This document shows positions 1-64,000 of a DNA stretch of 64,000 nt, one piece after another; the stretch's first letter is position 1; every line of letters starts with the position of its first letter. The stretch spans positions 1,611,001-1,675,000 of the forward strand of contig NZ_CP161920.1 of assembly GCF_040819555.1 (NCBI RefSeq), read 5' to 3'. The stretch is from Nitratireductor sp. GISD-1A_MAKvit (lineage in GTDB: Bacteria > Pseudomonadota > Alphaproteobacteria > Rhizobiales > Rhizobiaceae). Below the pieces are notes generated by a model, which saw nothing but the letters and a program-made list of their open reading frames with translations, was not told the DNA's origin and made no database searches. A program made the position numbers and the translations under genes.

Positions 1-2016
1 AGCGTCTGCCAGACGCCCCGTGAGTTCCGCCATACGGTCAAAACCCGCGCGATAGCTGGACACGCCGGCTGTTGCCGACCGCAGTTCGATGATGAGGTCG
101 CCAGTCTCGGACGCTGGTATTGTCGCTTCCACCACATCCCAGCCACGCCAGCCCTCTCGCGCATCGAAACCGAGGATCTGCCCGCGTCGCTGGGAAAGTA
201 TGGCCGTGACGCGAGCGGTCGCATCGGAGGGCGTGAAGACCTCGATCCGGAGAATGGGCTCGAGGAGGACGGGGGAGCATTCTGCCAGCCCTTCCTTCAT
301 CGCCAGGCGTCCGGCCAGCTGGAAGGCCATATCGGAGGAGTCCACGGAATGGTAGGAACCGTCGGAAAGGTTGACAGCAAGGTCGATCACGGGAAAACTG
401 AGTGGTCCCGATCTCAGCGCATCATGCACACCGGTTTCCACGGATGGGATATACTGCTTCGGCACAACCCCGCCCGTTATCGTGTCTGTGAATTCAAAGC
501 CCGCTCCCCTCGGCAGGGGACGGATTTCGAGAACAACGTCGCCGAATTGCCCGTGCCCGCCCGACTGTTTCTTGTGCCGACCGCGCTTGGTGGTGCTTTT
601 GCGGATGGTTTCGCGGTAGGGGATGGCCGGTGCGTCCGTATCTATGGGAATCTGGTATTTTCCCTCCAGCCTTTCGCGCGTGACCCGCAGGTGCATTTCA
701 CCCTGGCCGCCCAGCACCATTTCACCGGTTTCCTGTCTCTGGTCGAGGCTGAGCGACGGATCCTCTTCCAAAAGCTTTTGCAGGGCGAGAGAGAGTTTGG
801 CTTCGTCCCTGCGTTCCTTCGGATGGACCGCGACCGAATAGACCGGTTGCGGCCTCTTGAGCGGAACCAGGGGTGTGGGGGCGCTCTTGCCGGTGGTCAG
901 TGTGTCACCCGTTTGCACGCCTTCGAGCTTTCCCAGGGCAACCGTTTCGCCCGCCTCTGCCTTCGAGACCTTTTTCTGCTCGCGGCCGAGCAATGTGTAG
1001 AGACCGGACGCCTTGTCGATGGCATTTTCGCTGCGCAGTTCCGTTCCGTCCGTGAGAGTGCCGCAAAGAAGCCGGGAGACTGAAAGCTTGCCGCCATGGG
1101 GTGTGTGGACCGTTTTCATGACGTGGAGAACCGTCTCTCCATTGTCCTGCAGGGCAAGACGCTCGCGCGTGGCCTCGACATCCGGGGCATCATGCCGGAT
1201 TGCCTTTAGGAGCCTTAGAATGCCGTTGCCTTTTTCGGCCGATCCTATGAGGACAGGGGTGACGATACCTTCACGCAGGTCAGCCGCCAGATCGTCGAAG
1301 ATTGCATCGCGCGGTGGCTCGATCTCTTCCAGCAATTGTTCCATCAGCTGGTCGTCATGGTCGGCCAGTGTTTCCAGCATGGAAAAACGTGCTTCGATCT
1401 CTCGAGCCTTGTCGTCGCCGGAAATAGGAGCGATCTCGCTGCTGGCATGTTCACGATAGACATAGGCCCGCTCGAGCGCCAGATCGATCGAGCCGATGAC
1501 GATTCCGTCTTTGCGAAGTGGGATCTGCCGCAGCAGCAATGGCGTTTCGCTGGTGGGCTGCAGCAATTTCAGAATGTCGCGCACGCCCATCGTGGCCTGT
1601 TCGATCCTGTTGAGGAAGATCATGCGCGGGATCCCCAGCTCATCCAGTCGGTGCAATGTGAGTTGCAGCGCGGCGGTCTTTTTTTCGTCGGGCTCGGTCA
1701 CGACGATGGCCATATCGGCAGCGGCGAGAATGGCCTCGGCTTCGTGAGCGAACTCGATGGAGCCGGGACAATCGATCAGAGTGATGCTTTCACCGAGAAA
1801 GCTGGTCGTGGCGACGTTGGCTTCCACGCTCATTTGATGCGATTTGGCCTCTGGGGAGTGGTCTCCAACGGTTCCAGCGCCGGTGTCTGCCTGCTTTGGA
1901 ATGGCGTCGGTGCGCTCCAGAATGGCTTCAAGCAGGGTTGTCTTGCCACATGCAAACGGACCGACAATGGCAATGCATTTCGGTCCGCGGCTTCTCTCTC
2001 CCGAGCGATGTCCCAT
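1..2016 (-). CDS. Elongation factor G-like GTPase (3' end cut off by window edge)
   Basis: This is a translational GTPase of the EF-G family, but the divergent EF-G-like paralogue found in many alphaproteobacteria rather than the canonical FusA. The start ATG is preceded by AGAGGAGG. About 672 codons are open to the window edge, close to the full length of the family. The P-loop GPFACGKT lies at residues 19-26, and the DxxG motif is present as DCPG at about residue 80. The NKxD motif appears as NRIE, so nucleotide specificity may be relaxed. The later domains are recognisable, including the stretch around GGHGQFGDVVLEI that corresponds to EF-G domain IV. The role of this paralogue is not settled. 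No partner gene is visible upstream, because the next gene on the same strand is a c-di-GMP enzyme 200 bases away. Confidence 0.88.
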   Translation of the reverse strand, partial: MGHRSGERSRGPKCIAIVGPFACGKTTLLEAILERTDAIPKQADTGAGTVGDHSPEAKSHQMSVEANVATTSFLGESITLIDCPGSIEFAHEAEAILAAADMAIVVTEPDEKKTAALQLTLHRLDELGIPRMIFLNRIEQATMGVRDILKLLQPTSETPLLLRQIPLRKDGIVIGSIDLALERAYVYREHASSEIAPISGDDKAREIEARFSMLETLADHDDQLMEQLLEEIEPPRDAIFDDLAADLREGIVTPVLIGSAEKGNGILRLLKAIRHDAPDVEATRERLALQDNGETVLHVMKTVHTPHGGKLSVSRLLCGTLTDGTELRSENAIDKASGLYTLLGREQKKVSKAEAGETVALGKLEGVQTGDTLTTGKSAPTPLVPLKRPQPVYSVAVHPKERRDEAKLSLALQKLLEEDPSLSLDQRQETGEMVLGGQGEMHLRVTRERLEGKYQIPIDTDAPAIPYRETIRKSTTKRGRHKKQSGGHGQFGDVVLEIRPLPRGAGFEFTDTITGGVVPKQYIPSVETGVHDALRSGPLSFPVIDLAVNLSDGSYHSVDSSDMAFQLAGRLAMKEGLAECSPVLLEPILRIEVFTPSDATARVTAILSQRRGQILGFDAREGWRGWDVVEATIPASETGDLIIELRSATAGVSSYRAGFDRMAELTGRLADA

Positions 2017-2216
2017 GTCTGGCGGCCTCCTCTCACGCGTTCACGTCACACGTCTCATGAGCGGCGGCCGGCCTTGCGGCCGTCGCGCGGTGCTGGCACA
2101 TACGTGGTTGAGCGGTACTTCAGTCGTTCCCGCGGTGTCCGTTTGCAGCAATTGTTTGCCGACGCCAGCATCCACCTTGGAATATCGTCACACGGCTTTG
2201 GGTTTTGAGCAAGGGC

Positions 2217-3752
2217 TCAGCCGACCAGTGCCAGTTCACGCTTTTTCGTTTCCGCAGTGGTCCGGGCACTTGGCAACTCCGGCTGCGGAGCACCGAGAAG
2301 ATAACCCTGGAAATTGTTGCACCCGGCAGAGCGTGCCAGCTCGAACTCCTCTTCGGTCTCGATCCCTTCCGCCACGATCGTAAGACCCTGAATGCGGGCG
2401 ATCTGGGTGAGGGCTGAAACGAAAACCTGAGCGATGCGGTCGTTTCCAAGGTTGCGGATATAGCTGCGGTCGATCTTGATACCGTCGATGGGCAGCGTCT
2501 TGATGTAGTTGAAGCCGCAATGGCCGGTTCCGAAATCGTCCAGTGCGATGTGAAAGCCCATCTCCCTAAGCCGCTCGATGCGTGCAATGATTTCGGGTGA
2601 TGCCGCTGTGGCCACGGTTTCCGTGATTTCCAGAATGAAACGGCTGGCCCTGACGCCGGTTTCTTTCAGCACACGCTCAAACGTGTAAACCAAGCCCTCA
2701 CGCTTAAGCTGTTCGCCAGACACATTGATGCTGATGCGCCCGCTTGCAAAGCGTTCGATATCAAGACAGGCGCGTCGGAAAACCCATTCCCCGACCATGT
2801 CAATGAGGCTTGAGCGTTCCGCGACAGGGATGAAGTCGGCCGGCGAAATCATTCCACGTACAGGATGACGCCAGCGCACCAGTCCTTCCACACCCACGAT
2901 GTTGGTGTCGGCATCGGTAAGAGGCTGGTAGTGGAGCTCCAGCTCGTTGAGATAAATCGCTGCGCGCAATTCACGCTCAAGGAAACGGCGCTGACGTTTT
3001 TCCGACAGCATGTCGGGATCGAATACGGTGATGCGACCTCGCCCCGCGCCCTTGCTCTCGTAAAGGGCGAGGTCGGCAAGGAGGGGCAGTTCCCTGGGAC
3101 TGCTGGCATGTTGCGGAGCTATGGCAATGCCAATGGAGGCGCCGAGTGGGATCTGGTGGCCCTCATAAACTCGCCCGTCCTGAAGCATTGCGAGCAGCTT
3201 TTGTGCGCGTGTCCGGCATCTGTCGAGATCGTTGCCATGCATCATTATGGCGAATTCATCTCCGCCGAGCCGCCCGATGGTGCAATCGGGAAAACAGTGC
3301 TTTGCGCATGCCACCAGGTGGGCAAGAGCTTCATCGCCGAACTGGTGTCCGAAGCCGTCGTTGAGCTGTTTGAAGTGATCAAGATCCACCAGCAACAGCA
3401 TGATGCGGCGCGGTTTTGATAACGTGCCGATATTCTTGCTGAGCTCATCGAGGAAACGTCCACGAATGAGAGCGCCGGTAAGGAGGTCGGTTTCGGTCAG
3501 GCGTGTGCGTTCTTCTTCCATGCGGACAGCATTTCGGAGATGGTCCGTAACCGTGCGCCTGAGATATTCGAGCAATACCAGCCCGCAGACGCTGAGTGTC
3601 AGGCAACCGAACAGAAGCCATCCCATGGCTCCGCTTTCACCGGATTGCAGGAAATACGCTGCCGCGGCGAGTGCTGCCGAAGCGACCAGTAGCGTCTGAA
3701 CGCCGATATAAACCCGACCGCCGTTGTGGCGTACGGTGGAGAGGATGCTCAT
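2217..3752 (-). CDS. Membrane-bound GGDEF-EAL protein (c-di-GMP synthesis/breakdown)
   Basis: This protein of about 511 residues has two predicted membrane helices near residues 16-36 and 43-62, followed by GGDEF and EAL domains. The diguanylate cyclase signature RLGGDEFAIMM is intact. The phosphodiesterase domain has EGL in place of EAL, then INVSGEQL, EITET, DDFGTG, KIDRSYI, EGIET and QGYLLG, so all metal- and substrate-binding residues seem present. Both activities are possible, and the balance cannot be read from sequence. There is almost no periplasmic sensor, only a short loop between the helices. I chose the ATG at 3752 with GGGG just upstream; a TTG three codons earlier is the alternative. 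It is the first of four c-di-GMP-type genes in the window. Confidence 0.9.
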   Translation of the reverse strand: MSILSTVRHNGGRVYIGVQTLLVASAALAAAAYFLQSGESGAMGWLLFGCLTLSVCGLVLLEYLRRTVTDHLRNAVRMEEERTRLTETDLLTGALIRGRFLDELSKNIGTLSKPRRIMLLLVDLDHFKQLNDGFGHQFGDEALAHLVACAKHCFPDCTIGRLGGDEFAIMMHGNDLDRCRTRAQKLLAMLQDGRVYEGHQIPLGASIGIAIAPQHASSPRELPLLADLALYESKGAGRGRITVFDPDMLSEKRQRRFLERELRAAIYLNELELHYQPLTDADTNIVGVEGLVRWRHPVRGMISPADFIPVAERSSLIDMVGEWVFRRACLDIERFASGRISINVSGEQLKREGLVYTFERVLKETGVRASRFILEITETVATAASPEIIARIERLREMGFHIALDDFGTGHCGFNYIKTLPIDGIKIDRSYIRNLGNDRIAQVFVSALTQIARIQGLTIVAEGIETEEEFELARSAGCNNFQGYLLGAPQPELPSARTTAETKKRELALVG

Positions 3753-3878
3753 TGCCCCCAACGTCCCCGGTTCTGTTGGAACCGGAGAAGACGACAGGAA
3801 ACTTTAAGAGCGCGTTAACACTATTGCGCTGCGGAAAAAAAGTTTCGCGGCGCAACAGTGCTGGCGCGTCAGGTGCCG

Positions 3879-5108
<1,230 letters not shown>

Positions 5109-5262
5109 TTAGGCTGAGCTTCAGCGTGAACCTTCATGTCCGATCGTGGGAAAAATCGCAAGCGGTCACGCATTCTGCGGCATTAAACCAGACGTTAACC
5201 GCGAATAAAGGCGTGACTGCCACTTTGGTTTCGAAAAATGTCGACACTTAAGGAAGCGGAGC

Positions 5263-6183
5263 ATGCCGCGTAGCATCGGCCTGGCCCACATCGCCCGCCA
5301 GAATGACGGGACCGCAGTGGGCGTCTGGGGTGGCTATACTCTCAAAACCGCCTTTCAGCCGATCTTCACGTTTCGGGAAGGCCGTCTTCTGGCAAGTGCA
5401 TATGAAGGTCTGATCCGTCCCTTTCGCGATCAGGAGCCGGTTGGGCCGGGGGCGTTTTTCGGTAGTATCCCGCAAACCGACCGCTTTCAGGTGGAAGCGC
5501 TCGCCAGGACGCTGCACCTGTTGAACGCGGGAGCCAGTCTGAGCGCTTCAGTATCGATCTTCATCAATTTCGATCCATCCCACTTTGTGGATGCCGCGTC
5601 AGCCGCGCAGGCCCTGCGAGATGTCCAGGACGTTCTCAAGGAAGCCGGCATTGGTGCAGAACGCGTGGTCTGTGAGATCACCGAACAGGAAACCGGCTCC
5701 CATGAGACGCTTGTCGGGTTCGTCAGGGCGCTGAAAGGATATGGGCATCGCGTGGCGGTGGATGATTATGGTGCCGACAGTTCAGACCTGCAACGCATTG
5801 AGGCGCTCGGGCCCGACATCGTGAAATTCGACGGTGCCTGGACCAGTCGTCTTCTGGCTTCCGGTCCGGGTGTAGCTCTCCTGACCGATATGGTTCGCGC
5901 ATTTGGAGAGAAGGGCATCCGAACCGTTTTCGAAGGAATTGAGACCGGAGAGCAGCTGGAGCTGGCTGAGCGCTGCGGGGTTACGATGGTACAGGGATTT
6001 GCGCTGGCGCGGCCACAACTGGCTCCGGGGGCGTTCAAGGAGTTTGAGCAGGCTCGTGAGCAGGAGCGCAGGAGGATCATCACGAACACGGCCGATCGTC
6101 TGCAGGAGCGCAAGTCAGCGGAAACCACGGCAACCACCGCACGCAACCAGAGCGGACGCACCTTCGGTCGCCGTGGGCGTTGA
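5263..6183 (+). CDS. EAL-domain protein, apparently catalytically intact
   Basis: A 306-residue stand-alone EAL protein without membrane segments. The key positions of c-di-GMP phosphodiesterases are kept: E in AYEGLIRP, N in FINFDPS, E in CEITEQE, DDYG in place of DDFG, K in VKFDGAW, E in FEGIET and Q in VQGFALARP. It probably hydrolyses c-di-GMP in the cytoplasm. The C-terminal 40 residues are polar and basic, with many Arg and Glu, and look disordered. AAGGAAG lies upstream of the ATG. The next gene begins 3 bases after the stop and encodes a related but degenerate EAL protein, so the two are almost certainly co-transcribed and may have arisen by duplication. Confidence 0.88.
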   Translation: MPRSIGLAHIARQNDGTAVGVWGGYTLKTAFQPIFTFREGRLLASAYEGLIRPFRDQEPVGPGAFFGSIPQTDRFQVEALARTLHLLNAGASLSASVSIFINFDPSHFVDAASAAQALRDVQDVLKEAGIGAERVVCEITEQETGSHETLVGFVRALKGYGHRVAVDDYGADSSDLQRIEALGPDIVKFDGAWTSRLLASGPGVALLTDMVRAFGEKGIRTVFEGIETGEQLELAERCGVTMVQGFALARPQLAPGAFKEFEQAREQERRRIITNTADRLQERKSAETTATTARNQSGRTFGRRGR

Positions 6184-6186
6184 GCC

Positions 6187-7038
6187 ATGGTGCGAAAAGT
6201 CGTTTCCGTCCCTCGAGAGCGAGCGATCCATGCCGATGAAATCGGATTGGAGACTGCAAAATTTGGTGCTTATCGGCTAAAGTCTCTCTTCCAGCCGATT
6301 TTTCGGATTGGAGCAACAGACCTTGTGCCGGAAGCTGCGGACGCGATGGTTCTACCTCTTCTGGAATATGAGCCGGTTGGTCTTGAGGGGGTATTTTCCA
6401 CGCTGGAGCCGCACATGCGCGGCGAGCTGAATTCACTATGCAATCTCATGCACATCGGGAATCACCACCATCTGGGAAGTGGTGACCTCCCGCTCCATAT
6501 GTCATTTGAACCCGCATTGCAGTCCGGTTCCAGGGGAGTGGAAAACCTCGCGCTGATGTTTGCACGATCCGCCCAGACCGGAATGGCGTTGCCGTCCCTG
6601 GTGTGCTCTCTCTCCTGTGGGGGGGAGTCCGGCCATCCGGTATCGAACGAAGTGGTTGAGACCATGAGGCTTGGTGGTGTGCGCATTGCAGTCGCGGAAT
6701 TCGGGCCATCCAGTTCCATGCTAGAAACGATCGACCGAATTCAGCCCGATATTGTAAAGTTCGACGCGAGGTGGTTCCAACGCGTTGCGAAGTCCATCCC
6801 GGCGTTGCGTTTGATGCGCCAGTTGGTTGAAGGGCTGAAACGGGCCGGGGCGGAAGTCATGGTTACGGGGCTGGAGAGCCGGGCCCAGCTTCTGGCGGCA
6901 ATGTCTGTTGGGGCCGATCTTGTTCACGGAGATGTTCTGGCCAGACCGCAACAGGCAGGTCTTTCGTTCGACATGCGGCCATTGGAGATCAGGCGAATTT
7001 TTCGCGATCCCCGGAAGGTTGTCATTTCTCTGAAATAG
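6187..7038 (+). CDS. Degenerate EAL-domain protein, probably non-catalytic
   Basis: A 283-residue EAL-fold protein that aligns end to end with the preceding gene but has lost nearly all catalytic positions. YEGL becomes ADAM, the Asn of INFDP becomes Ser (MSFEP), CEITE becomes CSLSC, DDYG becomes AEFG, EGIE becomes TGLE and VQG becomes VHG. Only the lysine of VKFD and the LARPQ tail of the fold remain. This pattern is known from EAL proteins that bind c-di-GMP or protein partners without hydrolysing it. Position and spacing (3 bases after the active paralogue) suggest a partner or regulator role, which is inference. The ribosome-binding site is weak, so translational coupling is likely. Confidence 0.82.
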   Translation: MVRKVVSVPRERAIHADEIGLETAKFGAYRLKSLFQPIFRIGATDLVPEAADAMVLPLLEYEPVGLEGVFSTLEPHMRGELNSLCNLMHIGNHHHLGSGDLPLHMSFEPALQSGSRGVENLALMFARSAQTGMALPSLVCSLSCGGESGHPVSNEVVETMRLGGVRIAVAEFGPSSSMLETIDRIQPDIVKFDARWFQRVAKSIPALRLMRQLVEGLKRAGAEVMVTGLESRAQLLAAMSVGADLVHGDVLARPQQAGLSFDMRPLEIRRIFRDPRKVVISLK

Positions 7039-7075
7039 GCGCGGTGCCGGCAGCACGCAGGCGCTCTGGCATGTT

Positions 7076-7100
7076 CAGAGCCCGAACATTTCGGGCTCTG
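7076..7100 (+). terminator. Hairpin after the EAL pair
   Basis: A perfect 10-bp inverted repeat (CAGAGCCCGA and its complement, 5-base loop) lies 38 bases after the stop of the second EAL gene. No T-run follows, so it is a weak intrinsic terminator or an RNA 3'-end stabiliser. Confidence 0.45.
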
Positions 7101-7155
7101 ACTGAGGAGGAAACTTCACCGTGTCAGGGACGCGATTTTCCGTGACTGAATGGAA

Positions 7156-7665
7156 TCAGAGATCGGGGGCAGTTTCCGGGCCGTCGTCCTGGTTCTCACG
7201 ATATGCGGCTGCAACCGATGAGAAACCCGCGCTGCCGTTTGGATCATTGCCGAACAGTGCAAGTTTTTCTGCGGTTTCAGGTTTCGCAATTTTCATGACC
7301 ATTGAGGCAAACTGCTCGTTCTTCTGAACTTCCAGTGCAGCTTTGCGTGCCCAGGCCTCGATCTTGAGGGGATCGTCGGTTGTTTCGGTATCGATCCGGC
7401 CCTGATTGACCTGTTGGTGACCGGAAACCGCTCCGTGACCATTGGCACCGGAGGGGGGCTGCGCATCACCGGGAGACGTGTTGTCGGGAGGCGAACCCGT
7501 CTGCCCTGAACCGTTGCCGGTCCCCGGTGTTTGCCCGCCGCCCTGGGGAGGCGGTTCGGAAGGATCCGCCGGAGAAGAAGGCTCGTCCTTTCTTCCGGGG
7601 AACAACGGCAGTATATCTCTGCCGATTGGAGGCAGATTAATAAGGTTTCCAAGCACCACGGTCAT
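7156..7665 (-). CDS. Hypothetical proline/glycine-rich protein
   Basis: A 169-residue protein I do not recognise. The N-terminal 30 residues are hydrophobic to mixed. Residues about 30-90 are a low-complexity Pro/Gly/Ser/Gln region. The C-terminal 75 residues look folded and helical, around KIEAWARKAALEVQKNEQF. There is no clear signal peptide or catalytic motif. AAGAGG directly abuts the ATG at 7665, so the true start may be the GTG at 7659, with a 6-base spacing. Codon use is like that of its neighbours, so I take it as real, but the function is unknown. Confidence 0.55.
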   Translation of the reverse strand: MTVVLGNLINLPPIGRDILPLFPGRKDEPSSPADPSEPPPQGGGQTPGTGNGSGQTGSPPDNTSPGDAQPPSGANGHGAVSGHQQVNQGRIDTETTDDPLKIEAWARKAALEVQKNEQFASMVMKIAKPETAEKLALFGNDPNGSAGFSSVAAAYRENQDDGPETAPDL

Positions 7666-7794
7666 CCTCTTCTTATGCGAGTTAGAATTGCACGATTGGT
7701 TGTGCTGAATTAAAACTGCTACCAGAGAGGGATTTTGAAACGGTGTGGGGAACCGTGAAAATTTGAAGCAAATTTGCGTCCGGCAGATCCTTTG

Positions 7795-8052
7795 TCAGGC
7801 GGCTGCGCGGTTTTGGCCGTCGCTTTGGCCGTCCGCCTTTGGCTCTTCGGGCCCTTTCGCTGATGCCGCCATTTTCCTGACTACGCGCAGGACCGCGTTG
7901 AGAAGATCAACATCGACATAGTAGATTTTGGAGAGTTCCGGCGCAATTTCATCGGGCTGGATGCCCTTCACAAGAAGGGCCTTTACCTGGGCGACCATTG
8001 CCTTCGGATCGGTAAGGCGGGTCTTGAAGTTCGGATCGGCAGGGCTGTTCAT
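7795..8052 (-). CDS. Small hypothetical protein (85 aa)
   Basis: An 85-residue acidic-to-neutral protein I do not recognise. The core, residues 10-65, is predicted helical (LTDPKAMVAQVKALLVKGIQ followed by a second helix). The tail is rich in Lys, Glu, Gln and Ala and looks disordered. There is no signal peptide or membrane segment. The ATG at 8052 has only a weak GCGAGAA ribosome-binding site. It lies in the same orientation as the 169-residue unknown gene to its left and the ogt gene to its right, but gaps of 130-180 bases argue against a tight operon. Confidence 0.55.
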   Translation of the reverse strand: MNSPADPNFKTRLTDPKAMVAQVKALLVKGIQPDEIAPELSKIYYVDVDLLNAVLRVVRKMAASAKGPEEPKADGQSDGQNRAAA

Positions 8053-8233
8053 CTAATTCTCGCCGGTTGAGACATCACTGACGCATGGAACTCAACGCTG
8101 AACAGAAATACCGCCCAGAAATGGACCGATTGGCGGCAAGATTGTGGCTGTCCCCGATATCCCGAATACAACCAGAATCGGTACGATTATGCTCTACTTG
8201 GATTTGTGCGCAAGCGCTTCGTTTCAACCGAAT

Positions 8234-8785
8234 CTAAAATGGAAATGAGGCTTGTGCGGGATCGGTCAGGGGAGGGCGCGCCCTTTCGAGAGCGAGCATT
8301 CGCCGTTTCATCCTCACGCCACCATCTGCGGAGAAACCACCGATTCTGCCGCCTGCAGCGAGAACCCGGTGGCAGGGTATGATGAGGGGCACAGGATTCC
8401 GTCCCATGGCCGCCCCGGTCTCGCGGGCGGCTGTAGGGAAACCGACACTTTTGCATAGATCGCCATATGTCGTCGTTTCGCCATACCCGAGCCTTCGCAT
8501 CGCGGTGTAAAGCGTCCGGTGAAACGGAGGAGTCCCGGTAAAATCGAGCGGGACGTTTGAGAAGTCCTCGAGTTCACCGTGGAAATAGCGCTGGATGGAA
8601 GCGATCAGGGCCACCACCTGATGCGGTGGCGATAAAACCGGCCCATGTAAGTTGGTTGCAAGCTGCTCTTCTACATGCTGGGCGGATTTTGAAGGCAGGA
8701 CAAGCCGGGAAAGACCATTCTCGCCCCACACCACACCGCAGAACCCGAAAGCGGTTTCGAATATGTGACGGCCGGTGGGATGCAT
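8234..8785 (-). CDS. ogt: Methylated-DNA--protein-cysteine methyltransferase
   Basis: A 183-residue O6-alkylguanine-DNA alkyltransferase, which repairs O6-methylguanine by moving the alkyl group to its own cysteine in a suicide reaction. The active-site motif IPCHRV is present at about residue 140, followed by the GGFSADGG stretch typical of the family. The helix-turn-helix region (YGETTTYGDLCKSVGFPTAAR) includes the arginine finger. Length matches Ogt. It has no N-terminal Ada regulatory domain, so it is likely constitutive. It diverges from the lytic transglycosylase gene, whose start is 150 bases away. Confidence 0.93.
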   Translation of the reverse strand: MHPTGRHIFETAFGFCGVVWGENGLSRLVLPSKSAQHVEEQLATNLHGPVLSPPHQVVALIASIQRYFHGELEDFSNVPLDFTGTPPFHRTLYTAMRRLGYGETTTYGDLCKSVGFPTAARETGAAMGRNPVPLIIPCHRVLAAGGRIGGFSADGGVRMKRRMLALERARPPLTDPAQASFPF

Positions 8786-8936
8786 TGCTGTTTCAATTGC
8801 TCCTACCCTGAAAAGCTATCATGGAAACAGCCTGGTACGAAGTGTGATCGCACACCTTACTGACATGGCATTGTCACCGGATTGGTTGCGGTTTAGAAGC
8901 GCGATGGCTTGGGGGGCGTTGTTGAAGGAGCATGTT

Positions 8937-9567
8937 TTGCCGTTGATCTCCCGGACTTTCGCCGCCCTGTTTGTTCTTGCGTTGCCGTTGGCATCCGGGT
9001 GTAGAACGACCGAAACGGATGTTCAGGCACGGTCTGGCCTTTCCGAGAATGGCGAGGATGCGGACATTGTCGCCAACAGCCTTGTTGCGGAGCAGGATGC
9101 GCAGATCGACAGTGGGCCCATTTCAGCAGAGGCCTTTGCGGGGCAGCGCCCTCCTTCTGCAGCACTGACAGCTCTGGAGACCGGTGCGCCTGTGCGATCG
9201 GTGGCGCCGCGCAGCGCAGAACTGGATGCGCTGATTTCGCAATATGCCCGCTTCTATGACGTGCCCGTTCAACTTGTGCGCCGTGTTGTCAAACGCGAAA
9301 GCAATTTCAATCCGGCAGCTCGCAACCGCATCTATTGGGGCTTGATGCAGATTCGACACGACACCGCGCAGACCATGGGCTATCGCGGCCCTGCTTCGGG
9401 ACTTCTGGATGCCGAGACCAATCTCAAATACGCGGTCAAGTATCTCAGGGGCGCCTATATCACGGCGGAAGGCAATGAAGATCGGGCGGTGCGGCTTTAT
9501 GCGCGCGGCTATTATTACGACGCCAAGCGGAAAGGCCTGTTGAAGCAGACAGGCCCTTCGCAACTGA
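8937..9567 (+). CDS. Lytic transglycosylase (SLT) lipoprotein, split by +1 frameshift near 9554
   Basis: A periplasmic peptidoglycan-cleaving enzyme anchored as a lipoprotein. I prefer the TTG at 8937, because AAGGAG lies 6 bases upstream and a compact signal peptide ending in the lipobox LASGC follows directly; an ATG at 8904 is the alternative. The SLT domain shows the catalytic glutamate in VKRESNFNP, then GLMQI and YARGYYYDAKR. Read literally, the frame runs on to 9806 with an odd tail overlapping the cupin gene. Removing one base from the C3 run at 9554-9556 (GGGCC on the other strand) gives the ending KQTGLRN and a stop at 9565-9567, for a 209-residue protein. That ending is more typical of the family as I remember it. 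Confidence 0.8.
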
Positions 9568-9636
9568 CACCGGGCTTGGCACGAAGGCGCGGGGAAAACT
9601 GCCCTGAACTGCGTCGCATTCCAACCGCACCGGCCT

Positions 9637-10323
9637 TCAGGGCGAATCCGGATATGGCATGTGATTGGTTGGCAGGCTCGGTGTCGTTCCCGGGGTGCAG
9701 GGAGATGAACGGAAGGGCCATAGATGGTGCAGGGCCATCGGAGCGTTCTGAACCGTCAATGCCGTCGGTCCCTTGTAAATCTGCCGCTGATGTTCGTGAG
9801 GATTAGCGTGGTTTTTGCTGCGGGAAATGGAGCGCGCCCGAGAAGGGGCGCGCTCTGCTTCATGAAATTGTGCAACTCGCTTTTCCCGAATGGGAACAAA
9901 GTCGAAACCCTGATCCTGATACTGGAAAAGGAGACAGTCGGGGCCTTCAGCGCAACCGCTGTAGTGCGCAAGATTAGGCGGCAGTTCGTAAAACGAGCCA
10001 ACCGGATACTCCGTGCGCTTGCCGTCGACCTTGATGTAAAACGTACCCTTGAGCACCACCGCCTGCACGGATCGCCTGTGATAATGGTACGGGGTGTCCT
10101 TGCCACCTGGGTACACGACGAAGGCCTCATAGGGGCCGTCGCCTGCCAGCTCGCCACGGACATCGGCATATCTGATGCCGCCCGAACCCGGGATCTGGAT
10201 CCACTGGAGTTTGGAGACGGGGACAGAAACAACTTTCTTCTTGAGCGGTATCAGATCCGTGCATGCTGACAACACAGGCAACACGACAGCAAGAGAAAGG
10301 GCAATTCTTGAAAACGGGGTCAT
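9637..10323 (-). CDS. Cupin-domain lipoprotein with unusual C-terminal extension
   Basis: A secreted lipoprotein. The signal peptide from the ATG at 10323 ends in the lipobox LSAC, and the upstream ATGs add non-hydrophobic residues, so I reject them. Residues about 40-150 form a single cupin barrel with the metal-binding pattern YHYHRR and a later HY pair (LAHYSGC). The fold normally ends near DFVPIRE. Here the frame stays open for roughly 75 more residues rich in Ser, Arg, Pro and His, and it passes straight through a 10-bp hairpin at 9830-9855. The tail may be a stop-codon loss or may be real. The substrate is unknown. AGGAC lies upstream of the start. Confidence 0.7.
   Translation of the reverse strand: MTPFSRIALSLAVVLPVLSACTDLIPLKKKVVSVPVSKLQWIQIPGSGGIRYADVRGELAGDGPYEAFVVYPGGKDTPYHYHRRSVQAVVLKGTFYIKVDGKRTEYPVGSFYELPPNLAHYSGCAEGPDCLLFQYQDQGFDFVPIREKRVAQFHEAERAPSRARSISRSKNHANPHEHQRQIYKGPTALTVQNAPMALHHLWPFRSSPCTPGTTPSLPTNHMPYPDSP
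9830..9855. terminator. GC-rich hairpin inside the cupin tail
   Basis: A perfect 10-bp stem (GAGCGCGCCC and complement, 6-base loop). It lies inside the 3' extension of the cupin frame and downstream of the transglycosylase gene. Its place suggests an original bidirectional terminator, but neither side has a good T-run. Confidence 0.4.
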
Positions 10324-10897
10324 CTGAAAAAGTCCTGGGTGCTGAAAACGTTCATGGGGCCGAAAAACGGCTCCGTACTCGTGCCCCGATGGCTTGTGCC
10401 AATGGGGCGAATTCGCTGGTTTTGAAGAACTCGTGACACTGAGGTCGCGATGCGTTCTGCAATTGATTTCGAGCATGGCTTGTTTATGTGTTTACTTTCT
10501 TGCCGGCCCTGATTTCTCCACGCGAAGCCGGGCTGGTTTTGCATTGGTGGATTGTCAATTCCAGAATTCGCAATTATGAATATTGTTCTAAATCATCAGT
10601 TTGTTGGATGTTTTCTCTTATTCAAGCTGTGCCTTTTTCTGGGCAACCAACGGTTGGTACCCACCTCGTTGAGGTGGTCTCAGTTATCTGTTTATTCGTT
10701 TATTAATTCTGTTTACTTATGTGATTCCAGTCGAATTGTATCGATCTGGTCGTCTGATGGTCGCAGGACGCAATAATTGGGATGGCCTTGATCAGGGAGA
10801 GATAAAACGGCGCTGGCCAGTGGCGCCTGAACACGGGCGCTGCCGTGGACGCTCATCGAGCCACCGGAGCCACGCAATGTCGGGAAAACGCAGCGCA
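10324..10897. other. AT-rich gene-free stretch between cupin gene and carB
   Basis: About 570 bases without a convincing gene. Short open frames here lack ribosome-binding sites and bacterial protein character. The stretch from 10480 to 10740 is clearly AT-richer than its surroundings, with runs such as TTTATTCGTTTATTAATT. It holds a 7-bp stem at 10661-10677 with a 3-base loop, and a smaller ACCAA/TTGGT palindrome just before it. It could be decayed foreign DNA. I see no RNA gene that I can name. Confidence 0.5.
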
Positions 10898-10934
10898 AAA
10901 AAATGCGGCCGCCAGTCAGGGAACCGGCGGCCGC
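10898..10934 (-). terminator. Intrinsic terminator of carB
   Basis: On the minus strand a 9-bp perfect stem (GCGGCCGCC / GGCGGCCGC, 12-base loop at 10914-10925) is followed at once by A and then T7. It lies 19 bases after the frame-corrected carB stop, but inside the literally translated reading frame. This supports the corrected stop. Confidence 0.9.
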
Positions 10935-10952
10935 GCAGTCTGAACGGATTGG

Positions 10953-14451
<3,499 letters not shown>

Positions 14452-14716
14452 GGAAGATCACTCGCGCGTGTGAGCCGACGCCGCACGGGCGTATGCCGCG
14501 CGCAGGCCGGGCAAAAATTGTCGGGCTAGGCGCGCCTTATAGGCAATGGACGGGCCTTACGGAACCCCGAAAATGACGATTTCAACGGTCTACTCCAAAG
14601 AGCGGCTCCTTGACGGCTTGCATTCGTTCGGCCCGGTGGGGAGAGAAACAATCTCTAGCGTTGTTGTGTATAAGCCGATAACTAGAGTTCACTGGAAGTA
14701 ATCGGGAACTGCATCT

Positions 14717-15637
14717 ATGCGCTGGAAAGGCCGCCGCCAAAGCAAGAACATTGAAGATCGCCGTGGACGTTCGGGGGGCGGCAGCTCCTTTCCTGGGGGA
14801 TTTGGCAGGTCCGGTAGCCGTGTAAGGCTTCCGATGGGCGGAAGCAGGCGTGCCGGAGGCGGGCTTTCGGGTATCGTCGTTCTGGTGGTCTTGTTCTTCG
14901 CTTTGCGTGCCTGTGGCATCGATCCGCTGGAGATGCTGGCTGGTGACCCGGGTGACGGCGGGCCCACGACGGTGCAGCGAACGGAGTCAAGCGGTGCAAG
15001 TGACGAGATGAAGCAGTTCGTCAGCGTGGTGCTTGCCGAAACCGAAGACACCTGGAACGGGATTTTCAGGTCTCAGGGACTCGAATACCGGGAACCTTCG
15101 ATGGTGCTTTTCACCGATTCGGTGCGTTCGGCCTGTGGATTTGCTTCTTCCGCGTCCGGCCCGTTTTACTGTCCCGGGGATGAGAAGGTGTATCTCGACC
15201 TCGGCTTTTTCGATCAGCTTGCGCGTCGGTTCGAGGCTTCTGGCGATTTTGCCCAGGCATATGTCGTGGCGCATGAGGTAGGGCATCACGTGCAGAATGT
15301 GACCGGCATTCTGCCTCGTTTCAACCAGATGCGCCAACGGATGAGCCAGGCCGAGGCCAATGCGATGTCGGTCCGGGTGGAGTTGCAGGCTGATTGCTTC
15401 GCCGGTATCTGGGCCCACTACACTGCCCAGAAGGGGCTCCTCGAAGAAGGAGATATCGAGGAAGCTCTCAATGCCGCCAATCAGATTGGTGATGATACGC
15501 TTCAGCGTCGCAGTCGCGGATATGTGGTTCCGGAGAGTTTCAATCATGGCACGTCGCAGCAGCGGCGCACATGGTTTGCGCGGGGGCTCAAAAGCGGACG
15601 GCTGGCTGATTGCGATACGTTCAACGATCCGATCTAG
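14717..15637 (+). CDS. Membrane-anchored neutral zinc metallopeptidase (YpfJ family)
   Basis: A 306-residue protein of the putative neutral zinc metallopeptidase family (YpfJ, COG2321). Residues 1-50 are Arg/Gly/Ser-rich and cytoplasmic. One membrane helix follows at about 53-67 (GIVVLVVLFFALRAC), and the rest is predicted periplasmic. The zinc-binding motif HEVGHH is at about residue 179, with a further acidic ligand likely in VELQADCFAGIW. Cysteines in SACGF and FYCPGD are conserved in the family. The physiological substrate is unknown. The gene runs in the same direction as the DUF2937 gene 45 bases downstream and is divergent from carB. Confidence 0.9.
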   Translation: MRWKGRRQSKNIEDRRGRSGGGSSFPGGFGRSGSRVRLPMGGSRRAGGGLSGIVVLVVLFFALRACGIDPLEMLAGDPGDGGPTTVQRTESSGASDEMKQFVSVVLAETEDTWNGIFRSQGLEYREPSMVLFTDSVRSACGFASSASGPFYCPGDEKVYLDLGFFDQLARRFEASGDFAQAYVVAHEVGHHVQNVTGILPRFNQMRQRMSQAEANAMSVRVELQADCFAGIWAHYTAQKGLLEEGDIEEALNAANQIGDDTLQRRSRGYVVPESFNHGTSQQRRTWFARGLKSGRLADCDTFNDPI

Positions 15638-15682
15638 CTCGATACCGGCTGTTCTGCTGGCAGCCAGGAGGTGGATCCGAAC

Positions 15683-16198
15683 ATGTTTGGACTGGGACGA
15701 ATTCTCGGCATTGCCGTGGCGGTGCTCAGCGGCCTGGTAACGTCGCAGGCCCCAGAGTTCGCGCAGCAATATCGCCAGCGTCTGAACGGTGCTCTCGATG
15801 AGTTGACGCGTGTTGTTGAAGCGTTCGATGCGGATGCGGCGGCGAATGATCTTTCGCGGGAGCAGGCGTTTTTTGCTTATGAGCGGACGGGCGATGCGTT
15901 CTTTCAGGATCGTGTCAACTCGGTGAGGAAGGCCATCGGCCGCCTGGAAGATCTGGAGCGACAATCTCTTGCTTTCGACGCTTCGCCGCCGGTTTTGCGG
16001 CCAGTGGTTGTGGTTCGATCTCCAGACCCTTCAACCCTGCAAGGGGCGCTGGAGGATTATGAGCCGGCTGTTCCGTTGACGCCCGCTGGCTGGCTCTGGG
16101 CGGGGGCCGGCCCTCTGTTTGGCTTCTCCCTGTTATGGCTGATCAGGTTCTTTTTTCGCCCACAAGACCGGTATTCAACCCGTAATTTTCGCATGTAA
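15683..16198 (+). CDS. DUF2937 family membrane protein
   Basis: A protein of about 171 residues of the DUF2937 family, which is of unknown function and common in alpha- and gammaproteobacteria. It has an N-terminal hydrophobic segment (GRILGIAVAVLSGLV), a central helical, charged region beginning EFAQQYRQRLNGALDELTRV, and a C-terminal membrane helix (GWLWAGAGPLFGFSLLWLI). AGGAGG lies 11 bases upstream of the ATG at 15683; a GTG inside that motif at 15671 is less likely. It seems to share an mRNA with the upstream metallopeptidase gene. Confidence 0.85.
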   Translation: MFGLGRILGIAVAVLSGLVTSQAPEFAQQYRQRLNGALDELTRVVEAFDADAAANDLSREQAFFAYERTGDAFFQDRVNSVRKAIGRLEDLERQSLAFDASPPVLRPVVVVRSPDPSTLQGALEDYEPAVPLTPAGWLWAGAGPLFGFSLLWLIRFFFRPQDRYSTRNFRM

Positions 16199-16275
16199 AA
16201 TTGCAACCGCGCGTTTAACGTGATTTTAAAAGCCTGAAACTACTTTGCCGCCAACGAATAATTTTGGGTGGGCAA

Positions 16276-17857
16276 ATGGTTTCTCTGCTTAAGCGCGTTT
16301 TGCGCCAAGGAACACGTCTGTGCAAAGACTTCGGCACTGACAGAGCCGGCAATTTTGCGTTGATGACGATCCCCGCACTCTTTGTGATTGCTAGCGGTGC
16401 GGGCTTCGCGGTCGACTACAGCAATCTGAGCCGCGTCCGTGCCGGGCTTCAAAACAGCCTCGATAGTGCTGCTCTGGCCGTGGCCCAGAAGGGCAAGAAG
16501 ATCTCCAATTCCGAGGCACAGGAAATTGCGCGGGAGTATCTCGCGGGCAATTTGCCGATGGAGTTCAAGTCACTGGTGGTGACGCGGGAAGATCAATCGG
16601 TAACGGTCTCTGCCGATGTGGACGTGGATCTCTACTTCGGTCATTTTTTTGGCAAGGACAAGATGGCCGTTGGCGCGGTTTCCAAGGCTGATGTCGCGCT
16701 CATCTCCTATGAGATCGCACTGGTTCTCGACACGACCGGCTCCATGCGTGGTCGCAAGCTCCGGGACATGAAGAAAGCCGTCAAGAATCTCATCGACAAC
16801 ATTTCCGATCAGGTGAACGATCCCGAACGGCTACGGTTTGCGCTTGTACCGTTTTCCGCATTCGTCAATGTCGGCCCGCAATATGCGCCCAAGTTCGACA
16901 AAAAGGGGAAAATGATCGAGGGGACGGGAGCGGCCCTGGCTCGATCTGGAAGGCGCCAGCGAGATACCCCAGCTTGAGCTTAAAACCGGCATTAGCCGTT
17001 TCCAAGCCTACCACAATCTTGGGTATGAATGGAAAGGCTGTGTGGAAACCCGCATGCGCGATGGCAATGCTCGCCATGACGTGGCCGATACAGCAGTGGA
17101 TCCCAATGATCCGGCAACACTTTTTGTGCCGTCCTTTGCGATCGATGAACCGCGCTACTACAGCAACAATTACATCAATTCGAGTGTGAATCCCTGGGAC
17201 ACCGGGCCTCTGGCGACCAAGGCGAAGCTTGAAAAATACGGCTTCGACCTGCTCGGTGGTGTTTTGGATAAGCTTGGTCTGGATTTTCGCACGGGTGGCT
17301 ATGGTCCGAACTACATGTGCGATTCAGAACCGCTGACGCCTCTGACCAATGATTATAGGCTGCTGAAAAGGAAGGTGAACGACTTCGAGGCCAAGGGCAA
17401 CACCAACGTCACGGAAGGGGTAGCCTGGGGCGCGCGGGTTCTTTCCCAGCAGGAGCCCTTTGCTGGTGGCGACCCCGAAAACGGACTGATCAAGATCATG
17501 GTGGTTCTAACCGATGGTGCCAACACATTCGGTGTCATGGGAAACCGACTTCGCTCCCGTTATTCGAGCTATGGCTACATGATCGATGGCCGGCTTGATG
17601 GCGAAGTGAATGCAAGCGGCAGCAAATCAACGCGTCTCATGAACAACAAGACGCTCGAGGCGTGCAATTTCGCCAAGGAAAGCGGTGTCGACATCTATAC
17701 CATCCGGCTTGAGGTGCGCGACACGGGGACCGGCAGCATGATGCGGTCGTGTGCCAGCCGACCGGATCAGTATTTCGACACGCCTTCGAGCCGGCAATTG
17801 AAGGACGTGTTCGAGAAGATCGGTGAACAGATCGTCCGGTTGCGTCTCTCGACCTGA
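16276..17857 (+). CDS. TadG-like pilus-assembly protein with von Willebrand A domain, split by +1 frameshift near 16934
   Basis: A secreted or membrane protein of the TadE/TadG family with a VWA domain. The N-terminal helix (GNFALMTIPALFVIASGAGF, residues about 29-48) is the TadG-type segment that inserts in the membrane. A MIDAS-type start DTTGSMRG follows at about residue 154, with the downstream VVLTDGANT stretch near residue 415. The reading frame breaks at EGTGAA. Removing one base from the C3 run at 16934-16936 (GGGCC on the other strand) joins it to WLDLEGASEIPQLEL. The restored product has 526 residues. A TadG role in Flp pilus assembly is known for the family, but no other tad gene is in this window, so this is an orphan copy. 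Confidence 0.88.
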
Positions 17858-17880
17858 CGGCGAAGCGCACGAAAATTGAG

Positions 17881-17904
17881 AAGGGCGGCCCTGGAGCCGC
17901 CCTT
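17881..17904. terminator. Bidirectional terminator between the TadG-like gene and carA
   Basis: A 9-bp perfect stem (AAGGGCGGC and complement, 6-base loop) sits between the two convergent stops. T-rich sequence is present on both sides, weakly. Confidence 0.7.
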
Positions 17905-17911
17905 GCTGTAT

Positions 17912-19112
17912 TTATTCCGTCAATGCCGGCTCGCCCTGCCGTTCGCGAATGAGGTTTGCAAACCGGCGAAACAGATAGTGGGAATCCTGCGGTCCGGGCG
18001 AGGCTTCGGGATGATGCTGAACCGAAAACACTGGACGTCCGGTGATCGCAAGACCGCAATTGCTGCCGTCGAAGAGCGAGACATGCGTCTCCTCCACGCC
18101 TTCGGGCAGCGTGTCTCCATCCACGGCGAAACCATGGTTCATTGAAACGATCTCCACCTTGCCGGTGGTGAAGTCCTTTACCGGGTGGTTGGCTCCGTGA
18201 TGCCCCTGATGCATTTTCACCGTCTTCGCGCCGAGGGCGAGTGCCAGCATCTGATGACCCAGGCAAATTCCGAACATGGGAATTTCCGATTCCAGAAGTT
18301 CGCGGATCATCGGTACCGCATATTCGGCAGTTGCTGCCGGGTCCCCCGGACCGTTCGAAAGGAAAATCCCATCGGGTTTCAGGGCCAGAATGTCAGCGGC
18401 GCAAGTTTTTGCCGGTACGATTGTGACTTTGGCTCCAAGTCCAGAAAGCAGCCGAAGGATGTTGCGTTTGGCACCATAATCAACGGCCACAATGTGGTGT
18501 TTCGGGGCCTCCTGTGCTCCGTACCCCTCATCCCAGACCCAGGGTGTCTCGTCCCAGCTCTGTGTCTGGCCCGAGGTGACCTCTTTCGCCAGATCGAGAT
18601 TGACAAGGCCCGGCCATTCGCGCGCTCTGGCCCTGAGCGCTTCGATATCGAAATCTCCATCCGGCTGGTGGGCAATGATGGCATTGGCGGCACCCTTCTC
18701 TCTGAGGCGTGCGGTAAGGGCGCGCGTGTCCACACCACTGATGCCGACAAGGCCGCGCCGCTTCAGCCAGGCGTCGAGATGGTTACCGGAACGATAATTT
18801 GATGGGTTCGTGATTTCGGCACGCAGAACCGCTCCGACCGCACCGGCCCCTTGCCGCGGGATGAAGATCTTCGATGTCTTCGTCATTGGCGCCTACATTG
18901 CCGATATGTGGAAAGGTGAAGGTGATGATCTGTCCCGCATAGGAGGGGTCTGTGAGGATTTCCTGATACCCGGTCAGGGCAGTGTTGAAGCAGAGCTCGC
19001 CCACCGCTTCACCGCTGGCACCCAGGCCCTTGCCCTCTATCACGGTGCCGTCAGCCAGCACTATCAGGGCTGTGGGCCGGCTCGTGCTCCAGGGAGCAGT
19101 GTTGGTTGCCAT
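17912..19112 (-). CDS. carA: Carbamoyl-phosphate synthase small (glutaminase) chain, split by +1 frameshift near 18848
   Basis: CarA hydrolyses glutamine and passes ammonia to CarB. The N-terminal part ([19 protein letters not shown] through [16 protein letters not shown]) and the class I glutamine amidotransferase domain (nucleophile in MFGICLGHQ, His/Glu in HHPEASPGP) are both complete, but in two frames. The break is at DLHPAA. Removing one base from the C4 run at 18847-18850 (AGGGGCC on the coding strand) gives DLHPAARAGAVGAV and a 399-residue protein of normal length. The ATG at 19112 is preceded by GGAGAA. It is transcribed away from yqeY. No attenuator or pyrimidine-control structure was recognised upstream. 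Confidence 0.94.
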
Positions 19113-19504
19113 GGGAATTCTCCACCATTCGTGTTCACGGACGCGGTCGCAGCCAGATGGCCAGCGTGCGGTTTGGGTGCCTATAACATGATCTGCGAGC
19201 AGACCGGTTCTCACTTTTCGCGGCCAAACGCAAGAGGGTTGCGAGGTGAGGGGCTTGAAAGAACCTCCCGCATGGGCCATATCCGCCCCCGAAGTGAGCT
19301 GGGCCAAGGCCGGAAATGATTAGCATAATCCAGTTGAAGCCGGTTTGTCTGCGCAGATCGTGGACAGGAGGCAGGGCCTTCGATTGGGTCAGTCGATGGC
19401 GTAAAATAATTATATCAATGTTTACAATGGCTTATTGTGGCATTGGTACTTGCTTCGCGGATTGACCGAGGCTATGTTCACACCAGCGACGGAAAACAGG
19501 TGTT
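19113..19504. other. Intergenic region between divergent carA and yqeY
   Basis: About 390 bases without a plausible gene. An AT-rich patch at about 19399-19440 (TAAAATAATTATATCAATG) and a TTGACC at about 19462 are the only promoter-like features. No riboswitch or tRNA was recognised. Confidence 0.5.
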
Positions 19505-19957
19505 ATGATGCGCGACAAGCTCGCCAAGGCGTTGAACGACGCCATGAAACAGAAAGACAAGCGCCGGCTTTCAACGCTGCGACTGGTTCAGACTGCGATC
19601 AAGGACCGTGACATTGCCAATCGTGGTGCTGGCAAGGATCCTGTGAGCGATGATGAAATCCTTCAGATTCTTTCCAAGATGGCAAAGCAGCGTCAGGAAT
19701 CGGCAAAAGCCTTTGAAGAGGGCAATCGTCTTGAACTTGCCGAGCAGGAGCGTGAGGAAATCGAGATCATAACCGAATTCCTTCCAAAACCGCTTGGTGA
19801 GGACGATCTCAAGCAGGCCTGTGCCCAGGTGGTACACGAAGTTGGTGCTGACGGATTGCGCGACATGGGGCGGTGCATGAACGTTTTGAAGGAAAAGTTC
19901 CCCGGCCGCATGGATTTTGGCAAGGCGAGCGGCATCGTCAAAGGCATGCTGCGTTAA
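19505..19957 (+). CDS. GatB/YqeY domain-containing protein
   Basis: A 150-residue protein of the YqeY family, which resembles the C-terminal tRNA-binding tail domain of GatB/GatE but is stand-alone. The sequence is complete: helical N-terminus (ALNDAMKQKDKRRLSTLRLV), the central EIEIITEFLPKPL stretch, and the C-terminal RMDFGKASGIVKGMLR typical of the family. Its biochemical role is unproven; a link to tRNA handling is inferred. Its position close to dnaG and rpoD is widely conserved in alphaproteobacteria. ATG at 19505 or 19508; both are possible. Confidence 0.92.
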   Translation: MMRDKLAKALNDAMKQKDKRRLSTLRLVQTAIKDRDIANRGAGKDPVSDDEILQILSKMAKQRQESAKAFEEGNRLELAEQEREEIEIITEFLPKPLGEDDLKQACAQVVHEVGADGLRDMGRCMNVLKEKFPGRMDFGKASGIVKGMLR

Positions 19958-19983
19958 CGCCGGCTGCGGACGCGAACGTTAAC

Positions 19984-20012
19984 GGGCGGCCACGAGCCGC
20001 CCTTGTTTTTTC
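19984..20012 (+). terminator. Intrinsic terminator after yqeY
   Basis: A 7-bp stem GGGCGGC/GCCGCCC with a 5-base loop, followed by TTGTTTTTTC. It also lies just before the convergent c-di-GMP gene stop. Confidence 0.85.
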
Positions 20013-20049
20013 TGGACAGTGCGGACCGGCAGCGAACCGATCACGTGGT

Positions 20050-22429
20050 TCAGGCTGCGCTCACGCCCGAAGCGCTGTCGCCCGATGCTCCGCCTTGATC
20101 GAACTCTTCCAGTGAGCTCGGGCGACCGAGATAGTAGCCCTGACCGATCTGGCAAAGCTCCCTGGCCAGAAAGCTCATCTCTCCGGAGGTCTCCACGCCT
20201 TCGGCCAGCACGGGCAGTCCAAGGCCGCGTCCGATGCCCAGAACGGCGCGTACAATGGTGGCTGCCTGTTCGTTGGTATCCACCTGGCGGATGAAGCTAC
20301 CGTCGATCTTGATCTTGTCGAACGGGAACGCCCGCAGATTGGAAAGGGATGAATAGCCGGTTCCGAAATCATCCATGGCCACGCGAATGCCCAGCGATTT
20401 CAGCTGCCGCAGTGCTGTGAGCGCCCTGTGCATGTCTCGCACCAGCGCGGTCTCGGTGATCTCGATCTCGAGGCGGCTTGGTGAGAGGCCGGTTTCCAGA
20501 AGAATCCGATGCACGGATTGCGGGAAGTGCACGCTATGCAGTTGTACGGCAGAGACGTTCACGGCGACCATCAGATCGTTGTCCCACCCGGCTGCTGCCT
20601 CACAGGCGGTTCGCAGCACCCATTCTCCGATCGAGACGATGGCACCGCTCTCCTCCGCTACCGGGATGAAAATGGCGGGAGAAACATTGCCGCGTTCGGG
20701 ATGTTGCCAGCGCAACAGCGCTTCATAACCAATGAGTTCTCCGTTATCGAGCTTCTTCTGGGGCTGGTAGACCAGGTGGAATTCCTTCCTAGAGACCGCG
20801 TGGCGCAGTTCGTGCTCCATGGTCCTGCGGGATCTGGCTTCCTTCCCCATGGCATCTTCGTAGAACCGATAGGTGTCCCGGCCTTCGGATTTCGCGCGAT
20901 AGAGTGCCGTATCCGCGTGATTGATCAGCGTTTCCTGGTCCTTCGCATCTTCCGGGTAGACGGCGATGCCGATGCTGGTCGACATCAGGCCTTCGCTGGC
21001 GGCGGTTTCGTTTTCGGTGCGGAAGGCTTCCAGTATTTTTTCTGCAAGTTCAGCCGCTTCGTCAGGATCGCTCAGTCCGGGAGCGATGATGGCGAACTCG
21101 TCGCCGCCAAGGCGGGCAAGCATCTGGTTCTCGCCAAGAACACGGCCCGCGTTTTCGGCAACCTTTTGTAACATGGCGTCGCCCGCTGCATGGCCAAACA
21201 GGTCATTCACCTCTTTGAAGCGGTCGAGATCCAGGCACAGCAGGGCGATGGACCTGTCTTCGGGAAGGACCTCCATTTCCTCTTGCAGACGGGCTGTAAA
21301 ACTGCGGCGGTTCGGAAGACCGGTGAGCGTGTCGTGCATGGCCAGACGGCGGATATCGGCTTCGGCTTTCTTCCGTTCGCGCAGGTCTCTGACGGCGATA
21401 ACGGTGTGGGGCTTGCCGAGATAATCGATCACCCGGGACAGGAGTTCTACCGGGTAGCTGGAGCCGTCTGCATGCTGGAGTGTCGTTTCCCAGACGGGTT
21501 CGTCTCCGATGGTCCGGTTTTTTCCGATGGAACCGAAAATCGAGGGATATTCAATGCCGGCAAGTTCTTCGACGGATCGTCCACATAATTTTGCCAGACT
21601 CTGGTTGGCAGCAACGATAACCGTGTCGTCGCACACGAGAAGCCCTTCCAGTGCCGCGTTGGCAAGGCCGCGCATCCGGCGCTCTTCCATATTGGCGCGC
21701 CGTTTGTCCCGGATGTCGACCCAAAGGGCCAGAGCCGTGAGCGCGAATATCATGAACGCGGCAAGCGTGACGGCGCCGGCCAGCCAGGCAGAGGGGACCG
21801 AAAACTGGGAGATCTCGATTGCCGGATCCGGGACGATGGAAACAGCCCCCATTGCGGTGAAGTGCATCGAGCATATTGCCAGTGTCAGTGTCAGGCTTGC
21901 AGCGATGTTTCGGACTTCCGAGCTGCGCACCAGAGCGATCCGGATTGCCAATGCTCCAAGGGCCACGCCGGAGATCAGCGAAGCAGCGACAAGCCCCATG
22001 TCCCATTCGAGGCGGCCCCTGTACTTCGAAAGCCATCATGCCCGTAAAATGCATGACAGCGATTCCCGCACCAAGGACCGCACCACCGACAAGAGAATGC
22101 TCCAGCGAACGCCGGCTGGTAGCGACGGCCATTCCGATGCCGCTGAGCAGCATTGAAAGCACAAGCGAGGCGGTCGTCAACGGGACGTCATAGGCGGTGG
22201 GAAGGGAGGGGGAGAAGGCCAGCATGGCCACAAAATGGGTAGCCCAGACACCGAATCCGAAACAGATCGCCGCCACCGTGATCCATAAGAGCCTAGTCTG
22301 TCCCGAGGTCTTGCGCAGGTGACGCAGCAATATGACGGCTGCGAATGATGCCAGTGCACCGAGGCCGCCAGCCAGGAGAACCAGCTTCAAATCGTGTTCA
22401 TTGACGATGCAGTTGTAGACCGTAAGCAC
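20050..22429 (-). CDS. MHYT-PAS-GGDEF-EAL protein, split by +1 frameshift near 22017
   Basis: A large integral-membrane c-di-GMP enzyme. The N-terminal MHYT sensor has the repeated motif seen as ATHFVAM, VMHFTGM and, after the break, SMHFTAM; MHYT domains are thought to bind copper and sense gas or redox state. A PAS domain follows (ALEGLLVCDDTVIVAANQS), then GGDEF (RLGGDEFAII, intact) and EAL (YEALLRW, EITET, DDFGTG, KIDGSFI, EGVET, intact). The break falls between the second and third MHYT motifs. Removing one base from the C4 run at 22016-22019 (AGGGGCC on the coding strand) gives EVQGRLEWDMGLV and a 792-residue protein. The start is a GTG with a weak ribosome-binding site. Confidence 0.88.
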
Positions 22430-22650
22430 GCTGGTTCGTCCATCCCTGAGAGTTTGACGTGTGAAAGGCTTGGTTGCCGGGCTGAATGCCAGCAGGGTGA
22501 ACGGGTTAGCACTGCTGTCTTGAACAATCGGTTAAGTTGTATTCCGAAACGGTTTGTTCCGGCTGGGCTGTGAATACCGGTAAGAAGCGTTGCCCGGGGT
22601 CGCGATTGTTGTGGTTCATGCTTATATGAGGGGGCAGGGCAGGAACAAAA

Positions 22651-24592
22651 ATGCGCTTTCCAAACTCCTTTCTGGACGAACTTCGCGACCGCGTGCCGAT
22701 TTCGCAGGTCATCGGAGCACGCGTGACCTTTGATCGTCGCAAGACGAATGCGTCGCGGGGCGACTATTGGGCCTGTTGTCCGTTTCATGGTGAGAACACC
22801 CCGAGTTTTCACTGTGAAGACCGCAAGGGACGCTACCATTGTTTCGGCTGCGGCGTTTCGGGAGATCACTTCCGTTTTCTCTCCGAGCTTGATGGTATCA
22901 GTTTTCCAGAAGCGGTGGAGCGCGTGGCTGACATGGCGGGTGTGCCCATGCCTCAGCGCGATCCGCAGGCAGAGCGCCGAGAGCAGCAGCGTGCAACCCT
23001 TTCCGAAGTCATGGAGATGGCAGCTGATTTTTTTCAGGGCATGCTACAGCAGCAGAACGGGGCAGAGGCACGCGCCTATCTGCGGGGGCGGGGCCTGTCC
23101 AGTGCGACACAGCAGGCCTTTCGGATCGGCTACGCGCCCTCGAGCCGTAACGCACTGAAGGAATACCTCGCCGGCAAGGGGGTGAGCAAAGAACAGATCG
23201 AGGCTTGCGGACTCGTGGTTCACGGTCCCGATATTCCAGTTTCTTATGACCGCTTCCGCGACCGTATCATGTTCCCGATCGAGGATGCCCGGGGGCGGGT
23301 GATCGCGTTCGGCGGGCGTGCCATGTCGAAGGATATTCCCGCAAAATACCTGAACTCACCCGATACCGAGCTCTTTCACAAGGGCACCGTGCTCTACAAT
23401 CTGGCGCGGGCACGGCGATCTGCGGCCAAGGGCGAGACGGTGATTGCGGTCGAAGGCTACATGGACGTGATCGGGCTCGCGCAGGCGGGTTTCGAAAATG
23501 CCGTTGCTCCACTGGGTACGGCGCTGACGGAAAACCAGCTTGACCTGCTCTGGCGCATGTCGGGCGAGCCCGTACTGTGCTTTGATGGTGACGAGGCCGG
23601 GTTGCGCGCAGCGTGGCGCGCAGCCGATCTGGCTCTGCCGCTGGTTCAACCTGGGCGGAGCCTGCGCTTTGCGCTATTGCCGGAAGGAAAGGACCCGGAC
23701 GATCTCGTGCGGGAGGAGGGGGCCGGATGCCTTTGCTGCCGTTCTGAACGGAGCGCGCCCTCTGGCCGACATGCTGTGGATGCGGGAAACCTCTGGCAAG
23801 GTTTTTGACACACCGGAACGTCGCGCGGAACTGGAGCGCAACCTGCAGGCACTGACTTCGAGGATCGGCGACGAAAATCTCAAGCGGCATTACAGCCAGG
23901 ACATGCGGGAGCGTGCGCGTGCATTCTTCGGTAACAGTCAAGCCCAGCGAGGGGGGCAGCGGGGCTTCCGTGATGGCAGCAATGCCGGTGGTCGCGGGCG
24001 GGCTGCGGCCGGACGGCCGGGCGGCGCCTCAGGGCGGCTCGCCGTTTCCGAAAGTCTTGCGCGTTCGGCAATGGTGCGCAGTGCCAAGCCGGCGATGCCG
24101 CTGCGGGAAGCAGCCCTGCTTGTGTCACTGGTCAACCATCCGTCGCTGATTGATGAGTACTTTGACGCAGTAGATCAGATGCTGCTGGCAAGTGCGGAAC
24201 TTGGACGGCTGCGCATGGCGATCCTCGACGCAGTTGCGCACAATCCCACCCATGATCGTGAGCTTCTCCTGAAGAAAATCGACGCTGACGGGCTTTTCCC
24301 TGTCTGGCAGCAGGCGGAAGCGCGGGTCAAGTCTGCCTATCTCTGGACGGCGCTCGAAAACGCGGCGCTTGATGATGCGCGGGAAGCCTTTGCGCAGACG
24401 CTCTACTTGCACAGGCGCGCAGGCTCTCTACATAAAGAGCTGAAAGCGGCCGAACTGGCACTGGCCAATGAATGGAACGAAGAGGATGCACGGCACCTGG
24501 TCGAGATTCAGGCGGAGCTGAGCAATCTCCAGGCAACCGAGGCGCTCATTGAGGGTTTCGGCATTCTATCGGGGCGTGCGAATCGCTCTTGA
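22651..24592 (+). CDS. dnaG: DNA primase, split by +1 frameshift near 23718
   Basis: DnaG makes RNA primers at the replication fork. The N-terminal zinc finger (CCPFHGE, then YHCFGCG), the RNA-polymerase core with the Toprim motif EGYMDVIG and the later DGDEAGLRA, and the C-terminal DnaB-binding region are all present. The frame breaks after DDLVREEG. Removing one base from the G5 run at 23718-23722 gives GPDAFAAVLNGARPLADML and a 646-residue protein of normal length. Since primase is essential, a true null mutation is very unlikely. The gene lies 360 bases upstream of rpoD, the classic dnaG-rpoD order. Confidence 0.96.
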
Positions 24593-24952
24593 ACGCAAAA
24601 CGCAATCACCGGGGAGCGTGACGGGCCAAAATGCGAAAAAGGCATCAGAATCTTTGATTGATTCGTTTTTTTGCCACGAATTGCGCTGCTTTGGCTTGAC
24701 GTTGCCCAGGAATGCGGGAATCAGGTTCGATTCGAAGAATGGCTCTGTTTCCGGTATAGAGCGGACGGTCAGGCAGTAGCAGAATACCGAAATTGGACGC
24801 GACAGGGAGTCCACCTAGAATTCAGGGTTAATCCGGCATTAACGCGGCGAGAGCTAGACCACGAATCAGGTTGCGATATGCCGCGACGGACAGCCGTTGC
24901 AGCGGCGGCGACGGGGTGGCATTGAACCCCGCTCGGTTGGAGAAGGCAAAGC
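24593..24952. other. dnaG-rpoD intergenic region
   Basis: 360 bases without a gene. It contains a T7 run at about 24666-24673 without a strong stem, and a TTGACG at about 24697. These are weak promoter hints for rpoD, but no -10 element at good spacing was found. Confidence 0.4.
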
Positions 24953-26953
24953 ATGGCGACAAAAGAGAAGGAAGAGGTCGAAACCGAACGCGAGGGCTCT
25001 GACGGCCCGTTGCTCGACCTTTCCGACGACGCAGTCAAGAAGATGATCAAGGCCGCCAAGAAGCGCGGCTATGTAACGATGGACGAGCTCAATGCCGTCC
25101 TTCCTTCTGGCGAAGTCAGTTCGGAGCAGATTGAAGACACCATGGCGATGCTCTCGGATATGGGCATCAATGTGGTCGAAGAAGATGAAGTTGCCGAGGA
25201 AAGCGATTCCAGCGAGAGCGAGGAAGGCGGTGAGCTGACCACGCAGGCGGGAACTGCGGTTGCGACCACGACCAAGAAGGAGCCGACGGACCGTACGGAC
25301 GATCCCGTGCGCATGTATCTGCGCGAAATGGGCTCGGTGGAACTTTTGTCGCGCGAAGGCGAAATCGCCATTGCGAAGCGCATTGAGGCTGGCCGCGAGA
25401 CGATGATCGCCGGGCTTTGCGAGAGCCCGCTGACCTTCCAGGCCCTGATCATCTGGCGCGATGAGCTGAACGAAGGCAAGATCCTTCTACGCGAGATCAT
25501 CGATCTCGAAGCGACCTATGCCGGCCCTGAAGCAAAGCAGGCACCGGTCGTTCAGCGGACGGACGAGGAAACCAAGCCGGCGGAGGAAAAGCCCAAACGT
25601 TCGCGCGGTGACGATGTCACCGATGTGGGCGGCGAGGGGCAGACCGAAGACGACGACGATGATGACGATGAGGATGAGGCCAATCTGTCGCTGGCTGCGA
25701 TGGAAGCCGAACTCAAGCCCGGCGTCATGGAAACGCTCGACTTCATTGCCGACACCTACAAGAAGCTGCGCAAGCTGCAGGATCAGAAGGTGGAATCGAG
25801 CCTGGCCGATGCCGACACGCTGTCGACGAGCCAGGAGCGCCGCTACAAGCAGTTGAAGGGTGAATTGATCACCTCGGTGAAGTCGCTTTCCCTCAACAAT
25901 GCCCGTATCGAAACCCTGGTCGAGCAGCTTTACGACATCAACAAGCGTCTCGTGAAGAACGAGGGTCGTCTGTTGCGCCTGGCAGAAAGCTATGGCGTGA
26001 AGCGTGAGTCTTTCCTCAAGGAGTATCAGGGCTCCGAACTCGACACCAACTGGACCGAGCGCGTTGCGACGCTCTCCGGCAAGGGGTGGAAGGAGTTCTC
26101 GAAGAACGAGGCAAAGGCGATCGAGAACCTGCGTGCCGAGATCCAGAATCTTGCGCAGGAGACGGCGATTTCCATCGGCGAGTTCCGTCGCATCGTGAAC
26201 CAGGTACAGAAGGGCGAGCGAGAAGCGGCCATTGCCAAGAAGGAGATGGTCGAGGCCAATCTGCGTCTCGTGATCTCGATTGCCAAGAAATACACGAACC
26301 GCGGTCTCCAGTTTCTCGATCTGATTCAGGAGGGCAACATCGGCCTGATGAAGGCGGTGGACAAGTTCGAGTATCGGCGTGGTTACAAGTTCTCCACCTA
26401 CGCGACCTGGTGGATCCGGCAGGCGATCACGCGTTCGATTGCCGATCAGGCCCGCACGATCCGTATCCCGGTCCACATGATCGAGACGATCAACAAGATC
26501 GTGAGGACATCGCGCCAGATGCTGCATGAGATTGGACGGGAGCCGACGCCGGAAGAACTGGCAGAGAAGCTCGCCATGCCGCTGGAAAAGGTTCGCAAGG
26601 TTCTGAAAATCGCCAAGGAGCCGATCTCGCTCGAGACGCCCGTGGGCGACGAGGAGGATTCGCATCTTGGCGACTTCATCGAAGACAAGGGCGCAGTTCT
26701 TCCCATCGATGCCGCCATTCAGGCGAATCTGCGTGAAACCACGACGCGCGTTCTCGCATCGCTGACTCCGCGCGAAGAGCGTGTGCTGCGCATGCGTTTC
26801 GGTATCGGCATGAACACCGATCACACGCTGGAGGAAGTGGGGCAGCAGTTCTCCGTCACACGTGAACGCATCCGCCAGATCGAGGCGAAGGCACTGCGCA
26901 AGCTCAAACATCCGAGCCGGTCGCGCAAGCTGCGTTCGTTCCTCGACAGCTAG
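24953..26953 (+). CDS. rpoD: RNA polymerase primary sigma factor (sigma-70)
   Basis: The 666-residue housekeeping sigma factor. Region 1.1 is at the N-terminus and region 1.2 includes [11 protein letters not shown]. The non-conserved insert contains a strongly acidic tract of nine Asp/Glu around [11 protein letters not shown]. Regions 2.3-2.4 appear as [19 protein letters not shown], which reads the -10 element, region 3 as [10 protein letters not shown], and region 4.2 as [17 protein letters not shown], which reads the -35 element. All are intact and continuous. GGAGAA precedes the ATG at a good distance. A strong terminator follows 25 bases after the stop. Confidence 0.98.
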
Positions 26954-26977
26954 GCGCTTCGAGGGTGCTGAATTGAT

Positions 26978-27010
26978 GAGCCGGGCCTTGAGCCCGGCTC
27001 TTTCTTTTTG
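26978..27010 (+). terminator. Intrinsic terminator of rpoD
   Basis: A 9-bp perfect stem (GAGCCGGGC and complement, 5-base loop) is followed by TTTCTTTTTG. Confidence 0.93.
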
Positions 27011-27122
27011 CGCTGGCTTTGCATCTGATATCTGGCTGTATCTCTGGAGTGGGGTGCCTGTTTCGCTTGCCGGCATAGAGGGGTACAACGCCAGAGGATC
27101 GATATCTAACGGGAGAAAGTCC

Positions 27123-27417
27123 ATGTCATTTTTGAAGCGTCTCTTCGGCGGCGGAACCGGGCAATCCACCACGGGAGGAGACAGGGCCTGTGGGCGAGGC
27201 CGTTGAGCACAAGGGGTACTCGATCCAGCCGACACCTTTTTCAGCCGACGGGCAGTTTCAGACCTGTGCGGTGATCACGAAGGAGGTGGATGGCGTCGTG
27301 AAGGAGCATCGTCTGGTTCGTGCAGACCGCTTTCCGAGTGCCGACCTTGCCGCAGATCAGGCCATCCGCAAGGGACGGCAGGTGATCGACGAACAGGGTG
27401 ATCGAATTTTCGACTGA
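27123..27417 (+). CDS. HlyU-family protein, split by +1 frameshift at 27184
   Basis: A 97-residue protein of the HlyU family after correction. It begins MSFLKRLFGGG with GGGAGA upstream. The typical core follows in the next frame: EHKGYSIQPTPF, GQFQTCAVITKEVDG and VRADRFPSADLAA. Removing one G from the G3 run at 27184-27186 (CAGGGCCTG) joins the parts as GGDRPVGEAVEHKGY. HlyU of Vibrio is described as a transcriptional activator of haemolysin, but many alphaproteobacterial members are uncharacterised, and this one lacks an obvious helix-turn-helix. I therefore name only the family. Confidence 0.85.
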
Positions 27418-27522
27418 ACCCGACCGCACCCCCGCGCCAGGATGGCGGTGGCGTGACTGGACCGGAAGCGATGCTTCGATCAAACTGTCGACGGGGGGAT
27501 CCTGTTTGGAGAGGTTAACATT

Positions 27523-28233
27523 TTGACGCTTGCCGCATCTCTTTTCCCGATCCTTTGCTGGGGTTTTTATTCGATATTTGCGAGCTGGCTTGAAAGACGC
27601 CGGCCGTCACTCTCCATCATCATGGGTGCCCAGCGCCATCGCTGGGTGCGCAATGCGGTGCGCCGTGAAACGCCGATGGATGCAATTCTTTCAGGCAATC
27701 TGATGGGGGCCGTGTCGTTTTTTGCGTCGACCACCGTTCTCATCATCCTGGCCGTGATTGCGGTATTCGGTCAGGTTGGCGCGGTGGTGGACGCCGTGTC
27801 TGTCATGCAGCCGGGACTTGATCTTTCGGCAGCGGTTGTGGAGCGGCACCTTGTGCTTTTCCTCGTTATGTTCGTGATGGCATTTCTGTCCTTCACGCTC
27901 TCTCTTCGGCAGTTCAATCACTTTTGCATCATGCTTGGGGCTGCCGATGACAGGGGTGAAAGCGATCCCGAAGAAATCTACATCATGGCTGCTCTCAACA
28001 CGATCGCGGCGCGTAACTTCAATCAGGGTATTCGTGCCTATTATTTCGCGCTCGGGATGATTGCCTGGTTCGTGTCGATCTGGGCAGCGATTGTTGTCAG
28101 TCTGATCATCTTTGCCTCGATCCTTTACCGGGAATTCTTTTCAGCGGCACGGGAACTGGTCGCAGGGCTGAAGGTGGAGGTGCCCGATCCAGCAAGGCGG
28201 ACCGCCAGCGGAACGAAAACGCAAAGGCCATAG
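27523..28233 (+). CDS. DUF599 family membrane protein
   Basis: A 236-residue protein of the DUF599 family, function unknown. Four membrane segments are visible: near residues 4-22, 58-85 (AVSFFASTTVLIILAVIAVF), 107-127 (LVLFLVMFVMAFLSFTLSL) and 180-205 (FALGMIAWFVSIWAAIVVSL). The conserved cytoplasmic signature RHRWVRNAVRRETPMDAIL between the first two segments is typical. The start is a TTG at 27523 with GGAGAGG about 9 bases upstream; no in-frame ATG keeps the first helix. The C-terminus is a short basic tail. Confidence 0.82.
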   Translation: MTLAASLFPILCWGFYSIFASWLERRRPSLSIIMGAQRHRWVRNAVRRETPMDAILSGNLMGAVSFFASTTVLIILAVIAVFGQVGAVVDAVSVMQPGLDLSAAVVERHLVLFLVMFVMAFLSFTLSLRQFNHFCIMLGAADDRGESDPEEIYIMAALNTIAARNFNQGIRAYYFALGMIAWFVSIWAAIVVSLIIFASILYREFFSAARELVAGLKVEVPDPARRTASGTKTQRP

Positions 28234-28242
28234 GTCTCCACG

Positions 28243-28839
28243 CTATCGGGTCACCGACAGGCCCACGATCAGAGCCGCAAGGCCTGCTTCATAGGCATCC
28301 TTGTCTGCGCCGGAATCAACCGCAAGCGCAGCGCGGTCGAACGCCGCGCCCAGCAGACCTGTCAGAGCGTCCAGCGGCAGAACCCGGATCTGCTTCATTT
28401 CCATCGCGGCTTTCAGCCCTTCCCTCAGGGTTCTGTTGCCATGACAGTTATCGATTTCGTCCATGCGGCTTCTGCCAAGAACAGCCGGCCCGTCGAGCAG
28501 CAAAAGGCGTGTGCGCCCGGGCGCTTGCATGGCTTCGAGATATGCCTTTCCACCTTCGATCAAAGCTGCGCTGGCTGTTGGGGAGGTGACGGTGTGCCGT
28601 TCGATCTCTTCGGCCACGCTACCCGCTTCCCGTTCAACGACGGCCGCAAACAGTGCCTGTTTGTCTGTGAAGTGATGATAGAGCGCTCCGCGTGTCACAC
28701 CGGCCTCTCGAGCAATATCAGGCGTCCCAGTTTCCGCGTAGGACTTTTCAACGAACAGACGCCGTGCTGCCTCGATAAGCTTGTCGCGCGTTTCTTCACT
28801 TCTTACGCGGTTGGAGCGGCGGTTTGAACTATGTTGCAT
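28243..28839 (-). CDS. TetR/AcrR-family transcriptional regulator
   Basis: A 198-residue one-component repressor. The DNA-binding helix-turn-helix is at residues about 15-60 (TRDKLIEAARRLFVEKSYAE, then DIAREAGVTRGALYHHF with the typical LYHHF end). The C-terminal ligand domain (TetR_C-like) is divergent, and the ligand cannot be read. It is divergent from the VOC gene at 28976. Two near-identical palindromes lie in the shared upstream region, and one of them overlaps its own start codon, so autorepression and control of the VOC gene are likely. Confidence 0.92.
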   Translation of the reverse strand: MQHSSNRRSNRVRSEETRDKLIEAARRLFVEKSYAETGTPDIAREAGVTRGALYHHFTDKQALFAAVVEREAGSVAEEIERHTVTSPTASAALIEGGKAYLEAMQAPGRTRLLLLDGPAVLGRSRMDEIDNCHGNRTLREGLKAAMEMKQIRVLPLDALTGLLGAAFDRAALAVDSGADKDAYEAGLAALIVGLSVTR

Positions 28840-28855
28840 ACATGCAGCCTGTATG
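28837..28855. promoter_or_regulatory. Putative TetR operator 1
   Basis: A palindrome CATACA-N7-TGTATG overlaps the start codon of the tetR gene. It resembles AcrR-type operators, and a second copy lies 28 bp away centre to centre. Confidence 0.7.
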
Positions 28856-28865
28856 TTAATTAATG

Positions 28866-28883
28866 ATACATGCAGTCTGTATG
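28866..28883. promoter_or_regulatory. Putative TetR operator 2
   Basis: A palindrome ATACA-N7-TGTAT whose centre differs from operator 1 by one base (TGCAGTC against TGCAGCC). It lies between tetR and the divergent VOC gene. Confidence 0.7.
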
Positions 28884-28975
28884 TTTATCCGGCCCAGCGG
28901 TCAATGCAAGCATTCGATCCAATATGACGGATAAGCAGCGGCTTGGAAGCAAAACGCCAGAAGGGAGGAATCCTG

Positions 28976-29401
28976 ATGAACGTCACCGGCTATTATCCGG
29001 TCATCATGACGGAAAAGGTCGCCGAAACGGCTGCGTTTTACTGCGCGCATTTCGGGTTTCGGCCTGCATTCGAAGCGGATTGGTATGTCCACCTGAGTTC
29101 GTCTGACGATCCTCACGTCAGCCTTGCCATATTGGATGGACAGCATCCCACGGTGCCCGAAGGCGGCCGGGGCAGCGCTTCAGGCGTGATCCTGAATTTC
29201 GAGGTCGAGGATGTGGATGCGGAGTATGATCGGCTGAGGGGGGAGGGGCTTCCCGTCCTGCTGGACCTGCGCGACGAGGTGTTTGGGCAACGTCATTTCA
29301 TCACCGCTGATCCGAACGGTGTTTTGATTGATGTTATCAAGCCCATCCCGCCATCCGCGGAATTTGCCGCTCAATACGCACCGGACGCGATCCCTCAATA
29401 G
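28976..29401 (+). CDS. VOC family (glyoxalase/bleomycin-resistance fold) protein
   Basis: A 141-residue vicinal-oxygen-chelate protein with the paired beta-alpha-beta-beta-beta modules. The first is [17 protein letters not shown] and the second is [19 protein letters not shown], with the end [16 protein letters not shown] typical of the family. The ATG at 28976 has AAGGGAGG at ideal spacing; an upstream TTG at 28943 is rejected. It is divergent from tetR across two palindromic operators, so it is likely the regulated target. The substrate is unknown, and a detoxification role is inference. Confidence 0.88.
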
Positions 29402-29464
29402 AAATGCTCTAACAAAAACGGAAGCCGCGGTGCACATGCACTGGCGGCTACCGTTTGCTCGCGC

Positions 29465-29899
29465 TCAGGCGCCGACGATTTCCACGACTTCGATGTCGAA
29501 AATCAGGTCATGTCCTGCGAGGGGATGGTTGGCATCGACCCTGATCTCCTCATCGGTCACACCCACCACGCTGAGAGGAATCTGGTTGCCGTCCGGGGTG
29601 GTGGCCTGCAGATTGGCGCCCACTTTCACGTCCAGCTCCGGGGGCAGTGCCGAGCGGGGAACAACCTGAACCTGATTTTCATCACGCGCGCCATAGGCTT
29701 CGTCGGCTGCGATTGTCAGCGTGCCGGTGTCGCCCTGCTTCATGCCCTGAATCTGCCGGTCGAGACCGGGAATGATCTGACCGCTTCCAACCTTGAACTC
29801 GAGTGGCTCGCGTCCGGCCGAGGAATCAAACTGCGTGCCGTCGGCCAGCTTGCCGGTATAATGAATGCGCACGACATCGCCGCTTTTGACCTGGCTCAT
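29465..29899 (-). CDS. FKBP-type peptidyl-prolyl cis-trans isomerase (SlyD-like)
   Basis: A 144-residue cytoplasmic FKBP that speeds up proline isomerisation and protein folding. The FKBP part (VRIHYTGKLADGTQFDSS, then QIIPGLDRQIQGMKQGD) surrounds an insert-in-flap domain (DEAYGARDENQVQVVPRSAL), the SlyD arrangement. It ends with NHPLAGHDLIFDIEVVEI, also as in SlyD. The His-rich metal-binding tail of E. coli SlyD is missing. No operon partner is evident. Confidence 0.92.
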   Translation of the reverse strand: MSQVKSGDVVRIHYTGKLADGTQFDSSAGREPLEFKVGSGQIIPGLDRQIQGMKQGDTGTLTIAADEAYGARDENQVQVVPRSALPPELDVKVGANLQATTPDGNQIPLSVVGVTDEEIRVDANHPLAGHDLIFDIEVVEIVGA

Positions 29900-30155
29900 G
29901 TCTGTCTCTCAATCGTTTCTGTGTGAGAAGATGTTGACGCGGCATAGCGCTCTGCGTCGGCGGACAGGGGCCTGGCAACGCCCTTCGACCCCTTGCCGAT
30001 ACAGGTTAGTGCGTGGCGGGTACCCCTGTAAAGCGAATGAAGCAAACGGCGGGGGATGTTTTTTTAACCCCGACCGTTCTTGGCAGCGCAGAATGGCCCA
30101 GCCGGGGGCGTTCCGGGCCGGGGCTATGCACCGCAGAAGCCGGCGGACGAGGCTG

Positions 30156-30575
30156 TTATTTTCCGACGATGGCCCAGGTTACGCCAAACGGATCCTGGAC
30201 TTGACCGTAGCGCTCGCCCCAGAACATCCGTTCGAGCGGCAATTTGACCTGCATGCCGGCGCCGACAGCGCGTGCCCACCAACCGTCGACATCTTCGACA
30301 CTGAGGGTCAGTGTGTATCCGGCATGTCCCTGCAATGACTGGCCGTATTCGGGATAGGCATCGCACAGCATGAGCGAGCCGCCGTGAAGGTAGAGATGGA
30401 TGTGCATGGTACGGCCGCTCTCGTCTTCCGGCTGGCGGAAGACCTCTTCGGCACCAAAGGCTTCGGTGTAGAACTCAGCCGCCTTCGAGGCGCCGCTGAC
30501 CATAAGGTAAGGAACCACGCCCCCCAGGACTTTGGGTGTTTCCTGATGATCTGCAATCGTTTGCGCTTCAGACAT
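30156..30575 (-). CDS. VOC/PhnB-like glyoxalase-fold protein
   Basis: A 139-residue protein of the PhnB-like branch of the VOC superfamily, beginning after AGGAGA at the ATG 30575. Typical stretches are VVPYLMVSGASKAAEFYTEAF, LMLCDAYPEYGQS and the end WGERYGQVQDPFGVTWAI. Such genes often accompany ECF42 sigma and DGPF genes, and here it lies 37 bases after the stop of the sigma gene on the same strand, so the three form a likely operon. The substrate is unknown. Confidence 0.9.
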   Translation of the reverse strand: MSEAQTIADHQETPKVLGGVVPYLMVSGASKAAEFYTEAFGAEEVFRQPEDESGRTMHIHLYLHGGSLMLCDAYPEYGQSLQGHAGYTLTLSVEDVDGWWARAVGAGMQVKLPLERMFWGERYGQVQDPFGVTWAIVGK

Positions 30576-30612
30576 GTTTTCTCCTGCTGACACCATCTCG
30601 TTGACGGGCCCA

Positions 30613-31935
30613 TTATCGGGACGTGTCATCAGGACGAATGACGGCCTTTCCTTCCGACATCTGGCGGTAATTTTTTTGATCCTGGTGGGTACGCGTTTTC
30701 GTCGCCAGACGGTCAAGGTGCTGGCGAATATGTGCTGCCTCCATCGGCGTGCGGGCGAGGGCGATGGCGCGATCGAATGCCTTTCGCGCCTCTTCCGCAT
30801 GTCCGATCTCGCTCAGATATGCGCCGCGTACGCCATGGAAGTAGAAATAGCCGGACAGGCGATCCGCCAGCGGCGTGATGATTTGCAGCGCGGCTTCAGG
30901 GCCCCGGATTTTGGATACGGCCACGGACCGGTTGAGCGTGATGACGGGAGAAGGAGTTTGATGTTCCAGCAACTGGTAAAGCAGGTCGATCTCTTCCCAA
31001 TCGGTCTTCTCGGGCGTGGAGGCGCGGATATGCACTGCGGCAATCGCTGCCTGGATCTGGTAGGGGCCCGGATGACCGTGCCGCAACGCCTTGTCCACAA
31101 GCGCAAGGCCTTCCTCGATTGCGTTGCGGTTCCACAGGTTCCGGTCCTGATCTTCGAGAAGAACGACATTCCCCTCGGCGTCTGTGCGTGCGGGGCTGCG
31201 CGCGTGCTGCAGGAGCATGAGAGCCAGAAGCCCCATTATTTCAGGCTCGGAAGGAAACAGCCGTAGCAGCAGGCGACCAAGCCGGACAGCCTCGTCGCAC
31301 AGGGGCGCACGTACGATCTCTTCGCCGCTGGAGGCCGAATAGCCCTCGTTGAAAATCAGATAGATCATCGCGGCAACAGAGCCGAGCCGCTTCGAACGTT
31401 CGGCTGCGTCGGGTGGAGCAAACGGGACGCTGGCCTCACCCACCCGGCGCTTGGCGCGCGTGATGCGTTGCTCCATGGCTCTTTCGCCGATCAGAAAGGC
31501 GCTGGCGATTTCGCCTACGCTTAACCCGGAGACGATGCGCAATGCGAGCGCCACCTGTTGGGTTGCGGGCAGCTCCGGGTGGCAACACACGAACATCAGC
31601 CGCAGGATATCGTCGCGGTAATGTGCTCCGTCCAGCCGCTCGGCCATATTGGCTTCGGCGTCATCAAGGTTTGAAATTCTGTCTTCAGGCGGCAGGACCG
31701 TGTTGCGGCTGTCGCGCCTTAACGTATCGAGTGCTGCATTACGCCCGACGAAGATCAGCCAGGCGGTTGGATCGCGGGGCGGACCCTTTACGGGCCAGGT
31801 TTTCAAGGCTCGGAGGCAGGCTTCCTGAAATGCTTCCTCGGCGCGGTCCAGGTCGCGGAAATAGCGCAGAAGGGCACCCATGGCCTGCGGGCGGGCACCT
31901 GTGAGCGTATTCTCGACCCAGGCCAGCTCAGTCAT
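30613..31935 (-). CDS. ECF42-type RNA polymerase sigma factor with C-terminal TPR-like domain
   Basis: A 440-residue extracytoplasmic-function sigma factor of the ECF42 group. Region 2 is at the N-terminus (ALLRYFRDLDRAEEAFQEAC, then PTAWLIFVGRNAALDTLRR). Region 4 follows at about residues 130-180 (GLSVGEIASAFLIGERAMEQ). The long C-terminal helical, TPR-like extension (IYLIFNEGYSASSGEE through RSVAVSKIRGPEAAL) is diagnostic. ECF42 factors lack classical anti-sigma factors and are tied to DGPF/YCII proteins. The start ATG overlaps the stop of the upstream DGPF gene (ATGA), so translation is coupled. Confidence 0.93.
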   Translation of the reverse strand: MTELAWVENTLTGARPQAMGALLRYFRDLDRAEEAFQEACLRALKTWPVKGPPRDPTAWLIFVGRNAALDTLRRDSRNTVLPPEDRISNLDDAEANMAERLDGAHYRDDILRLMFVCCHPELPATQQVALALRIVSGLSVGEIASAFLIGERAMEQRITRAKRRVGEASVPFAPPDAAERSKRLGSVAAMIYLIFNEGYSASSGEEIVRAPLCDEAVRLGRLLLRLFPSEPEIMGLLALMLLQHARSPARTDAEGNVVLLEDQDRNLWNRNAIEEGLALVDKALRHGHPGPYQIQAAIAAVHIRASTPEKTDWEEIDLLYQLLEHQTPSPVITLNRSVAVSKIRGPEAALQIITPLADRLSGYFYFHGVRGAYLSEIGHAEEARKAFDRAIALARTPMEAAHIRQHLDRLATKTRTHQDQKNYRQMSEGKAVIRPDDTSR

Positions 31936-32319
31936 TTCTTCAACTCCTGCATAGCCGGCAGGGTGCCTTTCTCGAAGATCTGTACCGGACGAATTTCAAA
32001 AGTAACGCTCTCGCCTTCCTTCATGCGTTTGGCAAAGTCGACCACTTCTTCCAGATTTTCGCAATCGACCACGTAAAATCCGAGCAATTGCTCCTTTGTT
32101 TCGGCGAAGGGGCCGTCGAGCACCACTTGCTCCATGCCTGAAGTGCGGATCGTGGTTGCAACTGAGGTGGGCATGAGGCGGATGGCCGGGGCCCATGCGG
32201 TTTGTATCCACAAGCTCCTGTTGCACGCGCCGACGCTTGGCGAGCACGGCATCATCTTCCTCCCGCGACCAAGACATGACCAGATCTTCATTGTGGTAGC
32301 AGAGAATTGTGTAGAGCAT
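31932..32319 (-). CDS. YCII/DGPF-domain protein, split by +1 frameshift near 32189
   Basis: A 128-residue DGPF protein (YCII-related family), the standard partner of ECF42 sigma factors. The first part MLYTILCYHNEDLVMSW and the name-giving DGPFAETKEQLLGFYVVD lie in two frames. Removing one base from the G4 run at 32188-32191 (a C on the coding strand, GGCCCC) joins them as NRMGPAIRLMPTSVATTIR. The ATG at 32319 has AGGAA upstream. The role of DGPF proteins is unclear; genetic association suggests they modulate the cognate sigma factor. Confidence 0.88.
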
Positions 32320-32493
32320 GCTGGTTCCTTTCCTGTTTGAATGACGGGCAAGGATGTTGCATGTCGACAGGCGTCGTCGAGAAAATTTTGGTGCGGATGG
32401 CGCAAAGCCATCCACCGGAATATTGTCTGAAAAACTTCCTACGGGCGCTCAATCCTGATAGCTGAAAGCCGCGTCACCAAACGAGAGCCAGCC

Positions 32494-33198
32494 ATGTTCG
32501 CCAACACATTCCCCGACCGCGCCCTGATTGCCGAGACCGTGGCCAAGATGCTGATCGAGATCAAAGCGGTCCATTTTCGCGCCGACGAGCCCTATACCTT
32601 CACCTCCGGATTGAAGAGCCCGGTCTATATCGATTGCCGAAAGCTCATCTCCTATCCGCGCATTCGTTCGGCAATCATGGACTTCGCGGCATCAGTTGTG
32701 CTTCGCGATGCAGGCTTCGAGAAATTCGATGCCGTGGCTGGCGGAGAGACGGCAGGCATTCCGTTTGCCGCCTGGCTGTCCGACAAGCTCGGTCTGCCGA
32801 TGCTGTATGTTCGCAAGAAGCCCAAGGGTTTCGGTCGCGACGCACAGATCGAAGGCGACCTTACCGAAGGAGCCCGGCTTCTACTGGTGGAGGATCTGAC
32901 CACCGATGGCGGCAGCAAGTTGAAATTTGCCGAGGCCGTGCGCAAGGCCGGGGCGGAAGTGACGGATACCTTCGCGGTGTTCTACTATGGCATTTTCCCC
33001 GATACGCCAAAGCGCCTGGAGGATGCTGGCATGCGTCTTCACTATCTGACGACCTGGTGGGATGTTCTGCAGGTTGCGCGCGCCGAACGGCTGTTTGACG
33101 AGAAAACCCTTGATGAGGTGGAAAAATTCCTCAATCGACCTTTGGAATGGTCGGCTGCCAATGGCGGCATTTCAGAGCTTGGAGAAAAGGCCGGCTAA
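32494..33198 (+). CDS. pyrE: Orotate phosphoribosyltransferase
   Basis: A 234-residue type I phosphoribosyltransferase that makes orotidine 5'-phosphate from orotate and PRPP in pyrimidine synthesis. The PRPP-binding motif is [15 protein letters not shown]. The catalytic flexible loop contains [16 protein letters not shown]. The sequence is complete and of the length usual in alphaproteobacteria. It is divergent from the DGPF/ECF42 operon and is followed by a strong terminator, so it is monocistronic. Confidence 0.96.
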
Positions 33199-33241
33199 TC
33201 TGAGAGTGGAGCTTCTGGTCGCCTCGGTGACCATCGGAAAG

Positions 33242-33286
33242 AAGAAGCGACGGTTCGCCCGGGCGGAACCGTCGCTTCTTTTTTGC
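33242..33286 (+). terminator. Intrinsic terminator of pyrE
   Basis: A long stem (AAGAAGCGACGGTTC with its complement, one bulge in the inner part) is followed by a run of T. Confidence 0.92.
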
Positions 33287-33296
33287 GGATTTCAAA

Positions 33297-33330
33297 AGCC
33301 CGGCCGGAGGAGGGAGCATCCGGCCGGGCT
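33297..33330 (-). terminator. Intrinsic terminator of the OmpA-domain gene
   Basis: A 12-bp perfect stem (AGCCCGGCCGGA and complement, 10-base loop). On the minus strand it is followed by TTTTG. It lies 51 bases after the stop at 33381. Confidence 0.85.
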
Positions 33331-33380
33331 CCTTTCGCCCGCCCGACCAAGCGGGCATGGGGCAAAAAGCTGCTACACCG

Positions 33381-35294
33381 TTAGTTAGCGCTGGCGATCG
33401 GTGCGACAAGCGGGGTGATGCGTCGCAGGGCGACGCGCCGGTTCTCACGCTCGCGTTTCTGGGTATCGATTTTCAGATACCGCTCACCATACCCCTGGGT
33501 GACGAGATTTTCCGGCGGGATACCGAAGACGTCTGTCAGGGCACGGGCGACGGATTCTGCGCGTCGGTCCGACAGCGCGAGATTGGCGAGGTCCGAGCCC
33601 ACGGCATCCGTATGTCCCTCGATGAGGAAGGTTTCAGCCGGGTTTTGCTCCAGCATACGCTCGATCGCCGTGGCAATCGCCTCCAGCTCATCGATTTCGC
33701 TTTCGCCGATATTTGCCGAACCGAAGGCGAATTCGATCGTATCCAAATCGATCCGGCGGACCATATCCCGCACGCGGGCCGAACGCTTGACCTCTTCAAG
33801 TGAATACATGCGCTGCACCCGTTCGACAGGGGGCTTGCCGAGGAAGGTGTAATAGCGATCGGGGTCCTCCACGCGTTCTGCTTCGAGGATGTAGTCGCTC
33901 ACCGGTATGCTCAGCCTTAGCGGGGGCAGGTCACGGGCCGGATCGTGCCAGCGATCAACCGTTTCCAGACGCTCTTCGGGCACGAAGACAAGCACCTGTT
34001 CGCGGCCCTCCGGAGCGACGCGAACCCGGCGGATAACGTCACCATATCGGTTTCGAACGGTTATCAGGCGTACTCCATCGGGGCGCGTGATGACCTCGCG
34101 CACACGCCCGCGCGGCAGTTCCTCGTAATAGACATCGTCTCCCTCGCGAATGAGGCGATCGCTGTCGGGGCTTTCGACAAAGATCTGATTGTCGATCTGG
34201 ACGATCGTGCGGTTGTCGTTGAATTCACGCACCACCTCGGCATCCTCGCGGCGCTGGCGCAGGTCACGCCTGCGCTCGCGGCGGTCCTCACGCGTCGCGC
34301 CCATTTCAATCCGCTCACCCTGTTCTTCGATGAGGTTTCGAATTTCTTTGCGTAGCGTTTCGGGGTCCACAACGTCGACCTGAGCTTCGGCGTCGTCTTC
34401 CGGAACCGGGTCCGGAACAGTGGCTTCTTCCGTCGCGGCAGCCGGATCTGCCGGTTGATCGGTGCCTTTCGGTGAGGTTGGTGCTGCAGCATCCACCTCT
34501 GGTCCTTTCTGGCTATCGAGAACAGGCGCGGCGTTTTCGGGAAGAGTTTCCGTCTCCGCGGCTTCCTCATCTGCTTCGCCGACGGCGTCGTTCACAGGGG
34601 AAGCGGCAGCGGGAGTTTCGGGGGTCGGTTCCTCCTGCTCACCGGTATCGACCGGCTTGCCTCCGGCCTGGTTCGGGGTCGCAGATTCACTTCTCTCACC
34701 TGTTGCGGTGGATGCATCTTCATCCGGGGCTGCTGCATCTGTTTCATCTTCCGCCGGGCTGGGAGCCTGCTCTTCTTCCGGGAGCGCCTCATCCGCTGCT
34801 TCCGTCTGTTCGGGCGGTTGCTGCGGGGCAGGGGCGCTTTCGGGCAGCACTTCTTCCGCCGGAGCGTTTTCATCTTCGGAGGAAGGTATCGGTTCGGCAG
34901 TGGGCTGCTCTGCGTCAGGCGTGGGCTTTGTCGGCGCGGTCCCTGCTTCGGGTACGGTTTCAATTTCAGGTTCGGGTTGCGCAGGAGGCTCTTCTGCCGG
35001 AACCTCTGTTTCGGGCGTCTGCGTGCTGTCGGGCGTGTCGTCCGCCCGGCCGCGCGCTTTGCCACGTCCTTTCTCGCTGGCGGGTGCACCCGTTTTTTCG
35101 CTCTGGCGTTCGCGCTCGCGTTTCTTCAGAAGGGCGCGCCAGGCTTCTTCCGACATGCCCTCGGGCTTTTCGGCCTGCGCCAGCATCACGCCGGCGTTGG
35201 GCTGGATTGCCTGGGCGTTCTGTACTGCCAGCGGAGCGGCGGCAATGAGCAATCCGAGTGCGGTTGTGGTCATGATTCGCTGTCGCGTCGTCAT
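33381..35294 (-). CDS. OmpA-family protein with long acidic Pro/Glu/Ala-rich region
   Basis: A protein of about 637 residues, exported and probably anchored in the outer membrane/peptidoglycan. The ATG at 35294 (AGGAGA upstream) gives a signal peptide ([18 protein letters not shown]). Residues about 75-300 are a low-complexity tract of Glu, Pro, Ala, Thr and Ser that is likely disordered and could span the periplasm. A charged Arg/Glu-rich stretch follows ([18 protein letters not shown] region). The C-terminal 120 residues are an OmpA peptidoglycan-binding domain ([39 protein letters not shown]). Family members of this layout occur across the rhizobial group. The frame extends upstream without a ribosome-binding site, so I reject longer starts. 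Confidence 0.88.
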
Positions 35295-35478
35295 TTGTTC
35301 TCTCCTGTTTGCACGCGTCCCATCGCCGCCTAAACCGCTTCGTTGGAATTCGGTTCCCCAGCTTGCGCGATTGAAACCAAAACGTGCGGAAACGTGGCGC
35401 CGAAGTGTCGCGAGTGCGGCAAAAACACGGGAGGCGCCAGCGCTTGACGCGCGATGCATGACGGTCCAAAGCTCGCAT

Positions 35479-35928
35479 ATGACGACGAAGGAATTCTGGA
35501 AAACCAAGACGCTTGCGGAGCTGAGCGACCGGCAATGGGAGGCTTTGTGCGACGGCTGTGGCAAATGCTGTCTTGCCAAGCTTGAGGATGAAGAAACCGG
35601 CGAGATATACTGGACAAGTGTGGGGTGTAGGCTCTTCAACGGCGAAACGTGCCGATGCAGCGACTATGAGAACCGGCTGAAACGCGTTCCGGACTGCGTG
35701 CGCCTGACGCCGGAAAATGTCGCTACCATCCCGTGGCTGCCAAGCACCTGTGGCTATCGGCTTGTGGCAGAGGGCAAGGATCTGCCGTGGTGGCATCCCC
35801 TCGTTTCAGGTGATCCTGACACAGTTCACGAGGCAGGAATTTCCATCCGCGGGCGCGTAGAGGCAAGCGAAGATGAACTGGTGGATGCAGAAGACTACTT
35901 CTCCTTCATTTTCGATGAGGAACCATAG
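35479..35928 (+). CDS. YcgN/UPF0260-type cysteine-cluster protein
   Basis: A 149-residue protein of the UPF0260 (YcgN) family, zinc- or iron-binding by inference from its conserved cysteines. Visible Cys pattern: [12 protein letters not shown] near residue 25, VGCRLFN and TCRCSDY near 50-60, PDCVRLTP and STCGYRL. The tail [11 protein letters not shown] is typical. The ATG at 35479 gives the family start FWKTKTL; an ATG at 35458 adds seven residues and cannot be excluded. The function is unknown. It diverges from the OmpA-domain gene. Confidence 0.88.
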
Positions 35929-35975
35929 GGCAATTGTCCGAACTGGACCGTGGGCTGATCAGCAGGGAGCAAAGC

Positions 35976-36383
35976 ATGGCGAATGACGAGACGCGCGCTT
36001 TGGTGCAATCCTATCTGGAAGCGCTCAATGCAAGGGATATGGATGCCGCGCTGGCGCTGGTGGGCGAGGATGTGGCACATGATCCGTTTGAGGGAGAGCG
36101 CGAGATAGGCCGCGAAAAACTGCGCTGGCGCCTGGGGCGGGAAGCGCTTCATTTCGATCAAAGTTTCTCGGACATTGTCGTGATGGTCGCGTCGGGAGGA
36201 GGCCGTGCCGCGGCCGAATTCACGGTTCGGGGTGTCTATCACAAAAGCGCCGAGAACCTTCCATCGGCGGAAGGACAGAGCTACGCCCTTTCCGGTGGGA
36301 TGTTTTTCGAGATCGACGAGGGCAGGATCACGCGGATCAGCGAGCACCGAAACCACTTGCAGTGGCGCGCCGCGCTGGGGTGA
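35976..36383 (+). CDS. NTF2/SnoaL-like (ketosteroid isomerase-related) protein
   Basis: A 135-residue single-domain alpha+beta-barrel protein. Characteristic stretches are LVQSYLEALNARDMDAALALV at the N-terminus and ARDMDAALALVGEDVAHDPF leading into the barrel, then GGMFFEIDEGRITRISEHRN at the end. AGGGAG precedes the ATG at 35976. It starts 47 bases after the YcgN-type gene on the same strand, so they may be co-transcribed. The family includes isomerases, hydrolases and non-enzymatic binders, so the reaction is not predicted. Confidence 0.82.
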   Translation: MANDETRALVQSYLEALNARDMDAALALVGEDVAHDPFEGEREIGREKLRWRLGREALHFDQSFSDIVVMVASGGGRAAAEFTVRGVYHKSAENLPSAEGQSYALSGGMFFEIDEGRITRISEHRNHLQWRAALG

Positions 36384-36505
36384 ACGGGCTGAACGACGGA
36401 TGAACGGTGTGTTCGCAGACCGTTCAGGGCTGTTTTGACATTGTGCTCTCCATGCCGGGCCCGGAACGGTTCGGATTGGCATTCAGACCAGATCAGGAGA
36501 GCAAA

Positions 36506-36859
36506 ATGTTTCACACACTCAAGATCGCGACGCTTTCAGCGATGATCGGGCTCGGCACGCTGGCTGCCGCTCCCACCGCTGCCCAGGCAGACAGCCTCTA
36601 TTTCGGCTTTGGTATCGGCGGCCCTTCGGGCGGATACGTCTACGGCAATAGCGGCCGGTCCTACCGTTCCGAGCGCCCGCGCCGGCATTACCGCACCTGC
36701 ACTGCGCGCCAGGCGGTGCGCAAGGCGAAGCGGTTTGGTCTGCGCCGGGCACGTGTCGTGCGTGCAAACCGCAACATCATTCGCGTGGTTGGGCGCACTC
36801 ATTGGGGGCGCGAGCACATCGTTTTTGCACGTGCGCCACGCTGTCCGGTCATTCGCTGA
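36506..36859 (+). CDS. Small secreted, Arg-rich basic protein
   Basis: A 117-residue exported protein with a clear signal peptide (TLSAMIGLGTLAAAPTAAQA, cleavage before DSLYF). The mature part begins with a Gly/Tyr-rich segment (FGFGIGGPSGGYVYGNSG) and continues with a very basic region rich in Arg and His, containing two Cys that could pair (RTCTARQ and PRCPVIR). AGGAGA precedes the ATG. Similar short secreted proteins are common in rhizobia but have no known function. Confidence 0.75.
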   Translation: MFHTLKIATLSAMIGLGTLAAAPTAAQADSLYFGFGIGGPSGGYVYGNSGRSYRSERPRRHYRTCTARQAVRKAKRFGLRRARVVRANRNIIRVVGRTHWGREHIVFARAPRCPVIR

Positions 36860-36889
36860 TTCTTGCAGCCGGACGGCCGCGAACAGAAA

Positions 36890-36913
36890 AGCCGCCGGCT
36901 GATGCCGGCGGCT
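36890..36913. terminator. Bidirectional terminator
   Basis: A 10-bp perfect stem (AGCCGCCGGC and complement, loop TGAT) lies between two convergent genes. On the minus strand it is followed by TTTTCTGTTC. Confidence 0.8.
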
Positions 36914-36940
36914 TGCTTCTCACGGCGGCCGATAAAGGTT

Positions 36941-37669
36941 CTACCGGTTGATCTCGAAGGTTACGTTGACCTGCACCTGGTAGCTGTTTTCACCCGCTTC
37001 CACCGGCACCGCTTCTGCGGTGGCCTGCATGCGAATGGCCCTGCCGGCATATGGCATTGGGGGCTGCTGCTGCACCTGCTCTGACATTTCGACAATATCC
37101 CCCAGCTTTACCCCCGCTGCCTCCGCCAGCGTTTTGGCCTTGTCCATGGCGTTCTGAACCGCACGCTTGCGAGCCTCGGTCAGCGTTTCCGATGGGCCTG
37201 AGTTGGTGAAGCTCAGTCCTCCACCTTGATTGACCCCAAGCGTAACGGATCTATCAAGAATTGCACCGACCCGGTCGAGTTCCCGGATGCGAACCGTCAG
37301 TCTGTTGCCGACCTCATATCCAATGATGCGTGGTGTCTTCTCGTCGTTCTTTTCGTTCGGATAAACATAGCGGGGGCTGATCGAAAGACCGCCCGTCTGC
37401 AGATCGCGCGGTTCGATGCCGTCTTTCTTCATGGCTTCGATGACGGCCGCCATTGCTTCATTGTTCGCATCGAGCGCCTCCCGTGCTGTCTCCCCTTCGC
37501 GGACGACGGCAATTGTGAGGATGGCCATATCTGGGGTGACGACAGCTTCTCCCTCACCGGTCACGACTATTCTCGCGCTGGCTTCACTGGCGCAGGCGGG
37601 CGCAGCGCCGAAAAGGGCGGCAGCCAGCATGGGGGCAGCGATAGCGGTAGGGAGGATGGATCTGTGCAT
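36941..37669 (-). CDS. SIMPL-domain (DUF541) periplasmic protein
   Basis: A 242-residue exported protein of the SIMPL/DUF541 family, related to YggE and BP26. The ATG at 37669 has AAAAGGAG upstream and gives a signal peptide ending ACASEA. The mature domain shows [20 protein letters not shown], then [15 protein letters not shown] and the end [11 protein letters not shown]26 of Brucella forms a ring-shaped oligomer and YggE affects oxidative stress; the exact role here is unknown. It is followed on the other side by a tRNA gene in the opposite direction. Confidence 0.9.
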
Positions 37670-37779
37670 GAAAAGCTCCTTTTGCGATGTCCCGCCGGTG
37701 TACCTATTCGGGGATTGTGTATCGATTGCGGCAACATGACTTGTGCAGCAGTGAAAAAGCAATTAATCCAACCTGCGCT

Positions 37780-37856
37780 GGGCCTGTAGCTCAATTGGTC
37801 AGAGCCGGCGGCTCATAACCGCTTGGTTGGGGGTTCGAGTCCCTCCGGGCCCACCA
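37780..37856 (+). tRNA. tRNA-Ile2 (anticodon CAU, probably lysidine-modified)
   Basis: A 77-base cloverleaf with encoded CCA. The acceptor stem pairs GGGCCTG with CGGGCCC (one G-T), the D arm has GCTC/GAGC, and the T arm contains TTCGAGT. The anticodon stem is GGCGG/CCGCT with the loop CTCATAA. CAU could mean Met or Ile2. The variable region CTTGGTTG and anticodon arm look like tRNA-Ile2, so I prefer that, pending a TilS-determinant check. Confidence 0.9.
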
Positions 37857-37959
37857 GTGATTTCTCAATTATCGCTCATTGGTTGAGTTTTTCCCCTAAA
37901 TCTCGAACTGCCTCATTCGGTGTTCGTTTCATCCGAAGTGCTAACTACTGGCATTTTTC

Positions 37960-40900
37960 TTGACCTATTTTTTGAAGGTTATTCTGCTCATTTTTTCTGT
38001 TCTTTGCTTCGTGCCTGAAGCAAAGGCTCAAATTGGTGTCGGGTTCAATGATAATTACATAAGGACTTATGTCCTCGGAGAGGATCTTGGGCAGAGGGAA
38101 TTGGTTCGTTGCCCAGAAGGTCAAATGCCGAGTGGTGCAGCCCATCGTGACAAATTTAGGCGATATGTTGGAGATGTAATGGAGGGAATGACAGGATATA
38201 TTGGAATTTATTGCAGTAAAGTAAAAATTAGAAATGATAGAGTTATAGAGATAACGCGAATTTCAGAGGGTAGGGATCCGGATATTGATGGGAGAAGGTA
38301 TGATAATCTTCATAGCTTTGACAATAGGTTGATATGCGAAGGAACGCAAATATTTGCGAAGTTGACAGCGCACATTAGAAGTACTGTTCCTGGAAAGTAT
38401 TGGCCGTCGACTACTCGTACTTTGTGCGATCCAATTGACCTTATGAGTGAATTTGGCGATTGGTTGATGAGTTCACGAGTACCTGGATTCCTAAGTAGCC
38501 TGGGAATTCAAGAATCCAACGCTCGACATATGATCGCCGAGGCAGGCTGCTCTGGTCGAGGGGAATATACAATGGCTTTTGCGCCGCAATATGGTGAGCA
38601 TGGTTATGAGGGTCTTGTTGGATTCTGTGCGGACATTCAGCAAGCACGCCACTCCGCTGCTTTGATTTTCTCCAACTTTGGCTGGGACAAGACCCTGGGG
38701 ACTACGGGCTGGCGTATCGACCTGACCAGAAACGGTGTGCTGCTGGAAAGCGATGATGGATTGTCAGGCGAGAACAAAAAGCCATATTTGTCGCTTGAGG
38801 AGAATCATGAAACGGTTTTTCTGGGAGAACATGAGGAGTTTGTGTGGCCCAATACTGGATATGGCGCCCGTATCTCGAACCGCCCTGCAGGAATTCCTGA
38901 TAAAAGCTTTTTACTGGATGGTGATTGTCTCGAGGGGCGCGAACTCAAGCAAAAGGAAGACAAAAGCTGCAGTCTGACGGTTACGGGTCTTCCCGATTTG
39001 TCGGTCTCCCTCGTCACGCCGTCCGAACCCTACCAGGGTGTTGGCGAGACCCAGAACATCACAGTTTTGGCAACAAATCTTGGTGCCGGAGCGGTATTTC
39101 GGAATGACGAGTATGCGCTGAAAGTGACGGTCCCGACCGGCTGGACCGCTCAAACAGTGGATGGATGCGCGGTATCCGGACAGGTTGTCACCTGTGCAAT
39201 CGACAGTTCAGTTGCAGCATCAAGTTCACATGGATCCTCGGGTGGACAGGTTGAATTTACAATACCCCTGACCGTGAATTTGGAAAGCTCTTCGGGTACC
39301 TACTCCATCAACGCTTCGCTTGATCGTTCGGCCCCTGCTGATGACGACAATCCTGCAAACGACGACTATGAGACCGAGAACGACCAGGCAACAAGCACCA
39401 TAAAACTCCAGAAGCGGCCGTCGTTGACAGTCAGAAAAACCACGTTCGATGATGTTGGCTCTTTCACCATCACCGGCAACAATGGCTGGGAAGAGGAGAC
39501 AATAACCACCACCGAACCTGGCGTTGCCGTGCGCGGAAGAACGCAGATCCTTTCGGAAGCGAACGTTGAAACGACTATCACGGAAACATTGCCGCCCAAC
39601 TGGGTGCTTCACGATGTGATTTGCCTCAGCATGGGAGAAGGCGGGACTGTCAGTTTCAATGAGAACTCGTTCACGCTTTCCGCCAAAGCCGTAGCCGCTG
39701 ATACCGATATTCAGTGCTCCTTCGTGAATCACAAGATCGTTTTGACGACCTCCAAAGCCTCCAGCATTGGGGATGGTGTCGGCGTTCAGGCTGGCGACAA
39801 AATCACCTACACGCTCAAGACCACGGTAAAAGGCGGTACGACGCAGGAAAAATTAAGCCTTACGGACACGCTGGGTGATGGGCTCGAATTCGACGGCATT
39901 GTAGATGCAGGACCGTTTCAAACCGATGTTTCCAAAGCGCCAGAACTCTCCTTCACGCTACCGGCCGGCGCGGCAGTCGGCACGCATAGCATAACGTACA
40001 GAGCCACCGTGCTTGCAGATGCGTCTGGGCCCGTTTCGAACAGTGCGACTGCGGATATCGGGGAATGCAACCCGTGTAAGACTTCGAATCCTCTGATTGA
40101 GATCAAGTCATCGAAATCCTCGGATGTTGGAAATGGGGTTGCCGTCCAGGCTGGCGACATTATCACCTACACGCTGACGGCCGTAATCGCCAATGGCTCC
40201 CTGTCGCGGGATCTGCAGTTGAAGGATACTCTGGGTGAGGGGCTCGATTTCGACAAAGTGGTGGAGCCTGGCCCGTTTGTCGCCAACACTTCGCTCGCAC
40301 CTGTTCTTTCCTTCACGCTACCGGCGGGGACAGGTGCTGGCACATACCATGTGAAATATACGGCAAGGGTTCGCGATAATGCTGCCGGAAGCGTTTCAAA
40401 CCGCGCGCGGGCGGACGCGGGCGAATGCGATCCCTGCATGATGTCGAATCCATTGATCACGCTCAAAACGTCCAAAGTCTCTGATGTTGGAGACACAGCA
40501 GGCGTTCAGGCAGGTGACACAATTACCTACACACTGTCAGCTGAGGTGAGTGGGGGCACGACGTCGCGTGTGCTGGTATTGACGGATACGCTGGGTGCTG
40601 GGCTGGATTTTGGCAGCGTGGTGGATGCTGGCGCGTTCGAGGCCGATACTTCCGGTGCTCCGGTTCTTTCTTTCAGTTTGCCTGCAGGGACGGAGGCCGG
40701 CACCTACCCTGTGACTTATACGGCAACGGTGCGCCCGGATGCCTCGGGAAGCGTTTCCAACACCGCCACCTCTGAGTTGGGGGAGTGCGACCCCTGCACG
40801 ACGTCGAGCCCGCTTGTGGTGCTGAAATCCTCGAAAAGCTCGGATGTGGGCGATGGTTCGAATGTCAATCCCGGAGACACGATCACGTACACCCTGACAA

Positions 40901-42990
40901 CCAAAGTCAGCGGCGGTGCAACCACGCAGGAACTGCTCGTGGAAGACATGCTGGGGGCCGGGCTCGCCTTCGGGCGTGTTGTCGATCCCGGACCATTCCT
41001 TGTGGATGCCTCCGATCTCCCAACCGTTGCGTTCCGATTGCCCAAGGATACTTCGCCGGGCACTTACAGTGCGAGCTACACTGCTTCAGTGGCTGAAGAT
41101 GCATCCGGAGCGCTGCTGAATGTGGTGCGCGTTGACAGTGGAACATGCAGTCCCTGCTCGACGCAGCATTATGTGTCCGGCGACGTGTCAATATCCAAAT
41201 CGCTCGTGCATGAAACCGGCGCCATAAAGGGAAATGCGGAACCTGGCGAAAGACTGACTTTCGAAATCGAACTCAGCAATGCGGGGAGTGAAGTCGACGA
41301 TTTTTCCCTGCTCGACCAGCTTGATGTCAACATGCGATTTGTGGGGGCGAGCGACGGAGGCCGACATGCCGATGGTCGCATCACCTGGTCTGGCCTTACG
41401 GTGCCGGGCCGCAAGGACGGTGTGGATGGAACAAAGACAGTGACCGTGGAGGTTGACGTTGCGGATTCGATTTCTGGTGGTGCAGAGAGCATCGCGAACC
41501 TTGTAAAGCACCCCGGAGCCGGCGATCCGGATTGCCCTTCGGCCCAGTGTGTGGTGTTGCCGACGCGCTTCTCTGAATTTCGAATGACGATGTCGGGGGA
41601 ATATATCGATCTGGATGGCAATGGCATTGCGACGCCCGGTGATGTGATCCGATATCACTATCAGGTCGTCAACAACGGGACGTTCGACCTTCACGACGTT
41701 ACCATCGAAAATGATGGTCCGACGTTCAACGGAAGCAGGGCCGGGCGAGTTATCCCGCCTGTTTCTCCGGCAGCGACGTCGATCAAGGCTGGTGACACTG
41801 CTGAGTTTGTCGTTTCGTATGTTCTTACCCAAACGGATATTGACAACGCTTCCGGTCAGATCGGAGCTGTCGTAAATTCGGCGACTGCGACGGGTATAAA
41901 TGAGGAGAGCCCTGGTGAGCCGCAAAGGCTTCATTCCAACCGTGAACTGATTGAACTCACCATTCCAGCAGGTGCCGGACGCCTTGCACTCAGCAAGATC
42001 GCAGATCCGCCGTTCATTCGTCCTGGCGAACCCGCTTCCTTCATCATCCGCCTGGCAAACAACAACGACGCTGCGATAAAGCACCTTCAAATAACGGATG
42101 TGCTACCGGTCGGTTTCCGCTTTGTGTCGGGATCCGCATGGGTTGACGGTGTCCCAGTCAGGCCGATCATCGATGGACGGTCCATTCATTTCAAGGACCT
42201 GTCAGTAGGGCGCGGGACGGTCCTCGAAATAAGACTGACTGCAAATGCACTGGCATCGGCTGCTCTGGGAGAGCATGTGAACTCGGCATTCCTGCTGGAC
42301 AGAACCGGAAAACGATTGCCACCTGCCGCCAGTGCACAAATTCGTCTTTCCAAGGCACCGACTTTCAGCTGCGGAGACATTATTGGCCGCGTGTTCGATG
42401 ATCGCAACCGGAATGGTTATCCTGATGCCGGAGAACGGGGCTTGCCTGGCGTGCGCCTCGCCAGTGTTGAGGGGCAACTGGTCATCACCGACAAGTCAGG
42501 AGGCTTCCACATAGCCTGTGCTGCGATGCCTGCCGAGCGGCGGGGAATGAGCTTCGTGGTGAAACTCGACGAAAGAACGCTGCCAACCGGTTATGCATTG
42601 ACGACGGAACGGTCGAGAGTTGTCAGGCTCACATCGGGAAAGACGACGAAGATCAACTTCGGCGCTTCAATCTCGAGGGTCGTCGATCTCGAACTCGAGG
42701 ATGCGGCTTTTGAGCCGGGCACACATGTTCTAAGGCGAAACTGGCTCAGGCGGCTCGATCAATTGATCTCGTTGCTGGAGAAAGAACCCTCTCTACTGCG
42801 AATTCGCTACATCGGAGGTACTGGTCGCAGGGGAGAAGCTGCAAGGCGCATCGACAGTGTGCAGAGCTTGATACTCCAGCGCTGGCGATCGCGCGGCAAT
42901 CGTCAAAGGCTGAAGGTCAAAACGCAGGTGCTTCTGCAAGACGTCGAACCGGAACGGCGTATACAGCCGGAGGCCGAAGGTTTCCGTTAA
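37960..42990 (+). CDS. Giant secreted repeat protein: four 120-aa DUF11-like repeats, SdrD-B-like and C-terminal domain
   Basis: A 1676-residue protein, the largest in the window. A TTG start gives a good signal peptide (FLKVILLIFSVLCF, then cleavage after EAKA); a stop codon lies six codons upstream and no better start exists. Residues about 24-330 form a unique Cys-containing domain encoded by AT-rich DNA. Immunoglobulin-like repeats follow, including four tandem 120-residue units at about residues 598-1078. Each unit has QAGDxITYTL, a DTLGxGLxF stretch and a terminal GECxPC motif. Further DUF11-like domains, an SdrD-B-like segment (GRVFDDRNRNGYPDAGERGL) and a basic C-terminal domain finish it. 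It is likely surface-exposed or secreted. No LPXTG, autotransporter barrel or lipobox is seen, so the export route beyond Sec is unknown. Confidence 0.85.
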   Translation: MTYFLKVILLIFSVLCFVPEAKAQIGVGFNDNYIRTYVLGEDLGQRELVRCPEGQMPSGAAHRDKFRRYVGDVMEGMTGYIGIYCSKVKIRNDRVIEITRISEGRDPDIDGRRYDNLHSFDNRLICEGTQIFAKLTAHIRSTVPGKYWPSTTRTLCDPIDLMSEFGDWLMSSRVPGFLSSLGIQESNARHMIAEAGCSGRGEYTMAFAPQYGEHGYEGLVGFCADIQQARHSAALIFSNFGWDKTLGTTGWRIDLTRNGVLLESDDGLSGENKKPYLSLEENHETVFLGEHEEFVWPNTGYGARISNRPAGIPDKSFLLDGDCLEGRELKQKEDKSCSLTVTGLPDLSVSLVTPSEPYQGVGETQNITVLATNLGAGAVFRNDEYALKVTVPTGWTAQTVDGCAVSGQVVTCAIDSSVAASSSHGSSGGQVEFTIPLTVNLESSSGTYSINASLDRSAPADDDNPANDDYETENDQATSTIKLQKRPSLTVRKTTFDDVGSFTITGNNGWEEETITTTEPGVAVRGRTQILSEANVETTITETLPPNWVLHDVICLSMGEGGTVSFNENSFTLSAKAVAADTDIQCSFVNHKIVLTTSKASSIGDGVGVQAGDKITYTLKTTVKGGTTQEKLSLTDTLGDGLEFDGIVDAGPFQTDVSKAPELSFTLPAGAAVGTHSITYRATVLADASGPVSNSATADIGECNPCKTSNPLIEIKSSKSSDVGNGVAVQAGDIITYTLTAVIANGSLSRDLQLKDTLGEGLDFDKVVEPGPFVANTSLAPVLSFTLPAGTGAGTYHVKYTARVRDNAAGSVSNRARADAGECDPCMMSNPLITLKTSKVSDVGDTAGVQAGDTITYTLSAEVSGGTTSRVLVLTDTLGAGLDFGSVVDAGAFEADTSGAPVLSFSLPAGTEAGTYPVTYTATVRPDASGSVSNTATSELGECDPCTTSSPLVVLKSSKSSDVGDGSNVNPGDTITYTLTTKVSGGATTQELLVEDMLGAGLAFGRVVDPGPFLVDASDLPTVAFRLPKDTSPGTYSASYTASVAEDASGALLNVVRVDSGTCSPCSTQHYVSGDVSISKSLVHETGAIKGNAEPGERLTFEIELSNAGSEVDDFSLLDQLDVNMRFVGASDGGRHADGRITWSGLTVPGRKDGVDGTKTVTVEVDVADSISGGAESIANLVKHPGAGDPDCPSAQCVVLPTRFSEFRMTMSGEYIDLDGNGIATPGDVIRYHYQVVNNGTFDLHDVTIENDGPTFNGSRAGRVIPPVSPAATSIKAGDTAEFVVSYVLTQTDIDNASGQIGAVVNSATATGINEESPGEPQRLHSNRELIELTIPAGAGRLALSKIADPPFIRPGEPASFIIRLANNNDAAIKHLQITDVLPVGFRFVSGSAWVDGVPVRPIIDGRSIHFKDLSVGRGTVLEIRLTANALASAALGEHVNSAFLLDRTGKRLPPAASAQIRLSKAPTFSCGDIIGRVFDDRNRNGYPDAGERGLPGVRLASVEGQLVITDKSGGFHIACAAMPAERRGMSFVVKLDERTLPTGYALTTERSRVVRLTSGKTTKINFGASISRVVDLELEDAAFEPGTHVLRRNWLRRLDQLISLLEKEPSLLRIRYIGGTGRRGEAARRIDSVQSLILQRWRSRGNRQRLKVKTQVLLQDVEPERRIQPEAEGFR
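39751..41193 (+). repeat. Four tandem 360-bp coding repeats
   Basis: Unit starts at 39751, 40111, 40471 and 40831, each 360 bp apart; the fourth ends 363 bp on. All are in frame and encode 120-residue immunoglobulin-like units ending in a Cys-x-x-Cys pair (ECNPC, ECDPC, ECDPC, TCSPC). The units differ at many positions, so they are old duplications. Confidence 0.9.
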
Positions 42991-43031
42991 CCCGCAGTCG
43001 CTTGAAGCACGGTGTGCACCCTGAACGAAAA

Positions 43032-43057
43032 AGCCCGCCGGGGCATGCCGGCGGGCT
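43032..43057. terminator. Bidirectional terminator between two giant secreted-protein genes
   Basis: A 10-bp perfect stem (AGCCCGCCGG and complement, 6-base loop). On the minus strand it is followed by TTTTTCG. It separates the convergent 1676-residue gene and the Cys-rich DUF11 gene. Confidence 0.85.
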
Positions 43058-43076
43058 GTGAGTTTGTTGCATCCAG

Positions 43077-46000
43077 CTACTGGAGCTGGTTGCTCCTGTC
43101 GCGCGGCCGCAGGATCTGCGGATTGATGCGCAGCGGGCGATCAAGCTGTTGCCGGGGCACCCGGTTGACCGGCGGTGTCACGCGGATCTGCCGGCAGTTC
43201 GGATATTTTCCCGTTGTGCCCTGCGGGCAGCGACGCTGCACGACCGGGCGGCAGTTCGGGAACGTTCCCGTTGTGCCGCGTGGGCAGCGGGGCCGCACGA
43301 TGGGCGCGCAGTTGGGATAGCGACCCGTCGTTCCCGGCGGGCACTGACGCTGCACCTCCGGCTTGCGGCAGGCTCCGGCCACCAGACGCGTTCCGCGCGG
43401 ACAGACGCAGCGTCCGTCCTGGGTGCGGATCATGCCCGGAAGCAGGCGGCACTGCTGGCGGATCGGCCGGCAGTTGGGCGGCGTTCCCGTCGTGCCACGT
43501 GGGCATTCGCGCTGGACCTGCGGCTTGACGCAGCGACCGTTGCGAAGCCGTGTTCCACGCGGGCAGATGCAGCGACCGTCGCGCGTGCGGATCTGGCCCG
43601 GCAGGAGCCGGCATTGGGGCCGGGGATCGGCTTGTGGCTGGGGCTGGGGCCGTGGGTTTGACTGCGGCTTCGGATCGGGCTCACGCGGCGGTGTTGGCCG
43701 GGGCGTGGGCAGCGGAACCGGAGCGGTCTGCGTGCCGACGCACTGGCCATTGCGGAAGGTGGTGCCTTCCGGACAGACACAGCGCCCGGCATTGTTGAGA
43801 ACGAGACCCGGCGAACACTGCTGGTCTTCTTCCTCATCCGCCAGAACCGTGAAGTCGTGGCAGTCATAGGCGCGGCCATCTCCAGCACCATCTGGCGCAC
43901 CGGAGAGGGAGGGCGCGGTGCGCACATCCGCTTCACGGTCGATCACGGCAGCACAGTTTCGACCGTTCGCACCATTGCCCACCTCGTTGGCGAGGCCACC
44001 ATCTTCCGGCAACTCGACAACAACCTCATGCGTGCGGCTTTCGCCACTTGCAAGGGTGAGGTCGGCTTCGCAGGCGAAGGGAAGCTCGGTCGGTTCGGGC
44101 GAACAGCCGAAGGGCGGGTTCACCGAAACGATCCGGGCCGGTACGCCGCCAAAGCCTTCGACCCGAAGCGCATCGCCGATGCGAACCTGACCGGAGATCG
44201 ATGACGGACCTTCGTTGCGGATGGTGATCTGGAACGTGCAGGGCTGGCCAAGGAGGCACTCGGCATCGCCGGTCTTTTCGACCGAGATCTGCGTGCCGCC
44301 CTGAGCACAGGCCTCGCCGATGGGATAGACGATGTCGTCTCCCGGAGCCGGGCCGAAGGAACCGCGTGCGCAGTTCTCGAACCGCTCATTGGGCGAGACA
44401 TTGACCGTCACATCGAAGTGCCGCGCGGTTCCGGGCGTCATGACGGCGCCGGGAATCTCGCAGGTGAGACTGGCCGCAGGCACCGCGCCGCAAGACCATT
44501 CCGGACCGTCAGGTGTGACAGTCTGGATATCGACCGGTGCACCGCTGCCGATAATCTCGGCCGCGTCATTGACGCGAACCGGGCCGACCGGTGCTGCCGT
44601 TCCGGCATTGCTGACCGTGATGCGGCAGGCCACACCTTCGGCGAGCGACACGGAAGGTTCGCAGGTCTTCTGGATGCGCATTTGCGGCTGGCCGCCCGGA
44701 ATGCCCGGTATGGTCGCCGTCGCACAGACCTCGTTGTTGGCGAGATTGGTTTCGCCATCAAGCGCGGTCACTTTCGCGCAATTCTCGACTTCGTTCGTCG
44801 GATAGTCTTCGACGATTGTGGTCACGAGAATGTCGGTCATTGCGCCTGGCACAAGGTTCAGGCCCGGATGATCGCACTGGAACGTGTTGCCGGCGAGCGG
44901 CGCGCACGACCAGGGTGGAGAGGGGCTGAACGATGCCGAAGCGACATCGCCGGCCGGGAACGTGTCCACGAAGCTGACGGGGCCGTTGATCGGCGTGGCA
45001 CCGGCATTGATGATGGTGACGACATAGGTGCAAAGACCGTCGGGCGTGCAGACCGAAGGTTCTGCGCGCTTGCGCACGGCGATGTCCGGAATATCGTTCT
45101 CCGGCGGCGTGCAGGCCGGATCGCTCGGCAGGCAGATCGCGATTGTTGCGCAGGCCTTGTCGTTGGTCGGATCACCGAACGGATCCTTGCCGCTGGCCGT
45201 GTAGTCATATTCGGCGCAGTTGCGGATCGCGCTCCAGCTCCATGCCGGTCCCGGCTGGAAGCCGAGTTTCAGCTCCACGAATTCGCCCGGGTTGAGCGTC
45301 GTTTCGGGGTGCTCGCACGATATGGGGCTTGCCATGGGAACGCAGGTCCACGGAGCGTTGGGTCCCGAGACCACGGCCGCGTTGCCGGGCGTCGTCACCT
45401 CATCCAGCACGATCTTGCCGGTGTAAGGTGCGTCACCCGCGTTCGAGACGCGAATGGTGAAATCGCACGAACCGTCGATCTCGCATTCGGCCTCATCGGC
45501 GCGCTTCTCAACCTTGATATCCGGCTCGCCTTCATCGTCGGGCGGGCATTCGAGGTCTTCGGGGATTTCAATGTTGACCACCTGTGAACAGCACAGACCG
45601 ATGCCCTCGGCCGGACCCGCATAGGTCTCGATGCCGGTGACGATCAGATGCACCGTATCGCCGGGCAGTGCGCCGGTGATTTCCCATTCCAGCGTGCCGC
45701 CGCCGGCCGGAACGGGCTGGCTCGGCGGATCGATGGTGATGCCGGGTGTGGTCGAGGTGACGGTGACGACATTGCCTGCCATCTCCGGGCCGACATCCAT
45801 GCGATAGATATAGGCACCGCCGCCGGGAAGGCAGTCCACCTCACCGGTCTCGACCGAGAAACAGGCCTCTTCCGGCCCGTCGCCGGGTGGGGGAGGAGGC
45901 GGTGGCGGATCGCAGTCCGTCACGTCGATCGTGATGGTCGTCGGATCGCCAGTCTGCCAGTCGCCATCGTCCGGCAGGGCCGGGTCGTGCGAGGGAATGG

Positions 46001-46721
46001 TGGCAACAAGCCCGCCGGTTGCCGTGCGGATCACGGCCACATTTGCCTGATTGTCGACATTGGTTGCGGCGGGGAACGCCGCCTGGTCGATCTTTGCCTT
46101 GATGGTGATGTCGATGGCGCGCTCGGTCAGGCTGCCGTCGCCGTCGAGATCGGCGGCGGAAAGGTGGAAGTCCGACTGGGTGAGCGTATCATCGAGAGTG
46201 GCGGTCGTGCTGATCACATGGGGTGGAACGGCTCCACCGCCCAGACCGATCATGTCGCCGCTGAAACTGGCGTCGACAATCGACAGATTGGCGGGAAGCT
46301 GGTCGGTCAGTTCCAGGGTCACGCTGGTCAGAAATGCGTCGAGCCCCGGATGGGCGATCATGTCGGGCGTGCCGCGTACGCCGAAGCGCAGGCGGTATTC
46401 CACATAATCGCAATCGAGCTGTCTCCCGCGCTTTTCTAGGAAAGGCGTCAGATCGGGCTCGGTTTCAGGTTCCAGTGGTTCAAGCTCAATACGAGGGCCG
46501 TCAACGTCGCCGGGTGTTTCGAGAACCTCAAGGTCCTCGATTGTCCGGTCTTGTGCCCTGGCCTGATCGATGCCGGCAAGCGGTATGAGCGCGGTGGAGA
46601 GCGCCATGCCCGCCACCAGCAGCCAGCGCGTCGTGCGCGCTTTTTCTGCAAGGGGTTTCATGATCGTCTCCATGACATTGTTGACCGTGATCCGGTCGGT
46701 GGGAAATGTGAACATGATCAT
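43077..46721 (-). CDS. Secreted protein with four DUF11-like repeats and Cys-rich CPRGTTG tail
   Basis: A protein of about 1214 residues. The signal peptide core (WLLVAGMALSTALIPLAG, then DQARAQ) lies near residue 35 if the ATG at 46721 (AGGGAGGGAGAG upstream) is used. An ATG at 46661 with GGAGA would give a shorter, more usual signal peptide. After an acidic spacer and a cadherin-like domain with a Pro8 run, four DUF11-like units follow, each starting with a stretch such as DIAVRKRAEPSVC and containing SNAG. The C-terminus is Pro/Gln-rich and then carries repeated small Cys modules (CxLLPG-RTRDGRCxCPRGTRL and CPRGTTGxxPNC). It follows the 46733 gene within 12 bases or by overlap, so both form an operon. 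Likely extracellular. No enzymatic motif was seen. Confidence 0.85.
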   Translation of the reverse strand: MIMFTFPTDRITVNNVMETIMKPLAEKARTTRWLLVAGMALSTALIPLAGIDQARAQDRTIEDLEVLETPGDVDGPRIELEPLEPETEPDLTPFLEKRGRQLDCDYVEYRLRFGVRGTPDMIAHPGLDAFLTSVTLELTDQLPANLSIVDASFSGDMIGLGGGAVPPHVISTTATLDDTLTQSDFHLSAADLDGDGSLTERAIDITIKAKIDQAAFPAATNVDNQANVAVIRTATGGLVATIPSHDPALPDDGDWQTGDPTTITIDVTDCDPPPPPPPPGDGPEEACFSVETGEVDCLPGGGAYIYRMDVGPEMAGNVVTVTSTTPGITIDPPSQPVPAGGGTLEWEITGALPGDTVHLIVTGIETYAGPAEGIGLCCSQVVNIEIPEDLECPPDDEGEPDIKVEKRADEAECEIDGSCDFTIRVSNAGDAPYTGKIVLDEVTTPGNAAVVSGPNAPWTCVPMASPISCEHPETTLNPGEFVELKLGFQPGPAWSWSAIRNCAEYDYTASGKDPFGDPTNDKACATIAICLPSDPACTPPENDIPDIAVRKRAEPSVCTPDGLCTYVVTIINAGATPINGPVSFVDTFPAGDVASASFSPSPPWSCAPLAGNTFQCDHPGLNLVPGAMTDILVTTIVEDYPTNEVENCAKVTALDGETNLANNEVCATATIPGIPGGQPQMRIQKTCEPSVSLAEGVACRITVSNAGTAAPVGPVRVNDAAEIIGSGAPVDIQTVTPDGPEWSCGAVPAASLTCEIPGAVMTPGTARHFDVTVNVSPNERFENCARGSFGPAPGDDIVYPIGEACAQGGTQISVEKTGDAECLLGQPCTFQITIRNEGPSSISGQVRIGDALRVEGFGGVPARIVSVNPPFGCSPEPTELPFACEADLTLASGESRTHEVVVELPEDGGLANEVGNGANGRNCAAVIDREADVRTAPSLSGAPDGAGDGRAYDCHDFTVLADEEEDQQCSPGLVLNNAGRCVCPEGTTFRNGQCVGTQTAPVPLPTPRPTPPREPDPKPQSNPRPQPQPQADPRPQCRLLPGQIRTRDGRCICPRGTRLRNGRCVKPQVQRECPRGTTGTPPNCRPIRQQCRLLPGMIRTQDGRCVCPRGTRLVAGACRKPEVQRQCPPGTTGRYPNCAPIVRPRCPRGTTGTFPNCRPVVQRRCPQGTTGKYPNCRQIRVTPPVNRVPRQQLDRPLRINPQILRPRDRSNQLQ

Positions 46722-46732
46722 CTCTCCCTCCC

Positions 46733-48725
46733 TCACGGCGCACAGGATTCAAGCGGCGTTTCAAGCGGCAACGTCACCTTGCAACAGGGGAAGTAGCCAC
46801 CCGCCTCGGCGTCGGACTGCTTATAGAAGCACAGGCCGAGATCGACGGTTTCACCGGGAATGTGGCCATTGATGCCGAGAGTGAAGGGCGTGGCCAGACC
46901 GGGAACCGTCTGTTTGGACGGGGAAACGCCGACGCCGGGTGTAAGCGATTTCGCGGAAAGCGAATCGCCACCGATACCGGCGCGGTCATGGATGTAGAGA
47001 TCGGCTTCAAGCCCCGCGGGCGTACAGAAATACGCTGCCGTCTCCAGCTCGATACAGGGCGGGAGATCGTTGGGCGGCGGGAAGCCGGGCGGCCAGCCGG
47101 GGACGGGAATGTCGCCCGGATAGGGGATAGGCTCGTAATAGCCTGCGCGGCCCTCGCAGGGTCGCCAGACCTCCACGTCGCCGACATGCCCCTTGACCTC
47201 AGGGTCTTCGAAGAACCCGTCATAATCGGCAAACCACGAGCCGAAAGGCGGTTCGTTTTTTGGCCGCACGAGCGTGCTTCTCGTAAGCTGTACGCCATGA
47301 ACGGCAAGCGGCCCGCCTTCGATGAGCCTATCTTCAAGGGCAGGGTTGTCGCGCAGCCTGTCGCCGGTTTTGACCAGCGTGGCGGCGCAGGCATCGTGGT
47401 TGAAGAAGCCTTCGGCGTCATAGCCATATTGCAGATCGATGCCGCCGGCTCCCTGTCGGTATGGTTCTGGAAAACCGACTGTATATTCCTGAGGTGCCGG
47501 CACCCAGATGCTTTCGGTTTCGGGATCGTCGGGGCTCTCGCGCCAGTAGCGCAGCACCGATGCCTCACCGCTGTCGGCGAAGCTTGAGTAGTCATAGCGG
47601 TTTTCGACCTCGCCCCGCTGGGCGAGATACATGAAGCCGCGTGTGTCGAAGGCGATGTCGGTGACCGGAAGCTCTTCTTCCGCCTCCACCGTAAGCTCCC
47701 AGCGCGGGTCGCCGGCGAAGGTGCCGTCGCGGGCGATGCCCACGGACCAGATTTCCGCTTCATCACCGACCGCGTAGTAGAGGCGTCCGCCGTGCATGGC
47801 GAGGCCATAGACGCGGCGCTCTTCCTGCGTGTAGCCCCAGCTTTTGGGCTCTTCCGCGTCGAAAGCAGCACCCTGAATGTCCATCACCGCGCCATCATCG
47901 CCCACGGGATCGAGCCCGCGTGCCGGTCGGCCCCGCCACGCCGTGATCGAACGTGTCGATGAGATTGCCGTCGATGTCGATGCGGTGAATGAGGCCGCTG
48001 TCGAGATCAGACGCGAAGAATTGGCGATGCGACCGGTCAAAGGCGATGTTGCCGATGCCGGGGCCGCTGTTCGTGTCGATATCGGCAAACAGGGTCACGG
48101 CACCGGTGATGCCGTCGATCTTCCAGATCGAACCGGGGCCGCCGCCATTCTTCTCGCCGAACTGACCGTCCATGAAGCGTGCACCAGCTTCGCCACGGCG
48201 CTGCCGTTCGGTCCGCCCGTCTTCGTCCGCGTCTTCCGTAACGATCTGGAGACCATGCATGGACGTGGCGGCGGCATAGAGGTTTGGCACGATGGCCGTG
48301 GTCTCTTCGCGTCTGCCGTCATCATAGGCGAGGCCGAACACCTGACCGATTTCAGACGCTGCGACTTCAAAGGGCGGTGGCGTGAAGACCACCTGTCCGC
48401 TGGGTGGTGCGCCGAGCCAGGTTATGTCGAAGATGCGCAGCGAGGCGCGCTCGGTGTCGATGAAGGTTTCGTCCACCGGGTCCACGCCGGGCAGGAGCCC
48501 CTCTTCAAAACCGGGAATGAGCGTGCCGGGAAAGCCGGTCACGGCCATGAAACCCGGCTGGATGATCGCGTTTTCCTGCGCGTTCGCGGGTGCTGAACTG
48601 GATAAGCCCGCCATGATTGCGAGCGCTATGGCGGTGGTGCTTTCAAGAATACGTCTGGCGATTGTGCCAGGACGATCATGTGCGTTTCCGTCGCACCGTG
48701 CCGGGAACTGCCGGTTATGCCCCAT
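46733..48725 (-). CDS. Secreted beta-propeller-like protein of unknown function, split by +1 frameshift near 47932
   Basis: After correction a 663-residue exported protein. The ATG at 48725 has GGGAGG 6 bases upstream and a signal peptide (STTAIALAIMAGLSSSAPANA). The body holds repeated blade-like stretches (FGLAYDDGRR, GSIWKIDGITGAVTLF, NIAFDRSHRQFFASDLDSGL, IAFDTRGFMYLAQRGE) suggesting a six-bladed propeller of NHL/SMP-30 type. The end is Cys-containing (CTPAGLEADLYIHDRAG and FYKQSDAEAGGYFPCCKV). The break is at FDHGVAG: removing one base from the C4 run at 47931-47934 (CGGGGCC on the coding strand) gives GRPARGLDPVGDDGAVM. It is the first gene of the operon with the DUF11/Cys-rich gene. 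I do not recognise a named family. Confidence 0.75.
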
Positions 48726-49102
48726 GCCTTGCCTCCCGAAGCCGTTTCGGAAGGTTGCCGGATGGGCATTCTTGATGAGCCCTGTTCTCCTTGTTCCGGT
48801 GTATCCCCCCGAAGCGAGGTTCATTTCAACCCCGTCGCGGGAGAGCCTACGCCTCGGCTTACGCAAGGTCAATAAAGCCGCCCCGGCCATGGGCCGCAGC
48901 GGCTTGGACGACCATTTGCAGTCGATATGCCGTGTCATCAGAACACTCCTTTCCGGGTGCGCACCATGCGTACCCTTAAGGGTTTGTCTGACGAGGCTGT
49001 GAAAAGGTTCACGCCAATGAGCGCGGGACGCCGAATGCGGGAGTCAATTCCGTTTCCACCCAACACCAAAATGGATTAGCTTTTCAGAGACTGGGGGAAG
49101 CG
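48726..49102. other. Divergent intergenic region of the sigma/protease and secreted-protein operons
   Basis: About 380 bases without a gene. It must hold promoters in both directions. I saw no convincing ECF-type -35/-10 pair shared by both sides and no riboswitch. Weak GGAA-type elements are noted under rejected items. Confidence 0.5.
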
Positions 49103-49153
49103 ATGAACCAAAATGTCCCGCCGCGCGACACATTGTCGAAGGGCAGGTCATGA
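49103..49153 (+). CDS. Possible 16-residue leader peptide upstream of the ECF sigma gene
   Basis: A short frame of 16 codons (MNQNVPPRDTLSKGRS) with an unusually good ribosome-binding site (GGGGGAAG at 5 bases). Its TGA overlaps the sigma-factor ATG by the classic ATGA arrangement. Such an arrangement is seen in translational coupling. The frame is short enough to be chance, but the site and overlap together make it worth noting. Confidence 0.45.
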   Translation: MNQNVPPRDTLSKGRS

Positions 49154-49719
49154 GCGGAGTGGATCAGAAATCTGATGCCGAGCTCGTGGCGAGAACGGCG
49201 CGCGGCGACAGGGCGGCGCTCCGGCTCTTGTTCATGCGGCATCACGCTCGGGTCTTCCGTTTTGTGATGCGCCAGACAGGATCGGAAACCATGGCAGACG
49301 AGATTGCGAATGAAGTGTTTCTGGAGGTGTGGCGCCAGGCGTCGCGCTTCGAGGCACGCTCGCAGGTCTCCACCTGGCTGCTTGGTATCGCACGCTTCAA
49401 GGCGCTCTCTGCCCTGCGCAAGCGCCGGGAAAGCGCGCTGGACGAAGGGCAGGCAGAGGCGATTGAAGACAGCGCAGACACGCCCGAGGTTGCAACGATG
49501 AAGGATGACAAGGCGGCGGCGTTGCGCTCATTTGTCAATGCGCTGTCGGAGGAACATCGCACCGTGGTGGACCTCGCCTATTATCACGGCAAGTCGGTGA
49601 CCGAGATCGGCGAGATCCTTTCCGTTCCGGTCGCCACCGTCAAAACCAGAATGTTTTACGCCCGCAAGAAGCTCGGAGAAGCATTGCAGGCGGCCGGATA
49701 TGATCGAGGCTGGCCATGA
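49150..49719 (+). CDS. ECF-family RNA polymerase sigma factor
   Basis: A 189-residue sigma factor with region 2 (LFMRHHARVFRFVMRQTGSE, EIANEVFLEVWRQASRFEAR, STWLLGIARFKALSALRKR) and region 4 (LSEEHRTVVDLAYYHGKSVT, EIGEILSVPVATVKTRMFYAR) joined by an acidic linker. Regions 1 and 3 are absent, as expected for ECF factors. Its stop overlaps the start of the next gene (ATGA), which encodes a membrane anti-sigma factor. Target promoters are unknown, but the autoregulated operon and the divergent secreted-protein operon are the obvious candidates. Confidence 0.93.
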   Translation: MSGVDQKSDAELVARTARGDRAALRLLFMRHHARVFRFVMRQTGSETMADEIANEVFLEVWRQASRFEARSQVSTWLLGIARFKALSALRKRRESALDEGQAEAIEDSADTPEVATMKDDKAAALRSFVNALSEEHRTVVDLAYYHGKSVTEIGEILSVPVATVKTRMFYARKKLGEALQAAGYDRGWP

Positions 49720-50372
49720 GCGAGAACGCACAATCAAACCGCCGCGACCGGCTGGAGGCGCTGCTGCCGTTCTTCCTGAACGGAACGCTTTCGGGCGCGG
49801 AACTGCGCGAGGTCGAGGAGTGGCTCGCATCCGATCCGCAGGCAATGGCCTCGCTGGCCGAGGCAGAGGGCGAGTATTCGGCCACGCTTGCCGACAATGA
49901 GGCGATCCATCCGCCAGACGATGCATTGACCCGTTTCTCAAGAGCACTGGCCGAAGAGGCGGGGGCCGAGAAAAACGCAAAACCCTCTCTGCGTGAGAGG
50001 CTGGCGGGCTTTTTGCCTTCGCTGCCCGTGCAGGCTGCGTGGGTGGCCGCAGGGCTTGCGCTCGCCATTCTCGTGGGCCAGACGGTCTGGCTCAATCTTA
50101 CGCAGACGGAGCAATACTCGGTCGCCGGTGCGGATCGCGAGGATGCACCCTTCGCCTTCGTGACTTTTGCGGCGGATGCTTCCATGGCCGATGTCTCGGC
50201 ATTGCTGGAGAAAAGCGGGGCCGAGATCGCCGCCGGACCGCTGCCGGGCGGGCTCTACCGCGTTCTTGTTCCTGCCGAAACGGCAGAGCAATATGAGGCA
50301 ATTGTTGCTGCGCTCGAAAAGGCTGAATTCGTGGAAACCGTTGTGACCGGACGCAGACCCGGCGATGACTAG
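49716..50372 (+). CDS. Membrane-spanning anti-sigma factor
   Basis: A 218-residue protein whose N-terminal cytoplasmic part resembles an anti-sigma domain (RLEALLPFFLNGTLSGAELR, EVEEWLASDPQAMASLAEAE). The zinc-binding HxxxCxxC motif of ZAS domains is absent. One membrane helix is at about residues 107-127 (AWVAAGLALAILVGQTVWLN). The periplasmic domain is about 90 residues, resembling an acylphosphatase/ferredoxin-like alpha-beta unit (FAFVTFAADASMADVSALLE, GGLYRVLVPAETAEQYEAIV). It overlaps the sigma gene by 4 bases and the protease gene by 8 bases. Probably it holds the sigma factor inactive until a periplasmic signal. Confidence 0.85.
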   Translation: MSENAQSNRRDRLEALLPFFLNGTLSGAELREVEEWLASDPQAMASLAEAEGEYSATLADNEAIHPPDDALTRFSRALAEEAGAEKNAKPSLRERLAGFLPSLPVQAAWVAAGLALAILVGQTVWLNLTQTEQYSVAGADREDAPFAFVTFAADASMADVSALLEKSGAEIAAGPLPGGLYRVLVPAETAEQYEAIVAALEKAEFVETVVTGRRPGDD

Positions 50373-51766
50373 GCTCGTTTCACGCATCCTGGCGGGTATC
50401 GCCATCACAGCCCAACTGGCAATGACAGCGCATGCCCAGACCTCCGCTCCAGCCGAGGCGGCGGACGGTGAAACGCAGGCGCGCGCAGCTTCTGGCGAAC
50501 GGCACGTGGTTTATCTGCCACCGATGCTTTCAGAGCTTTTTGGACCGGGGACGGGCAGGGCTGCCCCGGCGCAACCCGCGACGTCCGTGGATGCGCCCTC
50601 TACCGATGGCGATGTTTCTGACGACAGCGCTGGCCCATCCGCACCGCCTCCCACGACGGCGGGGGCAGGGGCGCTTGCCAGGGCCTGTCGCACCGCAACG
50701 TGCCATCTCCGGGGGTTTCGTGCCGGACGAGGTGCTCGTCACTCTTGACGGAGACGAGGATGTGGCTGCCGCCGTGGCCGCGCAGTTCGGTCTGGAACTG
50801 CGCTCGGCCCGTGGGTCGGCCCTGCTTGGGCGTACCATTGCCCGGCTCGGCATACCCGATGGGCGTCCGGTGGCGTTCGTGCTTGCACAGCTTGAGGGCG
50901 ACGGCCGGCTGGCAGATCGTGTTCCGAACCACGTGTTTCAGCTTCAGCAGGCCGCCGGCGTCGTGAACTACGCCTTCGAGCGGATTGCGCTCGATGCGGG
51001 ATCGGTGAGCGGTGAGAATGTGAGCGTGGCCGTTATCGACACGGCGCTGGACGTTGCGCACCCGGCCCTTGCCGGTCGCATAGAGAGCATGTTTGACGCG
51101 CTTCCCGACATGGCGGTGAAGGACCGCGCGCATGGCACCTCTATTTCCGGGCTGATTGCTGGCGATGGGCCGTTTCGCGGCATGGCGCCCGGCGTGCGGC
51201 TCCTCCATGCACGGGCTTTCGAGGGTGGTATCTCCAGCACGAATGTGCTTCTGGCCGCGCTCGACTGGGCGGTGGAAGAGGGCGCGCAGATCGTGAATAT
51301 GAGCTTTGTCGGGCCGGAGAACCCGCTTTTCTCTTCGGCCTGCCGGAATGCGATGGCGCGCGGTGTCGTGCTTGTTGCTGCGGCTGGCAATAACGGACCG
51401 GGCGCGCCTTTCGGCTATCCTGCGGCCTATGATGGCGTGATCGCCGTGACGGCTACGGATGTGCACGACCGGGTGATGAAAAAGGCCAATCGTGGGCGCT
51501 ATATCGATCTTTCGGCGCCGGGCGTGAATGTGGTGGCCCCCATTCCCGGCGGCATGGATGTGGTCACGGGCACGTCTTTTGCAGCGGCAATCGTCTCTGG
51601 AGCGATTGCCAATCTGATCCATGCGGGCAAGGACGCTGAACCGGAGGTGCTTTCGCAGCTGTTGCGAACCACGGCGGTGGACCTTGGCGATCCGGGCCGT
51701 GACGAGGATTTCGGTGATGGACTTCTCAATGCCGGGGCAGCGATGGAAAAACGCGTGGCTGATTAA
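50365..51766 (+). CDS. Secreted subtilisin-like (S8) serine protease, split by +1 frameshift near 50682
   Basis: A 466-residue exported S8-family peptidase after correction. The signal peptide (ILAGIAITAQLAMTAHAQ) leads into a Pro/Ala/Thr-rich low-complexity linker and a propeptide-like domain (FVPDEVLVTLDGDEDVAAAV). The catalytic triad is complete: Asp in VAVIDTALD, His in RAHGTSISG and Ser in GTSFAAAIVSG, with the oxyanion Asn in AAAGNNG. Removing one G from the G3 run at 50681-50683 (CCAGGGCCTG) joins LARPVAPQRAISGGF. It overlaps the anti-sigma gene, so sigma, anti-sigma and protease are one transcription unit. The protease could act on the anti-sigma factor or on the secreted neighbours; neither is shown. 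Confidence 0.88.
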
Positions 51767-52548
51767 CCGGGCGAGGACATGTCCGTAAGCCCGACCGGTG
51801 CGATGATCAGGCCGTTTTCGTCACGGGCGCAGTGGGCGGTCACACCGTAGATCCTTGCCAAATTCTCCTGTGACAGCACGGTTTCGGGTTTACCGAACGC
51901 TGCTAGCTTCCCTTCGTTCAGAAGGATGACCTCATCGCACCAGCGGGCAGCGAGCGTCAGATCGTGGAGCGAGACCAGAACGGTGCGGCCTTCGGCAGCG
52001 AGCCGTTTCAGCGACTGCATCAGCATGATCTGGTGTGCGGCATCGAGGCCGGAGGCCGGTTCATCGGCGATGAGGAGCGGTGTCTCCTGCGCGATTGCAC
52101 GCGCCATCAGAATGCGGGCCTGCTCGCCGCCCGACAGCTCGGTGGCGACCCGGTGGGCAAGCGGCGCGACATCGGCCATCGCCATGGCACGCTCGACTGC
52201 GGCATCATCCTCTGCATCCGCGCGCTGGCCGAAGGCACGCCACGGCAGACGGCCGAGCGCCACGAGATCGCGCACGGTAAGACGCCAGCCTATGGTGCGC
52301 TGCTGCGGCAGATAGGCGATGAGGCGGGCGCGATCGGCAGGGCCGATGACCGCAAGATTGTGTTCGCCGAGCTGCATGGCGCCTTCGGCGGCGACGTGCC
52401 CGTTGAGCGCACGCATGAGCGTGGATTTGCCGGCGCCATTCGGCCCCAGAAGCCCGATTACCTGGCCGGGCTCGATGTCGAAATCGATGTCATCGAGCAC
52501 CTGCCTCCTGCCAAGTTTCACGCTGAGATTTTTGACGCGCAGATCCAT
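51763..52548 (-). CDS. btuD: Vitamin B12 ABC transporter, ATP-binding subunit
   Basis: A protein of about 261 residues, an ABC ATPase of the FecE/BtuD/HmuV group. Walker A is GPNGAGKST, the signature is LSGGEQARI, Walker B is LLIADEPASGLD, and the switch His is in VSLHDLTLA. The ATG at 52548 overlaps the permease stop (TGATG). The riboswitch upstream of the operon argues for cobalamin as substrate. Its stop overlaps the convergent protease stop by 4 bases. Confidence 0.9.
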   Translation of the reverse strand: MDLRVKNLSVKLGRRQVLDDIDFDIEPGQVIGLLGPNGAGKSTLMRALNGHVAAEGAMQLGEHNLAVIGPADRARLIAYLPQQRTIGWRLTVRDLVALGRLPWRAFGQRADAEDDAAVERAMAMADVAPLAHRVATELSGGEQARILMARAIAQETPLLIADEPASGLDAAHQIMLMQSLKRLAAEGRTVLVSLHDLTLAARWCDEVILLNEGKLAAFGKPETVLSQENLARIYGVTAHCARDENGLIIAPVGLTDMSSPG

Positions 52549-53528
52549 CAAAGCATCTCCCGGCGGGCGCGGACAACGAGCCACAGGAAGAACGGCGCGC
52601 CGATCAGCGCTGTCAGAACCCCGACATTGAGCTCGCCGGCCGGCAACACGATCCGAGCGGCGATGTCTGCGGCGAGGAGTAGTGCGGCGCCGCCGAGGCC
52701 TGCAGGCAATAGGAGGCTGCTTGGCATTCGGCTGGTCAGCGGGCGGATGAGATGCGGAACCACGAGGCCAATGAATCCGATCGTGCCGGCGACCGCCGTT
52801 GCTGCGCCAACGGAGAGTGCCACACCGGCGACGATCAGGAAGCGCGCGCGGCCCATGTGAATGCCGAGGCTGGAGGCTGCTTCCTCGCCCAGCGAGAGCG
52901 CATCGATGGCGCGGGCCGACAGTGCGATCAGGAGCCAGCCAGCCGCCATGAGTGGCAGGGCGAGCGCCACATGGTCCATGGAGCGGTCTTTCAGAGACCC
53001 CAGCAGCCAGAAGATGATCTCATAGGCGGCGAAAGGGTTGGGCGACAGGTTTAGAACCAGTGAGGTGAGCGCGGCCGCGAGACTGGAGAGCGCAACGCCT
53101 GCAAGAATGAGTGTGAGTGTGGAGCCCTGGCGCGCGGCAATGGCAAGCAGGATGAGCACGGCAAGAAGTGCGCCGAGCAGCGCTCCGGCAGGCAGGGCAT
53201 AGAGCGAGCTTCCGGCAAGGCCTGAGTAAAACACCACCACCGCGCCGAGGGCTGCCATGGAGGAGACGCCGATCACGCCGGGCTCGGCCAGCGGATTTCG
53301 CAGAAACCCCTGTAGTACGGCACCGGAAAGCCCGAGCGATATGCCAATGGCAAGACCAAGGAGGGCGCGTGGCAGGCGGATTTCACGCATGATGATGGTT
53401 GCCGCCTCGCCACCGCCGGCAAAAAGGCCGGATATGCTGTTTTCGACCCCCAGGTCGGCCGGACCGACCAGCAGCGACACGGCGAACAGCACGAAGGCGA
53501 GGGCCGCAAGCGAAATGGAAAGCTTCAT
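52548..53528 (-). CDS. btuC: Vitamin B12 ABC transporter, permease subunit (FecCD family)
   Basis: A 326-residue integral membrane protein with about ten hydrophobic segments. The FecCD hallmarks are visible: RLPRALLGLAIGISLGLSGA near residue 50, followed by QGFLRNPLAEPGVIGVSSMAAL, and GTIGFIGLVVPHLIRPL. It moves a metal-chelate or corrinoid across the inner membrane with BtuD. The start overlaps the btuF stop (ATGA). The riboswitch context points to cobalamin. Confidence 0.92.
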   Translation of the reverse strand: MKLSISLAALAFVLFAVSLLVGPADLGVENSISGLFAGGGEAATIIMREIRLPRALLGLAIGISLGLSGAVLQGFLRNPLAEPGVIGVSSMAALGAVVVFYSGLAGSSLYALPAGALLGALLAVLILLAIAARQGSTLTLILAGVALSSLAAALTSLVLNLSPNPFAAYEIIFWLLGSLKDRSMDHVALALPLMAAGWLLIALSARAIDALSLGEEAASSLGIHMGRARFLIVAGVALSVGAATAVAGTIGFIGLVVPHLIRPLTSRMPSSLLLPAGLGGAALLLAADIAARIVLPAGELNVGVLTALIGAPFFLWLVVRARREML

Positions 53529-54394
53529 TGTGTGGTGCTCCCCGGACAGGGGGCGATTTCGGCTCGGAGCGTTGCCAGCGCCCGCACGGCTTCAATCACC
53601 GAGGGCGTGCCGCAGGACAGTGAGCCCTCCGGTACAAAGGCGCCGATCCGTGTGTTCGGGAGGGCGGAAATGGCTGGATGGCGTGGCACATATTCCCCAA
53701 GTGTCGGCGCTTTTTGAGGCGTGCTGATGCTGATGACGTCCGGTCGAGCGGCAATCACCTGCTCCAGCGGAAAAGGAGCAACGCCAATGATACCCAGTTC
53801 GGCGGCAAGATTGGCAAACCCGGCAGCCCGCATCACGGAATCGGCCAGTGTGCCGCGGCCCGAGGCGATGCCGTTCTGATCGTAGGCGATCATGGTGGGG
53901 CGTCTGTCACACTGGCTTGCGGCAATCGCCTCGAGTTCTTTGGTGAAACTGTCAGCAACGGTTTCCGCTCTCTCTTCCTGCCCGAGGAGTGCTCCCATGC
54001 GCAGAATTTCATCGGGAATGGTTTCAAGCGTCTGTGCGAAGGAGAATTCCTCGACATGAAAACCCAGGCGTTTCAGCAGGGCGGTCGTGTTGTGGAGCGA
54101 GTAGGTGCCGGTGACCACCAGGTCTGGCTTTTCCAGAAACACCTCTTCGGCGAGCCCGCGATTGACCGGGTAGCTGTGGGCTTTCTCATGCAGCATGGAG
54201 AGGCTGGGTTCACGCGCGAGGAAGGAAACGGAGACAAGCTGCTCCGGTTCGGCCAGCGTCATGGCGAGTTGATCGGTACAAAGATTGAGCGACATGACAC
54301 GTTTTGGCGCGGCTGAAACCGGCGCGACAAGCAGCGCGCCGGCCAGAAGAACGAGGCCGGAAAGGCGGGGAAGGCGTTTCCGGCGCTGCAGCAT
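53525..54394 (-). CDS. btuF: Vitamin B12 ABC transporter, periplasmic binding protein
   Basis: A 289-residue class III solute-binding protein. The signal peptide is RLSGLVLLAGALLVAPVSA. The mature domain has the two-lobed BtuF/FhuD layout (RVMSLNLCTDQLAMTLAEPE, KPDLVVTGTY, ARPDVISISTPQ). The start ATG overlaps the stop of the TonB receptor gene (ATGA), which couples the four genes btuB-F-C-D. Confidence 0.9.
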   Translation of the reverse strand: MLQRRKRLPRLSGLVLLAGALLVAPVSAAPKRVMSLNLCTDQLAMTLAEPEQLVSVSFLAREPSLSMLHEKAHSYPVNRGLAEEVFLEKPDLVVTGTYSLHNTTALLKRLGFHVEEFSFAQTLETIPDEILRMGALLGQEERAETVADSFTKELEAIAASQCDRRPTMIAYDQNGIASGRGTLADSVMRAAGFANLAAELGIIGVAPFPLEQVIAARPDVISISTPQKAPTLGEYVPRHPAISALPNTRIGAFVPEGSLSCGTPSVIEAVRALATLRAEIAPCPGSTTQ

Positions 54395-56247
54395 CAGGGC
54401 GCGAACTTTGCGCGGAAGCCGGCGAAGACGCCGAAGCCGGGTGTGCCGTAGCCTTCCACGACCTCATAATTCTGATCGAGCAGGTTTTCGCCACGCAGAT
54501 AAAGCTCCGTGTTCTCGTTCGGCTTGTAGGCAATTTTCGCGTTTACAAGGACGTGGTCATCAAGCTTCGAGCGGGGGCTGTCGACATAGCCGTCGACCGT
54601 ATCGAGAGCGATTTTCGCTGTGGCTCCGATTTCCCAGCGCTCGGCCGGGCGGACTGTCGCTCCAAGAGCGATGTCATGTTTAGGGATGCGCACTTCGCGC
54701 AGACCATCCGTCTGGGTCGCCTTCGTGTAGGTGTACGCGCCACGCAGGTCCAGCCAGTCGGTTGCCGCATAGGAAAACGACGCCTCCACACCGCGCGTTT
54801 TGACCACGCCATCGGTCTGGATGTTCTGATAGGTCACGGGATCGTATCCGATATGATCCTCGACATCGATCATGAAGAAGGTGAGATTGGTGACAAGCCT
54901 GTCATCCTGAAAGCGCTGTTCAACGCCGATATCGAAGCCAAGGCTTGTTTCCGGCTTCAGGTCGATGTTGCCATAGACAGGCGCATAAAGCTCATAAAGG
55001 CTCGGCGCGCGATATCCCGTTCCGACCGAGGCGTGGAAACGTGTTCCGGTGCTGGCAAGTTCATAGGATCCTGTGGCGCGCCAGGAGGTGTGCCCGCCGA
55101 AGGTGCCGTGTTCGTCATGGCGCAGGCCCGCTGTCAGTGTCAAAGCGTCAAACGGGCTGTAGATCGCCTCGATCCAGCCGCCGCCCATAGAGACGCTTTT
55201 ATCAACACTTGCGGTGGTTGCTGCCTGGCGCTCCCAGTCCGCGCCGAAATTGACCGTGAGTTCGGGAGAAACGTCAAGCGAGCCCAGATAGTCGAATTTG
55301 TAGCGCAGTCCGTCGAAGGTTGAGGTGGTACCGAAGCCGCTGGTGCTTTCACGGGCGGTGTCGGATATCTGTGCCGATACCGTGTTGTTCAATTGACCGT
55401 CAAACATTGAGAATTCCGCGCCGATGCGCCCGGCCGCCTGCCGAAACTTTCCGTTAGCGGGGGTGTCGGCGATGGGATAACCATCATCGGTCTGCGTTGA
55501 ACCATTCAACAGAAGCCCACTGGCGAAAACGGCAAGATCGTCGCTGATCTCGTATCGCCCGCCGAGGGTCGCGGTCAGATTGGTGTATCCGTCGTCCTCA
55601 ACGCCTGAGGACGCCATCGAGAACCCATCGGTGGTGAAGCCAGACAAAGAAAGGCCAAATTCGCCACGGTCGAAACCGCCCGTCAGCGTGTAGTTGCCAA
55701 AGCCCGTTTTGCGCGACCCGCCTTCGACGTGAATGCCGTGCTCAATGCCCTGCGGAATACCGCCAAGTGTCGAAAGATTGACCACGCCGGCAATTGCATC
55801 GGAGCCATAGAGCGTGCTCTGCGAGCCTTTCAGAACTTCGATCCGCCCAATGCCGCCGGAGAGAAGATGACCATAGGCGGGCTGAACGTTGGGCCCCGAC
55901 ACCTCGGAAATGTCGATGCCCTCGAAGAGGGTCTTTACATATTGCCCACGCAGGCCGCGCATTATCAGGGTCGTGGTGTTGCCTGGCCCGCCATTGGGGG
56001 AGAGATAGAGGCCCGGAAGCTGGTTGAGATAATCCTGCACGAGAGGCAGAGACTGTTCCTCGATATTTTTTCGCTCGATGACATGCACGGAAGAGCCCAC
56101 TTTCGCAGCCTCGATAGGGGTGCGGTTGGGGGTGATAACCAGGGTCTCGAGCGCGAAATCCTGAGCCTGGGCCGTTTCTGCGCTTATACCCAGAATCAGC
56201 ACGGATGCGCCAAGCAGTTGAAAGGCTCTGTGGTGTTTGGAACGCAT
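54394..56247 (-). CDS. btuB: TonB-dependent outer-membrane receptor (cobalamin type)
   Basis: A protein of about 617 residues, a 22-strand beta-barrel receptor driven by TonB. The ATG at 56247 (GGAGGA upstream) gives a signal peptide (LGASVLILGISAETAQAQ). The TonB box is probably LETLVITPNR, and the plug domain contains PLVQDYLNQLPGLYLS and IMRGLRGQYVKTLFEGID. The C-terminal end KFAP lacks the terminal aromatic residue common in porins. BtuB is supported by the cobalamin riboswitch directly upstream and by the BtuFCD genes after it. Confidence 0.93.
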   Translation of the reverse strand: MRSKHHRAFQLLGASVLILGISAETAQAQDFALETLVITPNRTPIEAAKVGSSVHVIERKNIEEQSLPLVQDYLNQLPGLYLSPNGGPGNTTTLIMRGLRGQYVKTLFEGIDISEVSGPNVQPAYGHLLSGGIGRIEVLKGSQSTLYGSDAIAGVVNLSTLGGIPQGIEHGIHVEGGSRKTGFGNYTLTGGFDRGEFGLSLSGFTTDGFSMASSGVEDDGYTNLTATLGGRYEISDDLAVFASGLLLNGSTQTDDGYPIADTPANGKFRQAAGRIGAEFSMFDGQLNNTVSAQISDTARESTSGFGTTSTFDGLRYKFDYLGSLDVSPELTVNFGADWERQAATTASVDKSVSMGGGWIEAIYSPFDALTLTAGLRHDEHGTFGGHTSWRATGSYELASTGTRFHASVGTGYRAPSLYELYAPVYGNIDLKPETSLGFDIGVEQRFQDDRLVTNLTFFMIDVEDHIGYDPVTYQNIQTDGVVKTRGVEASFSYAATDWLDLRGAYTYTKATQTDGLREVRIPKHDIALGATVRPAERWEIGATAKIALDTVDGYVDSPRSKLDDHVLVNAKIAYKPNENTELYLRGENLLDQNYEVVEGYGTPGFGVFAGFRAKFAP

Positions 56248-56384
56248 GCATATCCTCCAGCGTGATCGATTATTCAGTTTGGCTGGAGAGCGACGGCTGT
56301 CTGACTTTTGTCCCCCCGCCAGCGATGACAATCGCCACCACTGCGAGAACCACAGCCCCGGAAGCATCCCGCATCCGGACGGTG

Positions 56385-56575
56385 ACGGCCCAAGGCAGGT
56401 TTCCTGGCTCACGCTTCATCGGCTGCCTCGCCTTCCCGGGTATTGCACCCAGTGGCGTTCGAGGAGCCTCAGCGCTCACAGTTGCGGGAGCAGCCACGGC
56501 TTGGGCCATTTCGGTATGACCTTTCCGTGTTCCCTTTTCCCCGGACGATGAACACCGGCCGGAGCACCTCAAGCG
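56385..56575 (-). promoter_or_regulatory. Cobalamin (adenosylcobalamin) riboswitch
   Basis: On the minus strand the B12 box AGCCAGGAAACCTGCCTT is exact at 56392-56409. Upstream in the RNA come the other conserved parts: AAAAGGGAACACGG, GCTGCTCCCGCAACTGTGAG and GCCACTGGG followed by CCGGGAAGGCG. The outer boundaries are estimates. It lies about 140 bases before btuB and should shut the operon when B12 is plentiful, probably by hiding the btuB ribosome-binding site. Confidence 0.95.
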
Positions 56576-56863
56576 AACCCGGATCGCTTAGCAAGTGGTT
56601 ATGAAAGCGTCAATTGGCCCGGGTGTTTAGGAAACGGACCGGCTGGCAGCGGCGGCGCAGGCTCTGCCAGATCCGTGAAGTGCTTCTTGTTGTAAAATCG
56701 GCTTTTCGTATAGTTTTTACGGCAGTGCTGTCGCAAATCCGTCATTGCGATTGTCGAATAAGTAGCAGAATTTGCTTTCCGAACCCTGTGGATTTTTGAC
56801 ATCGGGGGCGGGATAAGAAATGCTAATCGGGAACCGAAAACGGTAGATAATGGGAGTGCGTCG

Positions 56864-58517
56864 ATGACGTTTTTCAAGAGCAATGGCAAGAAGGTGCCAT
56901 CCCGCGTCGCTGAAATGGCGAACGAGGCGAGGGCCGGCAGGATGGACCGACGAGAGTTTCTTGCGCTCGCAAGCGCGCTTGGCGCATCGACGGCTGCCGC
57001 TTATGGCATGCTCGGCTTGACTGCGCCGGGGCAGGCGATGGCGCAGGAGCCCAAGAAGGGTGGAACGCTGCGTGTTGCGATGTTCATCAAGGACCCGAAG
57101 GACCCGCGAACGGCCGACTGGTCAGAGATTGCCAACGCGATGCGCCAGACACTTGAGCCGCTGGTGAAGTACACTCGCGACTTCACTTTCGAGGGCAAGC
57201 TCCTGGAGAGCTGGGAGGTCAATGAGGATGCGACCGAATACATCCTGCATGTGCGCCCCGGTGTTACCTGGAACAATGGCGATGCCTTTACTGCCGATGA
57301 TGTGATCTACAACTTCAATCGCTGGTGTGATCAGACGGTTGAGGGCAACTCCATGCCGGCACGCATGGCTTCGCTTATCGATCCTGAGACCAAACAGGCG
57401 CGCGAGGGCGCGATCGAGAAGGTCGACGACATGACGGTGAAGCTGAATTTGTCGGCGCCCGATATTTCGATTATTCCCGGCATGTCGGATTATCCGGCCC
57501 TGATCGTTCATCCGAGCTTCGATGAAACGGGGCGCGATTTTGTTGCCAACCCGATCGGCACCGGCCCCCTTCGAACTGGTGTCCTATGAGGTGGGCAATC
57601 GCGTGGAGTTGAAGAAGCGCGAAGACGGCAAATGGTGGGGTGGCGAGGCCTATCTCGACGGCATCGAGTTCATCGATTACGGCACGGATCCGTCCGCGAC
57701 CGTCAGCGCCTTCGAGTCCGGAGAAATCCATACCAACTACGAAACAACTGCTGATTTCGTGGACATCCTGGATTCACTCGGGCTGGTTAAATCCGAGGTC
57801 ACCACCGCCACGACGATCGTGGCGCGCACCAATGTCGACAACAAACCCTATGATGACGAGAAGGTTCGTCGGGCTCTGCAGCGTGCAGTCGACAACCAGA
57901 CGGTTCTGGCGCTCGGCTATAACAATGCCGGCGAAGTGGCAGAAAACCACCATGTCTGCCCGATCCATCCCGAATATGCCGAGCTGCCGAAGCTGGAACG
58001 CAATCTGGACGAAGCCAAGGCGCTCATGGAAGAAGCCGGCCAGATGGATTTCGAGCACGAGCTCATCACCGTGGATGAGGACTGGCACAAGAACACGGGC
58101 GACGCCATCGCCGCCCAGTTGCGCGAGGCCGGCTTCAAGGTGAAGCGCACGGTCCTTCCCGGCTCCACCTTCTGGAACGACTGGACGAAGTATCCCTTCT
58201 CCATGACCAACTGGAACATGCGTCCGCTGGGCATCCAGGTGGTGGCGCTCGCCTACCGTACAGGCGAGGCGTGGAACGAATCCGCTTATTCCAACGCGGA
58301 GCTCGACGAGCTGATCGAGGAAGCGCTCGCCATCCCCAATCCTGACAACCGCCGCAAGGTGATGAAGAAGATCGAGGAAATCCTTCAGGGATCCGGCATC
58401 ATTCTTCAGCCTTATTGGCGCAAGCTATACAACCACTCGGTGGAGGCCGTGAAAAACCACGGTATGCACCAGACTTTCGAGATCGATCTCGAAAAGGTCT
58501 GGCTCGACGAGGGGTAA
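56864..58517 (+). CDS. Peptide/oligosaccharide-type ABC solute-binding protein (family 5), split by +1 frameshift near 57567
   Basis: A 550-residue extracytoplasmic solute-binding protein of family 5 (Opp/Dpp-like). It has a Tat signal: [16 protein letters not shown], followed by APGQAMAQ. The family 5 core is visible in [17 protein letters not shown], then [20 protein letters not shown] with YNFNRW. The break is at NPIGTGP. Removing one base from the C5 run at 57565-57569 (AGGGGGCC on the other strand) joins [17 protein letters not shown]. It is the first gene of a four-gene transporter operon. The ligand is unknown. The ribosome-binding site GGGAG precedes the ATG. Confidence 0.92.
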
Positions 58518-58531
58518 GACGGGACCATAAG

Positions 58532-58551
58532 TGGGGGCCAAAAGGCCCCCA
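58532..58551 (+). terminator. Intra-operon hairpin after the binding-protein gene
   Basis: An 8-bp perfect stem TGGGGGCC/GGCCCCCA with loop AAAA and a short TTT. Its place between the binding-protein gene and the permeases is typical of partial terminators that raise the amount of binding protein over permease. Confidence 0.7.
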
Positions 58552-58601
58552 TTTGCGCAGGCAATCAATAACAACCTCCGCCAACGGAGGAAGGGGAAAC
58601 C

Positions 58602-59639
58602 GTGCTTGGGTTTATCGTGAGACGTCTGGGCGTCATGGCATTGACGATGCTGTGTCTGACTCTTGTCGTTTTCTTTCTTGTCAATCTGGAACCGAACCTT
58701 AAAAAGCTCGCAATCAGCCAGCTTGACATGCGTTCTTCGGCTGAGGAACTGGAAAGCTGGCTGCAGAAGAATGGCTATCGCCAGAACTTCTTCCTGCGCT
58801 ATGGGCAGTGGCTCGGTGTTGTGCAAAAGCAGCCCAATATCGACCCTGAAACGGGTGTGTCTTCGCCACGGTTTTCCTATTGCGATGAACCGGCAGAACC
58901 CTATTACGGTGGTATTCTGCAGGGGGATTTCGGCTGTTCGACCAAGTTCAAGGTGCCTGTTGCCGAAAAGCTCTTTCCGGCCCTTGGCGCTACCGGCATC
59001 CTGATGTTCTGGGTCATGGTGGTTATGGTTCCCGTCGCACTTTTGATCGGGGTTCTGGCGGGCATGCGGGAGGGAACGCGAACGGATCGAACGCTCTCTG
59101 TTGCTTCGATCGCGACCACGGCAACGCCGGAATATGTGTCGGGCGTGATCTTTGCGGTGATCTTCGCTTCATGGCTTGGATGGCTCAATGGCTCGGCTGC
59201 AACGGCCACCCGTCAGGGCATCTCCTTCTACAATTTCACCCTCCCGGTGATGACGATGGCGATTTACGGCATCGGCTATATCGCGCGCATGACACGGGCC
59301 TCGATGGTTGAGGTCATGACGCAGCAATATATCCGCACCGCCCGTCTCAAGGGGCTGGGCTTCCGGGCCGTGGTGATCAATCATGCGTTGCGCAACGCGC
59401 TGATTGCGCCCTTCACGGTCATCATGCTGCAGTTTCCCTGGCTTTTGACCGGCGTCGTGATCGTGGAAGTGATGTTCCGCTATCAGGGCTTTGGTTTCAC
59501 GCTGGTGGAGGCGGCAAGCAACAACGACATCGATCTGCTGTTAGGCTGTTCGCTGGTATCGGTTTTCGTGGTGCTGTCCACGCAACTGATTTCCGATGTG
59601 GGTTATGCCTATCTCAACCCGCGCATTCGCGTGCAATAG
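58602..59639 (+). CDS. ABC transporter permease, OppB/DppB type
   Basis: A 345-residue inner-membrane permease. The N-terminal helix (VIRRLGVMALTMLCLTLVVFF type) is followed by a long periplasmic loop of about 100 residues and then five further helices. The EAA-like loop is RTARLKGLGFRAVVINHALRNA, as in OppB. It has a long loop containing two Cys (YCDEPAEPYYGG and DFGCSTKF) which is larger than usual. Next in the operon is the OppC-type partner, 12 bases downstream. Confidence 0.92.
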   Translation: MLGFIVRRLGVMALTMLCLTLVVFFLVNLEPNLKKLAISQLDMRSSAEELESWLQKNGYRQNFFLRYGQWLGVVQKQPNIDPETGVSSPRFSYCDEPAEPYYGGILQGDFGCSTKFKVPVAEKLFPALGATGILMFWVMVVMVPVALLIGVLAGMREGTRTDRTLSVASIATTATPEYVSGVIFAVIFASWLGWLNGSAATATRQGISFYNFTLPVMTMAIYGIGYIARMTRASMVEVMTQQYIRTARLKGLGFRAVVINHALRNALIAPFTVIMLQFPWLLTGVVIVEVMFRYQGFGFTLVEAASNNDIDLLLGCSLVSVFVVLSTQLISDVGYAYLNPRIRVQ

Positions 59640-59651
59640 GGAGGACGCGCG

Positions 59652-60809
59652 ATGCAGGTAGAAACCCTTGGCATTTTGGGCATCATCTTTGGCGTATTTG
59701 CACGCTTCTGGCCGGTGTGGATCGCGCTGGCCATCATCCTTTTCTTCAGCCTTCGTTTTCGCGAGCGTCTTGGTCTCTATGGGCAGCTCTTCGAGACGGG
59801 CGTCGGCGTTGCCGGTGTGATGATCTGCTTCTTCTGGCTTTTCACGGCGATCTTCGCCGGAACGGTGGCGCCGTTCGATCCGCTGGCGCAGTTTCCGATC
59901 ATGAAGAATGTTCTGCCTGGCGGGATTGAGCCGGAAAGCGGACAGGCCTTTCTGTTCGGCGGCGACCGGCTGGCGCGTGACGTGTTCTCGCGCATGGTCT
60001 ATGGCAGCCAGATCGTTCTGATCATTGCGCCTGCGGCAACGCTTTTTGCGCTGATGGTGGGTACCACGCTCGGTTTGCCGGCGGGCTATTATGGCGGGCG
60101 GATCGACAGTTTCCTCTCGTTCCTTGCCAATCTGGTCCTCGCCTTTCCGGTCATTCTGCTCTTCTATCTTCTGGTGACGCCAGGCATCCGCGAAACACCC
60201 ATTCCGCAATGGATGGCCGGTGTGTTCTTCATCTTCCCGATCGTGTTCTTCGTGACGCTTTTCTGGACGCGCTACAGAAGCCGCCCGCGGCTTCTGGCGA
60301 TCCAGCTTGCGCTGACATTGCTCATCGGTGGCTGGGCCTATCTGGGCCTGGTGTTCGATGCCGATCCGCTCGGCATCATCTCGATCAGTTCCAACCAGCT
60401 CAACATTTTCGTGGCGGTTGTCTTCGCCTCGGCGCCGGGCGTGTTTCGCATCGTTCGCGGGCTGGTGATGGACATCAAGACACGGGACTATGTGGCGGCG
60501 GCCCAGACGCGTGGCGAAACGCCCTGGTACATCATGCTGTGGGAAGTGCTGCCCAATGCGCGCGGCCCGCTTATTGTCGATGTGTGCCTTCGCATTGGCT
60601 ACACGACCATCCTTCTTGGAACGCTCGGCTATTTCGGCCTCGGCCTTGCGCCTGAAAGCCCGGACTGGGGCACGGGCATCAAGGAATCGAGCCGTCTGCT
60701 CAGGGCCTATGTTCACCCGGCGCTGCCGCCCGTTTTCGCCCTGATGTCTTTCGTGCTCGGGCTGAACCTGCTTGCCGATGCGCTGCGTGAGCAGTCACTG
60801 AAGGATTGA
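59652..60809 (+). CDS. ABC transporter permease, OppC/DppC type (extended)
   Basis: A 385-residue permease, partner of the previous gene. Two extra hydrophobic N-terminal segments (GIIFGVFARFWPVWIALAII and GVAGVMICFFWLFTAIFAG) and a second pair near residues 190-225 make it longer than classic OppC. The core contains GGDRLARDVFSRMVYGSQ and the EAA-like loop AAAQTRGETPWYIMLWEVLPN. It ends one base before the ATP-binding gene start, so the two are tightly coupled. Confidence 0.92.
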   Translation: MQVETLGILGIIFGVFARFWPVWIALAIILFFSLRFRERLGLYGQLFETGVGVAGVMICFFWLFTAIFAGTVAPFDPLAQFPIMKNVLPGGIEPESGQAFLFGGDRLARDVFSRMVYGSQIVLIIAPAATLFALMVGTTLGLPAGYYGGRIDSFLSFLANLVLAFPVILLFYLLVTPGIRETPIPQWMAGVFFIFPIVFFVTLFWTRYRSRPRLLAIQLALTLLIGGWAYLGLVFDADPLGIISISSNQLNIFVAVVFASAPGVFRIVRGLVMDIKTRDYVAAAQTRGETPWYIMLWEVLPNARGPLIVDVCLRIGYTTILLGTLGYFGLGLAPESPDWGTGIKESSRLLRAYVHPALPPVFALMSFVLGLNLLADALREQSLKD

Positions 60810-60810
60810 G

Positions 60811-63450
60811 ATGAACACTGAGAGCGACGCCATGAACGAAGCCATCAGCATCACACGCGGCCACAAAAGCGGCGAGCCGATCCTGGAGATTGAAAACCTT
60901 TCCATCTCCTTCTTCACGCGCGCCGGCGAAATCCCGGCGGTGATGGATTTTTCCTGCGAGGTCATGCCCGGCGAGGCGATGGGCATTGTGGGGGAATCGG
61001 GCTGCGGCAAGTCGACCGTTTCACTCGGCATCATGCGCGATCTTTCCAATGTCGGGCAGATCGTCGGCGGACGCATCAGGTTCAAGGGCCGCGACATGGC
61101 GGAGATGAGCGAGGAGGAGCTTCGCCAGATCCGCGGCAACGAGATCGCCATGATCTATCAGGAGCCGATGGCGAGCCTCAACCCGGCCATGAAGATCGGC
61201 CAGCAGCTCATGGAAGTGCCGCTCATCCACGACAAAGTCTCGAGGGACGAGGCGTGGCGCCGGGCGCTGGAGATGGTCGAGGCGGTGCGGCTGCCTGATC
61301 CTGAACGCATGATGCGGTCTTATCCCCACCAGCTTTCGGGCGGACAGCAGCAGCGCATCGTGATCGCCATGGCGCTTCTGTCGAAGCCGGCACTGCTTCT
61401 GCTCGACGAGCCCACGACAGCGCTCGACGTGACGGTGGAGGCGGGCATCGTCGAACTGGTTAAGGGGCTGGGCAAGAAATACGGCACGTCGATGATCTTC
61501 GTGTCGCACAATCTCGGTCTTATCCTGGAGACCTGCGACCGTGTAACCGTAATGTATTCAGGCGAGGCGGTGGAGATGGGCCGCGTCGAAGACGTGTTCG
61601 ACCGGATGCGCCATCCCTATACGCAGGGGCTCTTCCGCTCCATTCCGCTGCCGGGTGCCGACAAGAATGAGAGGCCCCTGATTGCCATCCCCGGCCAGTT
61701 GCCGCTGCCGCATGAGCGCCCGAAGGGCTGCAATTTCGGCCCGCGCTGCCAGCATTTCAAGGAAGGTCTCTGCGATGCCGGAGAGGTGCCCATGCTGCCG
61801 GTCGAAGGGCATGAGCGGCACCATTCCCGCTGCCTGCGTTTTGATGAGATCGACTGGAATGCGCTGCCGGAAGGCGCGCTGGAAGACAAGGAACCGATCG
61901 CACCCGGCAAGCCGATGCTGCGCATCGAAAATCTGAAGAAATATTATCACGTGGCTGCCAACAGCATTTTCGGCGGCGGTGACACCAAGACCGTCAAGGC
62001 CAATGAGCAGATCAGCTTCGAGGCGCGAGAATCCGAAACGGTGGCGATAGTGGGCGAATCCGGCTGCGGAAAATCGACTCTCGCCAAGGTGCTTCTCGGG
62101 CTGGAAACGGCAACGGATGGCGAAGTGGTGCTCGAAAACGAGCCCATTCAGTCTACGCCTGTCGAAGACCGGGATACAGGCACAGTGGCCGGTATCCAGA
62201 TGGTGTTTCAAAACCCGTTCGATACACTCAATCCCAGCCATTCGGTTGGTTCGCAGATCGTGCGCACGCTGGAAAAATTCAACATTGGCAACACGCTGGC
62301 CGACCGAAAGCAGCGCATGCTGGAACTGCTTGATCTCGTAAAACTGCCACGCGCCTTTGCAGATCGCATGCCGCGCCAGCTATCGGGCGGGCAGAAGCAG
62401 CGCATCGGCGTTGCCCGCGCCTTCGCCGGCAATGCCAAGGTGGTGGTGGCGGATGAGCCCGTCTCCGCGCTCGATGTTTCCGTGCAGGCGGCGGTGACCG
62501 AACTGTTGATGGACATTCAGCGCAAGAACAAGACCACCATGCTGTTCATCAGCCACGATCTGTCCGTGGTGCGCTATCTGGCCGACCGGGTTGTGGTCAT
62601 GTATCTCGGCCATATCGTGGAGCAGGGGACGACCGATCAGATCTTCGCGCCGCCCTATCACCCCTATACGGAAGCGCTCCTTTCGGCGATCCCGATTGCC
62701 GATACGTCTGTCCGCAAGAAGCATATCGTGCTTGAAGGCGACATTCCCTCGGCCATGAACCCGCCATCCGGCTGTCCGTTCCAGACGCGATGCCGTTACA
62801 AGGACCAGGTGCCAGGCGGCAAATGCGAGCGCGAGGTGCCGCCGCTGAAGGATCTGGGCGAGGGACATTTCAGCCTTTGCTGGCTGGGTGACGAAACGTT
62901 GAAATCCATGGAACCGGTGATCAGTTTCGATGCGCCGCGGAAAACCGCCAAACCCGCGCGCCGGCAGGGGAAGGCGAAGGCGGCCAGTCAGAAACCGAAG
63001 GCAAAGGGCGAAATCCGGCCGATAGCCGGGGGGCGAAAACCCGTCAGGGCTTCCGCGGCGGGCCTGTCGGCGGTGCCGGGCTCTTCCTCGCCGAAACGGG
63101 TACAGGCCGAAGCGGGGGCAGGGCGTCAGGCCACATCCACCCGCGTGAAGCCGGCAACTGCAAAGACGGCGAAAGACGCGCGACCCGCCCGCATCCGCAA
63201 GCCCGCAAAACCCGATGATCTGAAGCTGATTTCCGGTGTGGGGCCGAAGCTGGAGGCGCGGCTCAATGATCTCGGTATCTACACCTTTGCGCAGATCGCA
63301 GCCTGGAAAAAGGCCGAGCGCGACTGGGTGGACGACCATCTGAGGTTCAAAGGCCGCATCGAGCGTGATGACTGGGTGAAACAGGCCAAGGCGCTCGCCA
63401 AGGGCGGTGTCGAGGAATACGTCCGGGTTTTCGGCAAGAAGCCACGCTGA
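60811..63450 (+). CDS. Fused double ABC ATPase (OppD-OppF type) with extra C-terminal helical domain
   Basis: An 879-residue protein carrying two complete ABC cassettes. Cassette 1: Walker A GESGCGKST, signature LSGGQQQRI, Walker B LLLLDEPTTALD. Cassette 2: GESGCGKST, LSGGQKQRI, VVADEPVSALD. Each is followed by the oligopeptide-type C-terminal motif with Cys (FGPRCQHFKEGLC and FQTRCRYKDQVPG). After about residue 710 comes a basic Ala/Lys/Pro linker and then an 80-residue domain (LKLISGVGPKLEARLNDLGI, then HLRFKGRIERDDWVKQAKAL). It resembles, from memory, the C-terminal extension of rhizobial NuoE. It energises the permeases of this operon. Confidence 0.93.
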   Translation: MNTESDAMNEAISITRGHKSGEPILEIENLSISFFTRAGEIPAVMDFSCEVMPGEAMGIVGESGCGKSTVSLGIMRDLSNVGQIVGGRIRFKGRDMAEMSEEELRQIRGNEIAMIYQEPMASLNPAMKIGQQLMEVPLIHDKVSRDEAWRRALEMVEAVRLPDPERMMRSYPHQLSGGQQQRIVIAMALLSKPALLLLDEPTTALDVTVEAGIVELVKGLGKKYGTSMIFVSHNLGLILETCDRVTVMYSGEAVEMGRVEDVFDRMRHPYTQGLFRSIPLPGADKNERPLIAIPGQLPLPHERPKGCNFGPRCQHFKEGLCDAGEVPMLPVEGHERHHSRCLRFDEIDWNALPEGALEDKEPIAPGKPMLRIENLKKYYHVAANSIFGGGDTKTVKANEQISFEARESETVAIVGESGCGKSTLAKVLLGLETATDGEVVLENEPIQSTPVEDRDTGTVAGIQMVFQNPFDTLNPSHSVGSQIVRTLEKFNIGNTLADRKQRMLELLDLVKLPRAFADRMPRQLSGGQKQRIGVARAFAGNAKVVVADEPVSALDVSVQAAVTELLMDIQRKNKTTMLFISHDLSVVRYLADRVVVMYLGHIVEQGTTDQIFAPPYHPYTEALLSAIPIADTSVRKKHIVLEGDIPSAMNPPSGCPFQTRCRYKDQVPGGKCEREVPPLKDLGEGHFSLCWLGDETLKSMEPVISFDAPRKTAKPARRQGKAKAASQKPKAKGEIRPIAGGRKPVRASAAGLSAVPGSSSPKRVQAEAGAGRQATSTRVKPATAKTAKDARPARIRKPAKPDDLKLISGVGPKLEARLNDLGIYTFAQIAAWKKAERDWVDDHLRFKGRIERDDWVKQAKALAKGGVEEYVRVFGKKPR

Positions 63451-63545
63451 AGGTTCATACCGCCAATTTTACGCGATCTTTTCTGGATGTTCCCCGGATT
63501 TTGCAGCACGTTGCTGCGGTCTGTGGGTCCACCAAGGAGAATCGC

Positions 63546-64000
63546 ATGCCCTCTCGGTTTGTTCGCTTGCTGTCGCTGCTTTGCGTCACCATTGGCCTGT
63601 CGGGTGCCTTTGTGACCTCTTCCCAAGCACAAGGAAGCGTGCAGGCCGTCGCAACAGCCGATCTCAATATGCGCAGCGGGCCCGGAGTTCGGTACCGCGT
63701 GGTGTTTACGATCCCACGTGGCGGGCGTGTCTCGACGTTGCGCTGCACCGACCGCTATAGATGGTGTGAGGTGGGATTTGCCAGGCGTAAGGGCTGGGTC
63801 TCTGCGCGCTACCTGCGCGATAGCCGCCCGCGTTACCGAGATCGCCCGATTTCGGATATCGGCGCGGTCATCGGGCTGGAAATCTTTCGCTTCGTGCTGC
63901 GCGAAATCGAGCAGCGCGATCGGGAGAACGACTTCGAGTCCATTGGAGGAGCTGGGGGAGACCGGCGCCCGACACCTCGAAATGTCTGTTTTTACGACCG
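63546..64000 (+). CDS. Secreted SH3-like domain protein (3' end beyond window)
   Basis: A partial gene, at least 151 residues. The signal peptide (FVRLLSLLCVTIGLSGAFV, then SSQA) starts after AAGGAGA. The mature part is a bacterial SH3 domain (ATADLNMRSGPGVRYRVVFT, then GWVSARYLRD). Further residues are Arg/Asp-rich. Such proteins usually bind the cell wall or act as periplasmic partners. No operon link to the transporter is clear, as 95 bases separate them. Confidence 0.85.
   Translation, partial: MPSRFVRLLSLLCVTIGLSGAFVTSSQAQGSVQAVATADLNMRSGPGVRYRVVFTIPRGGRVSTLRCTDRYRWCEVGFARRKGWVSARYLRDSRPRYRDRPISDIGAVIGLEIFRFVLREIEQRDRENDFESIGGAGGDRRPTPRNVCFYD

Follow-up and report, generated by a model that had tools for sequence, protein, structure and literature searches.

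One G too many at GGCC: frameshifts in a Nitratireductor genome and their probable origin in the sequencing of phosphorothioated DNA

Within a window of 64,000 nucleotides, the whole stretch of DNA analysed here from Nitratireductor sp. GISD-1A_MAKvit (genome G000), eleven genes, dnaG and carA among them, appear to be frameshifted by one additional G in a G-run directly before CC. The question raised by this locus is whether the bacterium carries these extra bases, or whether they were introduced when its DNA was read.

Eleven lengthened G-runs in the window

The sites were aligned with the relatives G003, G006, G007 and G009 and with a Nitratireductor luteus contig (L027), wherever these spanned them. 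The eleven runs described by the first-pass annotation were all present, and all eleven proved to be one base longer than in the relatives. Each line below gives a G-run followed by CC with one base more than in relatives, as seen by alignment, together with its strand and gene; names marked with a dagger are those of the first-pass annotation.

9552..9556, minus strand: SLT (transglycosylase) gene, near its 3' end; two spanning relatives
11031..11037, minus strand: carB, near its 3' end; Pfam domains all in one ORF
16932..16936, minus strand: TadG-like gene†
18845..18850, minus strand: carA; CPSase_sm_chain domain spread over two ORFs
22014..22019, minus strand: MHYT-GGDEF-EAL gene†
23718..23724, plus strand: dnaG; DnaG domains in two ORFs
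27184..27188, plus strand: putative HlyU-family gene†; shifted against three relatives
32188..32194, strand ambiguous: DGPF/YCII-like gene, run GGGGCCC
47929..47934, minus strand: propeller gene†
50681..50685, plus strand: S8 protease gene†
57563..57569, minus strand: solute-binding protein gene†

The evidence is weaker at 9554, where the alignment with the two spanning relatives stops shortly beyond the run; at 27184, where the run has one base more than in three relatives but two short alignments give a net difference of three bases; and at 50681, where one short alignment (G003) is one base off while the long ones show the additional base against all three relatives. The division of the runs into seven on the coding strand, three on the template strand and one ambiguous agrees with the strands of the ORFs and runs.

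That the genes are broken, as first annotated, holds for carA, dnaG and the TadG-like, MHYT, propeller, S8 protease and solute-binding protein genes, all clearly split or shortened. It does not hold for the SLT gene and carB, in which the change is confined to the C-terminal end: the frame shifts at residue 206 of 209 (numbering of the G006 protein) in the former and at residue 1140 of 1165 in the latter, which keeps every Pfam domain in one ORF. The DGPF/YCII-like ORF at 32188 covers only positions 43-92 of the 95 in the YCII profile, and the ORF comparison at 27184 retained no relative ORF from the gene's strand.

Sequence context of the extra bases across the genome

One-base length differences were counted over the 219,094 coding bases of G000 covered by at least two of G003, G006 and G007; the count took events with a net length of +1 or -1, a span of at most 12 bases and support from more than one relative. 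G000 had an extra base in 29 events, 25 of them at a called run of three or more G followed by CC (G3+CC), a context near which about 4% of coding positions would fall by chance, and the other four elsewhere. None of the eight one-base-short events fell at G3+CC. This one-sided excess in a single context supports the earlier proposal of a systematic consensus error at GGCC, as does the comparison of runs that the same annotation had called for, with 25 of 606 G3+CC runs affected versus 2 of 4,896 among the remaining runs of at least three G or C. When support from all three relatives was demanded, 20 of 21 extra-base events in G000 were at G3+CC, and G003, G006 and G007 themselves had no extra-base event supported by all three of their comparison genomes (with two-relative support, G006 had three, one of them at G3+CC). 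Extrapolated to a whole genome, this amounts to about 470 events. Counts of k-mers alone, relative to two relatives, yield a mere hint (AGGGCCT 1.66-fold, AGGCCT 0.83-fold).

The bases flanking GGCC are not neutral. Among the coding sites counted, errors occur only where A or G precedes GGCC and no A follows it: with the palindromic site entered in both orientations, 25 of the 1,306 site orientations preceded by a purine carried an error, against 0 of the 2,358 preceded by a pyrimidine (p=5e-12). Where A follows CC, the four classes together gave 0 of 834, and CGGCCA and CGGCCG gave 0 of 432 and 0 of 193 coding sites, respectively. Ten of the eleven sites in the window fit this rule, and 32188 is an exception or ambiguous.

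An alignment-free scan extended the comparison to the chromosome and plasmid of G000, both of which contain extra bases. A first version, based on codon usage, was too insensitive and was replaced; its replacement recovers 14 of the 25 alignment-based sites. Class sites scored in 55 of 885 cases in G000 and in none in G003 (0/375), G006 (0/401) or G007 (0/360). Other G-runs also scored in G000 (52 of 8,140 contiguous, 71 of 7,967 distal and 14 of 1,654 on the plasmid, where each relative had between 11 and 23 among some 8,200), counts that are raised because the scan also registers G-runs near a true shift. By the same scan nine class sites of G000 were scored as missing a base, and YGGGCC was not clean in the distal chromosome, with 10 of 539 scored as extra-base and six as missing-base.

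DNA-modifying systems in this genome and in others

The first-pass annotation had suggested a methylated base and a search for a GGCC-specific cytosine methyltransferase. The search covered PF00145 and PF01555. No C5-cytosine methyltransferase, of HaeIII type or other, was found, PF00145 having no match in the whole G000 genome and matches in 10 of 14 control genomes. Two PF01555 enzymes are present, for which the best models are adenine methyltransferases (CcrM at 646 bits for one, 92 bits for the other, both below cut-off). The second of these, L152, was considered as a GGCC candidate and set aside on its DPPY motif and its weak matches to adenine enzymes. The gene next to L152 reads like a TraF peptidase.

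G000 does encode a dndABCDE cluster, with dndA on the minus strand followed by dndB-C-D-E. DndA, DndB, DndC and DndE all exceed their NCBIfam cut-offs, DndC with 690 bits against a cut-off of 290 (TIGR03183). Among ten genomes of the genus, DndC over cut-off and DndE were each found in G000 only, and DndC exceeded its cut-off in 5 of 397 genomes of the order sample. DndB ends early, at profile position 250 of 355, and DndD is in three consecutive pieces (TIGR03185 positions 1-132, 132-498 and 477-649 of 650). None of the pieces reaches the cut-off for the whole protein, and PADLOC scores all three slightly higher with a PbeC model than with DndD; the breaks in dndB and dndD coincide with G3+CC runs. 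The specificity loop of DndC reads GYPAPRPKFRW, and its R-P-K fits the Arg-X-Lys/Arg class assigned to phosphorothioation at GGCC (PMC12193691).

The excess has one independent replicate. Arthrobacter StoSoilB13 has a DndC that is 67% identical to that of G000 with an identical R-P-K loop, and the scan scored 36 of its 733 class sites versus 118 of 12,245 other G-runs (p=1.6e-13); the Arthrobacter controls gave 4/382 versus 32/4,584 (ERGS1:01) and 0/80 versus 4/1,365 (ZXY-2). YGGGCC is not clean here either (15/965). Of five StoSoilB13 sites examined with Pfam, three correspond to consecutive pieces of a single family or enzyme (6PGD, PTR2 and a class II tRNA synthetase); the MFS site is ambiguous, and the fifth is a border between two genes and thus a false positive of the scan. 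About 20 kb aligned to other Arthrobacter plasmids contained four events, three of them extra-base and all at G3+CC, one of these, in a GGGGCCCC run, lying outside the flank rule; the fourth was a missing base away from G3+CC. Illumina as well as PacBio reads are mentioned in the publication describing the StoSoil strains.

No excess was detected in the drafts G213 (2/368) and G634 (4/452), both Dnd+ with an R-P-K loop, whose short-read status is deduced from contig number and in which the scan had no positive control. The samples from other Dnd+ genomes were small and gave no clear signal: 1/15 in Massilia H6 (R-P-K), 2/77 in Nonomuraea (K-P-K) and 1/102 in Streptomyces NBC_00582 (loop unmatched by the pattern used).

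Origin of the extra G

Taken with the Dnd cluster, these counts suggest that the extra G is very probably an artefact of sequencing native DNA at GGCC phosphorothioates and is absent from the DNA of the organism. The GGCC-class Dnd system would replace a non-bridging backbone oxygen with sulfur at some GGCC sites; on native DNA in a single-molecule sequencer, this sulfur would alter polymerase kinetics (PacBio) or current (nanopore), so that one G too many is called wherever modification is frequent enough and the flanks are right. The eleven genes are therefore almost certainly intact in vivo.

Phosphorothioation marks just a fraction of its own target sites, and methyltransferases usually mark nearly all of theirs. 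The earlier observation of many unaffected GGCC sites fits partial phosphorothioation, and it fits the flank rule, which had escaped notice in the first pass. An error was carried by 25 of 1,832 coding GGCC sites (errors need not equal marks), a proportion that argues against an error caused by methylated cytosine. That explanation could draw on GGCC being a common methyltransferase target, and on the nanopore indel errors reported at methylated sites (PMC12506013); with no C5-cytosine methyltransferase found in the PF00145 search and an adenine-like PF01555 pair, we regard it as improbable. About as improbable is a platform error of the ordinary kind, tied to homopolymers or G+C context, with modification irrelevant and Dnd coincidental. 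The events are indeed single-base extensions of G-runs, but other G and C runs were nearly spared, the scan scored no class site in G003 (2 contigs) or G007 (1 contig), which may be long-read assemblies as well, and the excess recurs in the unrelated Dnd+ StoSoilB13 and not in the two Arthrobacter controls.

Real +1 mutations, provoked during replication by phosphorothioates or Dnd activity and truly shifting the genes, would show the same correlation with Dnd and with context as an artefact. They would also, however, break dnaG, carA, two dnd genes and the class II aminoacyl-tRNA synthetase of Arthrobacter, and amount to the extrapolated hundreds of events per genome; the absence of an excess from G213 and G634, many-contig and presumably short-read, likewise argues against them, and we consider such mutations very improbable. 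Least probable, to the point of being nearly negligible, is a rescue of the proteins by programmed frameshifting or by slippage during transcription. G-runs can slip, but the sites are spread over unrelated genes, 3 of the 11 have the run on the template strand, and the aligned orthologues lack shift sites, which speaks against programming; the first-pass annotation had likewise judged that a ribosomal or transcriptional mechanism does not fit.

A sequencing artefact at phosphorothioates has partial precedents. Local disturbance of nanopore and SMRT read-out by sulfur is described in PMC9069010 and PMC8053081; those detection methods compare reads or kinetics by design, whereas in G000 the trace is fixed in the deposited consensus and shifts reading frames. 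Native modified DNA also leads to strain-specific consensus errors, including indels, in nanopore assemblies affected by methylation (PMC12506013). There the indels at typing loci were missing bases with one exception, unlike in G000, where the modification would be backbone sulfur and a G is always gained.

The error sites may show, in part, where the phosphorothioates lie. We lean slightly towards the broader reading that deposited long-read assemblies carry a base-resolution footprint of phosphorothioation: in organisms with a GGCC-class Dnd system, one G would be gained at highly modified sites, whose flanks would reveal an extended preference of DndCDE. In E. coli B7A, with another motif, modification exceeded 35% at two sites only (PMC6459556), an occupancy so low that an error in the majority consensus of G000 would require either a larger modified fraction or a caller tipped below the majority. 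If the footprint reading is true, phosphorothioate maps could be mined from existing genomes with no further experiment, and many 'pseudogenes' there would be spurious. The analysis sets apart two stories, a false one of essential genes that have died and a probably real one of a genome marked with sulfur. A cheap route is thereby offered to strains with active Dnd and to their marked GGCC sites, with a bearing on how Dnd selects a small subset of its own sites. Where the native DNA of Dnd+ organisms has been sequenced, predictable errors can enter the counts of frameshifts, the lists of pseudogenes and the estimates of completeness.

Compared with the GGCC Dnd systems of Streptomyces lividans 1326 and Pseudomonas fluorescens Pf0-1, G000 shares dndABCDE, the GGCC core and a partial set of affected sites, and its R-P-K loop is that of S. 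lividans. It differs in being known through assembly errors rather than chemistry, which adds the flanks (a purine before, no A after). It also differs in its restriction-like genes: among the 20 ORFs scanned these resemble Pbe, and no DndFGH model was listed.

Single extra bases at G-runs followed by CC

All eleven G-runs reported in the first-pass annotation are present in the window sequence (C2:1611001-1675000), and in alignments the genome of Nitratireductor sp. GISD-1A_MAKvit (G000; 4.116 Mb in two contigs, the smaller similar to Nitratireductor plasmids) is one base longer than its relatives at each of them, as had been claimed. The weakest case is site 9554, which only two relatives span, and site 27184 gives a net +3 in two short alignments and +1 in three longer ones. 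The description of eleven broken genes holds for at least seven, carA and dnaG among them, which are split or shortened, but not for the SLT gene or carB, where the shift alters the C-terminal end alone (residue 206 of 209 and residue 1140 of 1165 in relatives, respectively) and carB retains all its domains. No additional breaks at G3+CC runs (three or more G, then CC, on either strand) were found among the doubly covered coding sites of the window. For RpoD, the closest named match among the 80 loci listed is Nitratireductor luteus (91%).

We compared reading frames with three related genomes (G003, G006 and G007) across 364 kb surrounding the window. GGGCC/GGCCC accounted for 20 of the 21 extra-base events backed by all three relatives; the relatives, treated identically, yielded zero extra-base events with three-genome support and 2, 3 and 2 with two-genome support, one of which, in G006, lies at a G3+CC run. 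The proposed indel count over 219,094 doubly covered coding bases bore out the suspected bias, with an extra base in 25 of 606 called G3+CC runs vs 2 of 4,896 other G/C runs, and the error is one-sided, as none of eight missing-base events fell at a G3+CC run. The extra-base pattern is thus not due to chance and is not confined to the window; extrapolation from the alignment counts gives about 470 sites per genome. G007, a single contig and 86% complete, is free of this G-run error type in the stretch scanned.

When coding GGCC sites of G000 were sorted by the flanking base on both sides, hits were found in AGGCCT (4/60), GGGCCG (13/277), AGGCCG (6/318) and AGGCCC (2/106), and none in CGGCCA (432 sites), CGGCCG (193), AGGCCA (167), GGGCCA (124), TGGCCA (111) or GGGCCC (44). 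These counts define the rule for the 25 hits: a purine precedes GGCC and A never follows it. Of the eleven sites reported in the window, ten conform, and 32188 does not or is ambiguous.

A codon-usage scan that uses no alignments, and that also scores runs near a true shift, located shifted class sites (G3+CC runs in the error-prone flank context) on both chromosome and plasmid. In G003, G006 and G007 it gave 0/375, 0/401 and 0/360 shifted class sites, with 2, 3 and 3 missing-base calls.

Table. Alignment-free scan of G000; YGGGCC counts may include runs near a true shift.
Region	Shifted class sites	Missing-base calls at class sites	YGGGCC
Contiguous region	17/404	0	1/571
Distal chromosome	28/398	6	10/539
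Plasmid	10/83	3	2/136

The Dnd system and its DndC loop

The methylated base put forward earlier as a possible cause finds no counterpart in PF00145, which is without a match in the whole G000 genome. Dnd phosphorothioation occurs at GGCC and marks part of its sites, and for this reason Dnd genes were sought as a prediction. G000 alone among ten genus genomes (two of them only 86% complete) has a DndC over the cut-off, and it alone has DndE; counting G000, DndC passes the cut-off in 5/397 genomes of an order sample and 11/398 of a phylum sample. The genes are arranged as follows:

C2:2750020-2756244, dnd locus: dndA on the minus strand, then dndB, dndC, dndD and dndE
G000:C2:2743407-2749844 (L172:8407-14844), PbeA-, Orf5- and PbeC-like genes, adjoining the GGCC-class dnd cluster

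Pbe has been described as a phosphorothioate-linked antiviral system in archaea; among the matches listed for the 20 ORFs scanned, there were no DndFGH models. The frames of dndB and dndD are broken where G3+CC runs stand, as judged by family profiles rather than relatives, which is the expected outcome if the artefact strikes its own causative genes.

The DndC loop provided a second prediction. According to one report, three of its residues follow the target, with T-R-S for GAAC/GTTC, T-Q-N or N-Q-T for GATC and R-X-K/R for GGCC, the Streptomyces lividans loop being R-P-K (PMC12193691). The G000 loop, GYPAP-RPK-FRW, is of the R-X-K/R type.

G006 encodes a shorter DndC-like protein below the family cut-off (G006:C1:1137839-1138660; L170) with a T-N-S loop, GYPPPTNSFRW, also present in locus L194 (G101); the GGCC error excess is absent from the stretch of G006 scanned. 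Loops of other Dnd+ genomes (S-R-R in L192 and L193, R-P-L in L205, S-K-R in L206) match none of the three published patterns. By our reading, a DPPY-type DNA methyltransferase gene of G000 (L152:7194-8509) adjoins a TraF-like peptidase gene and is perhaps part of an integrative conjugative element.

Sulfur as a probable source of consensus error

Our proposal is that sulfur would be present in G000 DNA, that it would lie at the error sites, and that it would lead the sequencer to insert an extra G. Reports that sulfur changes polymerase kinetics in SMRT sequencing (PMC8053081), that nanopore error is higher around sulfur-modified bases (PMC9069010) and that GGCC is marked in Pseudomonas fluorescens (PMC11931770) count in its support. 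It is strained by E. coli B7A, for which modification above 35% is described at two sites only (PMC6459556); given such levels, either occupancy at selected sites would be higher here or the consensus would tip below a majority. Nor is an extended flank preference described for B7A (PMC6459556); for Salmonella, by contrast, one flanking base has been proposed (PMC9521924).

Consensus errors from modified native DNA are already described for methylation (PMC12506013). Among the open-access papers listed, as judged by title and abstract start, none ties phosphorothioates to single-base insertions in consensus assemblies. The equivalent for sulfur, with a signature of its own, appears to be new.

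An Arthrobacter replicate and a test against real insertions

Arthrobacter sp. StoSoilB13 emerged from a tblastn search of plasmid records with DndC as the query; its DndC is 67% identical to that of G000 and has the same loop. In 441 kb scanned across the two large replicons of this strain, an extra base was scored at 36/733 class sites vs 118/12,245 other G-runs (p=1.6e-13), with six class sites scored as missing a base and YGGGCC at 15/965. Two control plasmids, from Arthrobacter ERGS1:01 (4/382) and ZXY-2 (0/80), had no significant excess over their own other G-runs; both controls are plasmid records only, without dndC among the matches listed. In a 341-kb sample of StoSoilB13, the base after AGGGCC at hits was T in six, G in five, C in four and A in none, and A follows AGGGCC in 75/310 sites overall. 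Five hits checked by Pfam comprised three real splits, one ambiguous case and one false one.

Dnd activity might instead cause real insertions, in which case short-read Dnd+ genomes with an R-P-K loop should carry them too. However, two such drafts, whose short-read status is judged from contig number, show no excess: 2/368 in G213 (about 200 contigs) and 4/452 in G634 (about 50 contigs). Dnd+ records of 29 to 41 kb each, from Massilia H6 (1/15), Nonomuraea (2/77) and Streptomyces NBC_00582 (1/102), gave no clear signal. For its Arthrobacter isolates, the laboratory of the StoSoil series describes Illumina HiSeq 2500 and PacBio Sequel II reads (PMC8262997).

The megabase StoSoilB13 "plasmids" NZ_AP024648.1 and NZ_AP024649.1 have 0 and 1 listed proteins, and the latter carries housekeeping genes, e.g. 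for 6-phosphogluconate dehydrogenase and a tRNA synthetase; this possibly reflects frame errors or a mis-labelled, split chromosome.
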